Part shown: piece by piece, positions 1 to 45,267 of the stretch
How positions within the stretch are numbered: the first letter of the stretch is position 1
Layout: each line of letters begins with the position of its first letter
From: a virus
Length of the DNA stretch: 45,267 bases
Strand: one strand, 5' to 3'
Virus record (IMG/VR): IMGVR_UViG_3300046690_000241
Span: 1-45,267 of that record
Program-made: the position numbers and the translations under genes
Notes under the pieces: generated by a model
What the model saw: only the letters and a program-made list of their open reading frames with translations
What the model was told of the DNA's origin: nothing
Databases searched by the model: none

Positions 1-127
1 ACACCAGACGCCGTATTCGTGACGGTTTCCCCCTCACTCCCGGCCTGCGCGCTGTCGTTCGTCGTCGTGCCGACGATGCCCGCAGTGCTCGACGGTGTGA
101 TCGTGCTCGTCGCCTGAAGCGTGGTGA
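1..127. repeat. Terminal direct repeat, copy 1
   Basis: Bases 1-127 are identical to 45141-45267. The two copies lie inside one continuous reading frame that crosses the join. This is what an assembler leaves when it closes a circular or circularly permuted molecule; 127 is also a common assembly k-mer length. It is therefore more likely an assembly overlap than a biological terminal repeat. Confidence 0.9.
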
Positions 128-650
128 ACTTGCCAGCAAGCGGGGTCGTGACACCCACCGTCGCATTGTTGATCGTGCCGCCCGAGATCGTCGGCGTATT
201 GATCGTGGCCGATCCGATCGTCGGCGACGTGCCGAACACTGCTGCGCCGCTGCCCGTTTCATCCGACAGCACACCTGCCAGTTGCGCCGAAGTGGTAGCG
301 GCGAACTGCGACAGGTTGCCGGTCGTCAGCGCGATACCTGTAGCGCACGAGAAGCCGGTCGACGTGGTGTAGCGCAACGCGTTATTGCTGCCGCTGCAAC
401 TCGGCATTGCTACTGCCGTCGGCGATGCGCTCGACGCAGTGACGTTCGCAACGACCGTGTTCGCGGCCTGCGCCGCAAGGGCCGCTGCCGTGACATTCCC
501 CCATGCCGGCGCAGTGCTCGGCCCGGTCGACACAATCGCCTGACCGCTCGTCGAGCCGGCCGGGTTCAGCAACTGGACCGGGTTGAGCGTTGCGGCGTTG
601 ACGCCGAAGGAAAGCGCCGCGAACAGCGCCGAGAGAAGAATTCTTTTCAT
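1..650 (-). CDS. Secreted-looking fibre-like protein, N-terminal part (continues at 45140)
   Basis: The start codon is at 650-648 and forms an ATGA overlap with the tailspike stop. The gene runs off base 1 and continues in the same frame at 45140 down to a TAA at 44821-44819, giving 323 residues on the circle. The N-terminus is a textbook Sec signal peptide: MKR, a hydrophobic core, and a likely cleavage after VNA near residue 19. The rest is rich in Thr, Ser, Ala, Gly and Asn, with repeated turns such as TISGGTINN (roughly residues 150-165) of the kind seen in fibre and beta-solenoid stalks. It lies between the tailspike and the lysis genes, so a virion surface or host-surface role is inferred. 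A signal peptide is odd for a tail protein. The exact function is not recognised. Confidence 0.75.
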   Translation of the reverse strand, partial: MKRILLSALFAALSFGVNAATLNPVQLLNPAGSTSGQAIVSTGPSTAPAWGNVTAAALAAQAANTVVANVTASSASPTAVAMPSCSGSNNALRYTTSTGFSCATGIALTTGNLSQFAATTSAQLAGVLSDETGSGAAVFGTSPTIGSATINTPTISGGTINNATVGVTTPLAGKFTTLQATSTITPSSTAGIVGTTTNDSAQAGSEGETVTNTASG

Positions 651-1903
651 TGCGATCCCCCGCCGATGGTATTGCCAGTGCCAGTATTTGTTACGCCCAC
701 CGAACAACCCAGGTAAGCATTCGATTGAACATTAACTTTGGTTGAAGTCGTGTCTAACGTAATGGCATTGGTTAGCGTTACAAAAATGTTGCCTGTGATA
801 ACGCCACCTGAGATTGCCCCACCAATGGAGTTCTTCAAATAAATTCCTAGGGTATTCAGCCCAACCGAGGGACCGCCAAACTGATTCCCCACGATCTGGA
901 AATTGCTGTAGTTATCGGCAGTGAGGCCGCGTGTGTTGTTCTGTTGCAGGATGATCAGATTCCCAAACACACACAGACCCGGCACCGGCTGATTCAACTG
1001 CATACCCGCAGTTGCGCAGTTAATCTGGCAATTAGATACGGTTAATTGATCCTGACCGCCGGCGCCAATGGGGCATTGGATGCCAATCTGGCCGCCAAAG
1101 TTACACTGCGATACCGCAACACCTTGATACCAGTCGCCATACACGATACCGATATTCGTATTCGTGAACACGCAATTCACGAAATTCGCAACGACTCCCT
1201 GGCAACCCGCGTTCAAGCCGCGGAGTACCACACCGATACCTTGGGTACTAGTTGAATTCGCGAATACCACGCAGTTTGTGATGTTCACCATCGACACAGC
1301 AAACACGTCAATTGCGCGTGCCCATACGTAGCTAACTACGTAGCCGTCACTGCCTCTAAAAGTCAGGTTTGTGAAATCGTTGAGATTCGAAACGGCCGGA
1401 TTCGGGATAGACGTTGCCGTCTGGTTCAGGAAGATCGCTGTTGCGGTGTTGGTGGTCCCGCAGGTAAAAGCCATGTCCCTGATATGGACGCCATTAAAAG
1501 CACCGAGATAATTAAATTGCATCCCAATGGTTGCAGTGGGCCAGCACAGTTCAGTGGTGTCGGGACCGGCGCCCGTTATTACGATCGTTGCTCCCGCATT
1601 CGGGAACGTATAGGTGATCTGCGAATTGAAGATGTACTTTCCCGGAGGAAAGTGGATGATCACCCGGCCGACGTACTGATCGGCCGCCGCCAGCGCGGCA
1701 TTAAGAGCAGCGGTGTTGTCCGTTACGCCATCATTCTTGCCACCGAAGGCAAGGATGTTGAGGGCCGTAATACCGCGCACAAATTCGGAAGTCACCAGCT
1801 TCGTGGACTTGTCCGTCAATAGCGGCGTAACCGACGTTGGCGCGTTAGCGAACGCTGCGTTTCCGTGGACGTTCAGATCCGGAACATCGAATACCGTGCT
1901 CAT
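647..1903 (-). CDS. Tailspike, right-handed beta-helix (pectate-lyase-like)
   Basis: 418 residues. The start at 1903 is chosen because it makes an ATGA overlap with the upstream fibre gene stop; an earlier in-frame start at 1957 would lie inside that gene. The motif FGGKNDGVTDNTAALNAAL at about residues 53-71 is the usual entry into pectate-lyase-like tailspikes. It is followed by FPPGKYIF and then many short Asn/Val/Ile/Cys-rich repeats (for example VVFANSTST, VSQCNFGG, VSNCQIN) typical of beta-helix rungs. Tailspikes of this fold bind and often cleave host O-antigen or capsule. No catalytic residues can be assigned by eye. The N-terminus probably docks onto the fibre adaptor encoded just upstream. 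Confidence 0.8.
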   Translation of the reverse strand: MSTVFDVPDLNVHGNAAFANAPTSVTPLLTDKSTKLVTSEFVRGITALNILAFGGKNDGVTDNTAALNAALAAADQYVGRVIIHFPPGKYIFNSQITYTFPNAGATIVITGAGPDTTELCWPTATIGMQFNYLGAFNGVHIRDMAFTCGTTNTATAIFLNQTATSIPNPAVSNLNDFTNLTFRGSDGYVVSYVWARAIDVFAVSMVNITNCVVFANSTSTQGIGVVLRGLNAGCQGVVANFVNCVFTNTNIGIVYGDWYQGVAVSQCNFGGQIGIQCPIGAGGQDQLTVSNCQINCATAGMQLNQPVPGLCVFGNLIILQQNNTRGLTADNYSNFQIVGNQFGGPSVGLNTLGIYLKNSIGGAISGGVITGNIFVTLTNAITLDTTSTKVNVQSNAYLGCSVGVTNTGTGNTIGGGSQ

Positions 1904-2844
1904 ACCGCGTACCCCGCCGCGTTGTGCCAGATAACCGGCGAGAGTTGATGGACCCAAACCGGCTGGCCGAGATCTGTGTCGTAATACCCCTGCCCGATCT
2001 TTACCGGTGCCGGGCGGAACGCAGTTGGACCATAAGCGTCGGCGAGCTGGGCCGGGCCGACGGACCCGATACCGGGCTGATTGATCGACAGCGTGGTGCC
2101 GCTTTTAACGAAGACCTTCTGGACACCGACGGGAATAGGGGCGGTGAAGGTGAGCACCGAGCCGACGAGCGACAGGATCTGATCCTTGCCCTGATACGTG
2201 CCGTCGAAATCGACCCATATGTTTGAGACGGGGCCGGGCGCGCGGCTCAGATTGAGCGCGGCTGTCGTGCCGGGCGTGAAATCCACACCGGCTGTGAACA
2301 CGTCGTCGCGCAGATCGCCCGCGCCGACGGACGCAGGAATGGGCAGCAGCGTGACGTTGCCTGCCGAGTCGAAGCCCAGGATCATGCCGGCGCGCGCGGC
2401 GGCCGGCGGGAGAACAGGTGATGTGTTTTCCGCTTCTGTTACGACGATCGCGCGGCCGGCAACTTCGGCCACCTGCTGGATCTGGATCGTCGCGCGGTCG
2501 ACCATGTCTTCGATGGTCTGCGGATAGAAGCCGCCCTGATTGGTCAGGTCGGTTTCCTGATCGAGTGGCAATGAACCCAGCTCGACCAGCTGATACCCGA
2601 TCTGCAACGGTGGCACCGCGTTGATCGGGTAGGTGACCGTGCCGCCGGGCGTGTTGTTCTGGTCGACGTTAAGGGCTACCGAGTAATCAGAATCGAGCAC
2701 GAGCGTCGTCGACGCGCCAACCGGATTGATGACGATAACCTTGATGTCCGTTTTCGCGAACACTTTGAACGTGAACGGAAATGTGGTGACAACGCCATTT
2801 CCCGAGAACGGCCCTGCTTTGCGCGTTGTACTGGAAACAGTCAT
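1900..2844 (-). CDS. Tail fibre / tailspike adaptor with T7 gp17-like N-terminal domain
   Basis: 314 residues, starting MTVSSTTRKAGPF. The first 150 residues have the pattern of the T7 tail-fibre N-terminal domain, which anchors fibres to the tail: a GPFSGNGVVTTFPFTFKVF stretch, then an alternating beta region and QTIEDMVDRATIQIQQ. The C-terminal part (YYDTDLGQPVWVH) is a short beta-rich end often seen in phage fibre adaptors. It is shorter than T7 gp17 and lacks a receptor-binding tip, so it most likely links the tail to the separate tailspike encoded next. The start has a good Shine-Dalgarno (AAGGGGTG), but that sequence sits in an inverted repeat (2831-2879). Confidence 0.8.
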   Translation of the reverse strand: MTVSSTTRKAGPFSGNGVVTTFPFTFKVFAKTDIKVIVINPVGASTTLVLDSDYSVALNVDQNNTPGGTVTYPINAVPPLQIGYQLVELGSLPLDQETDLTNQGGFYPQTIEDMVDRATIQIQQVAEVAGRAIVVTEAENTSPVLPPAAARAGMILGFDSAGNVTLLPIPASVGAGDLRDDVFTAGVDFTPGTTAALNLSRAPGPVSNIWVDFDGTYQGKDQILSLVGSVLTFTAPIPVGVQKVFVKSGTTLSINQPGIGSVGPAQLADAYGPTAFRPAPVKIGQGYYDTDLGQPVWVHQLSPVIWHNAAGYAV

Positions 2845-2879
2845 CCGTGCACCCCTTTGAGATGCACGGATTTTCCAGT
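2831..2879 (-). promoter_or_regulatory. Inverted repeat enclosing ribosome binding site of the fibre adaptor gene
   Basis: CCGTGCA (2845-2851) pairs with TGCACGG (2863-2869), and the flanking ACTGGAAA (2830-2837) pairs with TTTCCAGT (2872-2879). In the minus-strand mRNA the inner hairpin holds the Shine-Dalgarno in its loop and the outer arm covers the start codon region. This could limit initiation, or act with the motif at 2892-2902. Function inferred. Confidence 0.5.
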
Positions 2880-2891
2880 TGAAACAACGGG

Positions 2892-2902
2892 GTAAGTGAA
2901 CG
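2892..2902 (-). promoter_or_regulatory. Repeated late-operon element CGTTCACTTAC, site A
   Basis: On the minus strand CGTTCACTTACCCC follows immediately after the stop codon of the 1902-residue virion gene and lies about 50 bases before the fibre adaptor start. The same 11 bases occur at 17757-17767, 20316-20326 and 22525-22535, all on the same strand. This site and 17757-17767 share 14 bases. Confidence 0.5.
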
Positions 2903-5900
2903 TTAGTGCTTAGGCGCACGCCCCAGCGCTACGCCTTCGGCCAGGTCGAGCGGCCCTTGTGGGCGCTGCTTGCCGCTCGCTACGTCGGCCAGATACTGTG
3001 CCGAGCCGCCGGCCTGGCCAAGCCCCGGAATGTGCAGGCCCATGCCTGCGGCGTTCGCGATGTCTTTGATCGGCGCATTGACGTGCTGACCGGTCGCCAG
3101 CTTGACGACATCTTGCCCCGCGCTGACGAGCGTATTGAGGAACGACTCGACGCCAACCTGGCCCGCGTGGCTGTAGCCTTCGACCATCGCCGCGGCGTCG
3201 CGCACAAACGGGACCATGCCGGCCACTTCAATCGCAATCGACTTGGCGATCCAGTGCGCCCAGCCATCCTTGTCGCTCGGCGGCCCTTCGGTCAGGTAGC
3301 CGGCCCATATCGCCGGCACGATCAGCGCCATGAAGCCGCGCGCGAGCGTTTGCGGGTTGCTGATACCGGCGGTGCGCAACTTGTCGGCGATGTCGGCCGC
3401 CTGACCATAGCTGTTGTTCATAAAGCCGTACAGCGTCGTGAACATCTTCACGGCTTCGGAACTGTTGTTGATCACCATCGAGCGGGCCGACGTGATGTTG
3501 CTGCCGTGCGCTTCGCGCACGACCTTGCTCGCGTAGGCGACGGCCTGTTCTTCGGTCATCGGCTCGCCAGTGCCGCCCATATTCTTTGGGATGCCGACGG
3601 TGACAGCGCGGTCGTACGCGGCCCACGCAGTCGGCACGGCCGTCATCATGTCGGACCACGCGACAGCGGCGTGGCCGAACCGCTCGGCCTTGCTGATCTT
3701 GCTTTCGGGCTCGAACAGGTTCGCCGACATCGCGCGGAAGTCGCGATCCTGCTGCAGCAGTCGCGCGCGGATCTCGGGGAATTTCTCCTGTGCGCCGCGG
3801 ATCTCGGCGGCGTAGTTTGTGCCCATCGCCGCGAAGCGCTGCGCGAGGAACTTCTCGCCGCCCCCGGTGAAGTATCCGCCCGTCTTGATCGCGGCCGAGC
3901 CGCCGTGTTTCAGCACGGTCGAGATGCGGAACGCGATGCCGTTGATCACCAGCCCGGTGCGCGAATACTGCAGGATCTTGCCCAAGGCGCCCACTTCGCG
4001 GTCCTGGTTGTCGGCGTTTGCGACCTTACCTAACCACTCCTGCAGCGAGCGGTACGCTTCCGGCCCGTACGTCTTCTGGAACTGCCGGCGGAAATCGCCA
4101 TTCGTGATGATCTTGTGCACGTCGATCAGCGCCTCGCGGTATGCGAGATCGTGAATCGATTCGGTCATCGTGCTCGGGATTGTGTGGAAGTCGAGATCCA
4201 CCACGTCGGTATAGCCCTGGTTCCGCGCGTTCAGCGAACCGTTGGTCGTCGTGTCGGGGCGATAGTACGACTTGCCGAACAGACCCTCGCCCGGGTCGAT
4301 CGCACGGCCAGCAGCTTCTTTCTCGCCGCGGCGCGAGCGCAGCGGATCGTACTTGATCGCGGCATAGCCGCCGCGCTGCTCGCCGAACTTGGTCTTGAAC
4401 GCGCGCGGCTCGATGCGCTCGGGCGACGTGTTGCCGAGACGCTGATTCATCGCGGCCATGTCGGGCCAGTGCTTGTCGTACTGGTCCCACACCGACTGGA
4501 CGGCGGTCCAATCCTTCTCGGTCATGTTGTCGTGCAGGAAGCGCCACACGTCTTGCGGGTTCCACTTCCAGCCCTGCGTCATCTTGTCGAAGTTCGACTC
4601 GTTGCCGACGTGCAGCGCGATGCCGAGCATCCGGCCGCGCGTCATGCGCAACGGAACCTGCTGCCCGTCGGTGCTGCGGTTCACGTCCATCAGCCGGGTA
4701 TTCGGCACGCCGTCTTTCAGGCTGTCTTGCCACTTGCGGCCCAAGTGGTCGGCCATCTTCTGGAAGTCATCCGACATACCTTTCAGCATATCGACTTCGT
4801 GATAGTTCGCGCGGAACACCGGCTCATAGATCGCTTCACCGAACGGGCCGAGCAACTCGTGCATGTCGTACTGGTTGCGCTTGTACTCCTGCGGCTTGAG
4901 CTGGGCGCGGATCGCGCGAAGCTGCGACGTGAGGTGGTCAAGCGCAATCTTGAACGGGTTGTTGCTGCGGTCGCTTGGCTTGTCGAATATCTCGGCGTCG
5001 CTGAACTGGTCGCCGCGCGCCTGCATCTTCGGGATCAGATGCTCGGTGACATACTGCTGGATGTCCTGCTTCTCGCCGTTGATCGTCGCAGTCTTGCGGT
5101 CGCGGCCGATCTTTTCCAGCGACTGCACCGCGTCGTGCAGGCCGCGGAACTGCTCCATGGTCATGTCGCGGTACGGCGTGCGGAACGTCGGGTCGAGCAT
5201 GTCGGGCGACACGTTCGGCGCCATGCCAAGCGCGGTTTGCGATTCGACCCAGCGTTCGAGATTGATCTGCTGGCGTGTCGGCGTGTCGACCGGGTTCGTG
5301 CGCAAGTCGAAGCGCGCGAGCATGTCGTCGATCTGGTCGCGCACGTCAATGTCGATCTTGCCGCGTACGCTGTCCTTGTTGAACTTCTTCAGGTACTGCA
5401 GCGACTTCAGCACTTCGGCCGCAGCCGCGCGCGCGGTCTTTTCCAACTGGTTATTCAGCAGCTGGTTGCGCTTCTGCTGCGCGGCTTCGGTCAGGTCGCC
5501 TTTGAGCCGGGCAGTATCGGCGGCTTTGCCGGCGCGCGCTTCGGCCGAGCCGTACTTCGACGCGTTGATATCGCGCACGCGCGCCTTGGCGATCGTCGTC
5601 TCGGCCACGGCCTTAGCTGCTTTTTCGAGCACGCGCACGCCGCCCGTCGCTTTGGTCAGCGCCTTATATTCGGTCGCGATAAAGCGCGTGCGCACTTCGT
5701 TGTGAATCGCCTGATTCGCGGCCGTGTTCATTGCCTGCGGTGACGTAATGTCGCCATACTTCTCAAGCATGCGCTGGTCGGTCAGCGCTTCGACGACATC
5801 GCGGCGCGGTTCCGCGTCGGCAATCGCCTTCGTCATTTCGTCGGCGCTGGCGAAGCCGAAGCGCTCGGCAACCAGATCAGCCGGCAGCGGGCGTTCCTTG

Positions 5901-8611
5901 TTCGCTTCGTTCAGCAGGAAGTCTTGCGCGGCGTAGGCCGGTTCCTTGGCTACGTCTTCCTTGACCTGTTCGCGGATCGTGGCGCGCTTCGTGGCGACAT
6001 CGGCTTTTACTTCCTTGCTCGCGCGTTCCTTCGCAATCTCGGTGAAGCGCATGTCGCGCAGCGTGCGCGCGGTCAGTTCGTCCGATGCTTCGAGTGTCGC
6101 GTCGTTGCCGAGCGCGTGGTACGCCTGGAATTCTTCCGGCGACATGCCGGCTTCTTCGGGCGTGCGGAACATCGGCGTGTACGCGCGCTCGGCTTCGGCG
6201 CTGCGGATAGCGTCATTCGTCGCGAGTAGCCGGTCGAACACACCGCGCACTTCGGGCGACAATTGCACGCCGAGGTTCTGCAGCGAGCGGTACACGTTGA
6301 TCATCCACGCGCGCACGCGCTGGAACACACCCTGCAATTCCGGTGTCGGGGCTTTGCCTTCGAACAGATATGATTCGAAGCCGCGCGCAAACTGCTCGTG
6401 CATGCCGCGTTTTTCTTCGAGCGACATGCCGCGCCATGCTTCCGGCGTCGTGCCCATCCACTGCGCCACGGTGTCGAAGTCCTTGCTGACTTCCGGCAGC
6501 GAGCCATCCTTCGCCATGTGACTGAGCATTTCCAGATGGAAGTGCCCCAGCTCGTGCACGAACGTCGAAAGATCCGCGTCCTTGTTCAGCGTGATCGTGC
6601 TCGGCGCGCTGGTGATGTCGTCGGAGAATGAGAGCTTGCCGCGCGCGTCCTGCGTAAGCGCGTTCGCGCCCGGCGCGTCTTCGGCGGTGATCTGCAGCGG
6701 GTAGCGCTGGAACATCGATTCAGGCGACAGGCCCGCGCGTGCGCCGGCCGCGGTGTAGCTGTCGCGCACGAGCGCGGCATAGACCTTGTTCACGTCAGGC
6801 CGGAAGCGGTTTGCCTGCGTCAGCTGGTCGAGCACTGTGTCGTGCACAACCTGCGCGGATTGTGCCACTGCGTCGTCGTTCGCCTTGTCCGCGCTGGTGG
6901 TCTCCTGCGCCTGCTTGAACGTGTCGACGTGCGACTGGTAGAACTCCTGCGCCTGCTGCTGCGTCATGCCGTCGGGGTCGGTCTTCAGGTGAGGCATCAG
7001 CACGTCCTGCATCGGGCCGCCTGCGATGTGCGTCGCGAAGTCTTCGACCGGGATCGACACGTCGCCGCCAGTCGCGAGCGCTTCGGGCAACTGCTGCGCG
7101 ACGCGCGGCATCGTCGACTCGACATCCCCGATCTTCACGCCTGACTGGTTGAGCGCGTTCGCGAGCGTGGCGCCGTCCACATAGACGTTCTGCACCGGAC
7201 CGTCGGCGTTGGCCGTGGCCACGAAATCCTTGAACGCCTGCGGATCGCGCGGGCGCAGCTTGGAGTTTGCCGCCGATGTGGCGAGATCCGTGAGTGTCTG
7301 CGCGTCGCCCATCGCAACGTCAGCGCGCGCGGCGTCGGTCAGCCACGCACCCGTCGCGCGGCCCGCGCCGTGCAGCGCGAACACGGAGTTCAGACCGTAG
7401 TCCATGACCTTCTGTGCGGTCGTGCGGCTATCCCACGGTGACGAACCCTGAATCGCGTCCATCGCGGCGTTCACGCCGACCACGCGCGCGAGCGTCTGCG
7501 CGGCGGTTGCGTCGGGCAGGATGCGTCCGGCCGCGCCGAACACGCCACCCATCTCGGCGCCGTGCAAACCCTGCAGGCCGATCGTCGTCAACGCGGATTC
7601 GGCGCTGTTCTGGTTGAGCGCGTCGCCCGTCGCGGTAATCGCGCTCGCGAGCCCCAGCGTGGACGCCTGACCAATCACGTCTTTTGCTGCGGCCTTCGCG
7701 AACGATTCGCCGGCCACGTGTTCGAGCAACGAACCGCCGATCTTTTCGACGGCTGCCGCGCCGAGCTTCAGCGGTGCGCCCGCGATGAAGCCGGCGAGGT
7801 TACCCGCGCCGCTCGCGACACCGCCCGCCGTCGTCTGCGCCGGACCGTTCACGTCGGGCGCGAGGCCGGCGGTGAATGCGTTCTCGAAGCCCTGCGCGAA
7901 CTGCGTCGGGATTTCCGAAGCACCGCCGACCGCGTCGCGCGTCTCGCCGACGGTCATGCCGTTCTGTTTCGCGTAATTCTGGATGAACGCCTGCGCGCTG
8001 CCGGCGCCCTGGGCGTTGCCGGTGGGCACCGCGTCGCCCATACCGAACAGGTTGCGCCCCCAATTGATCAGGCGTTCGCGCAGCGGCAACGCGCTGTTGT
8101 CGGGCTGGAAATAGCCCGTTGTGCCGGGCGCGAGCGGCACCGTATTGCCAGCCGGGGCGAGCGCGCTCGTTGCCTGCTCGACCGACTGCAGCCCGCCCAC
8201 GTCATCGTGCGCGATCTTCGCGTTGTTCTGCGACTGGTAGAACGCAGCCGTGGTCGGGAACTGCTTCGCGAGGGTCTGAAAGTCGATGCTGCTGATCGCG
8301 GCCTTCTGCTTCACCGCGTCGGGGAACGCTTTCACGCTGTCGACCGGGGTGCCGGTCTGCTGCGCGAGGCGCTGCATTTCGGCTTCGTAATCCGGGTTCG
8401 CGCCAACTGCGAGCGCGATGTTGCTTTGCGCCGTCTGCGCGGTGCTCTGCAGATACGAAGTGGCAGGGCTGACCGCGGGCACGGGCCGCGCATCCGGGGT
8501 GAACGGATTAGGAACCGTGGTCGGCGCCAGGTCAACGCTAACCGGCGCGGCTTGTGGCGTCACCTTCCCTTCGAATGAAGTGCCGGAATCCGGGACAATC
8601 AGGTCAGCCAT
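2903..8611 (-). CDS. Very large internal virion / ejection protein with HELGH peptidase-like motif
   Basis: 1902 residues, by far the largest gene. It follows the lysozyme-domain virion protein by a TAATG overlap, the place held by T7 gp15/gp16-type ejection proteins. Visible parts: a Pro/Ala/Gln-rich N-terminus; a Gly/Ala-rich segment at about 230-420; a zinc-peptidase-type motif HELGH at 686-690 inside FVHELGHFHLEM; a long charged helical region at about 830-1150 rich in Ala, Glu, Lys and Arg; and a C-terminal part (about 1690-1800) with MFTTLYGFMNNSYGQAAD followed by a hydrophobic stretch (ALIVPAIWAGYL), similar to domains of phage 'polyvalent' proteins (LPD38-like, from memory). It probably enters the host with the DNA. 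The peptidase could process virion proteins or host targets; activity is inferred from the motif only. Confidence 0.75.
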   Translation of the reverse strand: MADLIVPDSGTSFEGKVTPQAAPVSVDLAPTTVPNPFTPDARPVPAVSPATSYLQSTAQTAQSNIALAVGANPDYEAEMQRLAQQTGTPVDSVKAFPDAVKQKAAISSIDFQTLAKQFPTTAAFYQSQNNAKIAHDDVGGLQSVEQATSALAPAGNTVPLAPGTTGYFQPDNSALPLRERLINWGRNLFGMGDAVPTGNAQGAGSAQAFIQNYAKQNGMTVGETRDAVGGASEIPTQFAQGFENAFTAGLAPDVNGPAQTTAGGVASGAGNLAGFIAGAPLKLGAAAVEKIGGSLLEHVAGESFAKAAAKDVIGQASTLGLASAITATGDALNQNSAESALTTIGLQGLHGAEMGGVFGAAGRILPDATAAQTLARVVGVNAAMDAIQGSSPWDSRTTAQKVMDYGLNSVFALHGAGRATGAWLTDAARADVAMGDAQTLTDLATSAANSKLRPRDPQAFKDFVATANADGPVQNVYVDGATLANALNQSGVKIGDVESTMPRVAQQLPEALATGGDVSIPVEDFATHIAGGPMQDVLMPHLKTDPDGMTQQQAQEFYQSHVDTFKQAQETTSADKANDDAVAQSAQVVHDTVLDQLTQANRFRPDVNKVYAALVRDSYTAAGARAGLSPESMFQRYPLQITAEDAPGANALTQDARGKLSFSDDITSAPSTITLNKDADLSTFVHELGHFHLEMLSHMAKDGSLPEVSKDFDTVAQWMGTTPEAWRGMSLEEKRGMHEQFARGFESYLFEGKAPTPELQGVFQRVRAWMINVYRSLQNLGVQLSPEVRGVFDRLLATNDAIRSAEAERAYTPMFRTPEEAGMSPEEFQAYHALGNDATLEASDELTARTLRDMRFTEIAKERASKEVKADVATKRATIREQVKEDVAKEPAYAAQDFLLNEANKERPLPADLVAERFGFASADEMTKAIADAEPRRDVVEALTDQRMLEKYGDITSPQAMNTAANQAIHNEVRTRFIATEYKALTKATGGVRVLEKAAKAVAETTIAKARVRDINASKYGSAEARAGKAADTARLKGDLTEAAQQKRNQLLNNQLEKTARAAAAEVLKSLQYLKKFNKDSVRGKIDIDVRDQIDDMLARFDLRTNPVDTPTRQQINLERWVESQTALGMAPNVSPDMLDPTFRTPYRDMTMEQFRGLHDAVQSLEKIGRDRKTATINGEKQDIQQYVTEHLIPKMQARGDQFSDAEIFDKPSDRSNNPFKIALDHLTSQLRAIRAQLKPQEYKRNQYDMHELLGPFGEAIYEPVFRANYHEVDMLKGMSDDFQKMADHLGRKWQDSLKDGVPNTRLMDVNRSTDGQQVPLRMTRGRMLGIALHVGNESNFDKMTQGWKWNPQDVWRFLHDNMTEKDWTAVQSVWDQYDKHWPDMAAMNQRLGNTSPERIEPRAFKTKFGEQRGGYAAIKYDPLRSRRGEKEAAGRAIDPGEGLFGKSYYRPDTTTNGSLNARNQGYTDVVDLDFHTIPSTMTESIHDLAYREALIDVHKIITNGDFRRQFQKTYGPEAYRSLQEWLGKVANADNQDREVGALGKILQYSRTGLVINGIAFRISTVLKHGGSAAIKTGGYFTGGGEKFLAQRFAAMGTNYAAEIRGAQEKFPEIRARLLQQDRDFRAMSANLFEPESKISKAERFGHAAVAWSDMMTAVPTAWAAYDRAVTVGIPKNMGGTGEPMTEEQAVAYASKVVREAHGSNITSARSMVINNSSEAVKMFTTLYGFMNNSYGQAADIADKLRTAGISNPQTLARGFMALIVPAIWAGYLTEGPPSDKDGWAHWIAKSIAIEVAGMVPFVRDAAAMVEGYSHAGQVGVESFLNTLVSAGQDVVKLATGQHVNAPIKDIANAAGMGLHIPGLGQAGGSAQYLADVASGKQRPQGPLDLAEGVALGRAPKH

Positions 8612-10812
8612 TAGCGGTTGCTCGCGGTTTTGAAGTGCCAGTAAGCACCGAGCAGCTGGCCCGGTGTCGGGTTCGATACGCCGTTCGCCTTGAAATCGGC
8701 TTTCAGCTTCGGTAGCACGTCGTCAGGAATATCGCCCGGCGTCATCGACATCATGTTCAGGGTGGTCGGTGCGCGCTGGATCGACATGAAGCCGAGGCCC
8801 AGATGGTTCTGGAACGTGACCGACTTCGTGAACAGCGTGTCGATGTGCTGCTCGATGTCGGCTTCCGTGAACTTCTTTCCGGCCTGGTGCTGTGCGTCGA
8901 GAATGCTTTGATTCACAAACTGGCGGATACCGCCGATCTGCGACACGGCATCCGGGTCCGCGTTGAAACCTGTTGACTTCGGATAGGGGTTGACGCCCAT
9001 CGATTGCAGGCGCTGCGACAGTGTTTCGTTCACCGCGCGCAGATTCAGACTCCCCGGCGCATTCGAACCGGTGTTGTTGATCAGGTCCGCGCGCTGCTTG
9101 GACAGCGTCTTGAAATCGTCCACCGACAGGTTCTGCGCCTGTACCTGCCATTGATCGTTCGTCATGTTCGCCATGATCTGCGGCGATGTGACGAGCGTCT
9201 GGTAAAGCGCGGTGTTCGTCGTGTTCGTGCCTTCCGACATGTTCTTCGCGTACGACTGCAGGCCCGGCAGATCCTTCGGATTCACCGCGGCGAGATCGGC
9301 CGGGTTGATCGATGCCCAATTGCCGCGGTTCGACGCGAGCGTGCGCTGTACCTGCGCCACTGCCGCAACGTCGCGTTGATCGATCGCCTGCGTCTGCTCG
9401 TTGTATTGCTGCGTCGCGAGCGTGACGGCCTGCTGCATCCATTCAGGTTTTTGTTGCAGGACCGGATTCGCGCGCACCTGGGCAACCACGTCGACCAGTG
9501 CCGGGCGCGTCGTGTTGACGGCGCCTGACTGGTACGCCGCGACGTTCTTTTGCACATAGTCGCGCCCGGCATCCGAGATGATCGGCTTGCCGTCGGCGCC
9601 CACAGCGTTGATCCAGTTACCCGGTGCGCCTGCTGCTTGCGCCGCAGCCATAGCTTTGTCGAGCGTTCCCGGGCCGTCGTGGTAAGCCGCCCATGCCTTG
9701 GCGGGATCTCCGTAGCGCTGTACCAATGTGGTCAGATAATCGCGGCCCACGCGTGCGCGTTCGGCGAGGCTGTTATCTGCGGCGGGGCGAACGCCATAAC
9801 CCGGATCGGTATTGGTGCTGTCGACAACCTGCATCTTGCCGCGCGCACCGGTCGGCGAAGTGACGACTGTGCCGTCTGCGTTGTAATCGCGGCTGCCCGA
9901 TTCAGACTGCGCGGTGATCGCGAGCATGCGCGAAAGCGGGCTGTTCGACATCTGCGGCGCAACCGAAGTCATCACGCCGCCCACAACCTGGCTGGCGACC
10001 TGCGTGCCGAGATACGTGTTGAGCTTGCCGTTGACCTTGAGAATGTCGTCGGCCGTCATCTGCGGCGAATACTTCGCCAGCAGCTGGTTCGCGTAGGTCG
10101 TTTGCCCCTGCTGCAGCGCCGCGTCGATCGCGCCGGTCAGCGCGTTGCTTTTCATCAACGTCTGGTTCGCTTCGATCTCGGTCGCGGCGCTTCCGTTGAT
10201 CTTGCCCGCCTGGTACGTCGCGGCGTCGATCGCCTGCAACCCCTTGTCAATCTGGTCGGGGTTGTTGAAGCTAAGTGCGACCTGATTCGATGCGAGCTTG
10301 ACCGTGCCTTGCTGCGTCGACAGCGCGTACGCCTTGAACTGCTGGCCTTCCCATTGCGTGGTCGCGCCGTGGAACTGCGTGGCGATATCGTGCGCCTGTT
10401 CATTGAACATGCGCAACTGCATCGGGTTCGACAACTGCGCGCTGATCTGCGACGCGCTGTCGGTCAGCTTGCCGGTGTATTCGTCGGCCAGGCTCATGCC
10501 GCTATCGCGCTGGACTGCGGCCGCGCCGGTCTGTGTCATCACCCCGCTTTGCGGGTTGTACATCAGATCCTGCTGCGTGGTCTTGAGCTGGTTGACGGCA
10601 TCATTGACGCGCGTCTGGTTCGCCAGATTCTGCGCATCAATGATCATCTGCGAATGCACGTTCGCGGCCTGCCCGAGCGCATCACCGGTCGCGCTGAATT
10701 GCTGCGCGCCCTGATCGAGCAGCCCGGCAGACACTGCGGTCGACGACTGAACGTCAGGCGCCTGGCTTGGCGTTACCTGCTGCGAAGGATCAAGGGAAGG
10801 TACGACGGGCAT
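8611..10812 (-). CDS. Internal virion protein with lytic transglycosylase domain
   Basis: 733 residues. The segment at about 290-390 is a soluble-lytic-transglycosylase fold: RMLAITAQSESGSRDY with the likely catalytic Glu304, then TGARGKMQV, a downstream YLTTLVQRYGDPAKAWAAYH and DGPG. The flanks are Gln/Asn/Ala-rich and helical, as in ejection proteins. It plays the role T7 gp16 fills with its N-terminal lysozyme: local opening of peptidoglycan during DNA ejection. Its start overlaps the stop of the upstream virion gene (ATGA) and its stop overlaps the giant gene (TAATG), so the three are probably made together. Confidence 0.85.
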   Translation of the reverse strand: MPVVPSLDPSQQVTPSQAPDVQSSTAVSAGLLDQGAQQFSATGDALGQAANVHSQMIIDAQNLANQTRVNDAVNQLKTTQQDLMYNPQSGVMTQTGAAAVQRDSGMSLADEYTGKLTDSASQISAQLSNPMQLRMFNEQAHDIATQFHGATTQWEGQQFKAYALSTQQGTVKLASNQVALSFNNPDQIDKGLQAIDAATYQAGKINGSAATEIEANQTLMKSNALTGAIDAALQQGQTTYANQLLAKYSPQMTADDILKVNGKLNTYLGTQVASQVVGGVMTSVAPQMSNSPLSRMLAITAQSESGSRDYNADGTVVTSPTGARGKMQVVDSTNTDPGYGVRPAADNSLAERARVGRDYLTTLVQRYGDPAKAWAAYHDGPGTLDKAMAAAQAAGAPGNWINAVGADGKPIISDAGRDYVQKNVAAYQSGAVNTTRPALVDVVAQVRANPVLQQKPEWMQQAVTLATQQYNEQTQAIDQRDVAAVAQVQRTLASNRGNWASINPADLAAVNPKDLPGLQSYAKNMSEGTNTTNTALYQTLVTSPQIMANMTNDQWQVQAQNLSVDDFKTLSKQRADLINNTGSNAPGSLNLRAVNETLSQRLQSMGVNPYPKSTGFNADPDAVSQIGGIRQFVNQSILDAQHQAGKKFTEADIEQHIDTLFTKSVTFQNHLGLGFMSIQRAPTTLNMMSMTPGDIPDDVLPKLKADFKANGVSNPTPGQLLGAYWHFKTASNR

Positions 10813-11444
10813 CAGGAAACCCCTGCGCGTTGGTTGCGATACCAGTTCGAGGCGACGCCCGTCGCGGTCGTGAGCAGCGACGTTGCGCCGGCCATCGTCG
10901 GGCTAACCGAGGCTGCGGCCGAGCGGTACGCTGCGGCGTTCGCGATGTCGCTTTGCGACTGCTGCGTATAGCCCATGGCGGCGCGCGCGGCGTTGGCCGT
11001 GATCGTCTGTACGTTCTGGTCTGTGATGTATTGCGTGCTGTTCTGCACGTTCTGCGCGGTGCCGGCTGCGGTAACGTCGATGCCGTTGGCGGCCATCGCC
11101 GCGCGCTGCGACGCAACGGTCTGCGCGCCCTTCGTCTCGGTGTTGCCTGCCTGCCCGATGCCTGCGGTGACGGCGCTCGCCGCGGCCTGCTCGGCGTTGA
11201 TGGCGTTCGTCGTAAGCTGCTTCGCCTGCGCGTTATCGGCCGTGATGGCGTTGTTCGCCTTGCTGATCGCACCGATCAGGCTGAATGCACCGCCGGCCGC
11301 GCCGAGCGCGAGGTTCGCGTTGCTGGGCGTGAAAATGCTTGACGTGTCAGCCGGCGCGGAACCACCGAACCCGTAAGGCGCACCGCTGCCAGTCGTTGCG
11401 CTGGCAACACTTGTGGCGGCGGATAGGAGATTGGGCAGACACAT
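10812..11444 (-). CDS. Internal virion protein, T7 gp14-like
   Basis: 210 residues, Ala/Ser/Thr/Gln-rich. A hydrophobic Gly/Ala stretch at about 47-65 (LALGAAGGAFSLIGAI) is followed by a long helix with many Gln and Asn. Size, composition and place before the transglycosylase-bearing virion protein match the small ejection protein of T7-like phages (gp14), which inserts into the outer membrane. Sequence identity to gp14 is not claimed. It is coupled by TAATG to the GNAT-like gene upstream and by ATGA to the next gene. Confidence 0.6.
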   Translation of the reverse strand: MCLPNLLSAATSVASATTGSGAPYGFGGSAPADTSSIFTPSNANLALGAAGGAFSLIGAISKANNAITADNAQAKQLTTNAINAEQAAASAVTAGIGQAGNTETKGAQTVASQRAAMAANGIDVTAAGTAQNVQNSTQYITDQNVQTITANAARAAMGYTQQSQSDIANAAAYRSAAASVSPTMAGATSLLTTATGVASNWYRNQRAGVS

Positions 11445-11902
11445 TATCGTTTCATCCCGAAGCGGTGGAACGGCAAGCCGAAAACACCGTAGGGCTCAGT
11501 CTCTTTCTGTACGGTGAAGCCGAGGCGAGCGAGCCAGTAGACAGACTTCAGGCTGCGCGCGTCGACATAGTTCAGCAGCGTCGCGTATTTGTCGCTCATT
11601 AAGTGAACGTACGCGCGGCCGAGCTTCGTGAGCTGCTTCGGTGCGCGCTCGATCGCGGGCGTCCCGAGCATCCACGGCACGCCGAAGTCTGCCGCGGGCG
11701 TCACACCGAACAGCCCCGCCGGCTCGCCGTCCACTTCGATGGTCCACAGCAGCGTCGAGGCTTCGGCGCCCTGGCGCATCACCGCAAGGCAGTCGCGGTG
11801 CCCGCTCGATCCGTGAATTTCTTCGATGTCGGCGGTGCGCAGATTGGCGGCAATCGCTTCGACATCCCCGGCGCGTACGGCGCGCACAATCAGTTTTGCC
11901 AT
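11444..11902 (-). CDS. T7 gp13-like GNAT-fold protein (DUF2833)
   Basis: 152 residues. The C-terminal half (KYATLLNYVDARS, then YWLARLGFTV) parallels T7 gp13 (KYDTLWNYV, then FLKTIGAVF), a small protein of the internal-virion region with an acetyltransferase-like (GNAT) fold. The position between tail tube B and the gp14-like gene is the same as in T7. No clear acetyl-CoA loop is visible, so catalytic activity is doubtful; a role in virion assembly is more likely. The 10 bases CGTTCACTTA occur in this gene (11600-11609) but in coding sequence. Confidence 0.65.
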   Translation of the reverse strand: MAKLIVRAVRAGDVEAIAANLRTADIEEIHGSSGHRDCLAVMRQGAEASTLLWTIEVDGEPAGLFGVTPAADFGVPWMLGTPAIERAPKQLTKLGRAYVHLMSDKYATLLNYVDARSLKSVYWLARLGFTVQKETEPYGVFGLPFHRFGMKR

Positions 11903-11904
11903 GC

Positions 11905-14157
11905 CTAGCCGCCTATGGACGCTTCGATGGTCATGGATGCCACGATCAGCGGCAGTGGGTCCGATTGCCGGATATACACCGAGCCGTCATCGTCCCAACC
12001 GGGCGACATGTCGAGTTCGATCACCCCGGTGATCAGCGCGGGCGGCGAACCGTACGGCTCGGTCGTGCGCTGCTTGTACTGCACCAGTTCGTCGAGCGAT
12101 GGGCCTGCGAAAATGCCCGACGAGTTGTGCACGCGCAGCCATACGCGGTTGATGTTTTTGACCGCGCCCTGGCCGTACCCCTGCGCCATGAACGAAAAGG
12201 GTAGCGTCTGCATGTCCGCGGTGATCGGCAACCCCACGGCCACGATGCTGGCGGCATGCTGAAGCGCGACCGCGCCATTCGTGACAACCTGCTGGGGCTG
12301 CACCGCGCCGTCGGCGAGTATGCTCACCGTTTTGCCTTCCAGGTGATCGAGCCCGGCGACAGTCATTGTCGACGTGCCCGAATACAGTACGCCGCAATCG
12401 ACGAAGAAACTGTCGGTGAGCGCTTCAACCTGGCGGCTGTGCATGCGCTCGACGTAGCGCACCTGACGCCCGTTGACCGTCCGGTTGACGATCACATACG
12501 GCACCGACTCACTGCCTTCCGTGACGACGCAAACCGATTCGAACGTGCCGTCCGTGTCGTGGTGGTGCCATGCCGACACCTTATTCGCTGGCGAATAGGT
12601 GAGTCCCAGCAGATTGCCGTTCGACGATACGCACCACATGATCGGGTAGGGCGCTTTCGCATACGCCATATCCGCGATGGTGAAGAAGTCGAACAGGTGC
12701 GGCGCCATCAGGCTGATGTCCTGCGTGACGTATCCGCCGGCGTAGTAGTTGTACGTCATCTCGCCGACGTGGCCGCCCAGCGCCATCGCATAGAGCAGCG
12801 AATTGCTGACCGTCACCGGCACGACGTTGGACGCGCCGGTATAGCCCTGCGGCTGTATCGACAGCGTGCTCGGCGTTAGCGCCTGCGTGGCCGAACCGTT
12901 GGCGGTTACCGCCCATTCGGCGCTGGACGTGAGCAGCACGAGCTCTGACAGCGGCACGATATGGCGGATCGTGTTCGCTTCGCGCGCGGCGATCCGGAAC
13001 ACGAGCGCATCGGTGTCGCGCGACGGTGTGCTCGACGACAGGTTCGACTCGGTGCCGGTGCGCGTCATCCACAGCGTTTGCGGCAGCGTGATCGTGCTGG
13101 CGAATACGCGCCGCTGCTGGTCGTAGCTGACCGCGCTGGGGTAGTTGTTGATGTTTGCGAACGGGTTCGCCAGTTCCGGCGGTGTGGTCGCGGTGTCGGG
13201 GACGATGTTGTTGTCCACGACGATTGTGTCTTCGGTCTGCGCAATGAACGCGTAAATGCCCTGAAACTTGCGGTACACGTTGTAGCGCGCCGCGCCGGGC
13301 GTGACTGACCACGTGATGATGTTGGTGTAGCCCGCGAGCGTCAGGTCGTTATTCGCAATCGACGTGGCAGAGGCCAGCGATTCTTCCCCGGTCGACGACA
13401 GCGACGTGACCAGATACACGTAATCGATATAGTTCGGCGTGCCTGTGGTGCCGTGGACCGCCGTCGCGAGCACACCGGTTGGTGGCGTCATCGACGAAAC
13501 AAAGCTGATGTTGGTCAGCGTCCAGTTCGCCGCGCCCAGCCGGCGCAGTTCCGCAGGCGGGTATTTCGGGTGAACGATCGTCATCACGTCGGCCGATTGC
13601 ACATAGTGCAGATCGAACAGATCCGCTTCGGCGTACGGCGTGGGCAGCGTGTAGACGCGCGCCGCGGTGGCCGGTCCATTCACGCGCGTCAGGTCGAGAT
13701 AGTTGCCGGGAGGATCGGTGAGCCTGAAGGTGGTCGGCGTTGCGTCGCGCACGACCCCATAGACCGATGCGGTTGCGGTCTGGACGTACACCCATTGCCC
13801 GCCGGAAAAGCTGTTCGCCGCGTTCACGACGTTGCCGACGACTAGCGCGGATACCGGTGCTTCGAGCAGCGTCGCGCCTTGCGTGTGAAAGCGGACGTAC
13901 CGGTCGCCGAATTCCAGCACCATGGTTTGTGTCGTGCTGTAGGTGAACGGGATCAGCCGCGATTTCTTCGTGCTGTCCACGGTTTCCAGTACGAAGGCCG
14001 TGCCAGCGCGGTTGACGGCCGGACCGTGCGGCAGGGTGACGAAGTTGCGGCACGTCGCCAACCCGGTCTGGAACTGGTCGAGATCGACGCGGCCGAACAG
14101 TTCCGGCGTGATCTCGCCAGCGGCGAACGAGCGGAGCAGGTTCTTTATGTTCGGCAT
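11905..14157 (-). CDS. Tail tubular protein B (nozzle), T7 gp12-like
   Basis: 750 residues, starting MPNIKNLLRSFAAGEITPEL. This opening, with LATCRNFVTLPHGPAVNRAGT just after, is characteristic of the nozzle protein family of short-tailed phages. The remainder is mostly beta-strand with Thr/Ser-rich loops, including fibronectin-like pieces around ITWSVTPGAARYNVYRKF. The start at 14157 overlaps the gatekeeper stop (TAATG); longer in-frame starts would run back into the gatekeeper gene. The protein forms the lower part of the tail through which DNA exits. Confidence 0.9.
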   Translation of the reverse strand: MPNIKNLLRSFAAGEITPELFGRVDLDQFQTGLATCRNFVTLPHGPAVNRAGTAFVLETVDSTKKSRLIPFTYSTTQTMVLEFGDRYVRFHTQGATLLEAPVSALVVGNVVNAANSFSGGQWVYVQTATASVYGVVRDATPTTFRLTDPPGNYLDLTRVNGPATAARVYTLPTPYAEADLFDLHYVQSADVMTIVHPKYPPAELRRLGAANWTLTNISFVSSMTPPTGVLATAVHGTTGTPNYIDYVYLVTSLSSTGEESLASATSIANNDLTLAGYTNIITWSVTPGAARYNVYRKFQGIYAFIAQTEDTIVVDNNIVPDTATTPPELANPFANINNYPSAVSYDQQRRVFASTITLPQTLWMTRTGTESNLSSSTPSRDTDALVFRIAAREANTIRHIVPLSELVLLTSSAEWAVTANGSATQALTPSTLSIQPQGYTGASNVVPVTVSNSLLYAMALGGHVGEMTYNYYAGGYVTQDISLMAPHLFDFFTIADMAYAKAPYPIMWCVSSNGNLLGLTYSPANKVSAWHHHDTDGTFESVCVVTEGSESVPYVIVNRTVNGRQVRYVERMHSRQVEALTDSFFVDCGVLYSGTSTMTVAGLDHLEGKTVSILADGAVQPQQVVTNGAVALQHAASIVAVGLPITADMQTLPFSFMAQGYGQGAVKNINRVWLRVHNSSGIFAGPSLDELVQYKQRTTEPYGSPPALITGVIELDMSPGWDDDGSVYIRQSDPLPLIVASMTIEASIGG

Positions 14158-14822
14158 TATCGGTTCTGTATCCAGGGCGCGGGGCGCTGCGACTGCGAGA
14201 TCGAGCGGCGCCGGTTGTTCGCATCGTTGGCCGTAGCCTGAGCGAGACTGAGCCCGTAAGCCTTCATGCACGACGACGCCATGGCGGCGCCTGCATCGCC
14301 TTTCATTACCGGGCCTGCGAGATACGCGGCGAGCAACCACGCAATCGCGTCAACGACCTGCGCACTGAACTTGGTCGTGTCGGTGACGCTCGCCACGTAG
14401 CGAATGATCGCGTTTTCGAGGTTGGTGTAAATGACCGCGGTGCCGTCGCCGCGCGCTTCGAGTTCGTACGGTACCGCCGGCATCGTGAAGGCGTCGTCCT
14501 GCCAGTGGCCGCAGCGCTCGTCGATCGGATAGAACGTCGGCGCGTTCGGATCGATCAGGTCGATGATGTTGCGGCAATCGCTGGGCGTCTGATAGACGAA
14601 CTGGAAGCCGGGCGGCGGTGTGTCGGTCAGCAGGGCGAGATTCATGCGCTTCGTTGCGAAGCCCCACTCGTGCGCTTCGAGCACCATGTCGCGCGCGATC
14701 GCGTAGAACCGGGCGCAATGCTCGGCCTGCGCGCTGCCTTCCGGCGGGCTGATGCTCGACACCGTGGCGCGGTCGCCAAGGTGCCCAAGCGCCAGATTGC
14801 AGATGTCGATTTCGCTGGCCAC
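14157..14822 (-). CDS. Tail tubular protein A (gatekeeper), T7 gp11-like
   Basis: 221 residues. It begins ASEIDICNLALGHLGD, the standard opening of tail tubular A / adaptor proteins, with a helical hairpin (CARFYAIARDMVLEAHEWGFA). The C-terminal half (VDAIAWLLAAYLAGP) is helical. It joins portal to nozzle. The start is GTG at 14822, supported by a strong Shine-Dalgarno (GAGGGG, six bases upstream). A terminator-like hairpin lies just upstream at 14843-14864. Confidence 0.9.
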   Translation of the reverse strand: MASEIDICNLALGHLGDRATVSSISPPEGSAQAEHCARFYAIARDMVLEAHEWGFATKRMNLALLTDTPPPGFQFVYQTPSDCRNIIDLIDPNAPTFYPIDERCGHWQDDAFTMPAVPYELEARGDGTAVIYTNLENAIIRYVASVTDTTKFSAQVVDAIAWLLAAYLAGPVMKGDAGAAMASSCMKAYGLSLAQATANDANNRRRSISQSQRPAPWIQNR

Positions 14823-14842
14823 GCGATACCCCTCAAATAGAA

Positions 14843-14864
14843 ACGGGAACCCTTGGGCTCCCGT
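14843..14864 (-). terminator. Hairpin before the tail tube genes
   Basis: ACGGGAACCC (14843-14852) and GGGCTCCCGT (14855-14864) form a ten-pair stem with one mismatch. On the minus strand it is followed by TTCTATTTG, a weak U-rich tail. It may reduce read-through from head genes into tail genes or set transcript ends. It overlaps no coding sequence. Confidence 0.45.
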
Positions 14865-14889
14865 ATTCGCTCACCGATACGCGAGCCGT

Positions 14890-15126
14890 TTACGTCAGAT
14901 CGGCAGGGTTCGGCAGATCGTCCGCGCCGTTGTGCGGCTTGCCGCCGATCGGGTTGTTGCCAGTCGCCTGCATCTGCGCGGCCTTGGCACGCCTCGTCAG
15001 CTTGCCGTCGGTGCGCTCCATCCACGAGTCGTGAAAGGCTTCTTCGTTCTCGATTTCGAACTCGTCGTTGACTTCGCGAAGATGGCCGTAGTAGCCCTTG
15101 GCGACGGCGATTACCTTGATGCCCAT
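14890..15126 (-). CDS. Small head-region protein of unknown function
   Basis: 78 residues. The N-terminal half (KVIAVAKGYYGHLREVNDEFEIENEEAF, quoted here only as KVIAVAKGYYG and NDEFEI) has the pattern of small beta-sheet proteins found next to capsid genes in many phages. The tail is polar with Asn/Pro. It sits between the cement protein and the gatekeeper, with hairpins on both sides (15152-15171 and 14843-14864), so it may have its own expression level. A head-completion or decoration role is inferred from place only. Confidence 0.6.
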   Translation of the reverse strand: MGIKVIAVAKGYYGHLREVNDEFEIENEEAFHDSWMERTDGKLTRRAKAAQMQATGNNPIGGKPHNGADDLPNPADLT

Positions 15127-15151
15127 GTCTTGCGCTCCGATTCAGTTGAAG

Positions 15152-15171
15152 GGCCGGGCCGAAGCCCGGCC
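15152..15171 (-). terminator. TTCG tetraloop hairpin after the cement gene
   Basis: GGCCGGGC (15152-15159) and GCCCGGCC (15164-15171) pair perfectly; on the minus strand the loop reads TTCG. The sequence after it (CTTCAACTG) has no real T-run, so it is either an inefficient terminator or an mRNA-stabilising 3' end for the abundant capsid and cement messages. Confidence 0.5.
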
Positions 15172-15176
15172 ATCCA

Positions 15177-15632
15177 TTACGCGACCGTGAAGCCCTTCGC
15201 GTAGTCGGTGGTGCCGTTGAGCGTCTGCAGGTCTTCGACCAGGCCGGCGGTGATCGTGCCGGCTGTTGCTGCCGAACCCGTCACGACATATTTCAGGCCA
15301 ACATACCGGCGGTACTTGCCGTACGGTAGGTCGAGCGCGACGACGCGCGCTTTTGCAACCAGCGACGCCACAGGGATCGCACCACTATCGAAGTGGACGA
15401 TCCCGTTCGTGGTAAGGCCGGCGTCGTCTGCCGACACGAGCTGGACGTTCAGCGACGTGAGGGTCGCAAACGCGGCGTTGACCTGGGCAAACAGGCTGAT
15501 GTCCTGGCCGTCGCCGATACCCGACTTGGTGTTCGGGCCGCCGCTCGGCAGGGTGTCGATGACGTTCGTCGAATTCGCGGACGCGGTAACCGCTTGCGCA
15601 TCCGAGAACAGGGATTGCTGGTCCATGATCAT
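15177..15632 (-). CDS. Bbp16-like capsid cement protein
   Basis: 151 residues, starting MIMDQQSLFSDAQAVTASA. This opening closely matches, from memory, the Bordetella phage BPP-1 protein Bbp16, which forms trimers that hold the capsid together from outside. The ending (GTTDYAKGFTVA) also fits. It lies directly after the major capsid gene, as in BPP-1. The Shine-Dalgarno AGGAG sits nine bases before the first ATG, so the start is well supported. A second ATG two codons in is possible but less well spaced. Confidence 0.85.
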   Translation of the reverse strand: MIMDQQSLFSDAQAVTASANSTNVIDTLPSGGPNTKSGIGDGQDISLFAQVNAAFATLTSLNVQLVSADDAGLTTNGIVHFDSGAIPVASLVAKARVVALDLPYGKYRRYVGLKYVVTGSAATAGTITAGLVEDLQTLNGTTDYAKGFTVA

Positions 15633-15666
15633 GGCGTACTACTCCTGTGTTTTCGTTTAAGAGCAA

Positions 15667-15680
15667 GCCACCGGGGTGGC
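15667..15680 (-). terminator. Short hairpin after the major capsid gene
   Basis: GCCACC (15667-15672) pairs with GGTGGC (15675-15680). On the minus strand TTGCTCTT follows. It may be a weak terminator or a 3' stabiliser between capsid and cement genes. Confidence 0.35.
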
Positions 15681-15700
15681 CCGCACCTTTGCGCTGCGAA

Positions 15701-16723
15701 TTAGACGACGCGTGCTTCGGTGGACAGAAGCGCGTCGACGATGCGGATCGGAATACCGAGGAACGAAGTCGTGATCTGCCCTTGTGCTTCGGAGATGCTC
15801 AGCGCGTTCTGCGACTTGTTCAGCGCCTGCACGCGCAGCATTTCGCCAACCGTGCGATTGACGTAGAACACCGGGCGGCCCATACCCTGTTTCGGGATAC
15901 GCGCCGTCATGCGGATCAGCGTCTGGATCAGGTCGGCAGGCGACGTGCCGTTCACGCCAGGGAACGTCGGCGCGGTCGTCAGCGTGGTCAGATCCGACAC
16001 GTTGATGTTTGCCGCGCGCACGACATAGCGCCAGTCTTTCAGCGCAATGCCGCACTTCCACTGCCAGCGGTCAGCGATCGCGCGGAAACGGTTGTTGTTC
16101 GCGTCGAATGCGTCGATCGTGCCGAGGTCTTCGTGGAAGATACCGGCCTTCGAGCCCTTCGGGAAAATGCCGGTAACCGTCTGGTCGCCCCAGTTCATCA
16201 GCCAGATCGAGCAGTTGTTCGAGCCGGTGCCGCCGCAATCGATGATGTTGTTGGCGTTCGGCGCGCCGCTGATCGCGCCGTAGCGCGGCGCGAGCCCGGT
16301 GAATCGCTCGGCGTTGACCGTCGTGTCGCCGTAGAACAGCGTCGACGCCATCGTTTCATTCATTGCTTCGAGGAACGAGTTGGCTTCGGACAGGCGGAAC
16401 GCGGCGGTGTTGCCATTCAGGTTCGCGACATCGACATCGATTTCGTTGCGCGCTTCCAGCATGCCGGTTGCTTCGTCGACCTGCGCGCGGGTCGACTTGC
16501 TCGGCGGCACACCGCCGTACAGCTTGCGCCAGATGACCGTGGGCAGGCCGGTGCGGATCGTCGTGCGGTGGCCGGTCGGCAGGTTGCCTTCCGTCCAGAT
16601 CGCGTCGAGCAGGATCTCGTTGGTCTGGTTCAGCAGTTCGACCACATCGGCGGTTGCGCCGGAAGGATCGAGCGATTTCGCTACGTCGAGCAGCGTCGGA
16701 TTCTTGGTGCCAAGTACGGCCAT
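15701..16723 (-). CDS. Major capsid protein (BPP-1 Bbp17-like)
   Basis: 340 residues, starting MAVLGTKNPTLLDVAKSLDP. Diagnostic segments include EGNLPTGHRTTIRTGLP, NGNTAAFRLSEANSFLEAMN, the FTGLAPRYG turn, IFPKGSKAGIFHEDLG and LKDWRYVVRAANINVSDL, all hallmarks of the capsid family present in BPP-1-like and other short-tailed phages (HK97-type fold). A good Shine-Dalgarno (AGGGG) stands nine bases upstream of the start. The scaffold gene precedes it by 12 bases and the cement gene follows, a normal head module order. Confidence 0.93.
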   Translation of the reverse strand: MAVLGTKNPTLLDVAKSLDPSGATADVVELLNQTNEILLDAIWTEGNLPTGHRTTIRTGLPTVIWRKLYGGVPPSKSTRAQVDEATGMLEARNEIDVDVANLNGNTAAFRLSEANSFLEAMNETMASTLFYGDTTVNAERFTGLAPRYGAISGAPNANNIIDCGGTGSNNCSIWLMNWGDQTVTGIFPKGSKAGIFHEDLGTIDAFDANNNRFRAIADRWQWKCGIALKDWRYVVRAANINVSDLTTLTTAPTFPGVNGTSPADLIQTLIRMTARIPKQGMGRPVFYVNRTVGEMLRVQALNKSQNALSISEAQGQITTSFLGIPIRIVDALLSTEARVV

Positions 16724-16735
16724 GATGTGCGCCCC

Positions 16736-17398
16736 TTATTTCTGGTTCGGATAGAGACGGTTCTCGATCGGCGTGTTGGCGCGATCTGCCTGCGCCGCCG
16801 CACCGGTAACGAGCCGGCCGTCTTCACTGATTGCCTTGCCTGCCTTGACCATGAACCGGACGACTTCCGGGTGATTGCCAAGACCGCTTTGATTCAGCAG
16901 CGTTTTCAACGCAGGCGAGCCGAACGTGTCGAGCGCTTTCTTTGCGACGCCCAGGTTTTCCGGCAGCTTGTCGCCGCCGATTTCCTTGTCCGTCGTGGTC
17001 TGTTCAGCCCACTCGGCGGTCATCGTCTTCTGCTGCTCGACCAGCTGCGCCGCGAACCCTTGCGCCTGTTTGGCGCCGAGATCTGCAACACGCTGTGCCT
17101 GCTCCTGCGTCAAGCCGAGTTCCTTCGCCGTCGCCTTCAACTCGTCAAGCGCTTCGCCTTTCAGGTCAACGCCTTCGGGCAGCTTGAATTCGTAGACGAC
17201 TTCCTTTGCGGCTTCATCGGTCTTCGCGGCTGCGTCGTCCGTTTTCGCTGCATCGGTCGGCTGTACATCGGTGCTCGTTGCCTGCGTGGTGCTGGCTTCG
17301 GGCGTTGCTGCCTGGCTCTGCGATGCGTCGGCGGGCGCTGCCGTCGTGCTGGTCGCGTCTGCCGGTGCCGCCTGGCTATCAGTGGTGGGGTCAGCCAT
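16736..17398 (-). CDS. Capsid scaffold / assembly protein
   Basis: 220 residues. The first 65 are Ala/Thr/Asp/Ser-rich and disordered. Residues about 75-150 are helical and charged (ELKATAKELGLTQEQAQRV, then QAQGFAAQLVEQQKTM), and the C-terminus is basic (ENRLYPNQK). This layout immediately upstream of the capsid gene is that of phage scaffolding proteins, which direct shell assembly and then leave. No protease motif is seen. The start lies inside the last codons of the Bbp19-like gene (overlap of 8 bases). Confidence 0.8.
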   Translation of the reverse strand: MADPTTDSQAAPADATSTTAAPADASQSQAATPEASTTQATSTDVQPTDAAKTDDAAAKTDEAAKEVVYEFKLPEGVDLKGEALDELKATAKELGLTQEQAQRVADLGAKQAQGFAAQLVEQQKTMTAEWAEQTTTDKEIGGDKLPENLGVAKKALDTFGSPALKTLLNQSGLGNHPEVVRFMVKAGKAISEDGRLVTGAAAQADRANTPIENRLYPNQK

Positions 17399-17726
17399 TT
17401 GGTTTGTCCTTTACCTTCGATTCGTTCGCCATCTGCGCGTACATCTCGGCACCACCGTCGATCGAATGGATCTGTGCCATGAGCTTTAGCGCAATGCTGC
17501 GTTTGCCTTCGTTGAAGATCGACCAGTTCGCGTTACCGTCGAACGACTGCTGGTACAGCCTTGCGTCGCCGAGCAGGCGCCACATGAATCGACGACCGCG
17601 TTTGCCGCTCATAAGCCAGCGGATATCGTCCAGCTCAACAGCGGCTTCGAACTTCGACTGCTCTTTTGTGGCCGCACGCTGTTCGTCCAGTGCGGCAAGG
17701 TCGGTCGGGTTGAAGTCGCTGCTCAT
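17391..17726 (-). CDS. Bbp19-like head protein
   Basis: 111 residues with a core WLMSGKRGRRFMWRLLGDA and GKRSIALKLMAQI. This matches the small BPP-1 Bbp19 family found between portal and scaffold genes; its role is not established. The start is preceded by the conserved element at 17757-17767, about 30 bases upstream, and has no strong Shine-Dalgarno. Confidence 0.7.
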   Translation of the reverse strand: MSSDFNPTDLAALDEQRAATKEQSKFEAAVELDDIRWLMSGKRGRRFMWRLLGDARLYQQSFDGNANWSIFNEGKRSIALKLMAQIHSIDGGAEMYAQMANESKVKDKPNG

Positions 17727-17756
17727 GAGTGCGGAGAATAAGGGCGTGTGCCTGGG

Positions 17757-17767
17757 GTAAGTGAACG
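17757..17767 (-). promoter_or_regulatory. Repeated late-operon element CGTTCACTTAC, site B
   Basis: On the minus strand CGTTCACTTACCCC follows one base after the TAA of the gene at 17769-18089 and precedes the Bbp19-like start by about 30 bases. It shares 14 identical bases with the site at 2892-2902. Confidence 0.5.
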
Positions 17768-17768
17768 G

Positions 17769-18089
17769 TTATTTGCCATAGATGCGGTTGGCGAGCGGCT
17801 TCGGCTCGCTGTTGCCGGCGGCGAGTTCCATATCGGTGATCTGCAGCGACAGCGAGTTATCGGCGCCGTCCTGGTTCTCGTATTGCGACACGCTGCACAC
17901 TTCGACGAGCGCGGTGAGTTGCATCACGCTGCCCACCGCCGGCATCTCGGTGATGCCGAGCTTTGCCAGATCCTCATCGCAAAGACAGATCGTCAGGCCG
18001 TACGGATAAGCGGGCGCGTCATCGTCGTCTGGACCACCCAGCATCGTTTCGGACTTGGCTTCCGCCGGGGTGAGCTTCATCGAGATCAT
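17769..18089 (-). CDS. Small head protein between portal and Bbp19-like gene
   Basis: 106 residues. It begins MISMKLTPAEAKSE, has an acidic patch (GGPDDDDAPAYPYGL) and then a compact beta region with ITEMPAVGSVMQLTALVEV. Proteins of this size and pattern occur next to portal genes in BPP-1-like head modules and are sometimes called capsid staple proteins. I recognise the family type but not the exact member. The start is coupled to the portal stop (ATGA). Confidence 0.6.
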   Translation of the reverse strand: MISMKLTPAEAKSETMLGGPDDDDAPAYPYGLTICLCDEDLAKLGITEMPAVGSVMQLTALVEVCSVSQYENQDGADNSLSLQITDMELAAGNSEPKPLANRIYGK

Positions 18090-19912
18090 TGCGGGCCGCC
18101 TGTGTATCCGGACAGATTGCTCATGACATCGGACAGCGCATTGCTTGCGCCACCCTGCGTCGGTGCCTGCGCTGCAGTTTTCGCCGTGTCTGCGGCCTGC
18201 TGCATGGCGGCCTGCTGCTGCGCCTGCTGTGCGGCCTTGGCGCGAGCCTGGCGCGTCGCGTCGCGCTGATCGGGGTCGACATCGAGCCCCGGATCGGTGC
18301 CGAGCGCATCGGTGTATTGCTGATACCAGCCATCGGGATCGAAGTTGTCGAGCACGGTCGGTGGTTGCTGCGCGTTCACCTGCATCATGGCGACGGTGCC
18401 GAGCGCCATCGTCAGCTTGTCGATGCTGTTGGTGCCGATCTGCTTCTGTGCCTGCGCGAGGATCGAGACGAACTCGACCTGTAACTGCACGCCGGCCAGT
18501 TCTGGCGGGGGCGGCGGCAACAGGCCGGCTTCGACGACGATGTCGAACGCCGCGTCAACGAGCGGCTTGAGCAGTTCATCGTGCAGGCGCTCGATCACCG
18601 GCCCGAGCATCAACATCTTTTCTTCGTGCAGCTCTGCGACTTCCGTCGCCGTCATGTTCGCGTTCGTGTTGTTCGCGAGCATGAGGAACAGGTCTTCGTA
18701 GAAGATCATCTTGATGCGCGAACGCACGTCTTCGATGTCGGCGAGCAGGTAGTCGAGCCGCAGATTGACTTCGTAGATTGAGCGGATACCACCGTTCGGG
18801 GTGGCCGAGTCGGCGTAGGAGATGCCGCCCGGCAGCGTATCGATGTCGTGATTCTTCAACGAAGTCGGCACCTGAAGGGGTGGCTTCGTCATGTAGTCGA
18901 TCGCCTGGCCCTTACGCAGCTGCTCGTGCTGCAGCTGGCGAATGTCGCCTAGCGCGTCCATCGCCGGCCCATTGCCGTAGATGTCGCCGCCGTAGGTCGA
19001 CCAGCGCGGTGCGACCACGCGGAATTTCTTGAAGCCCGACACGGACAGCAATGCGTTATCGCCGCCTGTCGTGCCCATGTTCGCTGTCTGCTGTGAATCC
19101 GCCGAGCCACCGAGTTCCAGATACGTCGAAGTCCACGCCATGTTGCGCGCATCGGACTTGCTGTGATCGCGGTCTTCGTTCGGCTCGATACAGTGGATCA
19201 CCGTGCGCCACACGTCCAGATTGCCGGTGTCGTACATCTGGCGGCAGTTGTCGCTCACGTTCTCGTAACCGAACTGCTTCACGAGCTGGGCAACCGTCTT
19301 CTGGAATTCGCGATAGAGCGTGTCGACTTCGCCGCGATCACTGGTCGAAATGCAATACTCGCCGGCCGTCAGCGGGTACATGCGGATCACGTCCTCATAG
19401 TCGGACATGATGATCGAAACCCCGGTGCCGAATGCGCCGATTTCCTCGTACATCGAGTGCAGCGACCGGTACACGTTGGACCGGTTGAAGATGTCGAGGA
19501 TCAGCTTCGTGACATCGGCGCACCACGTCTTGACGGGCTTCTTTTTGTTCAGGTCGTCGTACGGTGTCTTGAGCGCGATCCACGGCCGTGCGGGCGACGT
19601 TGCCCCGGCCATCAGCCCGGCGCCCAGCACGCGCAGCGATTTGGTGGCCGTGCTGTCGAAGATGTTCTGGTTGCGCCGGTTGCCGCGGTTGCGGTCTTCC
19701 ACGAAGAAGCGGCCTGCACGCGGCAGGAGGACATTGCTGATGTCCTTGTACTCACGAATCCACGACGACCGTTCGTTCTTCAGCGCGTACCAGCGCTGCA
19801 GAATCAGTTCCTTGCGCGTCTTCACCGGCTTCGCATTGCCGCCCGATTGACTCGGTTTGTCGGCGGTTGCGTCCGGTTGCGCGCTCTGGTCGTTCGTGAG
19901 CAGGGTTGCCAT
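18086..19912 (-). CDS. Portal / head-to-tail connector (T7 gp8-like)
   Basis: 608 residues. The core from about 35 (RWYALKNERSSWIREYKDI) through LLPRAGRFF, FDSTATKSLRVLGAGLMAG and SPARPWIAL is diagnostic of head-tail connector proteins of short-tailed phages. The middle has GNGPAMDALGDIRQLQHEQL, and the C-terminal tail is Gln/Ala-rich. Twelve copies form the DNA channel at the capsid vertex. The start overlaps the preceding small gene (TGATG) and the stop overlaps the next start (ATGA). Confidence 0.93.
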   Translation of the reverse strand: MATLLTNDQSAQPDATADKPSQSGGNAKPVKTRKELILQRWYALKNERSSWIREYKDISNVLLPRAGRFFVEDRNRGNRRNQNIFDSTATKSLRVLGAGLMAGATSPARPWIALKTPYDDLNKKKPVKTWCADVTKLILDIFNRSNVYRSLHSMYEEIGAFGTGVSIIMSDYEDVIRMYPLTAGEYCISTSDRGEVDTLYREFQKTVAQLVKQFGYENVSDNCRQMYDTGNLDVWRTVIHCIEPNEDRDHSKSDARNMAWTSTYLELGGSADSQQTANMGTTGGDNALLSVSGFKKFRVVAPRWSTYGGDIYGNGPAMDALGDIRQLQHEQLRKGQAIDYMTKPPLQVPTSLKNHDIDTLPGGISYADSATPNGGIRSIYEVNLRLDYLLADIEDVRSRIKMIFYEDLFLMLANNTNANMTATEVAELHEEKMLMLGPVIERLHDELLKPLVDAAFDIVVEAGLLPPPPPELAGVQLQVEFVSILAQAQKQIGTNSIDKLTMALGTVAMMQVNAQQPPTVLDNFDPDGWYQQYTDALGTDPGLDVDPDQRDATRQARAKAAQQAQQQAAMQQAADTAKTAAQAPTQGGASNALSDVMSNLSGYTGGPQ

Positions 19913-20229
19913 CAGCTACCCAGCAGCGTGTTCGAGCCAAGGCCGCCAGCACCGCCGAGATTGAGCGCGGAGTTCGACACGCCGCCCGATCCGGTCAGCA
20001 GCGTGGATGCCGGGCCGCTGTTCACGCCGGCCGCGGCGGGCTGGCCGCCTGCGTTCAGGTTCGACGTATCGGCGGCTGTGCCTTTCTGCGCCGTACCCGC
20101 AGCGCGGGTCGCATCAGCGGCGGCACCGCGCTGTTCGGCGGCCTGCTGGTTGGCCTGCACGTGCTGTGCAACAGCAGAGCCCGCAGCAATTGCGGCGCCA
20201 ATGCCGGCAATGATCAAGGGTCCGCACAT
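19912..20229 (-). CDS. Small virion-region protein with hydrophobic N-terminus
   Basis: 105 residues from an ATG at 20229, chosen because GAGGAA lies eight bases upstream and because it does not overlap the terminase gene. It opens MCGPLIIAGIGAAIAAGSAVA, one hydrophobic helix, followed by a Gln/Ala helix and a Gly/Asn/Leu-rich end (LNLGGAGGLGSNTLLGS). Similar small proteins with an LTG...LLG ending sit near portal genes in many short-tailed phages; their function is unknown. It may be a minor membrane-active virion protein. Confidence 0.65.
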   Translation of the reverse strand: MCGPLIIAGIGAAIAAGSAVAQHVQANQQAAEQRGAAADATRAAGTAQKGTAADTSNLNAGGQPAAAGVNSGPASTLLTGSGGVSNSALNLGGAGGLGSNTLLGS

Positions 20230-20239
20230 GGCAAGTTCC

Positions 20240-21811
20240 TCACGCGTAGGGGTTGTGCTCGCCACGGTTGCGAGGCATCGAATATGCGTACGGATCGTAT
20301 TCGGCGTGCCGGCCAGTAAGTGAACGCGTCAGGTCGGCAACTTTGGGCGTGTCGATCAATGCGAGCACGTAAGCGCTGGCCCAATCCGGGGATCGCTTGA
20401 TGCGCTTCTCGATGTCTTCGCGGGATTCGACCTGGACTGTCTTGCCCTGCACGCGCCACTTGGGCGCACACAGATCGGCCGCGAGACGCTTGTCAGGGGG
20501 TAGGGCTATGCCGTTGTTCGCGAGCGGGTCCAGCGCCTCGCGCATGCGCCACCACAACTCGGTGCGAAGGTTGAAGAAGCGCAGCTTGCCGGATCGGTCC
20601 ACACCGCGCGCAGCTTCCGACACGTTCACGCCGTACACCTGCACCGACATCTGGTTCAGGAAGTCGTACGGTGATGAGCCGACACCGATCACGTCGATGT
20701 GGATCGGTGCGCCATCGCGCAGGGCGGCGATCGTGTAGCCGGCGACCGTCGGCCCGTCAGGCGTCGCGCTGCCGGGTTTGACGATCGCTTCGTCGAACCA
20801 CATGCCGTGGCGGCGCGCGATGATCGTGTTATCGCGCCCGCCGCGCGCCACGTCCACGCCCATCGAGTCCATTGGCGGTTTGGCGTCGCGCTTCTCCCAG
20901 CGAGCCATTGCGATGTCGACCCATTCGGTCGGGATCAGCTGCATTGCGTCGTCTTCCATGCCTGCCTCAAATGAGCCGTACAGCATCTGCGAGCGCAGCG
21001 GCTCGGGCAGCGCCTGGAGCTGCGACACGTAGTTCGTGCCCACCAGGTGCGGGTTGTCTGTCACGCGTGAGGGAATGAACGTGCGCGAGCGTGGGATGAC
21101 AAGCTCGCCGCCGTGCTCGAACGGCGTGCTGTCTGCGACTTCCGTGTCGTGGCCGTCGACAGCTGCGAACCAGCGCAACTCGCCGGGCACAGCACGCGTG
21201 CCGGCGTACTTGCGGTCGATCCACGGCGCGAAGAACTCGATCAGCCAGCGACCTTCTGCGGACGACGGCGGGTTGAACGTCATCAGCGTTTGCGACTTCT
21301 GCTTGACGTCCGTCGTCCGGTTCCACGCCATCAGGAAGCGGATCTGAAACTCGGGGATCTCCGCGGCTTCGTCGTAGATGATCAGGTCATGCGGGCGGCC
21401 GCGATACTTCTGCTCGTCGCCCATGTTCGGCACTGAGCCGAATTCAATCCGCGCCTTGGCATTCGGCACTGTCCACACGCCGCCGCCGCCTTCTTTCGCG
21501 GACCAGCCATCGCGACCGCCAAGGATCTCGCCGAGACGGTCGACCATACCCAGGTGCTCGGTCCCGTTCTTACGGATCACAATGCACTTCTGGTGCTGCG
21601 TCAGCGCCTTGCCGATTGCGAGATCGGTCTTGCCGCCGCCGGCCGCACCACCGAATCCGATCACGTCGGCCGTGGACTCGTACGCCATCGTCTGCGGCCC
21701 TTTGAGCGGGCTCCACAGCGGTGGCGTATAGGTGGATAGCAGCATGTCCACTTCGGCCCGTTCTTCGGCCGTCATGTACGGTCGCAGGGCTTCCAGCTCG
21801 GCGGCGTTCAT
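20240..21811 (-). CDS. Terminase large subunit
   Basis: 523 residues. The ATPase has Walker A GFGGAAGGGKT at 52-62 and Walker B DLIIYDEAAEI at about 142-152 with the catalytic Glu. The RNase-H-like nuclease begins near 310 (MGVDVARGGRDNTIIARR) with acidic residues following. It packages DNA into the prohead together with the small subunit, two genes upstream. The start is coupled by ATGA to the small zinc-ribbon gene. The 11-base element found elsewhere between genes occurs here in coding sequence at 20316-20326. Confidence 0.93.
   Translation of the reverse strand: MNAAELEALRPYMTAEERAEVDMLLSTYTPPLWSPLKGPQTMAYESTADVIGFGGAAGGGKTDLAIGKALTQHQKCIVIRKNGTEHLGMVDRLGEILGGRDGWSAKEGGGGVWTVPNAKARIEFGSVPNMGDEQKYRGRPHDLIIYDEAAEIPEFQIRFLMAWNRTTDVKQKSQTLMTFNPPSSAEGRWLIEFFAPWIDRKYAGTRAVPGELRWFAAVDGHDTEVADSTPFEHGGELVIPRSRTFIPSRVTDNPHLVGTNYVSQLQALPEPLRSQMLYGSFEAGMEDDAMQLIPTEWVDIAMARWEKRDAKPPMDSMGVDVARGGRDNTIIARRHGMWFDEAIVKPGSATPDGPTVAGYTIAALRDGAPIHIDVIGVGSSPYDFLNQMSVQVYGVNVSEAARGVDRSGKLRFFNLRTELWWRMREALDPLANNGIALPPDKRLAADLCAPKWRVQGKTVQVESREDIEKRIKRSPDWASAYVLALIDTPKVADLTRSLTGRHAEYDPYAYSMPRNRGEHNPYA
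20316..20326 (-). promoter_or_regulatory. Repeated element CGTTCACTTAC, site C (inside terminase gene)
   Basis: Same 11 bases and same strand as the three intergenic copies, but located in the last 30 codons of the terminase gene, about 90 bases before the next start. It could be functional or coincidental. Confidence 0.3.
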
Positions 21812-22014
21812 CGCGTGATTTCGGTCAGGCAGTCCGAGCAGAAAAGCCGCGTGGGGCTGTCCTGCGTCACCTTGGCGATGTGGAATAGCGTGCTATGGCA
21901 CTTCGAGCACGCCGTGATGATCGCGGCTTCAACGTCGAGCGCTTCGCACAAAGGCTCGTAGTCCTCGTGCACGTGTTCAGCGGGGCGCAGCGCGCAGTCG
22001 TTAGAGAAGGTCAT
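21808..22014 (-). CDS. Small zinc-ribbon protein between terminase genes
   Basis: 68 residues with CSKC at about 36-39 and CSDC at about 59-62, a likely four-cysteine zinc site. The rest is acidic. It starts inside the terminase small subunit gene and its stop overlaps the large subunit start (ATGA), so it is made with the packaging proteins. Function unknown; DNA or protein binding is possible. Confidence 0.6.
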   Translation of the reverse strand: MTFSNDCALRPAEHVHEDYEPLCEALDVEAAIITACSKCHSTLFHIAKVTQDSPTRLFCSDCLTEITR

Positions 22015-22495
22015 CGCCGTCTTCCTGTTCGGCGCGGCGGCACGCGGCGGCCGCCTGGATCGCCGTGAGCTTGGCGGCGCGTTCGTCCGGTGTCATGTTC
22101 AGAGATTCGTTACCGGTCGTCACGTCGATGCGTTGACCGAACTTGCGCGGGAACCATATCGCGAGCAGCTTGAGGCGCGCGTCGACTTGCAGTTTGCGAT
22201 GGCCGAGCATGTCTTCGCGCACGACCTTGTACCCCTGCTCGCTGTCTTCAGTCCGCTCGCCGACCTTGGTCGTATCTGCGATTTCGAGCACTTGCTCGGC
22301 GATTGCGTCGCCACCTAATTCGCGCGCGAGCGTGAAGCGTTCGGAAAATTGCGCATGCACCTTGCGCCATTCGTAGACCGTAGTCCACGACGGCATGTGA
22401 TCGTCACGGCAAATAGCGCGCAGCGTCTCGCCGCAAGCAAGTCGCTCGCAGATTTCTGCATCTAGCGCGGGGGTGTAAGAAGTTGGGCGTCCCAT
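22001..22495 (-). CDS. Terminase small subunit
   Basis: 164 residues from an ATG at 22495, giving MGRPTSYTPALDAEICERL, the usual opening of terminase small subunits of this type. An upstream in-frame ATG (22504) and TTG (22516) are possible, and no strong Shine-Dalgarno marks any of them. The N-terminal part is a helix-turn-helix (GETLRAICRDDHMPSWTTVY) for recognising the packaging site, and the C-terminus is helical. It is the first gene of the packaging block. An element CGTTCACTTAC lies about 30 bases upstream. Confidence 0.85.
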   Translation of the reverse strand: MGRPTSYTPALDAEICERLACGETLRAICRDDHMPSWTTVYEWRKVHAQFSERFTLARELGGDAIAEQVLEIADTTKVGERTEDSEQGYKVVREDMLGHRKLQVDARLKLLAIWFPRKFGQRIDVTTGNESLNMTPDERAAKLTAIQAAAACRRAEQEDGDDLL

Positions 22496-22524
22496 GCACG
22501 GCATCGTGCAAGGCAACGGTTGAC

Positions 22525-22535
22525 GTAAGTGAACG
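22525..22535 (-). promoter_or_regulatory. Repeated late-operon element CGTTCACTTAC, site D
   Basis: On the minus strand the element begins one base after the TGA of the small HTH gene and lies about 30 bases before the terminase small subunit ATG. Three further copies on the same strand are at 2892, 17757 and 20316. Its place ahead of the packaging block would suit a late regulatory signal. Confidence 0.5.
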
Positions 22536-22536
22536 T

Positions 22537-22764
22537 TCAGACCACGGTGCGGAACTTCACAGCGGTTTGCACGCGCTTCTGGTACTTGCAGATGTAGCAG
22601 ACCATCGCTTTGCTGATCTCGAACTTCTCTGCGATCACCCGATACGACATCCCATCCTCGTGCAACCTGCGTATCAACTCCACGGCGGCATCGCTCAATT
22701 TCGCGCGCTGGTGGTCCTGACCAACACGCAAACCGCGCTCATTTACCCCGATCATCTTTTTCAT
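22537..22764 (-). CDS. Small helix-turn-helix protein
   Basis: 75 residues from an ATG at 22764 (AGAGG eight bases upstream; a GTG at 22773 is an alternative). The middle (AKLSDAAVELIRRLHEDG, MSYRVIAEKFEISKAMV) is a clear resolvase-like helix-turn-helix, followed by CYICKYQKR. It resembles short DNA-binding modules attached to phage HNH or recombinase proteins. It lies between the replication gene and the terminase genes, a natural place for a late regulator, but this is inference. Confidence 0.7.
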   Translation of the reverse strand: MKKMIGVNERGLRVGQDHQRAKLSDAAVELIRRLHEDGMSYRVIAEKFEISKAMVCYICKYQKRVQTAVKFRTVV

Positions 22765-22802
22765 CTTCGGCACCTCTGAACGCGTAACTTTTTACCAAGA
22801 CA

Positions 22803-22975
22803 TACAAGACCAACCAGACCACCTACTTTGGAAAGTCTCCCAATTCGCCCTATACATTCACACGCAGTATTGATAGTAAAAGTTGGTCTAGTTGGTCTTG
22901 GTGGTCTTAACTCACGCCAGTAAAGGCTTTCAGCCAAGACCAACTAGAATTCACAGTAAGTCTTGGTGGTCACAA
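22803..22975. repeat. Iteron-like cluster of TTGGTCTTGG repeats, candidate origin
   Basis: In a short, AT-richer gap after the primase-helicase gene, several copies of a GTTGGTCTTGGTGGTC-type unit occur. Copies are reversed at 22803-22821, tandem at 22882-22909, reversed at 22934-22947 and partial at 22960-22970. CTAGTTGGTCTTGG (22888-22901) and CCAAGACCAACTAG (22934-22947) form a perfect 14-base inverted repeat. Clustered repeats beside a replication initiator are typical of origins, but operator use by the adjacent HTH protein is equally possible. Confidence 0.45.
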
Positions 22976-25182
22976 ATCGGGGCTATCCACACGCGCATCT
23001 GTTTCCCTGCGGTGTACCGACGCTCGCGCACGTACCCCAAAGCCTGCAAAACTTTGCCAATTCGTTGTTCTTCACGTTTTGATATGGACTTCGCGTCCAG
23101 ACGGAGCGCGCCTACCAATACATCATTTGCATGCAAAAATTCGCGCATTCGTGGTGTGCTAGTCTCGTCTTCGAAATCGCCCGGCGTGTCGAGCCACTGA
23201 TCGACAATCGGCGTCCACGCATCCGAGATCTTGTGTTCGGCATGCACGTGCACCGCGAGACGCTCGGCGTCGCGCCAGTCGATACTGGTCAGGTCGTACA
23301 CCGCCGCAGCTTCGGCCCACAATTGAAGGCAGTCGCGTGCAATGCCTTCGGGGTCGCACACCCCGACCATGATCGGCAACCAGCGCCGTTCGCCCGTCTC
23401 GTCGCCCAGGAATTCTTCCTGGTTGGTGGTGCCGAAGAACAGGAAGCGCCGGGCGAAATGGGTGTTGAACTCTTTGTAAAGCGTTCGCCATTCCTCATGT
23501 GTGCGACTGATAAACGCCTTGATCGACTCGGCGTCACGTGTGTGCAGGCCGCGCAACTCGCCCAGCTCAAGCACAAGCCGGCCGCGCATGCGGCGCGATG
23601 CTTCGGCGTCGCGCTCGGCGAGGTTCAGTTCGGAATAGAAGTCAATGGCCGGCGCGAGCGCCTTGACCGCGCGCGTCTTGCCCGCACCCTGCCTGCCGAC
23701 GAACACAGGCGCCATCGGCGCTTCGCAGCCCGGTGACAGCACGCGCCCGGCCATCGCCGTCCACATATAGCGCGACACCGCACGTACGTATTCGCTGTCG
23801 GTGACGCCCATGTAGGTAGTCAGGAAAGACTCGATGCGCGGCGTACCATCCCACTCAAGCGTGCGCAGCCACTGGATCGCGCTGTCGAAGCGGTTGTCGT
23901 CGGCCACGAGCCAGACGCCGTCGCGCAGCATTTCCTTCGTGAGCTTTTTAAATCCCTGCTGCTCAAGTCTGATCTGCAGGCGGGTGTAATCGGCATCGGT
24001 GAAGCCGCGCCAGTCGTCGGTGCCCTGGGCGGCGAGCATGATCTCGGCGCGGAACTCGTCGAAGCGGATATGCACGCCGGCTTCGAACGGATCGGCAAGC
24101 CCCTTGACCACGTTCTCGATGACGGCAAGGATCTCGCCATTGTTGTTGCGCTTGAAGCCCGGCCGCGAGCGCTGCGGCGCTTCACCGGGCGCGGTGGCGA
24201 TCACTTCGAAGTCGTCTTCGATCGGTTCCTGCCAGCCGTACTCGCGCGCGGTGTGCAGGATCGTGCGCGCGGTGATTGCGCCGCGCTCGCCGTCGTGCGC
24301 CTGCTTGATGTGCGGCCACACACGCTCGTTCAGGAAGTCGGGCGCGTACTTGCTCGACCTGGCCGAGAACTCATGCGCGAGCGCGAGCCCGTCATCCGAC
24401 CCGCTCGTCGCGTGATGCAGCGCGAATATGATGTTGCGCCACGCCTCATAGTCGAGTTCGTCGCCGCCCGAGTTGGGGATCGCGTCGAGCGCGGCGCGGA
24501 TCTGGTCGAGTTCTATCGACACTTCGCCGACGGTGGGCGCGACTGGCTGCTCGCGCTCGACGACCGGGCAGGGCAGCGACAGCGGCCAGTCCATCTCGGC
24601 GGCGTAGTCTTTGGGCATGTCGTCCAGCTCGAACGAATCGAGCGGCACCGACGCGCCGGCCAGCGGCAGCACGAACATATTGCCGAAGCCGTCGGCCGGC
24701 ACGCTGTTCTGCTTCGGGAAAATCTCGACTTCACCGCGCGAGACGCCGGCCACGCCGGAACGCAGGCCGCACATTTCGAGCGCGGTGCGCAAACCATAGC
24801 GCACGCTGTACGCATCCTGCGGCGCATCCCACAGCAGATAGATGTGCAGCCCCGCGCCGCCCGACGAGCGGAACGGAATAGGGCGCCAGCCGAACTGTTC
24901 CATCGCGGCCATGATCTTGAGCGCCGCGGCCTGCATCTCGGGCCACGGCGTTTCGCCCTTGTGCGAGTCGAGATCGAGCAGCGCAATCAGCGTCGTGTTC
25001 GCGCCGGGCTCGATCTGCGCCGCGCCGTACGCCGGCCCACCGTTGACGTGGTGCGCGAGCTTCGCGTCGGTGAGCTTCTGGCGCGTGTGGGACATCTTGC
25101 CGTCGCGCTTGACCCAGCAGTGGGAAGTGACGACGCGCGAGACGATCGGCGCGAGCGCGGCGACCAGGGTTTCGTTATTCAT
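22951..25182 (-). CDS. Primase-helicase: AEP (TOTE-like) primase domain fused to VapE-like ATPase
   Basis: 743 residues. The N-terminal 210 residues are an archaeo-eukaryotic-type primase: LLDLDSHKG with metal-binding Asp70 and Asp72, then [16 protein letters not shown] with His113. This resembles the primase domain of TOTE systems and phage VapE proteins. The C-terminal part is a virulence-associated-E (VapE) P-loop ATPase: [14 protein letters not shown] with Walker A at about 496-503 and [20 protein letters not shown]. It probably primes and unwinds phage DNA. The start has no Shine-Dalgarno of its own; it sits in an ATGA overlap with the second-frame gene (25179-26069). It is unusual that it lies on the late strand, while the polymerase is on the other. 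Confidence 0.88.
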
Positions 25183-26069
25183 AGGAGATCGGCGCCGTCG
25201 TCAAATGAGGTCGTAGTCGTCGAGCGCTTCGCTCGCGGCTTCGATGAAGGCTTTCGCGGCTTCGGCGTTGATCGCGTTGCCGTAGGCGCGCAGTCGTCCC
25301 ACTCGGGCGGGAGCCCCATCAGCCAGCGGGAATGTGCCGGGTTCAACTGGCCGCCACTTTTCATCCCGGCAATAGATCCAGTCTGCATCCGCCCATCTGC
25401 CTGCCACACCTGTCTGCCCAACAAAGAGTTCTCGGATACGTTCGGCTGATAAGCGCCGTCCTTCCAATCCCGCGTTGTCGGCGTTGCCCAAGACGCGAGC
25501 TGCGTCTGCGTGCGCAGATCCGAGCACTGCCCGCCCCCGTCCGTGCCTCTGCTGTGCGCAGCTGCTGGTGTGTTCCAGAACGAGAGGCACGCTACCGCTG
25601 CCAGATCCGGTCCATGCGAGCGCATCGCTTCCCGAATGCCGCCTTCCGTTGAGCGAACACCTTTGGTGGCGAGACTGCTCGTCGGCCATGAAGTAAGCCC
25701 GGTCTCGGATATGCGGGGCACCGACGCCCGCAGACGGAAAAGCCAGCGCCCCGAAGGCATAACCCAATCCTTCCAGGTCAGCCGAAACAAGGTCGACCCA
25801 CGATTCAACAGCTTTGCTTGAAACCTGTTCGCCAAAGATAGTTGCAGGTTTGCACTGTTGAATGAGCCAGTGCCATGCGGGCCACAAGTGCCGCTCGTCA
25901 TCAAACCCAGCGCCTTTGCCTGCCGCGCTGAAAGGCTGGCAGGGGCATGATCCAGTCCAGACGGGTTCGTCGTCAGACCAGCCAGCGAGTCGCAAAGCGT
26001 AGGACCAGACGCCGATTCCGGCGAAGAAGTGGCACTGTCGATAAGGCTTGAGATCGTCGGGTCGTACAT
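25179..26069 (-). CDS. Second-frame gene inside the cytosine methyltransferase gene
   Basis: 296 residues in a different frame, overlapping the methyltransferase over nearly its whole length. The product has the features, as I recall them, of a protein repeatedly annotated in phages and prophages: [48 protein letters not shown] and [19 protein letters not shown]. Its TGA forms an ATGA overlap with the primase-helicase ATG, which otherwise lacks a ribosome site, so translation of this frame would explain how the primase is started. The ATG at 26069 has AGAGG directly next to it (poor spacing), so the true start is uncertain. It could still be a frame conserved only because the methyltransferase is. 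Confidence 0.55.
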
Positions 26070-26178
26070 CCTCTATGCTCCGTTCGTCGACATCGCCCGG
26101 CGCAATGCGCCCCGTCGCGATCAAATTGCGCAGCCACTGCGCGGCGTAGGGGTCGATTTCGTTGTAATAAGCAGCCAC
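25201..26178 (-). CDS. DNA cytosine-5 methyltransferase
   Basis: 325 residues. Motif I FFAGIG at 51-56, motif IV with catalytic Cys80 ([14 protein letters not shown]), motif VI as GEQV, motif [12 protein letters not shown] and motif [13 protein letters not shown] near 295 are all in order, so it should be active. The target site cannot be read from sequence. It may protect the phage from host restriction. The start is GTG at 26178, supported by AAGGGG six bases upstream. It lies downstream of the cro-like gene, on the same strand, after a possible attenuator hairpin. The same DNA carries a second long frame (25179-26069). Confidence 0.92.
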
Positions 26179-26206
26179 GCAAACCCCTTTTCTTAAGACG
26201 AAATAA

Positions 26207-26224
26207 CCCCACGACTCGTAGGGG
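26207..26224 (-). terminator. Hairpin between cro-like gene and methyltransferase
   Basis: CCCC-ACGA pairs with TCGT-A-GGGG (one bulged base). On the minus strand it is followed by TTATTTCG. It could be a weak terminator or attenuator separating the regulator from the methyltransferase and replication genes. Confidence 0.35.
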
Positions 26225-26252
26225 AAATCCCTAGAGCCCTTATTTTTCCGCT

Positions 26253-26273
26253 AATGTTCGGTCCGTGTTAGGC
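26253..26273. promoter_or_regulatory. Candidate operator, cro-distal
   Basis: AATGTTCGG (26253-26261) plus GTTAGGC (26267-26273). Both elements recur at 26523-26542, where AATGTTCGG is inverted. The shared half-site GTTMGG suggests binding of the CI or Cro product on both sides of the cro gene. Confidence 0.4.
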
Positions 26274-26279
26274 TTGACC

Positions 26280-26504
26280 TTACACCGCGACGGGTAAGCC
26301 GTCAGTCGGATTTGGATACCGTTCAGGGGCGAGCATGTGGGGAGTGAATTCCCAGCTGGTTAGCTCGGCGAGCGCGAGCACGCGGTCAGGCGGGAGACGA
26401 TCCTTTTCAACCCATTCGTACACGGAGATTCGCGATATGCCCAATTTACGTGCCACCGCCCCCGCCTTACCGGCCTTCTCAACTGCGTTTCTGATCATCG
26501 ACAC
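26280..26504 (-). CDS. Cro/YdaS-like regulator
   Basis: 74 residues. The first 50 (RNAVEKAGKAGAVARKLG, then ISRISVYEWVEKDRLPPDR) form a YdaS/Cro-type helix-turn-helix; the remainder (PHMLAPERYPNP) is a short tail common in this family. It diverges from the CI-type repressor gene, the standard arrangement of a lysis-lysogeny switch. GTG at 26504 is six bases after GAGAGG; an ATG at 26498 is an alternative. It has a near-consensus promoter at 26540-26568. Confidence 0.8.
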   Translation of the reverse strand: MSMIRNAVEKAGKAGAVARKLGISRISVYEWVEKDRLPPDRVLALAELTSWEFTPHMLAPERYPNPTDGLPVAV

Positions 26505-26522
26505 CGGTTACCTCTCACTCAC

Positions 26523-26542
26523 GTTAGGCATTTCCGAACATT
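26523..26542. promoter_or_regulatory. Candidate operator overlapping the cro promoter
   Basis: GTTAGG (26523-26528) and CCGAAC (26534-26539) are inverted half-sites separated by five bases. The right half runs into the -10 box of the minus-strand promoter, so bound repressor would block it. Confidence 0.5.
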
Positions 26543-26568
26543 CTAGTCAGGCGTCACCGTACAGTCAA
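26540..26568 (-). promoter_or_regulatory. Sigma70-type promoter for the cro-like gene
   Basis: On the minus strand TTGACT (26568-26563), a 17-base spacer, then TAGAAT (26545-26540). Transcription would start about 30 bases before the cro-like start codon and can run into methyltransferase and primase genes. Confidence 0.7.
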
Positions 26569-26591
26569 CATAATGTATGGGGAAAATCGTC

Positions 26592-27275
26592 ATGACACTC
26601 GGTGCGCGCATCCGTGAGAAGCGGAAAGAGAACGGTCTGACCCTGGCGCAACTCGGCGCGGTGTTTGGGATCACGCGATCTTCGGTGTCGGATTGGGAGA
26701 ACGGGCACACCCGTCCGGATCAGGCGAAACTTGTCAGGCTGGCCGACGCCTTACGCACGACGGTGGAATATTTGCTGGAAGATAGCCCGGTAAAAACACC
26801 CTTAATCACCGAATCGCAAAGAAGCACCCCGCGTACATTGATAGACCGAAACGTGGCCGGCACAGACCAACCGGCCGGAAAGTTACCGGTCATCTCTTGG
26901 GCGCAGGCCGGGTTATGGGGTGAGAAATTGAATGCAAAAGACTTGGGAGACTCCGTGGAATGGGTAACGAGCCCGTATGAGGGTGAGTTCGTTCTTCGGG
27001 TGGTAGGGGATAGCATGTACAACCCTGGCGGTGACACGTCGTTCCGGGACGGGGACTTGATCTCGGTGAGCACGCGGCGCGATGTCTCGCATAAAAAGCT
27101 GGTGATCGTCATGCGCCGTGGCGAATCGGTGCCGACGTTCAAGCAGTATCTGGTGGAGAATGATGGTTCTGTATTGCTGCACGCACTGAACCCGAGCTGG
27201 CCGAACAAGTATCTTCCGTTCGACGACCACTGCCAGGTGCTCGGCGTCGTCACTGGACAATGGAGGGAACACTAA
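26592..27275 (+). CDS. CI-type repressor with LexA/S24 peptidase domain
   Basis: 227 residues from an ATG at 26592 (GGGGA upstream). The N-terminal XRE helix-turn-helix (TLAQLGAVFGITRSSVSDWE) binds operators. The C-terminal S24 domain has the AG cleavage site (Ala106-Gly107 in WAQAGLW), catalytic Ser141 (GDSMYNP) and Lys184 (TFKQYL). It should repress the lytic genes and be inactivated through RecA after DNA damage, so the phage is temperate and inducible. It diverges from the cro-like gene. No good promoter is visible on the plus strand, so it may need activation. Confidence 0.92.
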   Translation: MTLGARIREKRKENGLTLAQLGAVFGITRSSVSDWENGHTRPDQAKLVRLADALRTTVEYLLEDSPVKTPLITESQRSTPRTLIDRNVAGTDQPAGKLPVISWAQAGLWGEKLNAKDLGDSVEWVTSPYEGEFVLRVVGDSMYNPGGDTSFRDGDLISVSTRRDVSHKKLVIVMRRGESVPTFKQYLVENDGSVLLHALNPSWPNKYLPFDDHCQVLGVVTGQWREH

Positions 27276-27276
27276 A

Positions 27277-27414
27277 ATGATCGAACACATCGCTACACAA
27301 CTCGCGTACGCCGCGACCGGATTCGCTGCGCTGTTCGCGGTTTCCACTGCCGTGGTCCACTGGCGTGGTCGCAACGCACGGCGCCATCGGGCCTACTGGA
27401 GCGGCGCCGCCTGA
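27277..27414 (+). CDS. Small membrane protein after the repressor
   Basis: 45 residues, reading MIEHIATQLAYAATGF then one hydrophobic helix (AALFAVSTAVV) and a basic tail (HWRGRNARRHRAYW). GGAGG lies about ten bases upstream, inside the end of the repressor gene, and only one base separates the genes. It would be co-expressed in the lysogen. A superinfection-exclusion or similar role is possible but not shown. Confidence 0.55.
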   Translation: MIEHIATQLAYAATGFAALFAVSTAVVHWRGRNARRHRAYWSGAA

Positions 27415-27437
27415 CAGTTCTACCCCGGTTCTGACCG

Positions 27438-27463
27438 ATACCCGCTGAATGCGGGTATTTTTT
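27438..27463 (+). terminator. Rho-independent terminator after the repressor operon
   Basis: ATACCCGC (27438-27445), loop TGAAT, GCGGGTAT (27451-27458), then a run of T. It separates the lysogeny transcript from the replication operon. Confidence 0.85.
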
Positions 27464-27485
27464 CGTCTGTGATGTACGGTAACGC

Positions 27486-27514
27486 TTGACATGTGTTCCG
27501 CGTCGCCCTACATT
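27486..27514 (+). promoter_or_regulatory. Sigma70-type promoter of the replication operon
   Basis: TTGACA (27486-27491), 17 bases, TACATT (27509-27514). This is the best promoter seen on the plus strand. It lies between the terminator and the first gene of the long plus-strand operon. No operator half-site was seen inside it. Confidence 0.75.
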
Positions 27515-27556
27515 ACGTGTACGGCGTTGCCAAACACGCCTGACAGGGAGACGGAA

Positions 27557-27697
27557 ATGAGCACGCTCGCGAAAGACCTGCTTGAACTGGTCCGGTTGTC
27601 GGTTGGCGGTGCTGGAACGCTGACAGCCCATCTGCTGCGTGAAGTCGCCGCGAACCTGATCAGCGAAGGCGTCGCCAGCGAACTCGGCGGCTGCTGA
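27557..27697 (+). CDS. Small hypothetical protein, first gene of the replication operon
   Basis: 46 residues (MSTLAKDLLELVRLSVGG, then LTAHLLREVAANLISEG). Predicted as two amphipathic helices. AGGGAG lies about seven bases upstream. No family recognised. It is the first gene after the 27486 promoter and its stop overlaps the next start. Confidence 0.6.
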   Translation: MSTLAKDLLELVRLSVGGAGTLTAHLLREVAANLISEGVASELGGC

Positions 27698-27768
27698 TGG
27701 GCGGCGTGTTCACCCTGGCGGGTCTGGTGGTTGTGCTTTGGACTGCGCTTTACCCCTTTTTCAATTAG
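27697..27768 (+). CDS. 23-residue membrane peptide
   Basis: MGGVFTLAGLVVVLWTALYP and three more residues: a single hydrophobic helix. The ATG overlaps the previous stop (TGATG), and the next gene has its Shine-Dalgarno in the end of this one. Too short to be sure; the coupling favours real translation. Confidence 0.4.
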   Translation: MGGVFTLAGLVVVLWTALYPFFN

Positions 27769-27779
27769 GAGCCTTTGAC

Positions 27780-28313
27780 ATGTCGCTCGAAATCGCACTG
27801 GCCGAGAATACGGCCGCCATTAAAGAACTGACCGCTGCGCTTCTGGCTGGCGGCGTTGTGAAGAACGCGCAGGCAACCGCCGAAGCGCACTCGTCGCCGG
27901 CCGTCAAGGCCGTGGTGAAAGCGCAGAAGGATGCCGATGCAAAAAAGCCGGAAGCGGCGAAGGCTGCGCCTGCGGAAGTTGCCCCGAATGCATCTGGCGA
28001 ACAGTCTGCGTCGACTGGCGAGTCATCTTCGAGCGAGCCGATGCCGTGGGCGGAAAGGTCGGCGGCGAAGTTCGCTGAACTGAAAGGCGCCGCGCCGGAT
28101 CTCGACAACGTGCGCAAGGCCGTGCTCGGCATCAACTCGCTGATCGGCCGCGATCAGGCTAACGCGGTGCTCGCCCGCTTTGGCGCGCAGGCAGTCACGG
28201 CCAAGGACAACAAGAAGGGGCTCGACGAGTCGCAGTATCCGGACTTCTTCACGCTTTGCCTTGAAGTGCTCGCGGGCAAGGTTGACGCAACTGCTTCGAT
28301 GGTGTCGGAATGA
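27780..28313 (+). CDS. Hypothetical protein upstream of the DUF2800 gene
   Basis: 177 residues. The start at 27780 follows AGGAG by nine bases. Residues 1-35 are helical, about 40-95 are Ala/Lys/Glu/Ser-rich and disordered, and the C-terminal 80 (NVRKAVLGINSLIGRDQANA, VLARFGAQAVTA) form a compact helical domain. Proteins with this C-terminal pattern (a short domain followed by a recombination or replication operon) are common in phages; no function is assigned. The stop overlaps the DUF2800 start (ATGA). Confidence 0.7.
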   Translation: MSLEIALAENTAAIKELTAALLAGGVVKNAQATAEAHSSPAVKAVVKAQKDADAKKPEAAKAAPAEVAPNASGEQSASTGESSSSEPMPWAERSAAKFAELKGAAPDLDNVRKAVLGINSLIGRDQANAVLARFGAQAVTAKDNKKGLDESQYPDFFTLCLEVLAGKVDATASMVSE

Positions 28314-29698
28314 CACCCGCCACCGAAGAACGCGCCCACGCGCTGTTCTCGCCTTCGTCGGCCTACACCTGGGTGAACTGCAAGGCGTCCACCGCCGCGC
28401 AAATGGGCCAACCCGACGACAGCAGCGAGTTCGCTGACGACGGCACCGCGAGCCACGAACTGGCGAAGTGGTGTCTCGACAACGGCACCGATGCGCCGGC
28501 CTACATGGGCCGGATCATCAAGGTCGGCGAACGCGAGTTCGAAGTCGACGACGACCGCGCCGAGTACGTGCAGATGTACGTCGAAGGTGTTCGGGATCGC
28601 ATCGAGGCGTACAAGCTCACCGGCGCCACGGTCGACGTGTTGGTCGAACAGCGCCTGTCGATCGAGCACATCACCGGCGAGAAAGGCGCGAAGGGCACCA
28701 GCGACTGCGTGCTGATCGCCGTATGGCCCGATGGCCGTGCCGAGATCTGCGTTATCGATCTCAAGTACGGGCGCGGCGTTGAAGTCTCGGCGGTCGAGAA
28801 CTATCAGGGAATGATCTACGCCGAAGCCGCGCGCAACGAGCACGCCGACTTCTACAACTTCACCAGCGTGCGGATCGTGATCCATCAGCCGCGCGTCAGC
28901 GAGAAACCCAGCGAATGGGAAATCATGCCATTCGATCTGACCGAGTGGATTTACACGGTCGCGAAGCCCGCAGCCGAGCAGGGGATGCTGTACGTCGAGT
29001 CGGTCGACTTCGTACCGCTGTCGATGGGCGACTTCGCACCCGGCGAGAAGCAATGCCGCTTCTGCAAGGCGAAGGCTGTATGCCCGGCACTCGCGAAGCA
29101 CGTCGAAGAAACGATCGGCAGTGACTTCGAAGCGATGGCGAATCCGGCCACGCCCGACGGCGATGTCGAGTACGCCGTCGAGACGCTCGACAACGAGCGC
29201 TTGGGTGTGATCTACGAATCGCTCGACCTGATCGACTCATGGGCCAAGGCCGTACGCGGGCGCATCGAGCACGAGCTGCTGAACGGCAACGTGGTGCCCG
29301 GCGTGAAGCTCGTGCAGGGTCGGCGCGGCCACCGCCAGTGGTCAAGCACGGAAGAAGCGGAAGCGCTGCTCAAGTCGATGCGGCTGAAGCAGAAGCAGAT
29401 GTACAACTTCAAGCTGATCAGCCCGACGCAGGCCGACAAGCTGCTCGCCAAGGAATCGCCGCGCCGCTGGAAGAAAGTCGAAGCGCTGGTCACGCAGCGC
29501 GACGGCTCGCCGTCGGTGGCGCCCGAATCCGACAAACGCCCGGCGCTGGTCATCGCACCGCCCGCTGATGATTTCGAAGTGGTCGACCCGAATAGCAAGG
29601 TCGCGACGATGGCCGAAGTCACCGCGATCGTGAACGCTTCGATTGTTGCTGGCGACTTCGAAGTGGTGACCACTGACGAAGGGGACGACCTGTGCTAA
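28310..29698 (+). CDS. DUF2800 protein, RecB/Cas4-like nuclease
   Basis: 462 residues. It opens HALFSPSSAYTWVNCKAS with FADDGTASHELAKWCL, typical of DUF2800. A PD-(D/E)XK-type core is suggested by DCVLIAVW, ICVIDLKYGRG and VENYQGMIYA at about 125-170. A cysteine cluster QCRFCKAKAVCPAL near 245-260 is of the iron-sulfur type in Cas4/AddB-like nucleases. This family accompanies the DUF2815 protein, polymerase, VRR-NUC and SNF2 helicase in phage replication modules, as here. It probably processes DNA ends for recombination. Confidence 0.85.
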   Translation: MTPATEERAHALFSPSSAYTWVNCKASTAAQMGQPDDSSEFADDGTASHELAKWCLDNGTDAPAYMGRIIKVGEREFEVDDDRAEYVQMYVEGVRDRIEAYKLTGATVDVLVEQRLSIEHITGEKGAKGTSDCVLIAVWPDGRAEICVIDLKYGRGVEVSAVENYQGMIYAEAARNEHADFYNFTSVRIVIHQPRVSEKPSEWEIMPFDLTEWIYTVAKPAAEQGMLYVESVDFVPLSMGDFAPGEKQCRFCKAKAVCPALAKHVEETIGSDFEAMANPATPDGDVEYAVETLDNERLGVIYESLDLIDSWAKAVRGRIEHELLNGNVVPGVKLVQGRRGHRQWSSTEEAEALLKSMRLKQKQMYNFKLISPTQADKLLAKESPRRWKKVEALVTQRDGSPSVAPESDKRPALVIAPPADDFEVVDPNSKVATMAEVTAIVNASIVAGDFEVVTTDEGDDLC

Positions 29699-29949
29699 CC
29701 GACCACGAAATCATCGCCGGCATGGTGTTGACCGGCATGACCCACGCACACGCGGTGCGCCAGCTCAAAGCGCGCGACGAGTTTATCCGCACGAACGCGC
29801 TGCGCAGCAAGGCGCGCCGTGACCGTATCGCAATCGCCACGCTGCACGCCCTGCTGATCAAGTCGGCTGACGCGGAAGTGAAGCCCGCCGACTTCGCACA
29901 GGGCGCTGTTGCCCAGGCTGACGCGCTGATTCTGGAACTGGACAAATGA
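29692..29949 (+). CDS. Small hypothetical protein
   Basis: 85 residues from a GTG at 29692 overlapping the DUF2800 stop. Helical and basic in the middle (ALRSKARRDRIAIATLHALL). Not recognised. Tight overlaps on both sides show it is translated with the replication genes. Confidence 0.6.
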   Translation: MLTDHEIIAGMVLTGMTHAHAVRQLKARDEFIRTNALRSKARRDRIAIATLHALLIKSADAEVKPADFAQGAVAQADALILELDK

Positions 29950-30134
29950 ACCGCGAACCCGTTTTCAAACCGTTCAATGCAGTGAGCGCGTTACTGCCGC
30001 CCGACGCGCGCATGGCCCTTGCGCGGGCGGCGCTCGAAGCGAAACAAATCGCAGACCCGTTACAGCGCGAGATGGTCATCGAAGCCGCAATCGCGCGCGT
30101 CCGTCTGCAATACCCCAACTATTTCAGGGAGTAG
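29946..30134 (+). CDS. Small hypothetical protein
   Basis: 62 residues (MNREPVFKPFNAVSALLPPD, then two helices ending RLQYPNYFRE). Coupled by ATGA to the previous gene and seven bases from the DUF2815 gene. Function not recognised; a helper of replication is possible from position. Confidence 0.6.
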   Translation: MNREPVFKPFNAVSALLPPDARMALARAALEAKQIADPLQREMVIEAAIARVRLQYPNYFRE

Positions 30135-30141
30135 CAAAACC

Positions 30142-30732
30142 ATGGCAATCGTCAAACTTCTCAACGCACGTCTGTCGTTCCCGGATCTGTTCACCGCTGT
30201 CCAGTTCGAAGGCGCCGGCCCATTCAGCTACCGCGCCGCGTTCCTGCAACCCGAAGACCAGCCGGTGATGCTGCAGCAGGCCGACAAGTCGTGGAAGAAA
30301 ACCACGATGGGCAAGGTGATCGAAGCCGTTGCGACCGAAGCGTGGAAGGCCAAGGCGGCCGCGATCCTCAAGACGCTCGAAGGCAACCCGCAGAAGTGCT
30401 GCTGGTATGACGGCAGCATCAAGGAATACGACGGCTATGAAGGCAACTATGTGTTGTCCGCGTCGCGCGGTCAGGACAAGGGTCGCCCGCTGATCGTCGA
30501 CAACGACAAAGCCCCGCTGACTGAATTGGACGGCAAGCCGTACGCCGGCTGCTACGTGAACGGCACCGTGGAAGTGTGGGCGCAGGACAACAAGTTCGGC
30601 AAGGGTATCCGCGCCACGCTGCGCGGCGTCCAGTTCGTCAAGGATGGCGACGCATTCAGCGCCGGCACGCCGGTAAGCGAAGACGACTTCGACGAGATCG
30701 AAGCGCCGGAAACCGCCGACGATATTTCGTAA
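30142..30732 (+). CDS. DUF2815 protein, ssDNA-binding type
   Basis: 196 residues from an ATG at 30142. It begins AIVKLLNARLSFPDLFTA, with YRAAFLQPEDQP and YDGYEGNYVLSASRG, the signature of DUF2815. These proteins have an OB-fold like T7 gp2.5 and take the single-strand-binding role in phages with DUF2800 and family A or B polymerases. The C-terminus is acidic (EDDFDEIEAPETADD), which is typical of SSB proteins that recruit partners. It lies upstream of the polymerase in the same operon. Confidence 0.85.
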   Translation: MAIVKLLNARLSFPDLFTAVQFEGAGPFSYRAAFLQPEDQPVMLQQADKSWKKTTMGKVIEAVATEAWKAKAAAILKTLEGNPQKCCWYDGSIKEYDGYEGNYVLSASRGQDKGRPLIVDNDKAPLTELDGKPYAGCYVNGTVEVWAQDNKFGKGIRATLRGVQFVKDGDAFSAGTPVSEDDFDEIEAPETADDIS

Positions 30733-30797
30733 GCAACACGGCCGGCGCGCAGCACGGCGCCGAGTAAACATTACCGATTCACTCAGGAGTAAAGCAC

Positions 30798-31559
30798 ATG
30801 GCCCGCATCAAAAACAATCTGACCGGTGATGTATTCGAAGCACCGGCCCGCGACTTCGCGAACGAAGCCGACTTCACGATCGTCGACTCGTCCACCCCGA
30901 TCACCGCCGAGCCGCCTGTCGCGGTGAGTGCGCCGGGGGAGCCCGATACGTCTGTCTCGGCCCCTGCCGAACCGGCTTCATCTGGCACGACCGACACACC
31001 GGCCGCTATCCCGTCTTCGGATCAGACAGCGACCCAAACCGACCCCGCAGCATCGACGACGCCCGACAGTTCGTCGACCAGTACGCCGGATGGCACCGCA
31101 CCGTCGGCGCAAGGTGACTCGGGAAACGCCCCGGCCGTGACGGCGGCGAATCCGTCATCGGAACCCTCAACCGAATCCGACGCGAGCACTTCGGCTGGGT
31201 TTGACGTGGGAAACGCACCGGCCCCGGACGCTGTCTCACCGTCAACGAGCGCTGGTGCCGACGCTGCCGCGTCATCGTCGATGGACAGTGGTGCCGGGGT
31301 TGCTGGCTCAGACGCTGACTCCCCAAACGCCGATGCGGGCACGTCGCCCGCTGGTGCTGCCACCGATGCCAGTACGCCCGCGCCTAGCCCCGCACCGATG
31401 CTCGACACGAACAGCAAGCACATCGTGGCCGACCAGATGGAAAGCGATGCACTGTTCGCGGTTGCGCAACTGGTGACGGTCAACGACAGCATCAAGCACG
31501 CGGCCGACGCGTTCTTCGGCCAGGTGCATTCGCTGATCGACGCAGAGGCGGCAGCATGA
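30798..31559 (+). CDS. Long disordered Ser/Thr/Ala/Pro/Asp-rich protein
   Basis: 253 residues. Residues 1-30 (MARIKNNLTGDVFEAPAR) and about 205-250 (KHIVADQMESDALFAVAQLV) look folded; the middle 170 are a repetitive, acidic low-complexity linker with PAEPASS, TPDSSSTSTPDG and similar. AGGAG lies eight bases before the start. The N-terminal segment resembles a short domain seen in several phage proteins. The linker may act as an acidic DNA mimic or a spacer. No enzyme motif. The stop overlaps the next start. Confidence 0.7.
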   Translation: MARIKNNLTGDVFEAPARDFANEADFTIVDSSTPITAEPPVAVSAPGEPDTSVSAPAEPASSGTTDTPAAIPSSDQTATQTDPAASTTPDSSSTSTPDGTAPSAQGDSGNAPAVTAANPSSEPSTESDASTSAGFDVGNAPAPDAVSPSTSAGADAAASSSMDSGAGVAGSDADSPNADAGTSPAGAATDASTPAPSPAPMLDTNSKHIVADQMESDALFAVAQLVTVNDSIKHAADAFFGQVHSLIDAEAAA

Positions 31560-31735
31560 AAACGATTACCGCCGAAAAAGCCGTCTTTATTCTCGAATCT
31601 GCACGGTCAGCGATTTTGACTGCCGGGCAGCAAGGGATGTCACCGAAAGACATCAAGGATCGTGGGCTTGCGGTCGTCGAAGCACTGTTGGCGGTCGATA
31701 GCGAGATTCAAAAGGCGATAGAAGCAGCAAGCTGA
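31556..31735 (+). CDS. Small helical protein
   Basis: 59 residues (MKTITAEKAVFILESARSAI, then a second helix with DRGLAVVEALLAVDSEI). ATGA overlap with the previous gene. No family recognised. It ends just before the structured gap. Confidence 0.6.
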   Translation: MKTITAEKAVFILESARSAILTAGQQGMSPKDIKDRGLAVVEALLAVDSEIQKAIEAAS

Positions 31736-32013
31736 AGAAGGGACCGGGTACGCGGCGGCCGGCGCCGCAGAGTACACCCGGCCCGGTCCCGCCTTCGGGC
31801 GGGGCTCTTAGCAAAGGCCCGAGCTTTCGCTAAGAATGGGGCGCACGTCTCCAAGTCACGCCCGGCTGCGTGGCGCAAAGCTCTGACTCGCTAACCTGCG
31901 TCGCCCGCGAACGAAGACTCACGGCGCTGGGGTGCGCAAAGGCGGTGCGCTTAATTCATTAGCGCCAAAGCCAGAGCATGCCGGTTTAGCAGTACTAAAT
32001 AAGGGGATCAATC
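31736..32013 (+). ncRNA. Gene-free, strongly folded stretch (candidate structured RNA)
   Basis: 278 bases with no credible gene. Hairpins: GGGACCGGG (31740-31748) with CCCGGTCCC (31782-31790), enclosing GCGGCG/CGCCGC; CCCGCC-TTCG-GGCGGG (31788-31803), sharing three bases with the first stem so that the two compete; CTTAGC (31807-31812) with GCTAAG (31829-31834); and GCGCT/AGCGC at about 31948-31966. None is followed by a T-run. It may be an attenuator, mRNA stabiliser or small RNA. It ends with a good Shine-Dalgarno for the gene at 32014. Confidence 0.35.
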
Positions 32014-32169
32014 ATGTTGTGGCTCTGTCTGCTGGTTGTGTTTCTCGGCCCGGTTATCGGTTGCCTGCTGTTCGTGATGCTGACCGATCAGCCGAACGTG
32101 CTGACGGCTGTCGTCGGCGCGATTGCGGGAATGATCGGCTCGCTGGCTGCGGTTTTTGTTTTTGCCTGA
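32014..32169 (+). CDS. Small two-helix membrane protein
   Basis: 51 residues (MLWLCLLVVFLGPVIGCLLF, then AIAGMIGSLAAVFVF) with two hydrophobic helices. AGGGG lies nine bases upstream. Function unknown; it is too small for a holin of this genome, which already has one. Confidence 0.6.
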   Translation: MLWLCLLVVFLGPVIGCLLFVMLTDQPNVLTAVVGAIAGMIGSLAAVFVFA

Positions 32170-32171
32170 AC

Positions 32172-32774
32172 ATGGCGCGCTGGCATGTCCGCTGCAGCCG
32201 GGAGAAATGCAAGCTGCGCTACGCGTTACCGAAGCACCCCGACGAGTACGTGCGCGGCTGGAAGTGCAAGGGCTGCGGCGGCACGCGTTATCGGGTAATC
32301 AAAAACATTCTGAAGGATAGCGGCCATGTTGACTGCGACTGCGGCGCGTATATCTGGACCGGCACCGTCGGCCGTTACGAGTGCACCACGCATCGCCGTG
32401 GTTCGCGCGAGTGCCGCTTCAATCGTAATGGAACCGAGCGGCCAGCTTACGCTTGCCCTCACGACGGGTTACCACGTTGGCCCGCTATTTATTGTTCAGA
32501 AGCGACGCGCCCCGGTGATTCATGGTGGCACTTTGGGTGGCAAGCGACGCAGGCAGCGAGAGAAGCGGAACACGCCGCCGTGGGCGGATATGAAAGCGAT
32601 CCGCTCGATGTACCGGCAAGCCGAGCTGATGACGAAGGCGACGGGAGAACTGTACGTGGTGGATCACATCGTGCCGCTCGCGGGGAAGCTGGTGTGCGGC
32701 CTGCATGTGCACTGGAACATGCGGGTGATTCACTGGAAAGAGAACTCGAAGAAGGGCTGGGGAACCTGGCCTGA
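32172..32774 (+). CDS. Cysteine-rich zinc-binding protein (frame overlaps HNH gene)
   Basis: 200 residues in frame. The first 105 look genuine: MARWHVRCSREKCKLRYALP, WKCKGCGGTRY, VDCDCGAYIW, YECTTHRRGSRECRFNRNG. These repeated Cys/His pairs indicate zinc sites, and the pattern is known from small phage proteins. The C-terminal 95 residues lie opposite the HNH frame and have the Ala/Gly/Arg/Glu composition of a shadow frame. Either the stop has been lost or a frameshift joins the two. It starts two bases after the previous stop. Confidence 0.55.
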   Translation: MARWHVRCSREKCKLRYALPKHPDEYVRGWKCKGCGGTRYRVIKNILKDSGHVDCDCGAYIWTGTVGRYECTTHRRGSRECRFNRNGTERPAYACPHDGLPRWPAIYCSEATRPGDSWWHFGWQATQAAREAEHAAVGGYESDPLDVPASRADDEGDGRTVRGGSHRAARGEAGVRPACALEHAGDSLERELEEGLGNLA

Positions 32775-32805
32775 TATGCCGTTTGAACAATTGGAACTAC
32801 TGTGA
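32428..32805 (+). CDS. HNH endonuclease
   Basis: 125 residues from an ATG at 32428 (start uncertain; no clear ribosome site). The C-terminal half has the phage HNH pattern RNTPPWADMKAIRSMYRQA, LYVVDHIVPLAGK, LVCGLHVHWNMRVI and KENSKKGW, with His and Asn in the expected order. The stop overlaps the polymerase start (GTGA), evidence that this frame is translated. It may cut DNA at packaging or replication sites. The first 116 codons overlap the zinc-protein frame. Confidence 0.7.
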   Translation: MEPSGQLTLALTTGYHVGPLFIVQKRRAPVIHGGTLGGKRRRQREKRNTPPWADMKAIRSMYRQAELMTKATGELYVVDHIVPLAGKLVCGLHVHWNMRVIHWKENSKKGWGTWPDMPFEQLELL

Positions 32806-34592
32806 AAGAAAAGTCCACCATCGCTTTCGACTGCGAGGTCTATAGCAATTATTTCCTCGTGATGTTCCGCAATGTCGACAACGGGAAAACCCTTTATTTC
32901 GAGCAGTTCGAAGGACACCCGTTCGAGTGCGAGCGCGTGATGCGTATTCTGACTTCGTACCGGATGATCAGCTTTAACGGTAACGGGTTCGACGTGCCGC
33001 TGCTCGCGCTCGCATGCAAGGGCGCGACGAACGCCGCTATCAAGGCCGGGTGCGATGCGATCATCCTAAACAACGTCCGGTATTGGCAGTTCGAAAAGCA
33101 GTTCAACGTGCGCATGCCGAAGATGGATCACATCGATCTAATCGAAGTCGCACCGGGTATCGCCAGCCTGAAGATCTACGGCGGTCGTCTGCACTGCCAG
33201 CGTATGCAGGATCTGCCGATCGAGCCGTCGGCGCTCATTGCTGAAGAACAGCGCGAGCCGATCCGCAATTACTGCGGCAACGACCTGTTGACGACCATTG
33301 ATCTGTACAACTCGTTGAAGCCGCAGATCGACTTGCGCGCACGCATGTCTGAAGAGTACGGGATCGAGCTGCGCAGCAAGTCGGATGCGCAGGTAGCCGA
33401 AGCGGTGATAAAGAAAAGCGTTGGTAAGTTGCTCGGTCAGGATATTGAGCGGCCGACGGTAGAGTTCGGAACGGTCTTCAATTACCGCACGCCGGATTAC
33501 ATTCGGTACATCACACCGAAGATGCGCGAAACGCTCGCGATGGTTCAGCGCGCAGAGTTCAAGGTATCGGCGGCCGGTAAGGTTGACATGCCGCCTGAAC
33601 TGAAGACGGCAGAGATCCGGATCGGCCAGTCGGTTTATAAAATGGGTATTGGCGGCCTGCACTCGACCGAGTCGACGGTCGCACACTTCGCCGACAGCAA
33701 TACGATTCTGGTCGATCGCGACGTGGCCAGCTATTACCCGGCCATTATCCTGCAGGGACTTTACCCAAAGCACATGGGGGAATCGTTCCTCAAGGTGTAT
33801 CGCAGCATCGTCGAGCGACGGCTGGCCGCAAAGAAGAAAGGCGAAAAGGTTACAGCCGACAGCCTGAAGATCACGATCAACGGATCGTTCGGCAAGTTCG
33901 GCAGCAAGTGGTCCGCGCTCTATTCCCCCGACCTGTTGATACAGACGACGATCACCGGACAGCTTTCACTGCTGATGCTGATCGAGGCGTTGGAAGAAAA
34001 CGGGATTTCAGTCGTCAGCGCGAACACCGACGGCCTGGTCATCAAGTGCGCTCGCTCGCGCGAAGCTGACATGGATATGATCGTCGGCGAGTGGGAACGC
34101 GCAACCGGGTTCGAGACAGAGGCAACGCGATACGCTGCCCTGTATTCGCGCGACGTAAACAACTACATCGCTTTCAAAGAGAAAGACGGCAGTTATAAAG
34201 CCAAGGGCGCGTACACACCGGCTGGCCTTCAGAAGAACCCGACTAACGAAGTCTGTGTCGATGCCGTGGTCGCGTTACTGCGCAACGGAACCACAGTCGA
34301 CGAGACGATCCGAAGCTGCACCGACATCCGCAAGTTCGTGACGATCCGCCAGGTGAAAGGCGGGGCGCACAAAGATGGGGTGTTTCTCGGCAAGGCCGTG
34401 CGCTGGTACTACGCCAAGGGTATTGATGGGGTGATCCAGTACAAGCTCAACGGCTACACGGTCGCGCGATCCGAAGGTGCCCGGCCGCTTATGGAGTTGC
34501 CGGCCGCGCTGCCCGACGACATTGACTATGAATGGTACGAGCGCGAGGCGATCTCGATCCTTGACGACATCGGTTACTGCGACCTGATTTGA
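32802..34592 (+). CDS. DNA polymerase, family B
   Basis: 596 residues, GTG start overlapping the HNH stop. Exonuclease motifs: AFDCEVY (Asp10, Glu12), FNGNGFDVPLL and YCGNDLLTT. Polymerase motifs: DRDVASYYPAIIL with Asp307, KITINGSFGKFG with Lys356, and SANTDGLVI with Asp410. The set identifies a proofreading family-B enzyme, although motif C is TDG rather than TDS. It is short for the family and lacks a protein-priming insert that I can see. It should copy the genome with the primase-helicase on the other strand and the DUF2815 protein. Confidence 0.88.
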   Translation: MKEKSTIAFDCEVYSNYFLVMFRNVDNGKTLYFEQFEGHPFECERVMRILTSYRMISFNGNGFDVPLLALACKGATNAAIKAGCDAIILNNVRYWQFEKQFNVRMPKMDHIDLIEVAPGIASLKIYGGRLHCQRMQDLPIEPSALIAEEQREPIRNYCGNDLLTTIDLYNSLKPQIDLRARMSEEYGIELRSKSDAQVAEAVIKKSVGKLLGQDIERPTVEFGTVFNYRTPDYIRYITPKMRETLAMVQRAEFKVSAAGKVDMPPELKTAEIRIGQSVYKMGIGGLHSTESTVAHFADSNTILVDRDVASYYPAIILQGLYPKHMGESFLKVYRSIVERRLAAKKKGEKVTADSLKITINGSFGKFGSKWSALYSPDLLIQTTITGQLSLLMLIEALEENGISVVSANTDGLVIKCARSREADMDMIVGEWERATGFETEATRYAALYSRDVNNYIAFKEKDGSYKAKGAYTPAGLQKNPTNEVCVDAVVALLRNGTTVDETIRSCTDIRKFVTIRQVKGGAHKDGVFLGKAVRWYYAKGIDGVIQYKLNGYTVARSEGARPLMELPAALPDDIDYEWYEREAISILDDIGYCDLI

Positions 34593-34611
34593 TGTTGGTT
34601 GCGAAAAGTCC

Positions 34612-34640
34612 TTGTCAGGTGACGCCGAACAGTATATTGT
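34612..34640 (+). promoter_or_regulatory. Possible promoter before the lipoprotein gene
   Basis: TTGTCA (34612-34617) followed by TATTGT (34635-34640) with 17 bases between, in the 85-base gap after the polymerase gene; TATATT at 34633 gives a 15-base spacer. Weak match. Confidence 0.35.
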
Positions 34641-34677
34641 ACGGTTATGCCTGACACACAACCCGTTGGAGCCTGAC

Positions 34678-35013
34678 ATGAAAACCCTGATCGCAATCAC
34701 CGTCGTGCTGGCCCTGACCGGTTGCGCGACAAAGCAGTTTGCCACCGTCGGCGAAGTGACCGGCTACGAGCGCACGGCCATGACGTGCCACGACATCGAT
34801 CTGGAAATGGCGCGTACGCAGGGCGTGCTCGACAAGATCGGCGAGCAGGACAAGTTCAGCGGGCTCGACGTGCTGGCGTTCCTGGGCGACTTCGGCATCG
34901 GCAACGCCATTGCGCACAACTCGGCAACCGATGCCGCGACCCGCCGCATGGGCGAACTCAACACGATGCGCGCCGACAAGGGCTGCGCGATCTCGACCGC
35001 AGGTGCGAAATGA
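34678..35013 (+). CDS. Putative lipoprotein
   Basis: 111 residues from an ATG at 34678 (GGAG seven bases upstream). MKTLIAITVVLALTGCATKQ is a lipoprotein signal with lipobox LTGC. The mature part has two further Cys (TCHDID, KGCAIS) and ends with a helix (ATDAATRRMGEL). It should sit in the host envelope. Expressed within the replication operon or from its own weak promoter. A role in superinfection exclusion is possible but unproven. Confidence 0.65.
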   Translation: MKTLIAITVVLALTGCATKQFATVGEVTGYERTAMTCHDIDLEMARTQGVLDKIGEQDKFSGLDVLAFLGDFGIGNAIAHNSATDAATRRMGELNTMRADKGCAISTAGAK

Positions 35014-35186
35014 AAACCCTTATCCGTCGCTGGATGCTGGCCCACCAACTGCGCGCCGTGAAGCAGGAACTCGACTATCTGTTCAACGTGCGTCGCGAAA
35101 CGGTCAGCCGTGAATCGCAACTGCGTCGCAGAGCAGAGGCAATCAATCTCGAACTCCTGCGTATGGAGTTGCGTCGCCATGCTTGA
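35010..35186 (+). CDS. Small basic coiled-coil protein
   Basis: 58 residues, nearly all helix and rich in Arg, Leu and Glu (MKTLIRRWMLAHQLRAVKQE). ATGA overlap with the lipoprotein gene and overlap with the VRR-NUC start. Function not recognised. Confidence 0.6.
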   Translation: MKTLIRRWMLAHQLRAVKQELDYLFNVRRETVSRESQLRRRAEAINLELLRMELRRHA

Positions 35187-35457
35187 GCGCACGGTCGAGC
35201 AGCACTTCGTCGACTGCGCCAACGCCCGCGGCGGGGAAGTGCGCAAGCTGGCCTACATCGGCCGGCACGGTGCGCCTGATCGGCTGCTCGTGCTGCCGTA
35301 CGGACGCGTGTTCTTCGTCGAGCTCAAGCGCCCCGGCAAGGATGCCGACGACCACCAGGCCCGAGAACATCAACGACTTCGCCGTATCGGCGCCGATGTA
35401 CGCGTGCTCGATACGCTCGAAGCCGTGGATGCTTTCTTCAATGAGGTAGCACCGTGA
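35179..35457 (+). CDS. VRR-NUC domain nuclease
   Basis: 92 residues from an ATG at 35179: MLERTVEQHFVDCANARGGE, KLAYIGRHGAPDRLLVLP, then VFFVELKRPGKDADDHQARE and RRIGADVRVLDT. The Asp in APDR and the ELK motif form the PD-(D/E)XK active site of the VRR-NUC family. A standalone VRR-NUC next to polymerase and SNF2 helicase is usual in such phage modules. It probably trims or nicks branched DNA. An earlier in-frame start at 35110 is possible but lies inside the previous gene. Confidence 0.88.
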   Translation: MLERTVEQHFVDCANARGGEVRKLAYIGRHGAPDRLLVLPYGRVFFVELKRPGKDADDHQAREHQRLRRIGADVRVLDTLEAVDAFFNEVAP

Positions 35458-36710
35458 CCGCCCCCACAACCATCGACGGAGCGATGATGAACGAACACGA
35501 CAAAGATTCTTTGCTGGCGCTTGCTGATCGTATCGAGCAGGCGGAAGAAACACCGATCGGCGTGTCGTTGAGAGCGGCCACGCTAATCCGCGCCCTGCTA
35601 TCTGCAAGCAAGCCTGCCACGCCCGAAGGGTGGAAGCTGGTGCCGGTCGAGCCAACGCCCGAAATGATTCTGAAGGGCGGAATAATCACCCTTGGGATGC
35701 CGCTCAACGAACGCTCCGTCAAATGCATCTATGCCGCTATGTTGTCCGTTTCGCCAGACGCTGTCGCGCCAGCGCAATCGGGGGAGCCGGTGGCGAAATT
35801 CGAACTGACTGACAGCGAGATTCAGGCATGCAGCATGGAGCCTGCCATTCTCCGGCTTTTAGCCAACACGCATGAGGATATCGCCAGCGATGCCGAGACA
35901 TTGGATAACGAGGTACGTGCGAGTTATCACGTTACGCGCGCATCTGAGTTGAATGCAAAGGCAGACGCAGAAGAACGTGAGATGAAGGATCGCGGCGACT
36001 ACGCCGCCCCTCAATCATCCCAGCCCGTGGAAGCTGGTGAGCCGTTTGACGCAATGAAGCATCAGACGTTGCTCGGATATGACGCCAGCGGCGATGCTAT
36101 TTTCGGCACCGACCCGGAAGCTCTAGCGCAGCACAAAGCCTCTTGCTCTGCCGTGGTGCTGGACGATGAGCGGGCGGCGCAAGCGGCGCAAGCGGCTGAG
36201 TATGCCGAGTATCTCGCGCGTTCGGCGTGCGACAACGGAGATTCACGGGAGTTCGTGAAGCCCATGCTCGACGCGATCCTCGCCGCATCCCCGCAAGCCA
36301 AGAAATGCGCGACCTGCAATGGTCACGGCATGATCGGCGGTCCTTCGTATTATGCGCCGGATGAAGGTGGCGAACCTTGCCCAGATTGCGCCACGGCGAC
36401 GCCTTATCGTTGGTCGGAGAGCGAACACATTATCGGTTCTGGCAATGGAATTCGCGATATAGCACGGCATATCCACTGGCCTGAGTGCTGGGATATGGCG
36501 ACCTATCCGTCACTCGCACATGCAGTGCATGAAATGATCCTGTCTACTGCGTTCCGCTGCGGGAACGACGACTGCAAGCAAGCCACGGCGACGCAGCCAG
36601 TGCAGACTGCGCTGACGGTGTGGTACGGCACCGATTCGTGCACATGCCAGAAGGCCACGGCGACGCAGGCAGCACAGACTGAGCGGGCGGCGCGAAAGGA
36701 AAAATCATGA
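35454..36710 (+). CDS. Ea22-like mosaic protein with zinc motif
   Basis: 418 residues; GTG at 35454 overlaps the VRR-NUC stop, with ATGs at about 35484-35487 as alternatives. It contains the common phage segment PEGWKLVPVEPTPEM at about 58-72. A DnaJ-like CATCNGHGMIGG with EPCPDC near 284-310 may bind zinc. The C-terminal 60 residues carry KATATQ-type repeats. The DNA GCCACGGCGACGCAG is repeated at 36582-36596 and 36654-36668, with a 13-base copy at 36390-36402. It looks built from pieces by recombination. Function unknown. Confidence 0.65.
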   Translation: MTAPTTIDGAMMNEHDKDSLLALADRIEQAEETPIGVSLRAATLIRALLSASKPATPEGWKLVPVEPTPEMILKGGIITLGMPLNERSVKCIYAAMLSVSPDAVAPAQSGEPVAKFELTDSEIQACSMEPAILRLLANTHEDIASDAETLDNEVRASYHVTRASELNAKADAEEREMKDRGDYAAPQSSQPVEAGEPFDAMKHQTLLGYDASGDAIFGTDPEALAQHKASCSAVVLDDERAAQAAQAAEYAEYLARSACDNGDSREFVKPMLDAILAASPQAKKCATCNGHGMIGGPSYYAPDEGGEPCPDCATATPYRWSESEHIIGSGNGIRDIARHIHWPECWDMATYPSLAHAVHEMILSTAFRCGNDDCKQATATQPVQTALTVWYGTDSCTCQKATATQAAQTERAARKEKS

Positions 36711-36946
36711 ACACCTACGTATCGTTCGGTCAGCGTCTTCAGATTGTGCGCAAGGATCTCGGCCTGACGCAGAAGCAGGTAAGCATAGCCATTCGGATGC
36801 ACAAGTCAGAGGTTTCGGCATACGAGCGCGGCCGGCAGATGCCGACGTTCTGGAGCCTTTGCGAACTGGCCCGCGCGCTGAACGTTTCGATTGACTGGCT
36901 GGCCGGTCTGAGCGACGAGCGCCGCCCGTTGAAGGTGGCGCCGTGA
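36707..36946 (+). CDS. XRE-family DNA-binding protein
   Basis: 79 residues with a classical helix-turn-helix (GLTQKQVSIAIRMHKSEVSA, then YERGRQMPTFWSL) and DWLAGLSDER at the end. Coupled to neighbours by ATGA and GTGA overlaps. A second phage repressor beside integration genes could control integration or excision; this is inferred. Confidence 0.8.
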   Translation: MNTYVSFGQRLQIVRKDLGLTQKQVSIAIRMHKSEVSAYERGRQMPTFWSLCELARALNVSIDWLAGLSDERRPLKVAP

Positions 36947-37065
36947 ACCGCGAATCGCTCGACCTGCTTCTGCGCGCCGACCGCGCGCTGGTTTATTTCC
37001 AGCTCGGCACCGGCTGCGCTATCCTTGCCCTGCTGGTAGTGGGCCGCCTTAAGGGGTTGCTATGA
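36943..37065 (+). CDS. 40-residue membrane peptide
   Basis: GTG start overlapping the previous stop, and a TGA overlapping the next ATG. Sequence MNRESLDLLLRADRALVYFQ, then a hydrophobic helix (CAILALLVVGRL). Coupling on both sides favours translation. Function unknown. Confidence 0.45.
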   Translation: MNRESLDLLLRADRALVYFQLGTGCAILALLVVGRLKGLL

Positions 37066-37286
37066 ACGCCCGACTGATGTCCGACGATGATCTGGTGCGC
37101 GTCACCGGCAAGCGCCGCTACACGAAGCAGGCCGACTGGTTCGCGGCGCAGTTCGGTGTCAGCGTCACGCGCGCCGCCGACGGCAAGCTCGTGATGACCT
37201 GGGTGCAGTTCGACGCGCTGCTCGCAAAGAAGAACGGCACGGCCGGCGCGGCCGCTTCGCAAACTGTTGAACTCTGCTATGACTGA
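37062..37286 (+). CDS. DUF4224 protein
   Basis: 74 residues: LMSDDDLVRVTGKRRYTKQA, DWFAAQFGVSVTR and LVMTWVQFDALL are the DUF4224 pattern, a small winged-helix-like domain that very often stands next to tyrosine integrases in Burkholderia and related prophages. It may serve as an excisionase-type helper; not proven. Confidence 0.75.
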   Translation: MNARLMSDDDLVRVTGKRRYTKQADWFAAQFGVSVTRAADGKLVMTWVQFDALLAKKNGTAGAAASQTVELCYD

Positions 37287-37288
37287 TC

Positions 37289-37498
37289 ATGACACCGACT
37301 GACGACGAACTTATAGAACGTGCTTTGTTCCGCTACTCGATGTACTTACACGATGCCGCTGGCGCGTGGGCTCAAAAGGCCACCGTATCGCCGAACGGCC
37401 GCCGACCGTCGAAAGATGAACTTGAGCAGTTGTTCCGGGAACGTGATGCGGTCGACGCATTGCGCAAGCGCATGATGACGCTACCGCAACCAAAATGA
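37289..37498 (+). CDS. Small hypothetical protein before the integrase
   Basis: 69 residues, helical and charged (MTPTDDELIERALFRYSMYL, RRPSKDELEQLFRERDAV). It starts two bases after the DUF4224 stop and its stop overlaps the integrase start. No family recognised; an integration helper is possible. Confidence 0.6.
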   Translation: MTPTDDELIERALFRYSMYLHDAAGAWAQKATVSPNGRRPSKDELEQLFRERDAVDALRKRMMTLPQPK

Positions 37499-38580
37499 CC
37501 GCCCGCAAAAAAGCTAAATACCCGCGCGTGTATGAGAAGCACGGCGCGTGGTACTGGTCCGAGCCGATATCCGGAAAATGGATTCGGCTTTGCTCGCTTG
37601 AGGAAAGCGAAACGGTGCTGGTGACGCGGCTCGCCAACGAGCGCGCCAAGGTCGAGCGGCCGGAAGGTACGGGCGACATGCGCCCGCTGATCGACGAATA
37701 CGTGCGCAAGCACAAGGCCGAGCATAAAGAAAAGGCGTGGCCGTCCTACGGCACCTACGCCGGCAAGGGCTTCCGCAACGTGAACGTTGCCGACGTGAAG
37801 CCTTCGCACATCTCGAACTGGCTCAAGATCAAGTACGCCGGCAAGCTGCCGATGCAGCGCGTAATGCGCGCGTTCCTGTCGGGCTTCTTTCAGTGGTGCG
37901 TCAACGAGAACAAACGCGACACGAATCCCTGCAAGGAAGTGAAGCTGAAAAAGCCCAAGGTGCGGCAGACCTATATCACCGACGAGCACTTCGCCGCGAT
38001 CCGTGCGGCCATGCTCGAAACGACATACGAGCGCGCCGGCCGCGAAGTCATCGCCGAAGTGCCGACCGGCCCCATGATGCAGTGCATGGTCGACCTGTGC
38101 TACCTGACCGCGCAGCGCTCGACCGAGATCCGCAATTTGAAGTGGTCGGACATTGACCGCAAGGCCGGCGTGATCCACTTCGTGCCGAGCAAGACGGAAG
38201 ACAGCAGCGGCGTGCGCGTCGACTTCAAGATCACGCCCGAGATCGAAGCCGTGCTCGCGCGCGTGCAGACGATCGACGGGCGCCCGAGCATCGGCGACAA
38301 GTACGTGATCCACACGCAGCGCGGCGCGCGGTACGCGGCGAACACGGTGTTGAAAGCGTGGAAGGTTGCGGCCGAGCGCGCGAAGCTGGCCGAGCTGGGC
38401 TACACGATCAAGGATATCCGCGCGAAGGCGCTGACCGACGGCGTGCGCGATGGCTACAGCATCGAAGCGCTGCAGGTTGCCGGCGCGCACACGACGAAGG
38501 AAATGACGGAAGACTACATCAAGCAGCGGAACGTGCCGGTTGCGGACGTTCGGCTGCGCATACCAGGGAGAGCAGCATGA
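37495..38580 (+). CDS. int: Tyrosine integrase
   Basis: 361 residues. The N-terminal arm-binding part has basic residues (TARKKAKYPRVYEKHGAWYW). The core-binding helices lie at about 65-150. The catalytic domain has Arg208 (AQRSTEIRNL), Lys233 (PSKTED), Arg309 (IKDIRAKA), His332 (GAHTTKEM) and nucleophile Tyr341 (EDYIK). The usual His before the second Arg is Lys306, a change seen in some phage integrases. It should recombine attP (39373-39425) with a host tRNA-Pro gene. The gene is about 800 bases from attP, with three small genes between. Confidence 0.93.
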   Translation: MTARKKAKYPRVYEKHGAWYWSEPISGKWIRLCSLEESETVLVTRLANERAKVERPEGTGDMRPLIDEYVRKHKAEHKEKAWPSYGTYAGKGFRNVNVADVKPSHISNWLKIKYAGKLPMQRVMRAFLSGFFQWCVNENKRDTNPCKEVKLKKPKVRQTYITDEHFAAIRAAMLETTYERAGREVIAEVPTGPMMQCMVDLCYLTAQRSTEIRNLKWSDIDRKAGVIHFVPSKTEDSSGVRVDFKITPEIEAVLARVQTIDGRPSIGDKYVIHTQRGARYAANTVLKAWKVAAERAKLAELGYTIKDIRAKALTDGVRDGYSIEALQVAGAHTTKEMTEDYIKQRNVPVADVRLRIPGRAA

Positions 38581-38750
38581 CTGAGCAGGAAGCTATCACC
38601 ACTTTGAACGCCATCCCACGAAACTACCAAGAGCATGCCCACGCTGCCGCCGATGAGTTGTTACTGGATTTCCTGCGAGCGAACGGACACGCGGCGCTAG
38701 CCGATGCTTACACCGAGTTCAAAGAAGACGTTGGCTTCTGGTACGCGTGA
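38577..38750 (+). CDS. Small hypothetical protein after integrase
   Basis: 57 residues (MTEQEAITTLNAIPRNYQEH, then DFLRANGHAALADAY). ATGA overlap with int. Helical. Not recognised. A TTTAGACAG element related to the attP arm repeats lies right after its stop (38755-38762). Confidence 0.6.
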   Translation: MTEQEAITTLNAIPRNYQEHAHAAADELLLDFLRANGHAALADAYTEFKEDVGFWYA

Positions 38751-38772
38751 ACTTTTAGACAGAGGGAGATGT

Positions 38773-38967
38773 ATGCCGATCAAGATCGACATCAGCAATT
38801 ATTCATCGGACGGCGCACAGACCTTTTACACAGGTCCACCGATGCATGTCGACGTTACCTGTACGGCTTGCGGTCACGTCGAGCATATGGAGAACGTCAC
38901 CGAAATGAAGGGCGGCGTCAAGTGCCCGGCGTGCGGCAACGACACCGTATCCGTGAAGATCTATTAG
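38773..38967 (+). CDS. Small zinc-ribbon protein
   Basis: 64 residues with CTACGH and CPACGN, giving a CxxC...CxxC ribbon, and a beta-rich remainder. The first in-frame ATG at 38773 follows AGAGGGAG. Function unknown; could bind nucleic acid. Confidence 0.65.
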   Translation: MPIKIDISNYSSDGAQTFYTGPPMHVDVTCTACGHVEHMENVTEMKGGVKCPACGNDTVSVKIY

Positions 38968-38981
38968 GTAGGGAGAGCAGC

Positions 38982-39302
38982 ATGACTGAGCGAGAACAGT
39001 TTGAGGCATGGCTCCCCGTTCCGAGAGGCTTGCAATTCATCGCAGGTAGCTATTCATCTTTCGTGCTGTACGCAGACCCCCACAAATACGCGGAACATGC
39101 GCGCGACTTTGCTGAGTACAACGCCGCATGGACCACCTGGCAATCATCTCGCCGCGCTGCGCTGGAAGAAGCCGCGGCTAAGTGCGACGCACTCGCTCAA
39201 CAGCAAGTCGATGACATGCGGCTGTTTGAAGACGAGCGGCACGGCGTCTATGCGAAGAAATACCGCACCGCGGCTGCAGAGATCCGCGCCCTCGCCGAGT
39301 GA
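38982..39302 (+). CDS. Ea22-type C-terminal protein
   Basis: 106 residues (MTEREQFEAWLPVPRGLQFI, then RRAALEEAAAKCDALAQQ and KKYRTAAAEIRAL). The ending is the common C-terminal helix of phage Ea22/DUF551-type proteins. GGGAG lies upstream. It directly precedes the attP region. Function unknown. Confidence 0.7.
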   Translation: MTEREQFEAWLPVPRGLQFIAGSYSSFVLYADPHKYAEHARDFAEYNAAWTTWQSSRRAALEEAAAKCDALAQQQVDDMRLFEDERHGVYAKKYRTAAAEIRALAE

Positions 39303-39305
39303 ATT

Positions 39306-39548
39306 ATTAGACAGTCGTTAGACTTGGCATTAGACAGCAGTTTTGCTACCCCGCTGAAAGCCTTGTGTTCGTTGGTCGGAGCGAAAGGATTCGAACCTTC
39401 GACCCTCTGATCCCAAATCAGAATGGCAAACGGTACGCAAAGGCAAGCCAGTAAAGGCGTGGCGCTCACTGCTGTCTAATTCAATGCTTAAGAAACGGGC
39501 AGCAAACCACGCGGGTTTGCGGCCAATTGCAGAGCACTTATTAGACAG
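39306..39548. repeat. ATTAGACAG arm-type repeats around attP
   Basis: ATTAGACAG at 39306-39314, 39329-39337 and 39540-39548, the reverse complement at 39472-39480, and a partial TTAGAC at 39318. Four exact copies of nine bases inside 250 bases, flanking the tRNA-like core on both sides, is the layout of integrase arm-binding sites. The stretch 39303-39560 contains no gene. Confidence 0.7.
39373..39425 (-). other. attP: attP core: 3' half of a tRNA-Pro gene (anticodon TGG)
   Basis: Read on the minus strand, the sequence gives the anticodon arm TCTGA-TTTGGGA-TCAGA (anticodon TGG, Pro), a short variable region, the T arm GAAGG-TTCGAAT-CCTTT and the acceptor end with CCA. The 5' half (D arm and acceptor 5' strand) is absent, so it is not a tRNA gene but the part of a host tRNA that a phage carries to restore the gene on integration. 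Confidence 0.85.
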
Positions 39549-39560
39549 GAGTGCCCCCAC

Positions 39561-39851
39561 ATGTCCGAACTCAAATTCCCTATGTTGCTCCCGAAAGAAG
39601 AACGCACGACGGGCTACGCACCGGGCGATCACGTCTTTGTTCACTCCCCTGAAAACCCAGGTTTTGTACTCGGTGAAGACTCGGGGCATCTTTGGCTTTT
39701 GCTGACGCGAACGAACGCGTTCTATGGGGTTCTGAAAGTCCCGCGTAATCTCGCGGAAGTCAGCGCCGCTCAGCCGCCAGCACCGTGCCTGCATGTTCGC
39801 CTGAACGTCAACGTGTGCGAAGACTGCGGCGCGGAATTCGATTTCGTATGA
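39561..39851 (+). CDS. Hypothetical protein with C-terminal CxxC
   Basis: 96 residues, starting MSELKFPMLLPKEERTTGYA. SH3-like beta pattern (PGDHVFVHSPENPGFVLGED) and CEDCGAEFDFV at the end. AGGAG lies upstream. Its stop overlaps the helicase start (ATGA), so it is probably a partner of the helicase. Not recognised. Confidence 0.6.
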   Translation: MSELKFPMLLPKEERTTGYAPGDHVFVHSPENPGFVLGEDSGHLWLLLTRTNAFYGVLKVPRNLAEVSAAQPPAPCLHVRLNVNVCEDCGAEFDFV

Positions 39852-41290
39852 CCCGCCGCGTTTACATTCCTTTCGAGTATCAGAAGCTGATCGGCGAGCA
39901 CCAGGCCGAAGTCGATCGCTGCAACGTGTGGGCGGGCATGGGTATGGGCAAGACCAGCTCAACCATGACGCATCTCGACGCGCTGTATTCGCTCGGCATC
40001 GAAACGCAGCCGACGCTCGTGATCGCGCCGCTGCGCGTTGCGCAATCCACGTGGCCCGACGAGTGCGAGAAGTGGGAGCACTTGCGCGGCATGGAAGTCG
40101 TGCCGCTGATCGGCACCGCGGCCGAGCGTGCCATGCGGCTGCGCCGCGACGCGCCGGTTTTCTCGATCAACTACGAAAACATTCCTTGGCTGATCGACTG
40201 GTTCAAGCACAACCCGCGCCCCTGGCCGTTCGGCACGATCGTCGCGGATGAATCGACGAAGCTGAAGTCGACGCGGATCTCGACGCAGACCAGCAAGAAG
40301 GGCAAGGAGTTCGCGCGCTCGGGCGGCGGTGGCGTGCGCGGCCGGGCGCTGGCCGAAGTCGCGCACACGAAGGTGCGGCGCTGGGTCAATCTGACCGGCA
40401 CGCCGGCCCCGAACGGGCTTAAGGATCTGTGGGGCCAGCAGTGGTTTATCGACGGCGGCCAGCGACTAGGCCGCAGCTACACCGCGTTTGAGGGCCGCTG
40501 GTTTCAGGCCGTGCCGGGCGGCAACGGTTACCGGCAAACGAAGCCGCTCGACCATGCGCAGACCGAGATACAGGCGAAGCTGCAGGATTGCACGGTGTCG
40601 CTCGACCCGGCCGACTGGTTCGACCTTGAGCAGCCGATCGTGCGGCCGGTGTACGTCGATCTGCCCAGCGGCGCACGCCGGCTGTACCAGGACATGGAAA
40701 AGAAGATGTTCATGGAAATCGGCGAGCACGAAGTCGAGGCGCTGAACGCCGCGAGCCGCACGATGAAATGTTTACAACTCGCTAACGGCGCGGCGTACAT
40801 CGACGAGTCGGGAAACTGGAAGGATGTGCACGATGAAAAACTTCACGCGCTGGAAGACATTGTTGAGGAAGCTGCCGGAATGCCTGTGCTGGTGGCATAT
40901 CACTTCAAGTCTGACCTGGCGCGTCTACTGCGCGCCTTCCCGAAAGGACGAGTCCTAGACAGCAACCCGCAGACGATCCGCGACTGGAACTCCGGCAAGA
41001 TCCCTGTGCTGTTCGCGCACCCGGCCAGCGCCGGCCACGGCCTGAACCTGCAGGACGGTGGCAACATCATCGCGTTCTTCGGTCACTGGTGGAACCTGGA
41101 AGAATTCCAGCAGATCATCGAGCGGATCGGGCCGGTGCGCCAGATGCAGGCCGGCTACCGGCGCCCGGTGTTTATTTACCACATCATCGCACGCGACACG
41201 ATCGACGAAGACGTGATGCTACGCCGCGAGTCCAAGCGCGAGGTGCAGGACATCCTGCTCGACGCGATGAAGCGCAAGGGCTTGCGTTAG
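39848..41290 (+). CDS. SNF2-type DEAD/H-box helicase
   Basis: 480 residues from an ATG at 39848. Motif I GMGMGKT at 30-36, TLVIAPLRVAQSTW, motif II VADESTKLK with Asp134 and Glu135, NLTGTPAPNGLKDLWGQQ (motif III), and motif VI region QQIIERIGPVRQMQAG. The domains are those of SNF2-like helicases found in phage replication modules with VRR-NUC and DUF2800. It likely remodels replication or recombination intermediates. It ends convergently with the next gene; the stops overlap (TTAG). Confidence 0.88.
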   Translation: MTRRVYIPFEYQKLIGEHQAEVDRCNVWAGMGMGKTSSTMTHLDALYSLGIETQPTLVIAPLRVAQSTWPDECEKWEHLRGMEVVPLIGTAAERAMRLRRDAPVFSINYENIPWLIDWFKHNPRPWPFGTIVADESTKLKSTRISTQTSKKGKEFARSGGGGVRGRALAEVAHTKVRRWVNLTGTPAPNGLKDLWGQQWFIDGGQRLGRSYTAFEGRWFQAVPGGNGYRQTKPLDHAQTEIQAKLQDCTVSLDPADWFDLEQPIVRPVYVDLPSGARRLYQDMEKKMFMEIGEHEVEALNAASRTMKCLQLANGAAYIDESGNWKDVHDEKLHALEDIVEEAAGMPVLVAYHFKSDLARLLRAFPKGRVLDSNPQTIRDWNSGKIPVLFAHPASAGHGLNLQDGGNIIAFFGHWWNLEEFQQIIERIGPVRQMQAGYRRPVFIYHIIARDTIDEDVMLRRESKREVQDILLDAMKRKGLR

Positions 41291-43053
41291 TGCGCAGTGT
41301 CGAACCACCACTTCGGAACGACCACGGAATCAGGCGATGGGTTCATCGGCTTGGGGATGTCTTTCACCGCGATATTCGAATAGCGGTTGAACGCCGTGTT
41401 GAAAGTCTCGGCGTCGACCTTGTCGCGAAACTGATTCCAGAAGTGCCATTGTGGGACGGCGGTCGTGTAGGCAATCGACTTGAACCCGAGCCCGTTCTGT
41501 ACCGACCCGAAGAAAAACTGTTTCACCAGATACCCGGTTTTCGGATCGACCGCCGCGCGCATCTGCGCCACGACGGGCGTTTCCTCACGGTTGAAGATCG
41601 GCCACGCCTGCTGCAACGGGTTGAACCGGCCGATGACCAACGCCGCGGTCACGACGGACGCGGCGAGCAAAGGAACGGCCGGGTCGATCTTCGTGTGGCG
41701 CGCGACCAGATAGGCGGCAACGGCGAACGGGATGATCAGGAGGTCGATCAGGTTGGGCCAGAACGGCACCGAGACCCTGGCCTTGAACACCATCCAGCCG
41801 ACCACGACAGCCGCGACGAAGGTAACGATGCGCGCGGGCGTGATCGAGAAGCCCGTACGCACGACCACATGCACCACGAAGATGAGCAGCAGCACACCTT
41901 GCGCGTACTGCATGCGGCTTGGCTGGACGTTCTCCCACAGCAGCAACCGGCCGATGGACGGCGGGATGGGCAGCAACTCCCACGCGAGCATCATCGCCAG
42001 CGCGACGCCGAGAATGAGCGAGCGGCGCAGGAACACGCGGTCTTTCACTGCGGTTGGCAGATTGCGATAGTTCGCGAAGCATACGGCCAGCAGGACAAAG
42101 AACACACCGAACGTCCCGGCCTCGCAGATGTTCGAGTTCGGCACCAGCTCGTGCAGATGACCGTCGAACATCGCGAAGGGGAAGATCTGCGACGCAGCCT
42201 GGCGCCAACCCACACCGCCGCCCATGACGACGCGCCCGCCCGGGTATAGCGTCTTCATCGTGGCGAGCAGATAGTCCTTCAGGTAGAACACCGTCGTGGC
42301 CGCTGACGCGCCGGCCGCAACCAGCAGCCCGATAAACGGAGCGGGTCGCAGCCACTCCCTGCCGTACGCGAGCACAAAGACTGCGCCGACGAATGCGACC
42401 GAGACAATGTACGGCGGGTAGAACATTTCGATCATCATGCTGGTGAGCAGCCAGTAGAACAGCAGCAGGCGCCCCCACTTCGGAATGCGGTGCACGAATA
42501 GAACGGCCATCGCCGCGCCGTAGAGTGCGAACAGCACACCCTTATCGGTCCACCAGAACTGTGAGTAGGCGGTGAAGTACGCGCAGAAAGCCAGCAAGAC
42601 TGACGCCGCGCGCCCGGCGCCTACGACCCGGAACAGGTACGTGTAGCCGAGAATGAACAGCGCGAACGTGGCGAAGTAATGGAAGGAGAAGGCGTAGGCC
42701 GGGTTGACGAACCGGTACAGCATCATCGTCGGCTTGAAGACCCAGCCCCAGTCGTTGATCGGCACCGCAAACGCGATGCGCATATCATCGTTGTAGGGCG
42801 ATGTTTTGTTATAGCGATCGAGGTGATTGTTGACCGATCCCGCGGTCAGCGATGTGATGACCGCCCATTCATCCGACCGGATCGGTTTCGGTTCGCCGGC
42901 CACGATCCCTGTGTTGTTTGCGTGGAGCGCACGCAGCACAAGTCCGTATGACGATGGCGACCATGTTTGCGAGACGTACACCACGCCCAGAAGCGCAATG
43001 ACGATCGGGAGCAACCACCGGAAAGTAAGGAAACGTTGGGCGGAAATTGGCAT
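41287..43053 (-). CDS. Polytopic membrane protein, GT-C-type glycosyltransferase-like (lysogenic conversion)
   Basis: 588 residues with about a dozen hydrophobic helices, an early periplasmic loop with the acidic motif IRSDEWAV and a C-terminal soluble segment (PVVAQMRAAVDPKTGYLVK). This is the architecture of GT-C glycosyltransferases and of phage proteins that alter host O-antigen. It lies alone after the lysis genes, on the edge of the late operon, which is typical for an added conversion gene. It would change the receptor and exclude related phages. The donor and target cannot be read. Confidence 0.65.
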   Translation of the reverse strand: MPISAQRFLTFRWLLPIVIALLGVVYVSQTWSPSSYGLVLRALHANNTGIVAGEPKPIRSDEWAVITSLTAGSVNNHLDRYNKTSPYNDDMRIAFAVPINDWGWVFKPTMMLYRFVNPAYAFSFHYFATFALFILGYTYLFRVVGAGRAASVLLAFCAYFTAYSQFWWTDKGVLFALYGAAMAVLFVHRIPKWGRLLLFYWLLTSMMIEMFYPPYIVSVAFVGAVFVLAYGREWLRPAPFIGLLVAAGASAATTVFYLKDYLLATMKTLYPGGRVVMGGGVGWRQAASQIFPFAMFDGHLHELVPNSNICEAGTFGVFFVLLAVCFANYRNLPTAVKDRVFLRRSLILGVALAMMLAWELLPIPPSIGRLLLWENVQPSRMQYAQGVLLLIFVVHVVVRTGFSITPARIVTFVAAVVVGWMVFKARVSVPFWPNLIDLLIIPFAVAAYLVARHTKIDPAVPLLAASVVTAALVIGRFNPLQQAWPIFNREETPVVAQMRAAVDPKTGYLVKQFFFGSVQNGLGFKSIAYTTAVPQWHFWNQFRDKVDAETFNTAFNRYSNIAVKDIPKPMNPSPDSVVVPKWWFDTAH

Positions 43054-43123
43054 CGCGGTTGAGTTTGTACGAAGAAAGCGCGATGATACTCCACCGAAAC
43101 CACCTTACATGACCGGGGAAAAC

Positions 43124-43243
43124 ATGAGTACGATCACGTTTGCAAGACCGCGCCGGGCCGCGATTGTATGCGCTGTCGGGCTTCTGGCAGTGGGCTACGC
43201 CGCAGTGATGATTACGCTTTCGCTCGGCGCTGGCGGCCTGTAA
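43124..43243 (+). CDS. 39-residue membrane peptide (tentative)
   Basis: MSTITFARPRRAAIVCAVGL followed by the rest of one hydrophobic helix; GGGGA lies upstream and an in-frame ATG at 43109 is an alternative. It stands divergent from the glycosyltransferase-like gene and converges on the spanin gene. No other support. Confidence 0.35.
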   Translation: MSTITFARPRRAAIVCAVGLLAVGYAAVMITLSLGAGGL

Positions 43244-43498
43244 CTACTTCAGCGGCTTCCAGTTGCATTTCTTCGCGCCCATTTCGTTGTTGGCGCGAAT
43301 CTGATCCGCGGTGCCGTTGGTGAGAATGTCGCCCTTCGAGACATATACGGGCTTGAAATCGTTGCAACTGTTATCGACGATTCGCGTCCGCGTGACGATC
43401 TCTGGCTGCTCGACGGGTCGGCTAGTCTCTTGACCAGTTGTCGCGCAGGACGCGAGCAGACTCGCCAGGGGGATCAGCGGCAATATGATTTTCAACAT
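43244..43498 (-). CDS. Outer-membrane spanin lipoprotein (Rz1-like)
   Basis: 84 residues from 43498. MLKIILPLIPLASLLASCAT is a lipoprotein signal with lipobox LLASC. The mature part (CNDFKPVYVSKGDIL, TNGTADQIRANNEM, a second Cys near the end) is the pattern of o-spanin-like proteins of many Burkholderia-type phages. The gene starts inside the i-spanin gene in another frame, as Rz1 does in Rz. It completes disruption of the outer membrane at lysis. Confidence 0.8.
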   Translation of the reverse strand: MLKIILPLIPLASLLASCATTGQETSRPVEQPEIVTRTRIVDNSCNDFKPVYVSKGDILTNGTADQIRANNEMGAKKCNWKPLK

Positions 43499-43736
43499 CG
43501 GTTCGCTCCTTTGCGGAATCTGCCGCAACCTGCGCAGCCGCCGCGTTCGCTTGGGCCTCGGCGTCACGCACCTCGGCGGTTTGGGTTTGCGCCTGCGCGG
43601 CGCTCGTTTGGGCTTCGGCCACCTTCTGACCGGCCGCCGCGACTTTGGCTTTCGCGTTCCAGTGCATAAGCAGCGCGGCCACGCCGGCCAGCGCGCTCAG
43701 AATCCACGGCCCGAATTGAAGCAGCAAAGCAATCAT
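43422..43736 (-). CDS. Inner-membrane spanin (Rz-like)
   Basis: 104 residues from an ATG at 43736 overlapping the endolysin stop (ATGA). One N-terminal membrane helix (MIALLLQFGPWILSALAGVA) and a long Ala/Gln/Glu coiled coil (KVAEAQTSAAQAQTQTAEVR). Place, topology and overlap with the lipoprotein gene identify the i-spanin. It reaches across the periplasm to bind the o-spanin. Confidence 0.8.
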   Translation of the reverse strand: MIALLLQFGPWILSALAGVAALLMHWNAKAKVAAAGQKVAEAQTSAAQAQTQTAEVRDAEAQANAAAAQVAADSAKERTDVENHIAADPPGESARVLRDNWSRD

Positions 43737-44221
43737 GCTGAGACCTCCCCGCCTGCCGCTTCGTACGCGGCCTGCAAATGTGCCAGTTGGTTTTCGTGCT
43801 GCCCGTAGCCCGCGCCCGGCAGGCTGGCCCACACGTTAGCGCACTTCGCAATCGCCAGCTCGAAGCGGCCGGCATCGATGTACGGGAGTGCGCCGTGCTC
43901 GCGCAACTGCTGCAGCGCGTACCGGTCCTGCGAGATCGGTGAGAAATCCCGCAGGAACATCTGCGCCTTGTAGATGCGCCACCACCGGTAGAGGATCTGG
44001 TAGCGCCCGGCCGCCGTCGAATGAAGCGCAGCGTTCAGCACGTTCGGATGATCGGCATAGCTCTTGAACAGCAGCGGCTTTGCGGCGGTCGAACCGACCA
44101 GCACGTTGTATCCGTCATCGCTTTCTGCAAGCAGCGTCGCGCCGATCTCGCTGACGGCGATCATGTCGAGGAAGGCGATGCGGTTTTCGCCGCCCGCCGT
44201 ACCAGCGTCAATGCGGGCCAT
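43733..44221 (-). CDS. Endolysin, lambda R-like lytic transglycosylase
   Basis: 162 residues. RIAFLDMIAVSE (catalytic Glu25), YNVLVG, SYADHP, STAAGRYQILYRWWRIYK, FSPISQDRYALQQLREHGALP and ANVWASLPGAGYGQ follow phage lambda R from end to end. It cuts peptidoglycan glycan strands. No signal sequence, so it needs the holin encoded just upstream (overlap of 14 bases). Confidence 0.93.
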   Translation of the reverse strand: MARIDAGTAGGENRIAFLDMIAVSEIGATLLAESDDGYNVLVGSTAAKPLLFKSYADHPNVLNAALHSTAAGRYQILYRWWRIYKAQMFLRDFSPISQDRYALQQLREHGALPYIDAGRFELAIAKCANVWASLPGAGYGQHENQLAHLQAAYEAAGGEVSA

Positions 44222-44495
44222 CGTCTTCCCCTTTCCTGCGCAGCATGCCGCGTACGCGATCGAGCAGCGCCACCTGGCTGACGACGCGTGCCACGACAGC
44301 GAGCAGCGCGCCAGTGATCGGCACCCACTGCTGACCGTGCTTTGGGAAGAACGTCAGCAGTGACGGCGCCACGTTCGGGAACTGGTCGGAGATCGCCGGA
44401 ATGGCGGCCATCAACAGCGCGCCGAGAACGCCGATACGCACCGACCACCACGAGCGGATCGTTTTGAGATCCGCGATAAACAGGTCTTTAATCAT
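44208..44495 (-). CDS. Holin
   Basis: 95 residues from an ATG at 44495 (AGGTG upstream; GTG at 44504 is an alternative). Hydrophobic helices at about 23-35 (IGVLGALLMAAIPAI) and 61-75 (ITGALLAVVARVV), with a basic C-terminus (RVRGMLRRKG). Between a membrane protein gene and the endolysin gene, this is the natural holin. It forms the lesion that releases the endolysin. Confidence 0.75.
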   Translation of the reverse strand: MIKDLFIADLKTIRSWWSVRIGVLGALLMAAIPAISDQFPNVAPSLLTFFPKHGQQWVPITGALLAVVARVVSQVALLDRVRGMLRRKGEDDGPH

Positions 44496-44803
44496 TGCGC
44501 CCACCTTTTCGTTTCGGGCCTGTTACCGGCATTGTTCTGCAGCAGATAATTCGTCAGCTTGTCGATCTTCTCGTTCGTGTCGTGCACCGAACCCTTGATC
44601 TCGGTCAGGCTGTTTTCTGTCTGCACCTGCTTGTCGTGCTGCGCGGTCTTCAGGTTTGCGACATCGGCTTCGATCAGCGATACCCGCTGCACGAGAGTGA
44701 AATAAGCGACCGTCAGCGCGATGCCCGCACCGATCACCCCGGTTACCAGCGTCTGGATGTTGATCGTCGTGTCAATCCAGCGCGGCTTTTGTATGTCGCT
44801 CAT
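44492..44803 (-). CDS. Small membrane protein with coiled coil in the lysis cassette
   Basis: 103 residues: one membrane helix at about 19-40 (LVTGVIGAGIALTVAYFTLV) followed by a polar coiled coil (SLIEADVANLKTAQHDKQVQ). ATGA overlap with the holin gene. Candidates are a second holin, an antiholin or a spacer of the lysis complex; the sequence does not decide. Confidence 0.65.
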   Translation of the reverse strand: MSDIQKPRWIDTTINIQTLVTGVIGAGIALTVAYFTLVQRVSLIEADVANLKTAQHDKQVQTENSLTEIKGSVHDTNEKIDKLTNYLLQNNAGNRPETKRWAQ

Positions 44804-44818
44804 GTTTTTGTTTTCCCG

Positions 44819-45267
44819 TTAGCGTCGGCGGACCGCCCAGATAGTTCCGCCGACGGTCATCGTTCCGCTGAACGTGGGAGCGGACGTGAGAAAGAGGGTT
44901 GCCGAAGATGCCAGCTTTAGCGTGAAGGTGGGGCAAGTCATTTCGACACCGCCTGTCGTGCTAACCCCCAGGAGAATCCGCTGCCCTACCGGGGCCTGCG
45001 CGCCAGTTGTCGTCGTGAGCCCGAAATTCAGGGATGTCGTTCCGGATGATGCGGAACCTGTCCATGAGCACGTCACGTCCCACTGCCCAGCGGTCAACGG
45101 TATCGAAGTGACGTTCGTCAGTACGGTGCTTGTCTGCGCGACACCAGACGCCGTATTCGTGACGGTTTCCCCCTCACTCCCGGCCTGCGCGCTGTCGTTC
45201 GTCGTCGTGCCGACGATGCCCGCAGTGCTCGACGGTGTGATCGTGCTCGTCGCCTGAAGCGTGGTGA
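44819..45267 (-). CDS. Secreted-looking fibre-like protein, C-terminal part
   Basis: Continuation of the gene that begins at 650. After the join it encodes a beta-rich domain (VTSIPLTAGQWDVTCSWTGS, PVGQRILLGVSTTGG, a second Cys in MTCPTF) with an ending GTIWAVRRR and TAA at 44819. This domain looks like a small beta-sandwich of the type at fibre tips; the N-terminal signal peptide lies at 650-592. It is followed after 15 bases by the lysis cassette on the same strand. Bases 45141-45267 are the duplicated terminal segment. Confidence 0.7.
   Translation of the reverse strand, partial: TTLQATSTITPSSTAGIVGTTTNDSAQAGSEGETVTNTASGVAQTSTVLTNVTSIPLTAGQWDVTCSWTGSASSGTTSLNFGLTTTTGAQAPVGQRILLGVSTTGGVEMTCPTFTLKLASSATLFLTSAPTFSGTMTVGGTIWAVRRR
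45141..45267. repeat. Terminal direct repeat, copy 2
   Basis: Identical to bases 1-127; removing one copy gives a circle of 45,140 bp. Confidence 0.9.

Follow-up and report, generated by a model that had tools for sequence, protein, structure and literature searches.

A short repeated box at predicted late promoters of BPP-1-like podophages and the small helix-turn-helix protein that may read it

What is the role of an 11-base element, CGTTCACTTAC, that recurs on a single strand of a phage genome, mostly in short gaps between genes? The question arises in a virus record of 45,267 bp, which was analysed over its whole length (the window). The window encodes a temperate podophage of the BPP-1 kind, with genes for terminase, portal, capsid, internal virion proteins, a 1902-aa protein and a fibre, as well as for a primase-helicase, a DNA polymerase, CI- and Cro-like regulators and an integrase. 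Close kin are found among IMG/VR contigs and among the prophages of Paraburkholderia and Caballeronia. Positions 1-127 and 45141-45267 are identical, and 127 is a common assembler k-mer length; this 127-bp repeat at the ends probably reflects a genome of 45,140 bp that is circular or permuted, and not a biological terminal repeat. At the end of the late strand (41287-43053, minus strand) a 588-aa DUF7657 protein is encoded that has no PHROG match and is possibly the product of a lysogenic-conversion gene.

The initial annotation had listed four exact copies of the element, and all of them are indeed located on the minus (late) strand, at 22525-22535, 20316-20326, 17757-17767 and 2892-2902 (boxes 1 to 4). 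Three of them start 0-1 bases past a stop codon, as had been noted: box 1 follows the gene at 22537-22773, box 3 that at 17769-18089 and box 4 that at 2903-8611. The gap to the next start is also close to what had been described and measures ~29-47 bases if translation begins at the ATGs at 22495, 17726 and 2844. The placement behind a stop codon is, however, incidental. In two relatives with inserted genes between g106 and g111 (L019 and L022), the box keeps with the downstream gene and is still found 30-odd bases ahead of g111, and the reading as a stop-codon-associated element was therefore dropped. The argument that four copies are unlikely by chance stands only in part. In dinucleotide shuffles CGTTCACTTAC is expected 0.01 times, but about 25 other 11-mers are also present 4-5 times in this GC-rich window, so that word counting alone is weak and the case for the box depends on comparison with relatives. 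Furthermore, the total of four was too low: a fifth copy, CGTTCACTTAA at 11599-11609 (box 5, minus strand), had been missed inside a gene. It was at first dismissed as a coding coincidence and later reinstated because relatives showed concerted change there. A copy at 13939, with neither a -10 hexamer nor concerted change, was rejected as a coding coincidence, and GTACGCATAT, 34 bases past box 2, is conserved TerL coding sequence in most relatives and not a second box.

All five sites of the window have a sigma70-type -10 hexamer of the form xAxxxT that starts exactly 26 bases past the first G of the box. Among the matches to GTTCACxTA in the window, only these five have it at the fixed spacing; it is missing there for the matches at 13948 and 30561 on the late strand and at 18374, the sole match on the early strand. 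If sites are aligned on the box, xAxxxT at offset 26 is the one further conserved block. In 73 distinct sites that were picked by the box alone, the A at position 2 and the T at position 6 occur together at this offset in 95% of the cases, versus 0-4% at any other offset from 18 to 35. Since the hexamer starts at a fixed 26 bases after the first G, the box occupies the place of a -35 element; a spacer of 17 bp separates its core, GTNNNCNTA, from the -10, exactly as it would a canonical -35. There is no general consensus -35, the match to TTGACA having a mean of 3.1 out of 6 against a background of 2.7 and reaching at least 5 out of 6 in only 12 of 162 sites. The GTTCACA class counts against such an absence, as its TTCACA resembles TTGACA. 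With a generic host-promoter scan nothing was called at boxes 2-5.

Transcription is predicted to start 38 bases after the first G of the box (G+38). Box 1, with the -10 hexamer CACGAT at 22508-22503 and a predicted +1 at ~22496, appears to be the promoter element of the terS operon. The start of the terminase small subunit gene (terS, 22001-22495, minus strand) was re-assigned to the ATG at 22495, and its message is predicted to be leaderless. An inverted repeat, GCACGATGCCGTGC (GCGCGACGATTCGCGC in relatives), is present at 22496-22509 on the minus strand and overlaps both the -10 and the +1 in the promoter of terS. Box 2 is located within the C-terminus of the terminase large subunit TerL (20240-21811, minus strand) and, with the hexamer TACGAT at 20299-20294, would serve a unit consisting of the gene for a 117-aa protein and, downstream, the portal (head-tail adaptor) gene (18086-19912, minus strand). 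That this copy is coding had been recognized correctly; it is not incidental, however, and resembles the others as a promoter box. Box 3 (TATTCT at 17740-17735, predicted +1 at ~17728) is the putative promoter element of a phrog_528 gene (17391-17726, minus strand) and of the scaffold/protease and capsid genes. The ATG of this first gene, at 17726, lies ~2 bases past the predicted +1. Box 4 (GAAAAT at 2875-2870, predicted +1 at ~2863) would control the tail-fibre gene; the first gene after it encodes the tail fibre N-terminal protein (1900-2844, minus strand) from a Shine-Dalgarno-led ATG at 2844. Box 5 is embedded in the gene for a 152-aa internal virion protein; its hexamer, GACGCT at 11582-11577, is the weakest of the five, which counts against the promoter reading. 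At the start of the predicted fibre mRNA, a hairpin can be drawn around the Shine-Dalgarno sequence (2840-2866, minus strand), with a folding z-score of only -1.5. In L205-L222, other stems are found downstream of the homologue of the 1902-aa gene, and these still look complementary.

The same geometry is found in the relatives. The first ATG of a long open reading frame is positioned at G+38 to +41 in 44 of the 57 terS (s1) sites; for the second-downstream sites the usual position is G+38 to +42 (34 of 39), and at both there is little Shine-Dalgarno match. On these grounds, the mRNAs of the terS and capsid-side operons should be leaderless or nearly so, with an ATG 1-2 bases from a predicted +1 that is not mapped. 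In the window, the fibre unit comes with a normal leader, and no ATG belonging to the portal unit is present at its +1.

The absence of motif enrichment in the late gaps of relatives had been named as a point that would speak against the initial annotation, and this test turned out in its favour. Boxes are present at the corresponding places, in the form of CGTTCACTTAC, CGTTCACATAC, CGTAACCATAC, CGTACGCATAC, GTTTCCATAA and others, with a single class per genome. Classified by their central triplet, they include GTTCAC, GTAACC, GTACGC, GTTTCC, GTGCGC and more. The triplet is the same in 113 of 117 within-genome site pairs; if each site is permuted among genomes (2000 permutations), the mean is 36 and the maximum 54. 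All four discordant pairs trace to one site of one genome, site 1 of L006. Around position 2980, this genome has GTACAC at site 1, as opposed to GTAACC at its other four sites, and an odd recognition helix, KQVVAKIC; a recent exchange of the cassette of helix-turn-helix (HTH) gene and box 1 is possibly the cause of the mismatch. The fibre site obeys the same class rule, and so do the two sites inside genes, where the encoded protein is altered with the class. In TerL, box 2 encodes RSxT, RNHT or RTHT (Ser, Asn or Thr), and box 5, which reads GTAACCTTA or GTACGCTTA in relatives, has the encoded His replaced by Thr or Arg (YVHL, YVTL, YVRL). Box class does not track portal phylogeny, the mean portal identity being 0.879 for same-class pairs and 0.864 for different-class pairs. 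A framed finder was defined by GTNNNCNT[AG] and an xAxxxT hexamer near the stop of the HTH gene, combined with a same-triplet copy downstream. Of 113 distinct HTH loci, 59 yielded a box; under each of six control frames, none of the 113 did. This strict finder left 54 of the 113 loci unsolved. It replaced a first repeat finder with a loose frame (57 of 97 loci versus 26 null windows, at most 4 for each locus), which was discarded because its null was noisy.

In most relatives, the gene that ends at box 1 encodes a 78-aa HTH protein. In the window it is found just upstream of box 1 (22537-22773, minus strand), and its product is the predicted late activator. Its recognition helix comprises approximately residues 55-62, which in a three-helix HTH model by AlphaFold belong to the second HTH helix with high confidence. 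A fold search of the PDB with this protein yielded generic HTH matches only, none at E<=0.001. The recognition helix varies along with the box. In 42 non-redundant protein/box pairs, with 270 residue-base comparisons, residue 60 (Y60) and the third base of the triplet rank first (z 10.8), and residue 59 (C59) and the first base rank third (z 6.9). Arg59 is accompanied by G in 12 of 12 cases, Cys or Ser59 by T in 10 of 10 and Gln or Asn59 by A in 4 of 4; Asp60 is accompanied by G in 8 of 8, Tyr or Asn60 by A in 10 of 10, and Lys, Arg or His60 mostly by C. Chemically, these pairings make sense. If solely proteins less than 60% identical are used, residue 59 predicts the first base in 35 of 41 cases (baseline 22) and residue 60 the third in 32 of 40 (baseline 17), each being the best of all residues. 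The rule recurs in distant pairs: the protein of L036, 38% identical to that of the window, combines RMxxxRIC with GTAACC as in L009, and those of L051 and L103 combine KSTxxDI with GTACGC as in L013. Residue 66 and some C-terminal columns also co-vary with the second base, and part of the signal may therefore be due to shared ancestry. That a phage-encoded protein reads the box is supported indirectly by the co-variation of residues 59 and 60, binding not having been measured.

The HTH region of the 78-aa protein matches the C-terminal part of the HNH homing-endonuclease families phrog_6156 and phrog_20467. Unlike these, the protein lacks a nuclease domain and has its cognate sites at several places in its own genome. 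This suggests, without proof, that the HTH was recruited from the DNA-binding module of a homing endonuclease.

The proposal of a late promoter or activator box, one of several made initially, is supported by the recurrence of the sites in relatives, the -10 at a fixed distance, the ATG at the predicted +1 and the co-variation with the HTH protein. We consider it very likely, in the absence of transcript or binding data, that the box is the activator-binding element of late promoters and that the 78-aa protein is the late activator replacing the -35 contact. Host RNA polymerase with its primary sigma factor would recognize the -10 hexamer, with the box core standing in for the absent -35 hexamer. 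The HTH protein, made together with the replication genes, would bind the box in place of the -35 contact of sigma region 4, residue 59 reading the first and residue 60 the third base of the triplet, and would recruit or stabilize the host sigma70 polymerase. The five late units (terS-terL, portal, capsid, internal virion proteins and fibre) could thereby be switched on together, and at the terS and capsid-side operons transcription would start at the ATG or 1-2 bases before it, giving leaderless mRNAs. The box, its spacing, the concerted change and the co-variation can be read directly from the genomes, while the late timing of transcription and the exact +1 are inferred.

It could also be imagined that the HTH protein, once bound to the box, represses late promoters that are otherwise driven by the host, or acts on them as a timing brake. 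The evidence for binding fits activation and repression equally, and the box overlaps the -35 region, a known location for repressors. However, without a general TTGACA-like -35 beneath the box, and with the host-promoter scan blank at boxes 2-5, there is no evident basal promoter on which a repressor could act. Moreover, the HTH gene is the last of a minus-strand unit with primase-helicase and methyltransferase genes, at the end of which it lies upstream of the late genes and away from the CI- and Cro-like genes. Activation, and not repression, is an inference that rests on the absent -35 and on this gene position, and a repressor seems improbable. An element acting at the RNA level, whether a processing site, an antitermination signal (nut/put-like) or a translational signal, would agree with three copies after stop codons, in short gaps and on one strand. 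Processing and antitermination, both suggested initially, are disfavoured since the box precedes its own predicted (unmapped) +1 by ~29-39 bases and would thus not be part of the RNA under its control; in two of the units, this +1 and the ATG are no more than 2 bases apart. Antitermination of the lambda Q/nut type expects its signal no further upstream than the transcript start. In addition, the recognition helix that co-varies with the box is a DNA-binding one, and Rfam and tRNA scans returned no match at the sites, which leaves very little room for an RNA-level role. Recognition by a phage RNA polymerase or sigma factor deserves just as little credit: there is a weak resemblance of the small HTH protein to sigma region 4 (TIGR02937, E 0.0027, a match well short of the cut-off), but 78 aa are too few for a sigma region 2, what follows downstream of the box is a -10 of the ordinary sigma70 type, and the ORFs scanned contain no match to a polymerase or sigma family, in agreement with the initial remark that no phage RNA polymerase is encoded. 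Finally, chance repeats or linkers left by recombination at module boundaries, for which the many 11-mers present 4-5 times and the intergenic position of several copies might plead, can be put aside as next to impossible, being already refuted by the fixed -10 spacing and by the concerted change at five dispersed sites, of which two lie within genes.

The closest working analogue of the predicted system is the middle promoter of T4, a case of sigma appropriation, in which the host -10 is kept and a box near -30, bound by a phage protein (MotA, with AsiA), replaces the -35 (PMC2988021). The MotA box is at 12+/-1 bp from the -10 (PMC2988021). In both cases a small phage DNA-binding activator, here a predicted one, would be combined with a retained host -10 and a replaced -35. 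The spacing here, however, is 16-17 bp, and instead of a two-domain double-wing protein with AsiA as partner there is a single 78-aa HTH without known partner; the genes concerned are late structural ones and not middle genes. MotA is absent among the sequence and fold matches listed for the HTH protein, and an AsiA-like partner has no match in the ORFs scanned, small ones not having been covered exhaustively. Because spacing and protein fold differ, membership in the MotA/AsiA system is excluded. Lambda CII, Mu C and P1 Lpa are likewise small phage activators; their binding sites in sigma70 promoters are at the -35 or around it. In contrast to these, the box described here is a single asymmetric one with an N3 specificity core, no pair of direct or inverted repeats is seen, and the HTH belongs to the resolvase/HNH-endonuclease type.

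Bordetella phage BPP-1 (Rauchvirus; L152) has the gene order of the window and, in Bbp27, an HTH protein that is 59% identical. Its box class is a different one, and its annotation marks no late promoters. With the frame used for the other genomes, the box GTGCCCGTGC is found at record positions 26293 (terS), 24131 (after TerL), 20746 (bbp19) and 6184 (the bbp9/mtd side), in all four cases on the late strand with the hexamer at offset 26, and for the first three with an ATG at about the predicted +1. Bbp27 is the predicted late activator of BPP-1. It is annotated as an endonuclease (26337-26573), likely a misannotation, since this stand-alone HTH is too small for a nuclease domain. In the literature on late transcription of BPP-1 and epsilon15 and on bbp27, as far as it was covered, which was incompletely, no account of such promoters was found. 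The late promoters and the late regulator proposed here concern a group to which BPP-1, the model phage for diversity-generating retroelements, belongs. The fibre/mtd/avd/brt unit of BPP-1, with mtd, avd, the template repeat and brt at 1756-6184, falls downstream of one predicted promoter, that of the box at 6184.

On a wider scale, and with less assurance than for the box itself, it seems likely that BPP-1-like podophages share an undescribed, widespread switch of late transcription. Leaderless late promoters would have their -35 contact replaced by a minimal activator that consists of a single HTH, related in sequence to that of HNH endonucleases. The specificity of this activator would switch repeatedly between lineages with a concerted rewriting of up to five dispersed promoters and a readable residue-to-base code. 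Such a regulon of five dispersed promoters shifting specificity together amounts to a natural experiment. The co-variation supplies a protein-DNA recognition code that can be tested, the activator-promoter pairs form a family of very small and apparently orthogonal members, and leaderless late mRNAs are predicted. In their late regions, Limnohabitans phage DC33, zth2-2 and ctQRb9 have two GTACCC boxes each, accompanied by the hexamer. DC33 (PQ492659.1, L228) is filed under Inoviridae, but it encodes a terminase and a portal of this podophage group, and the filing is a probable taxonomy error.
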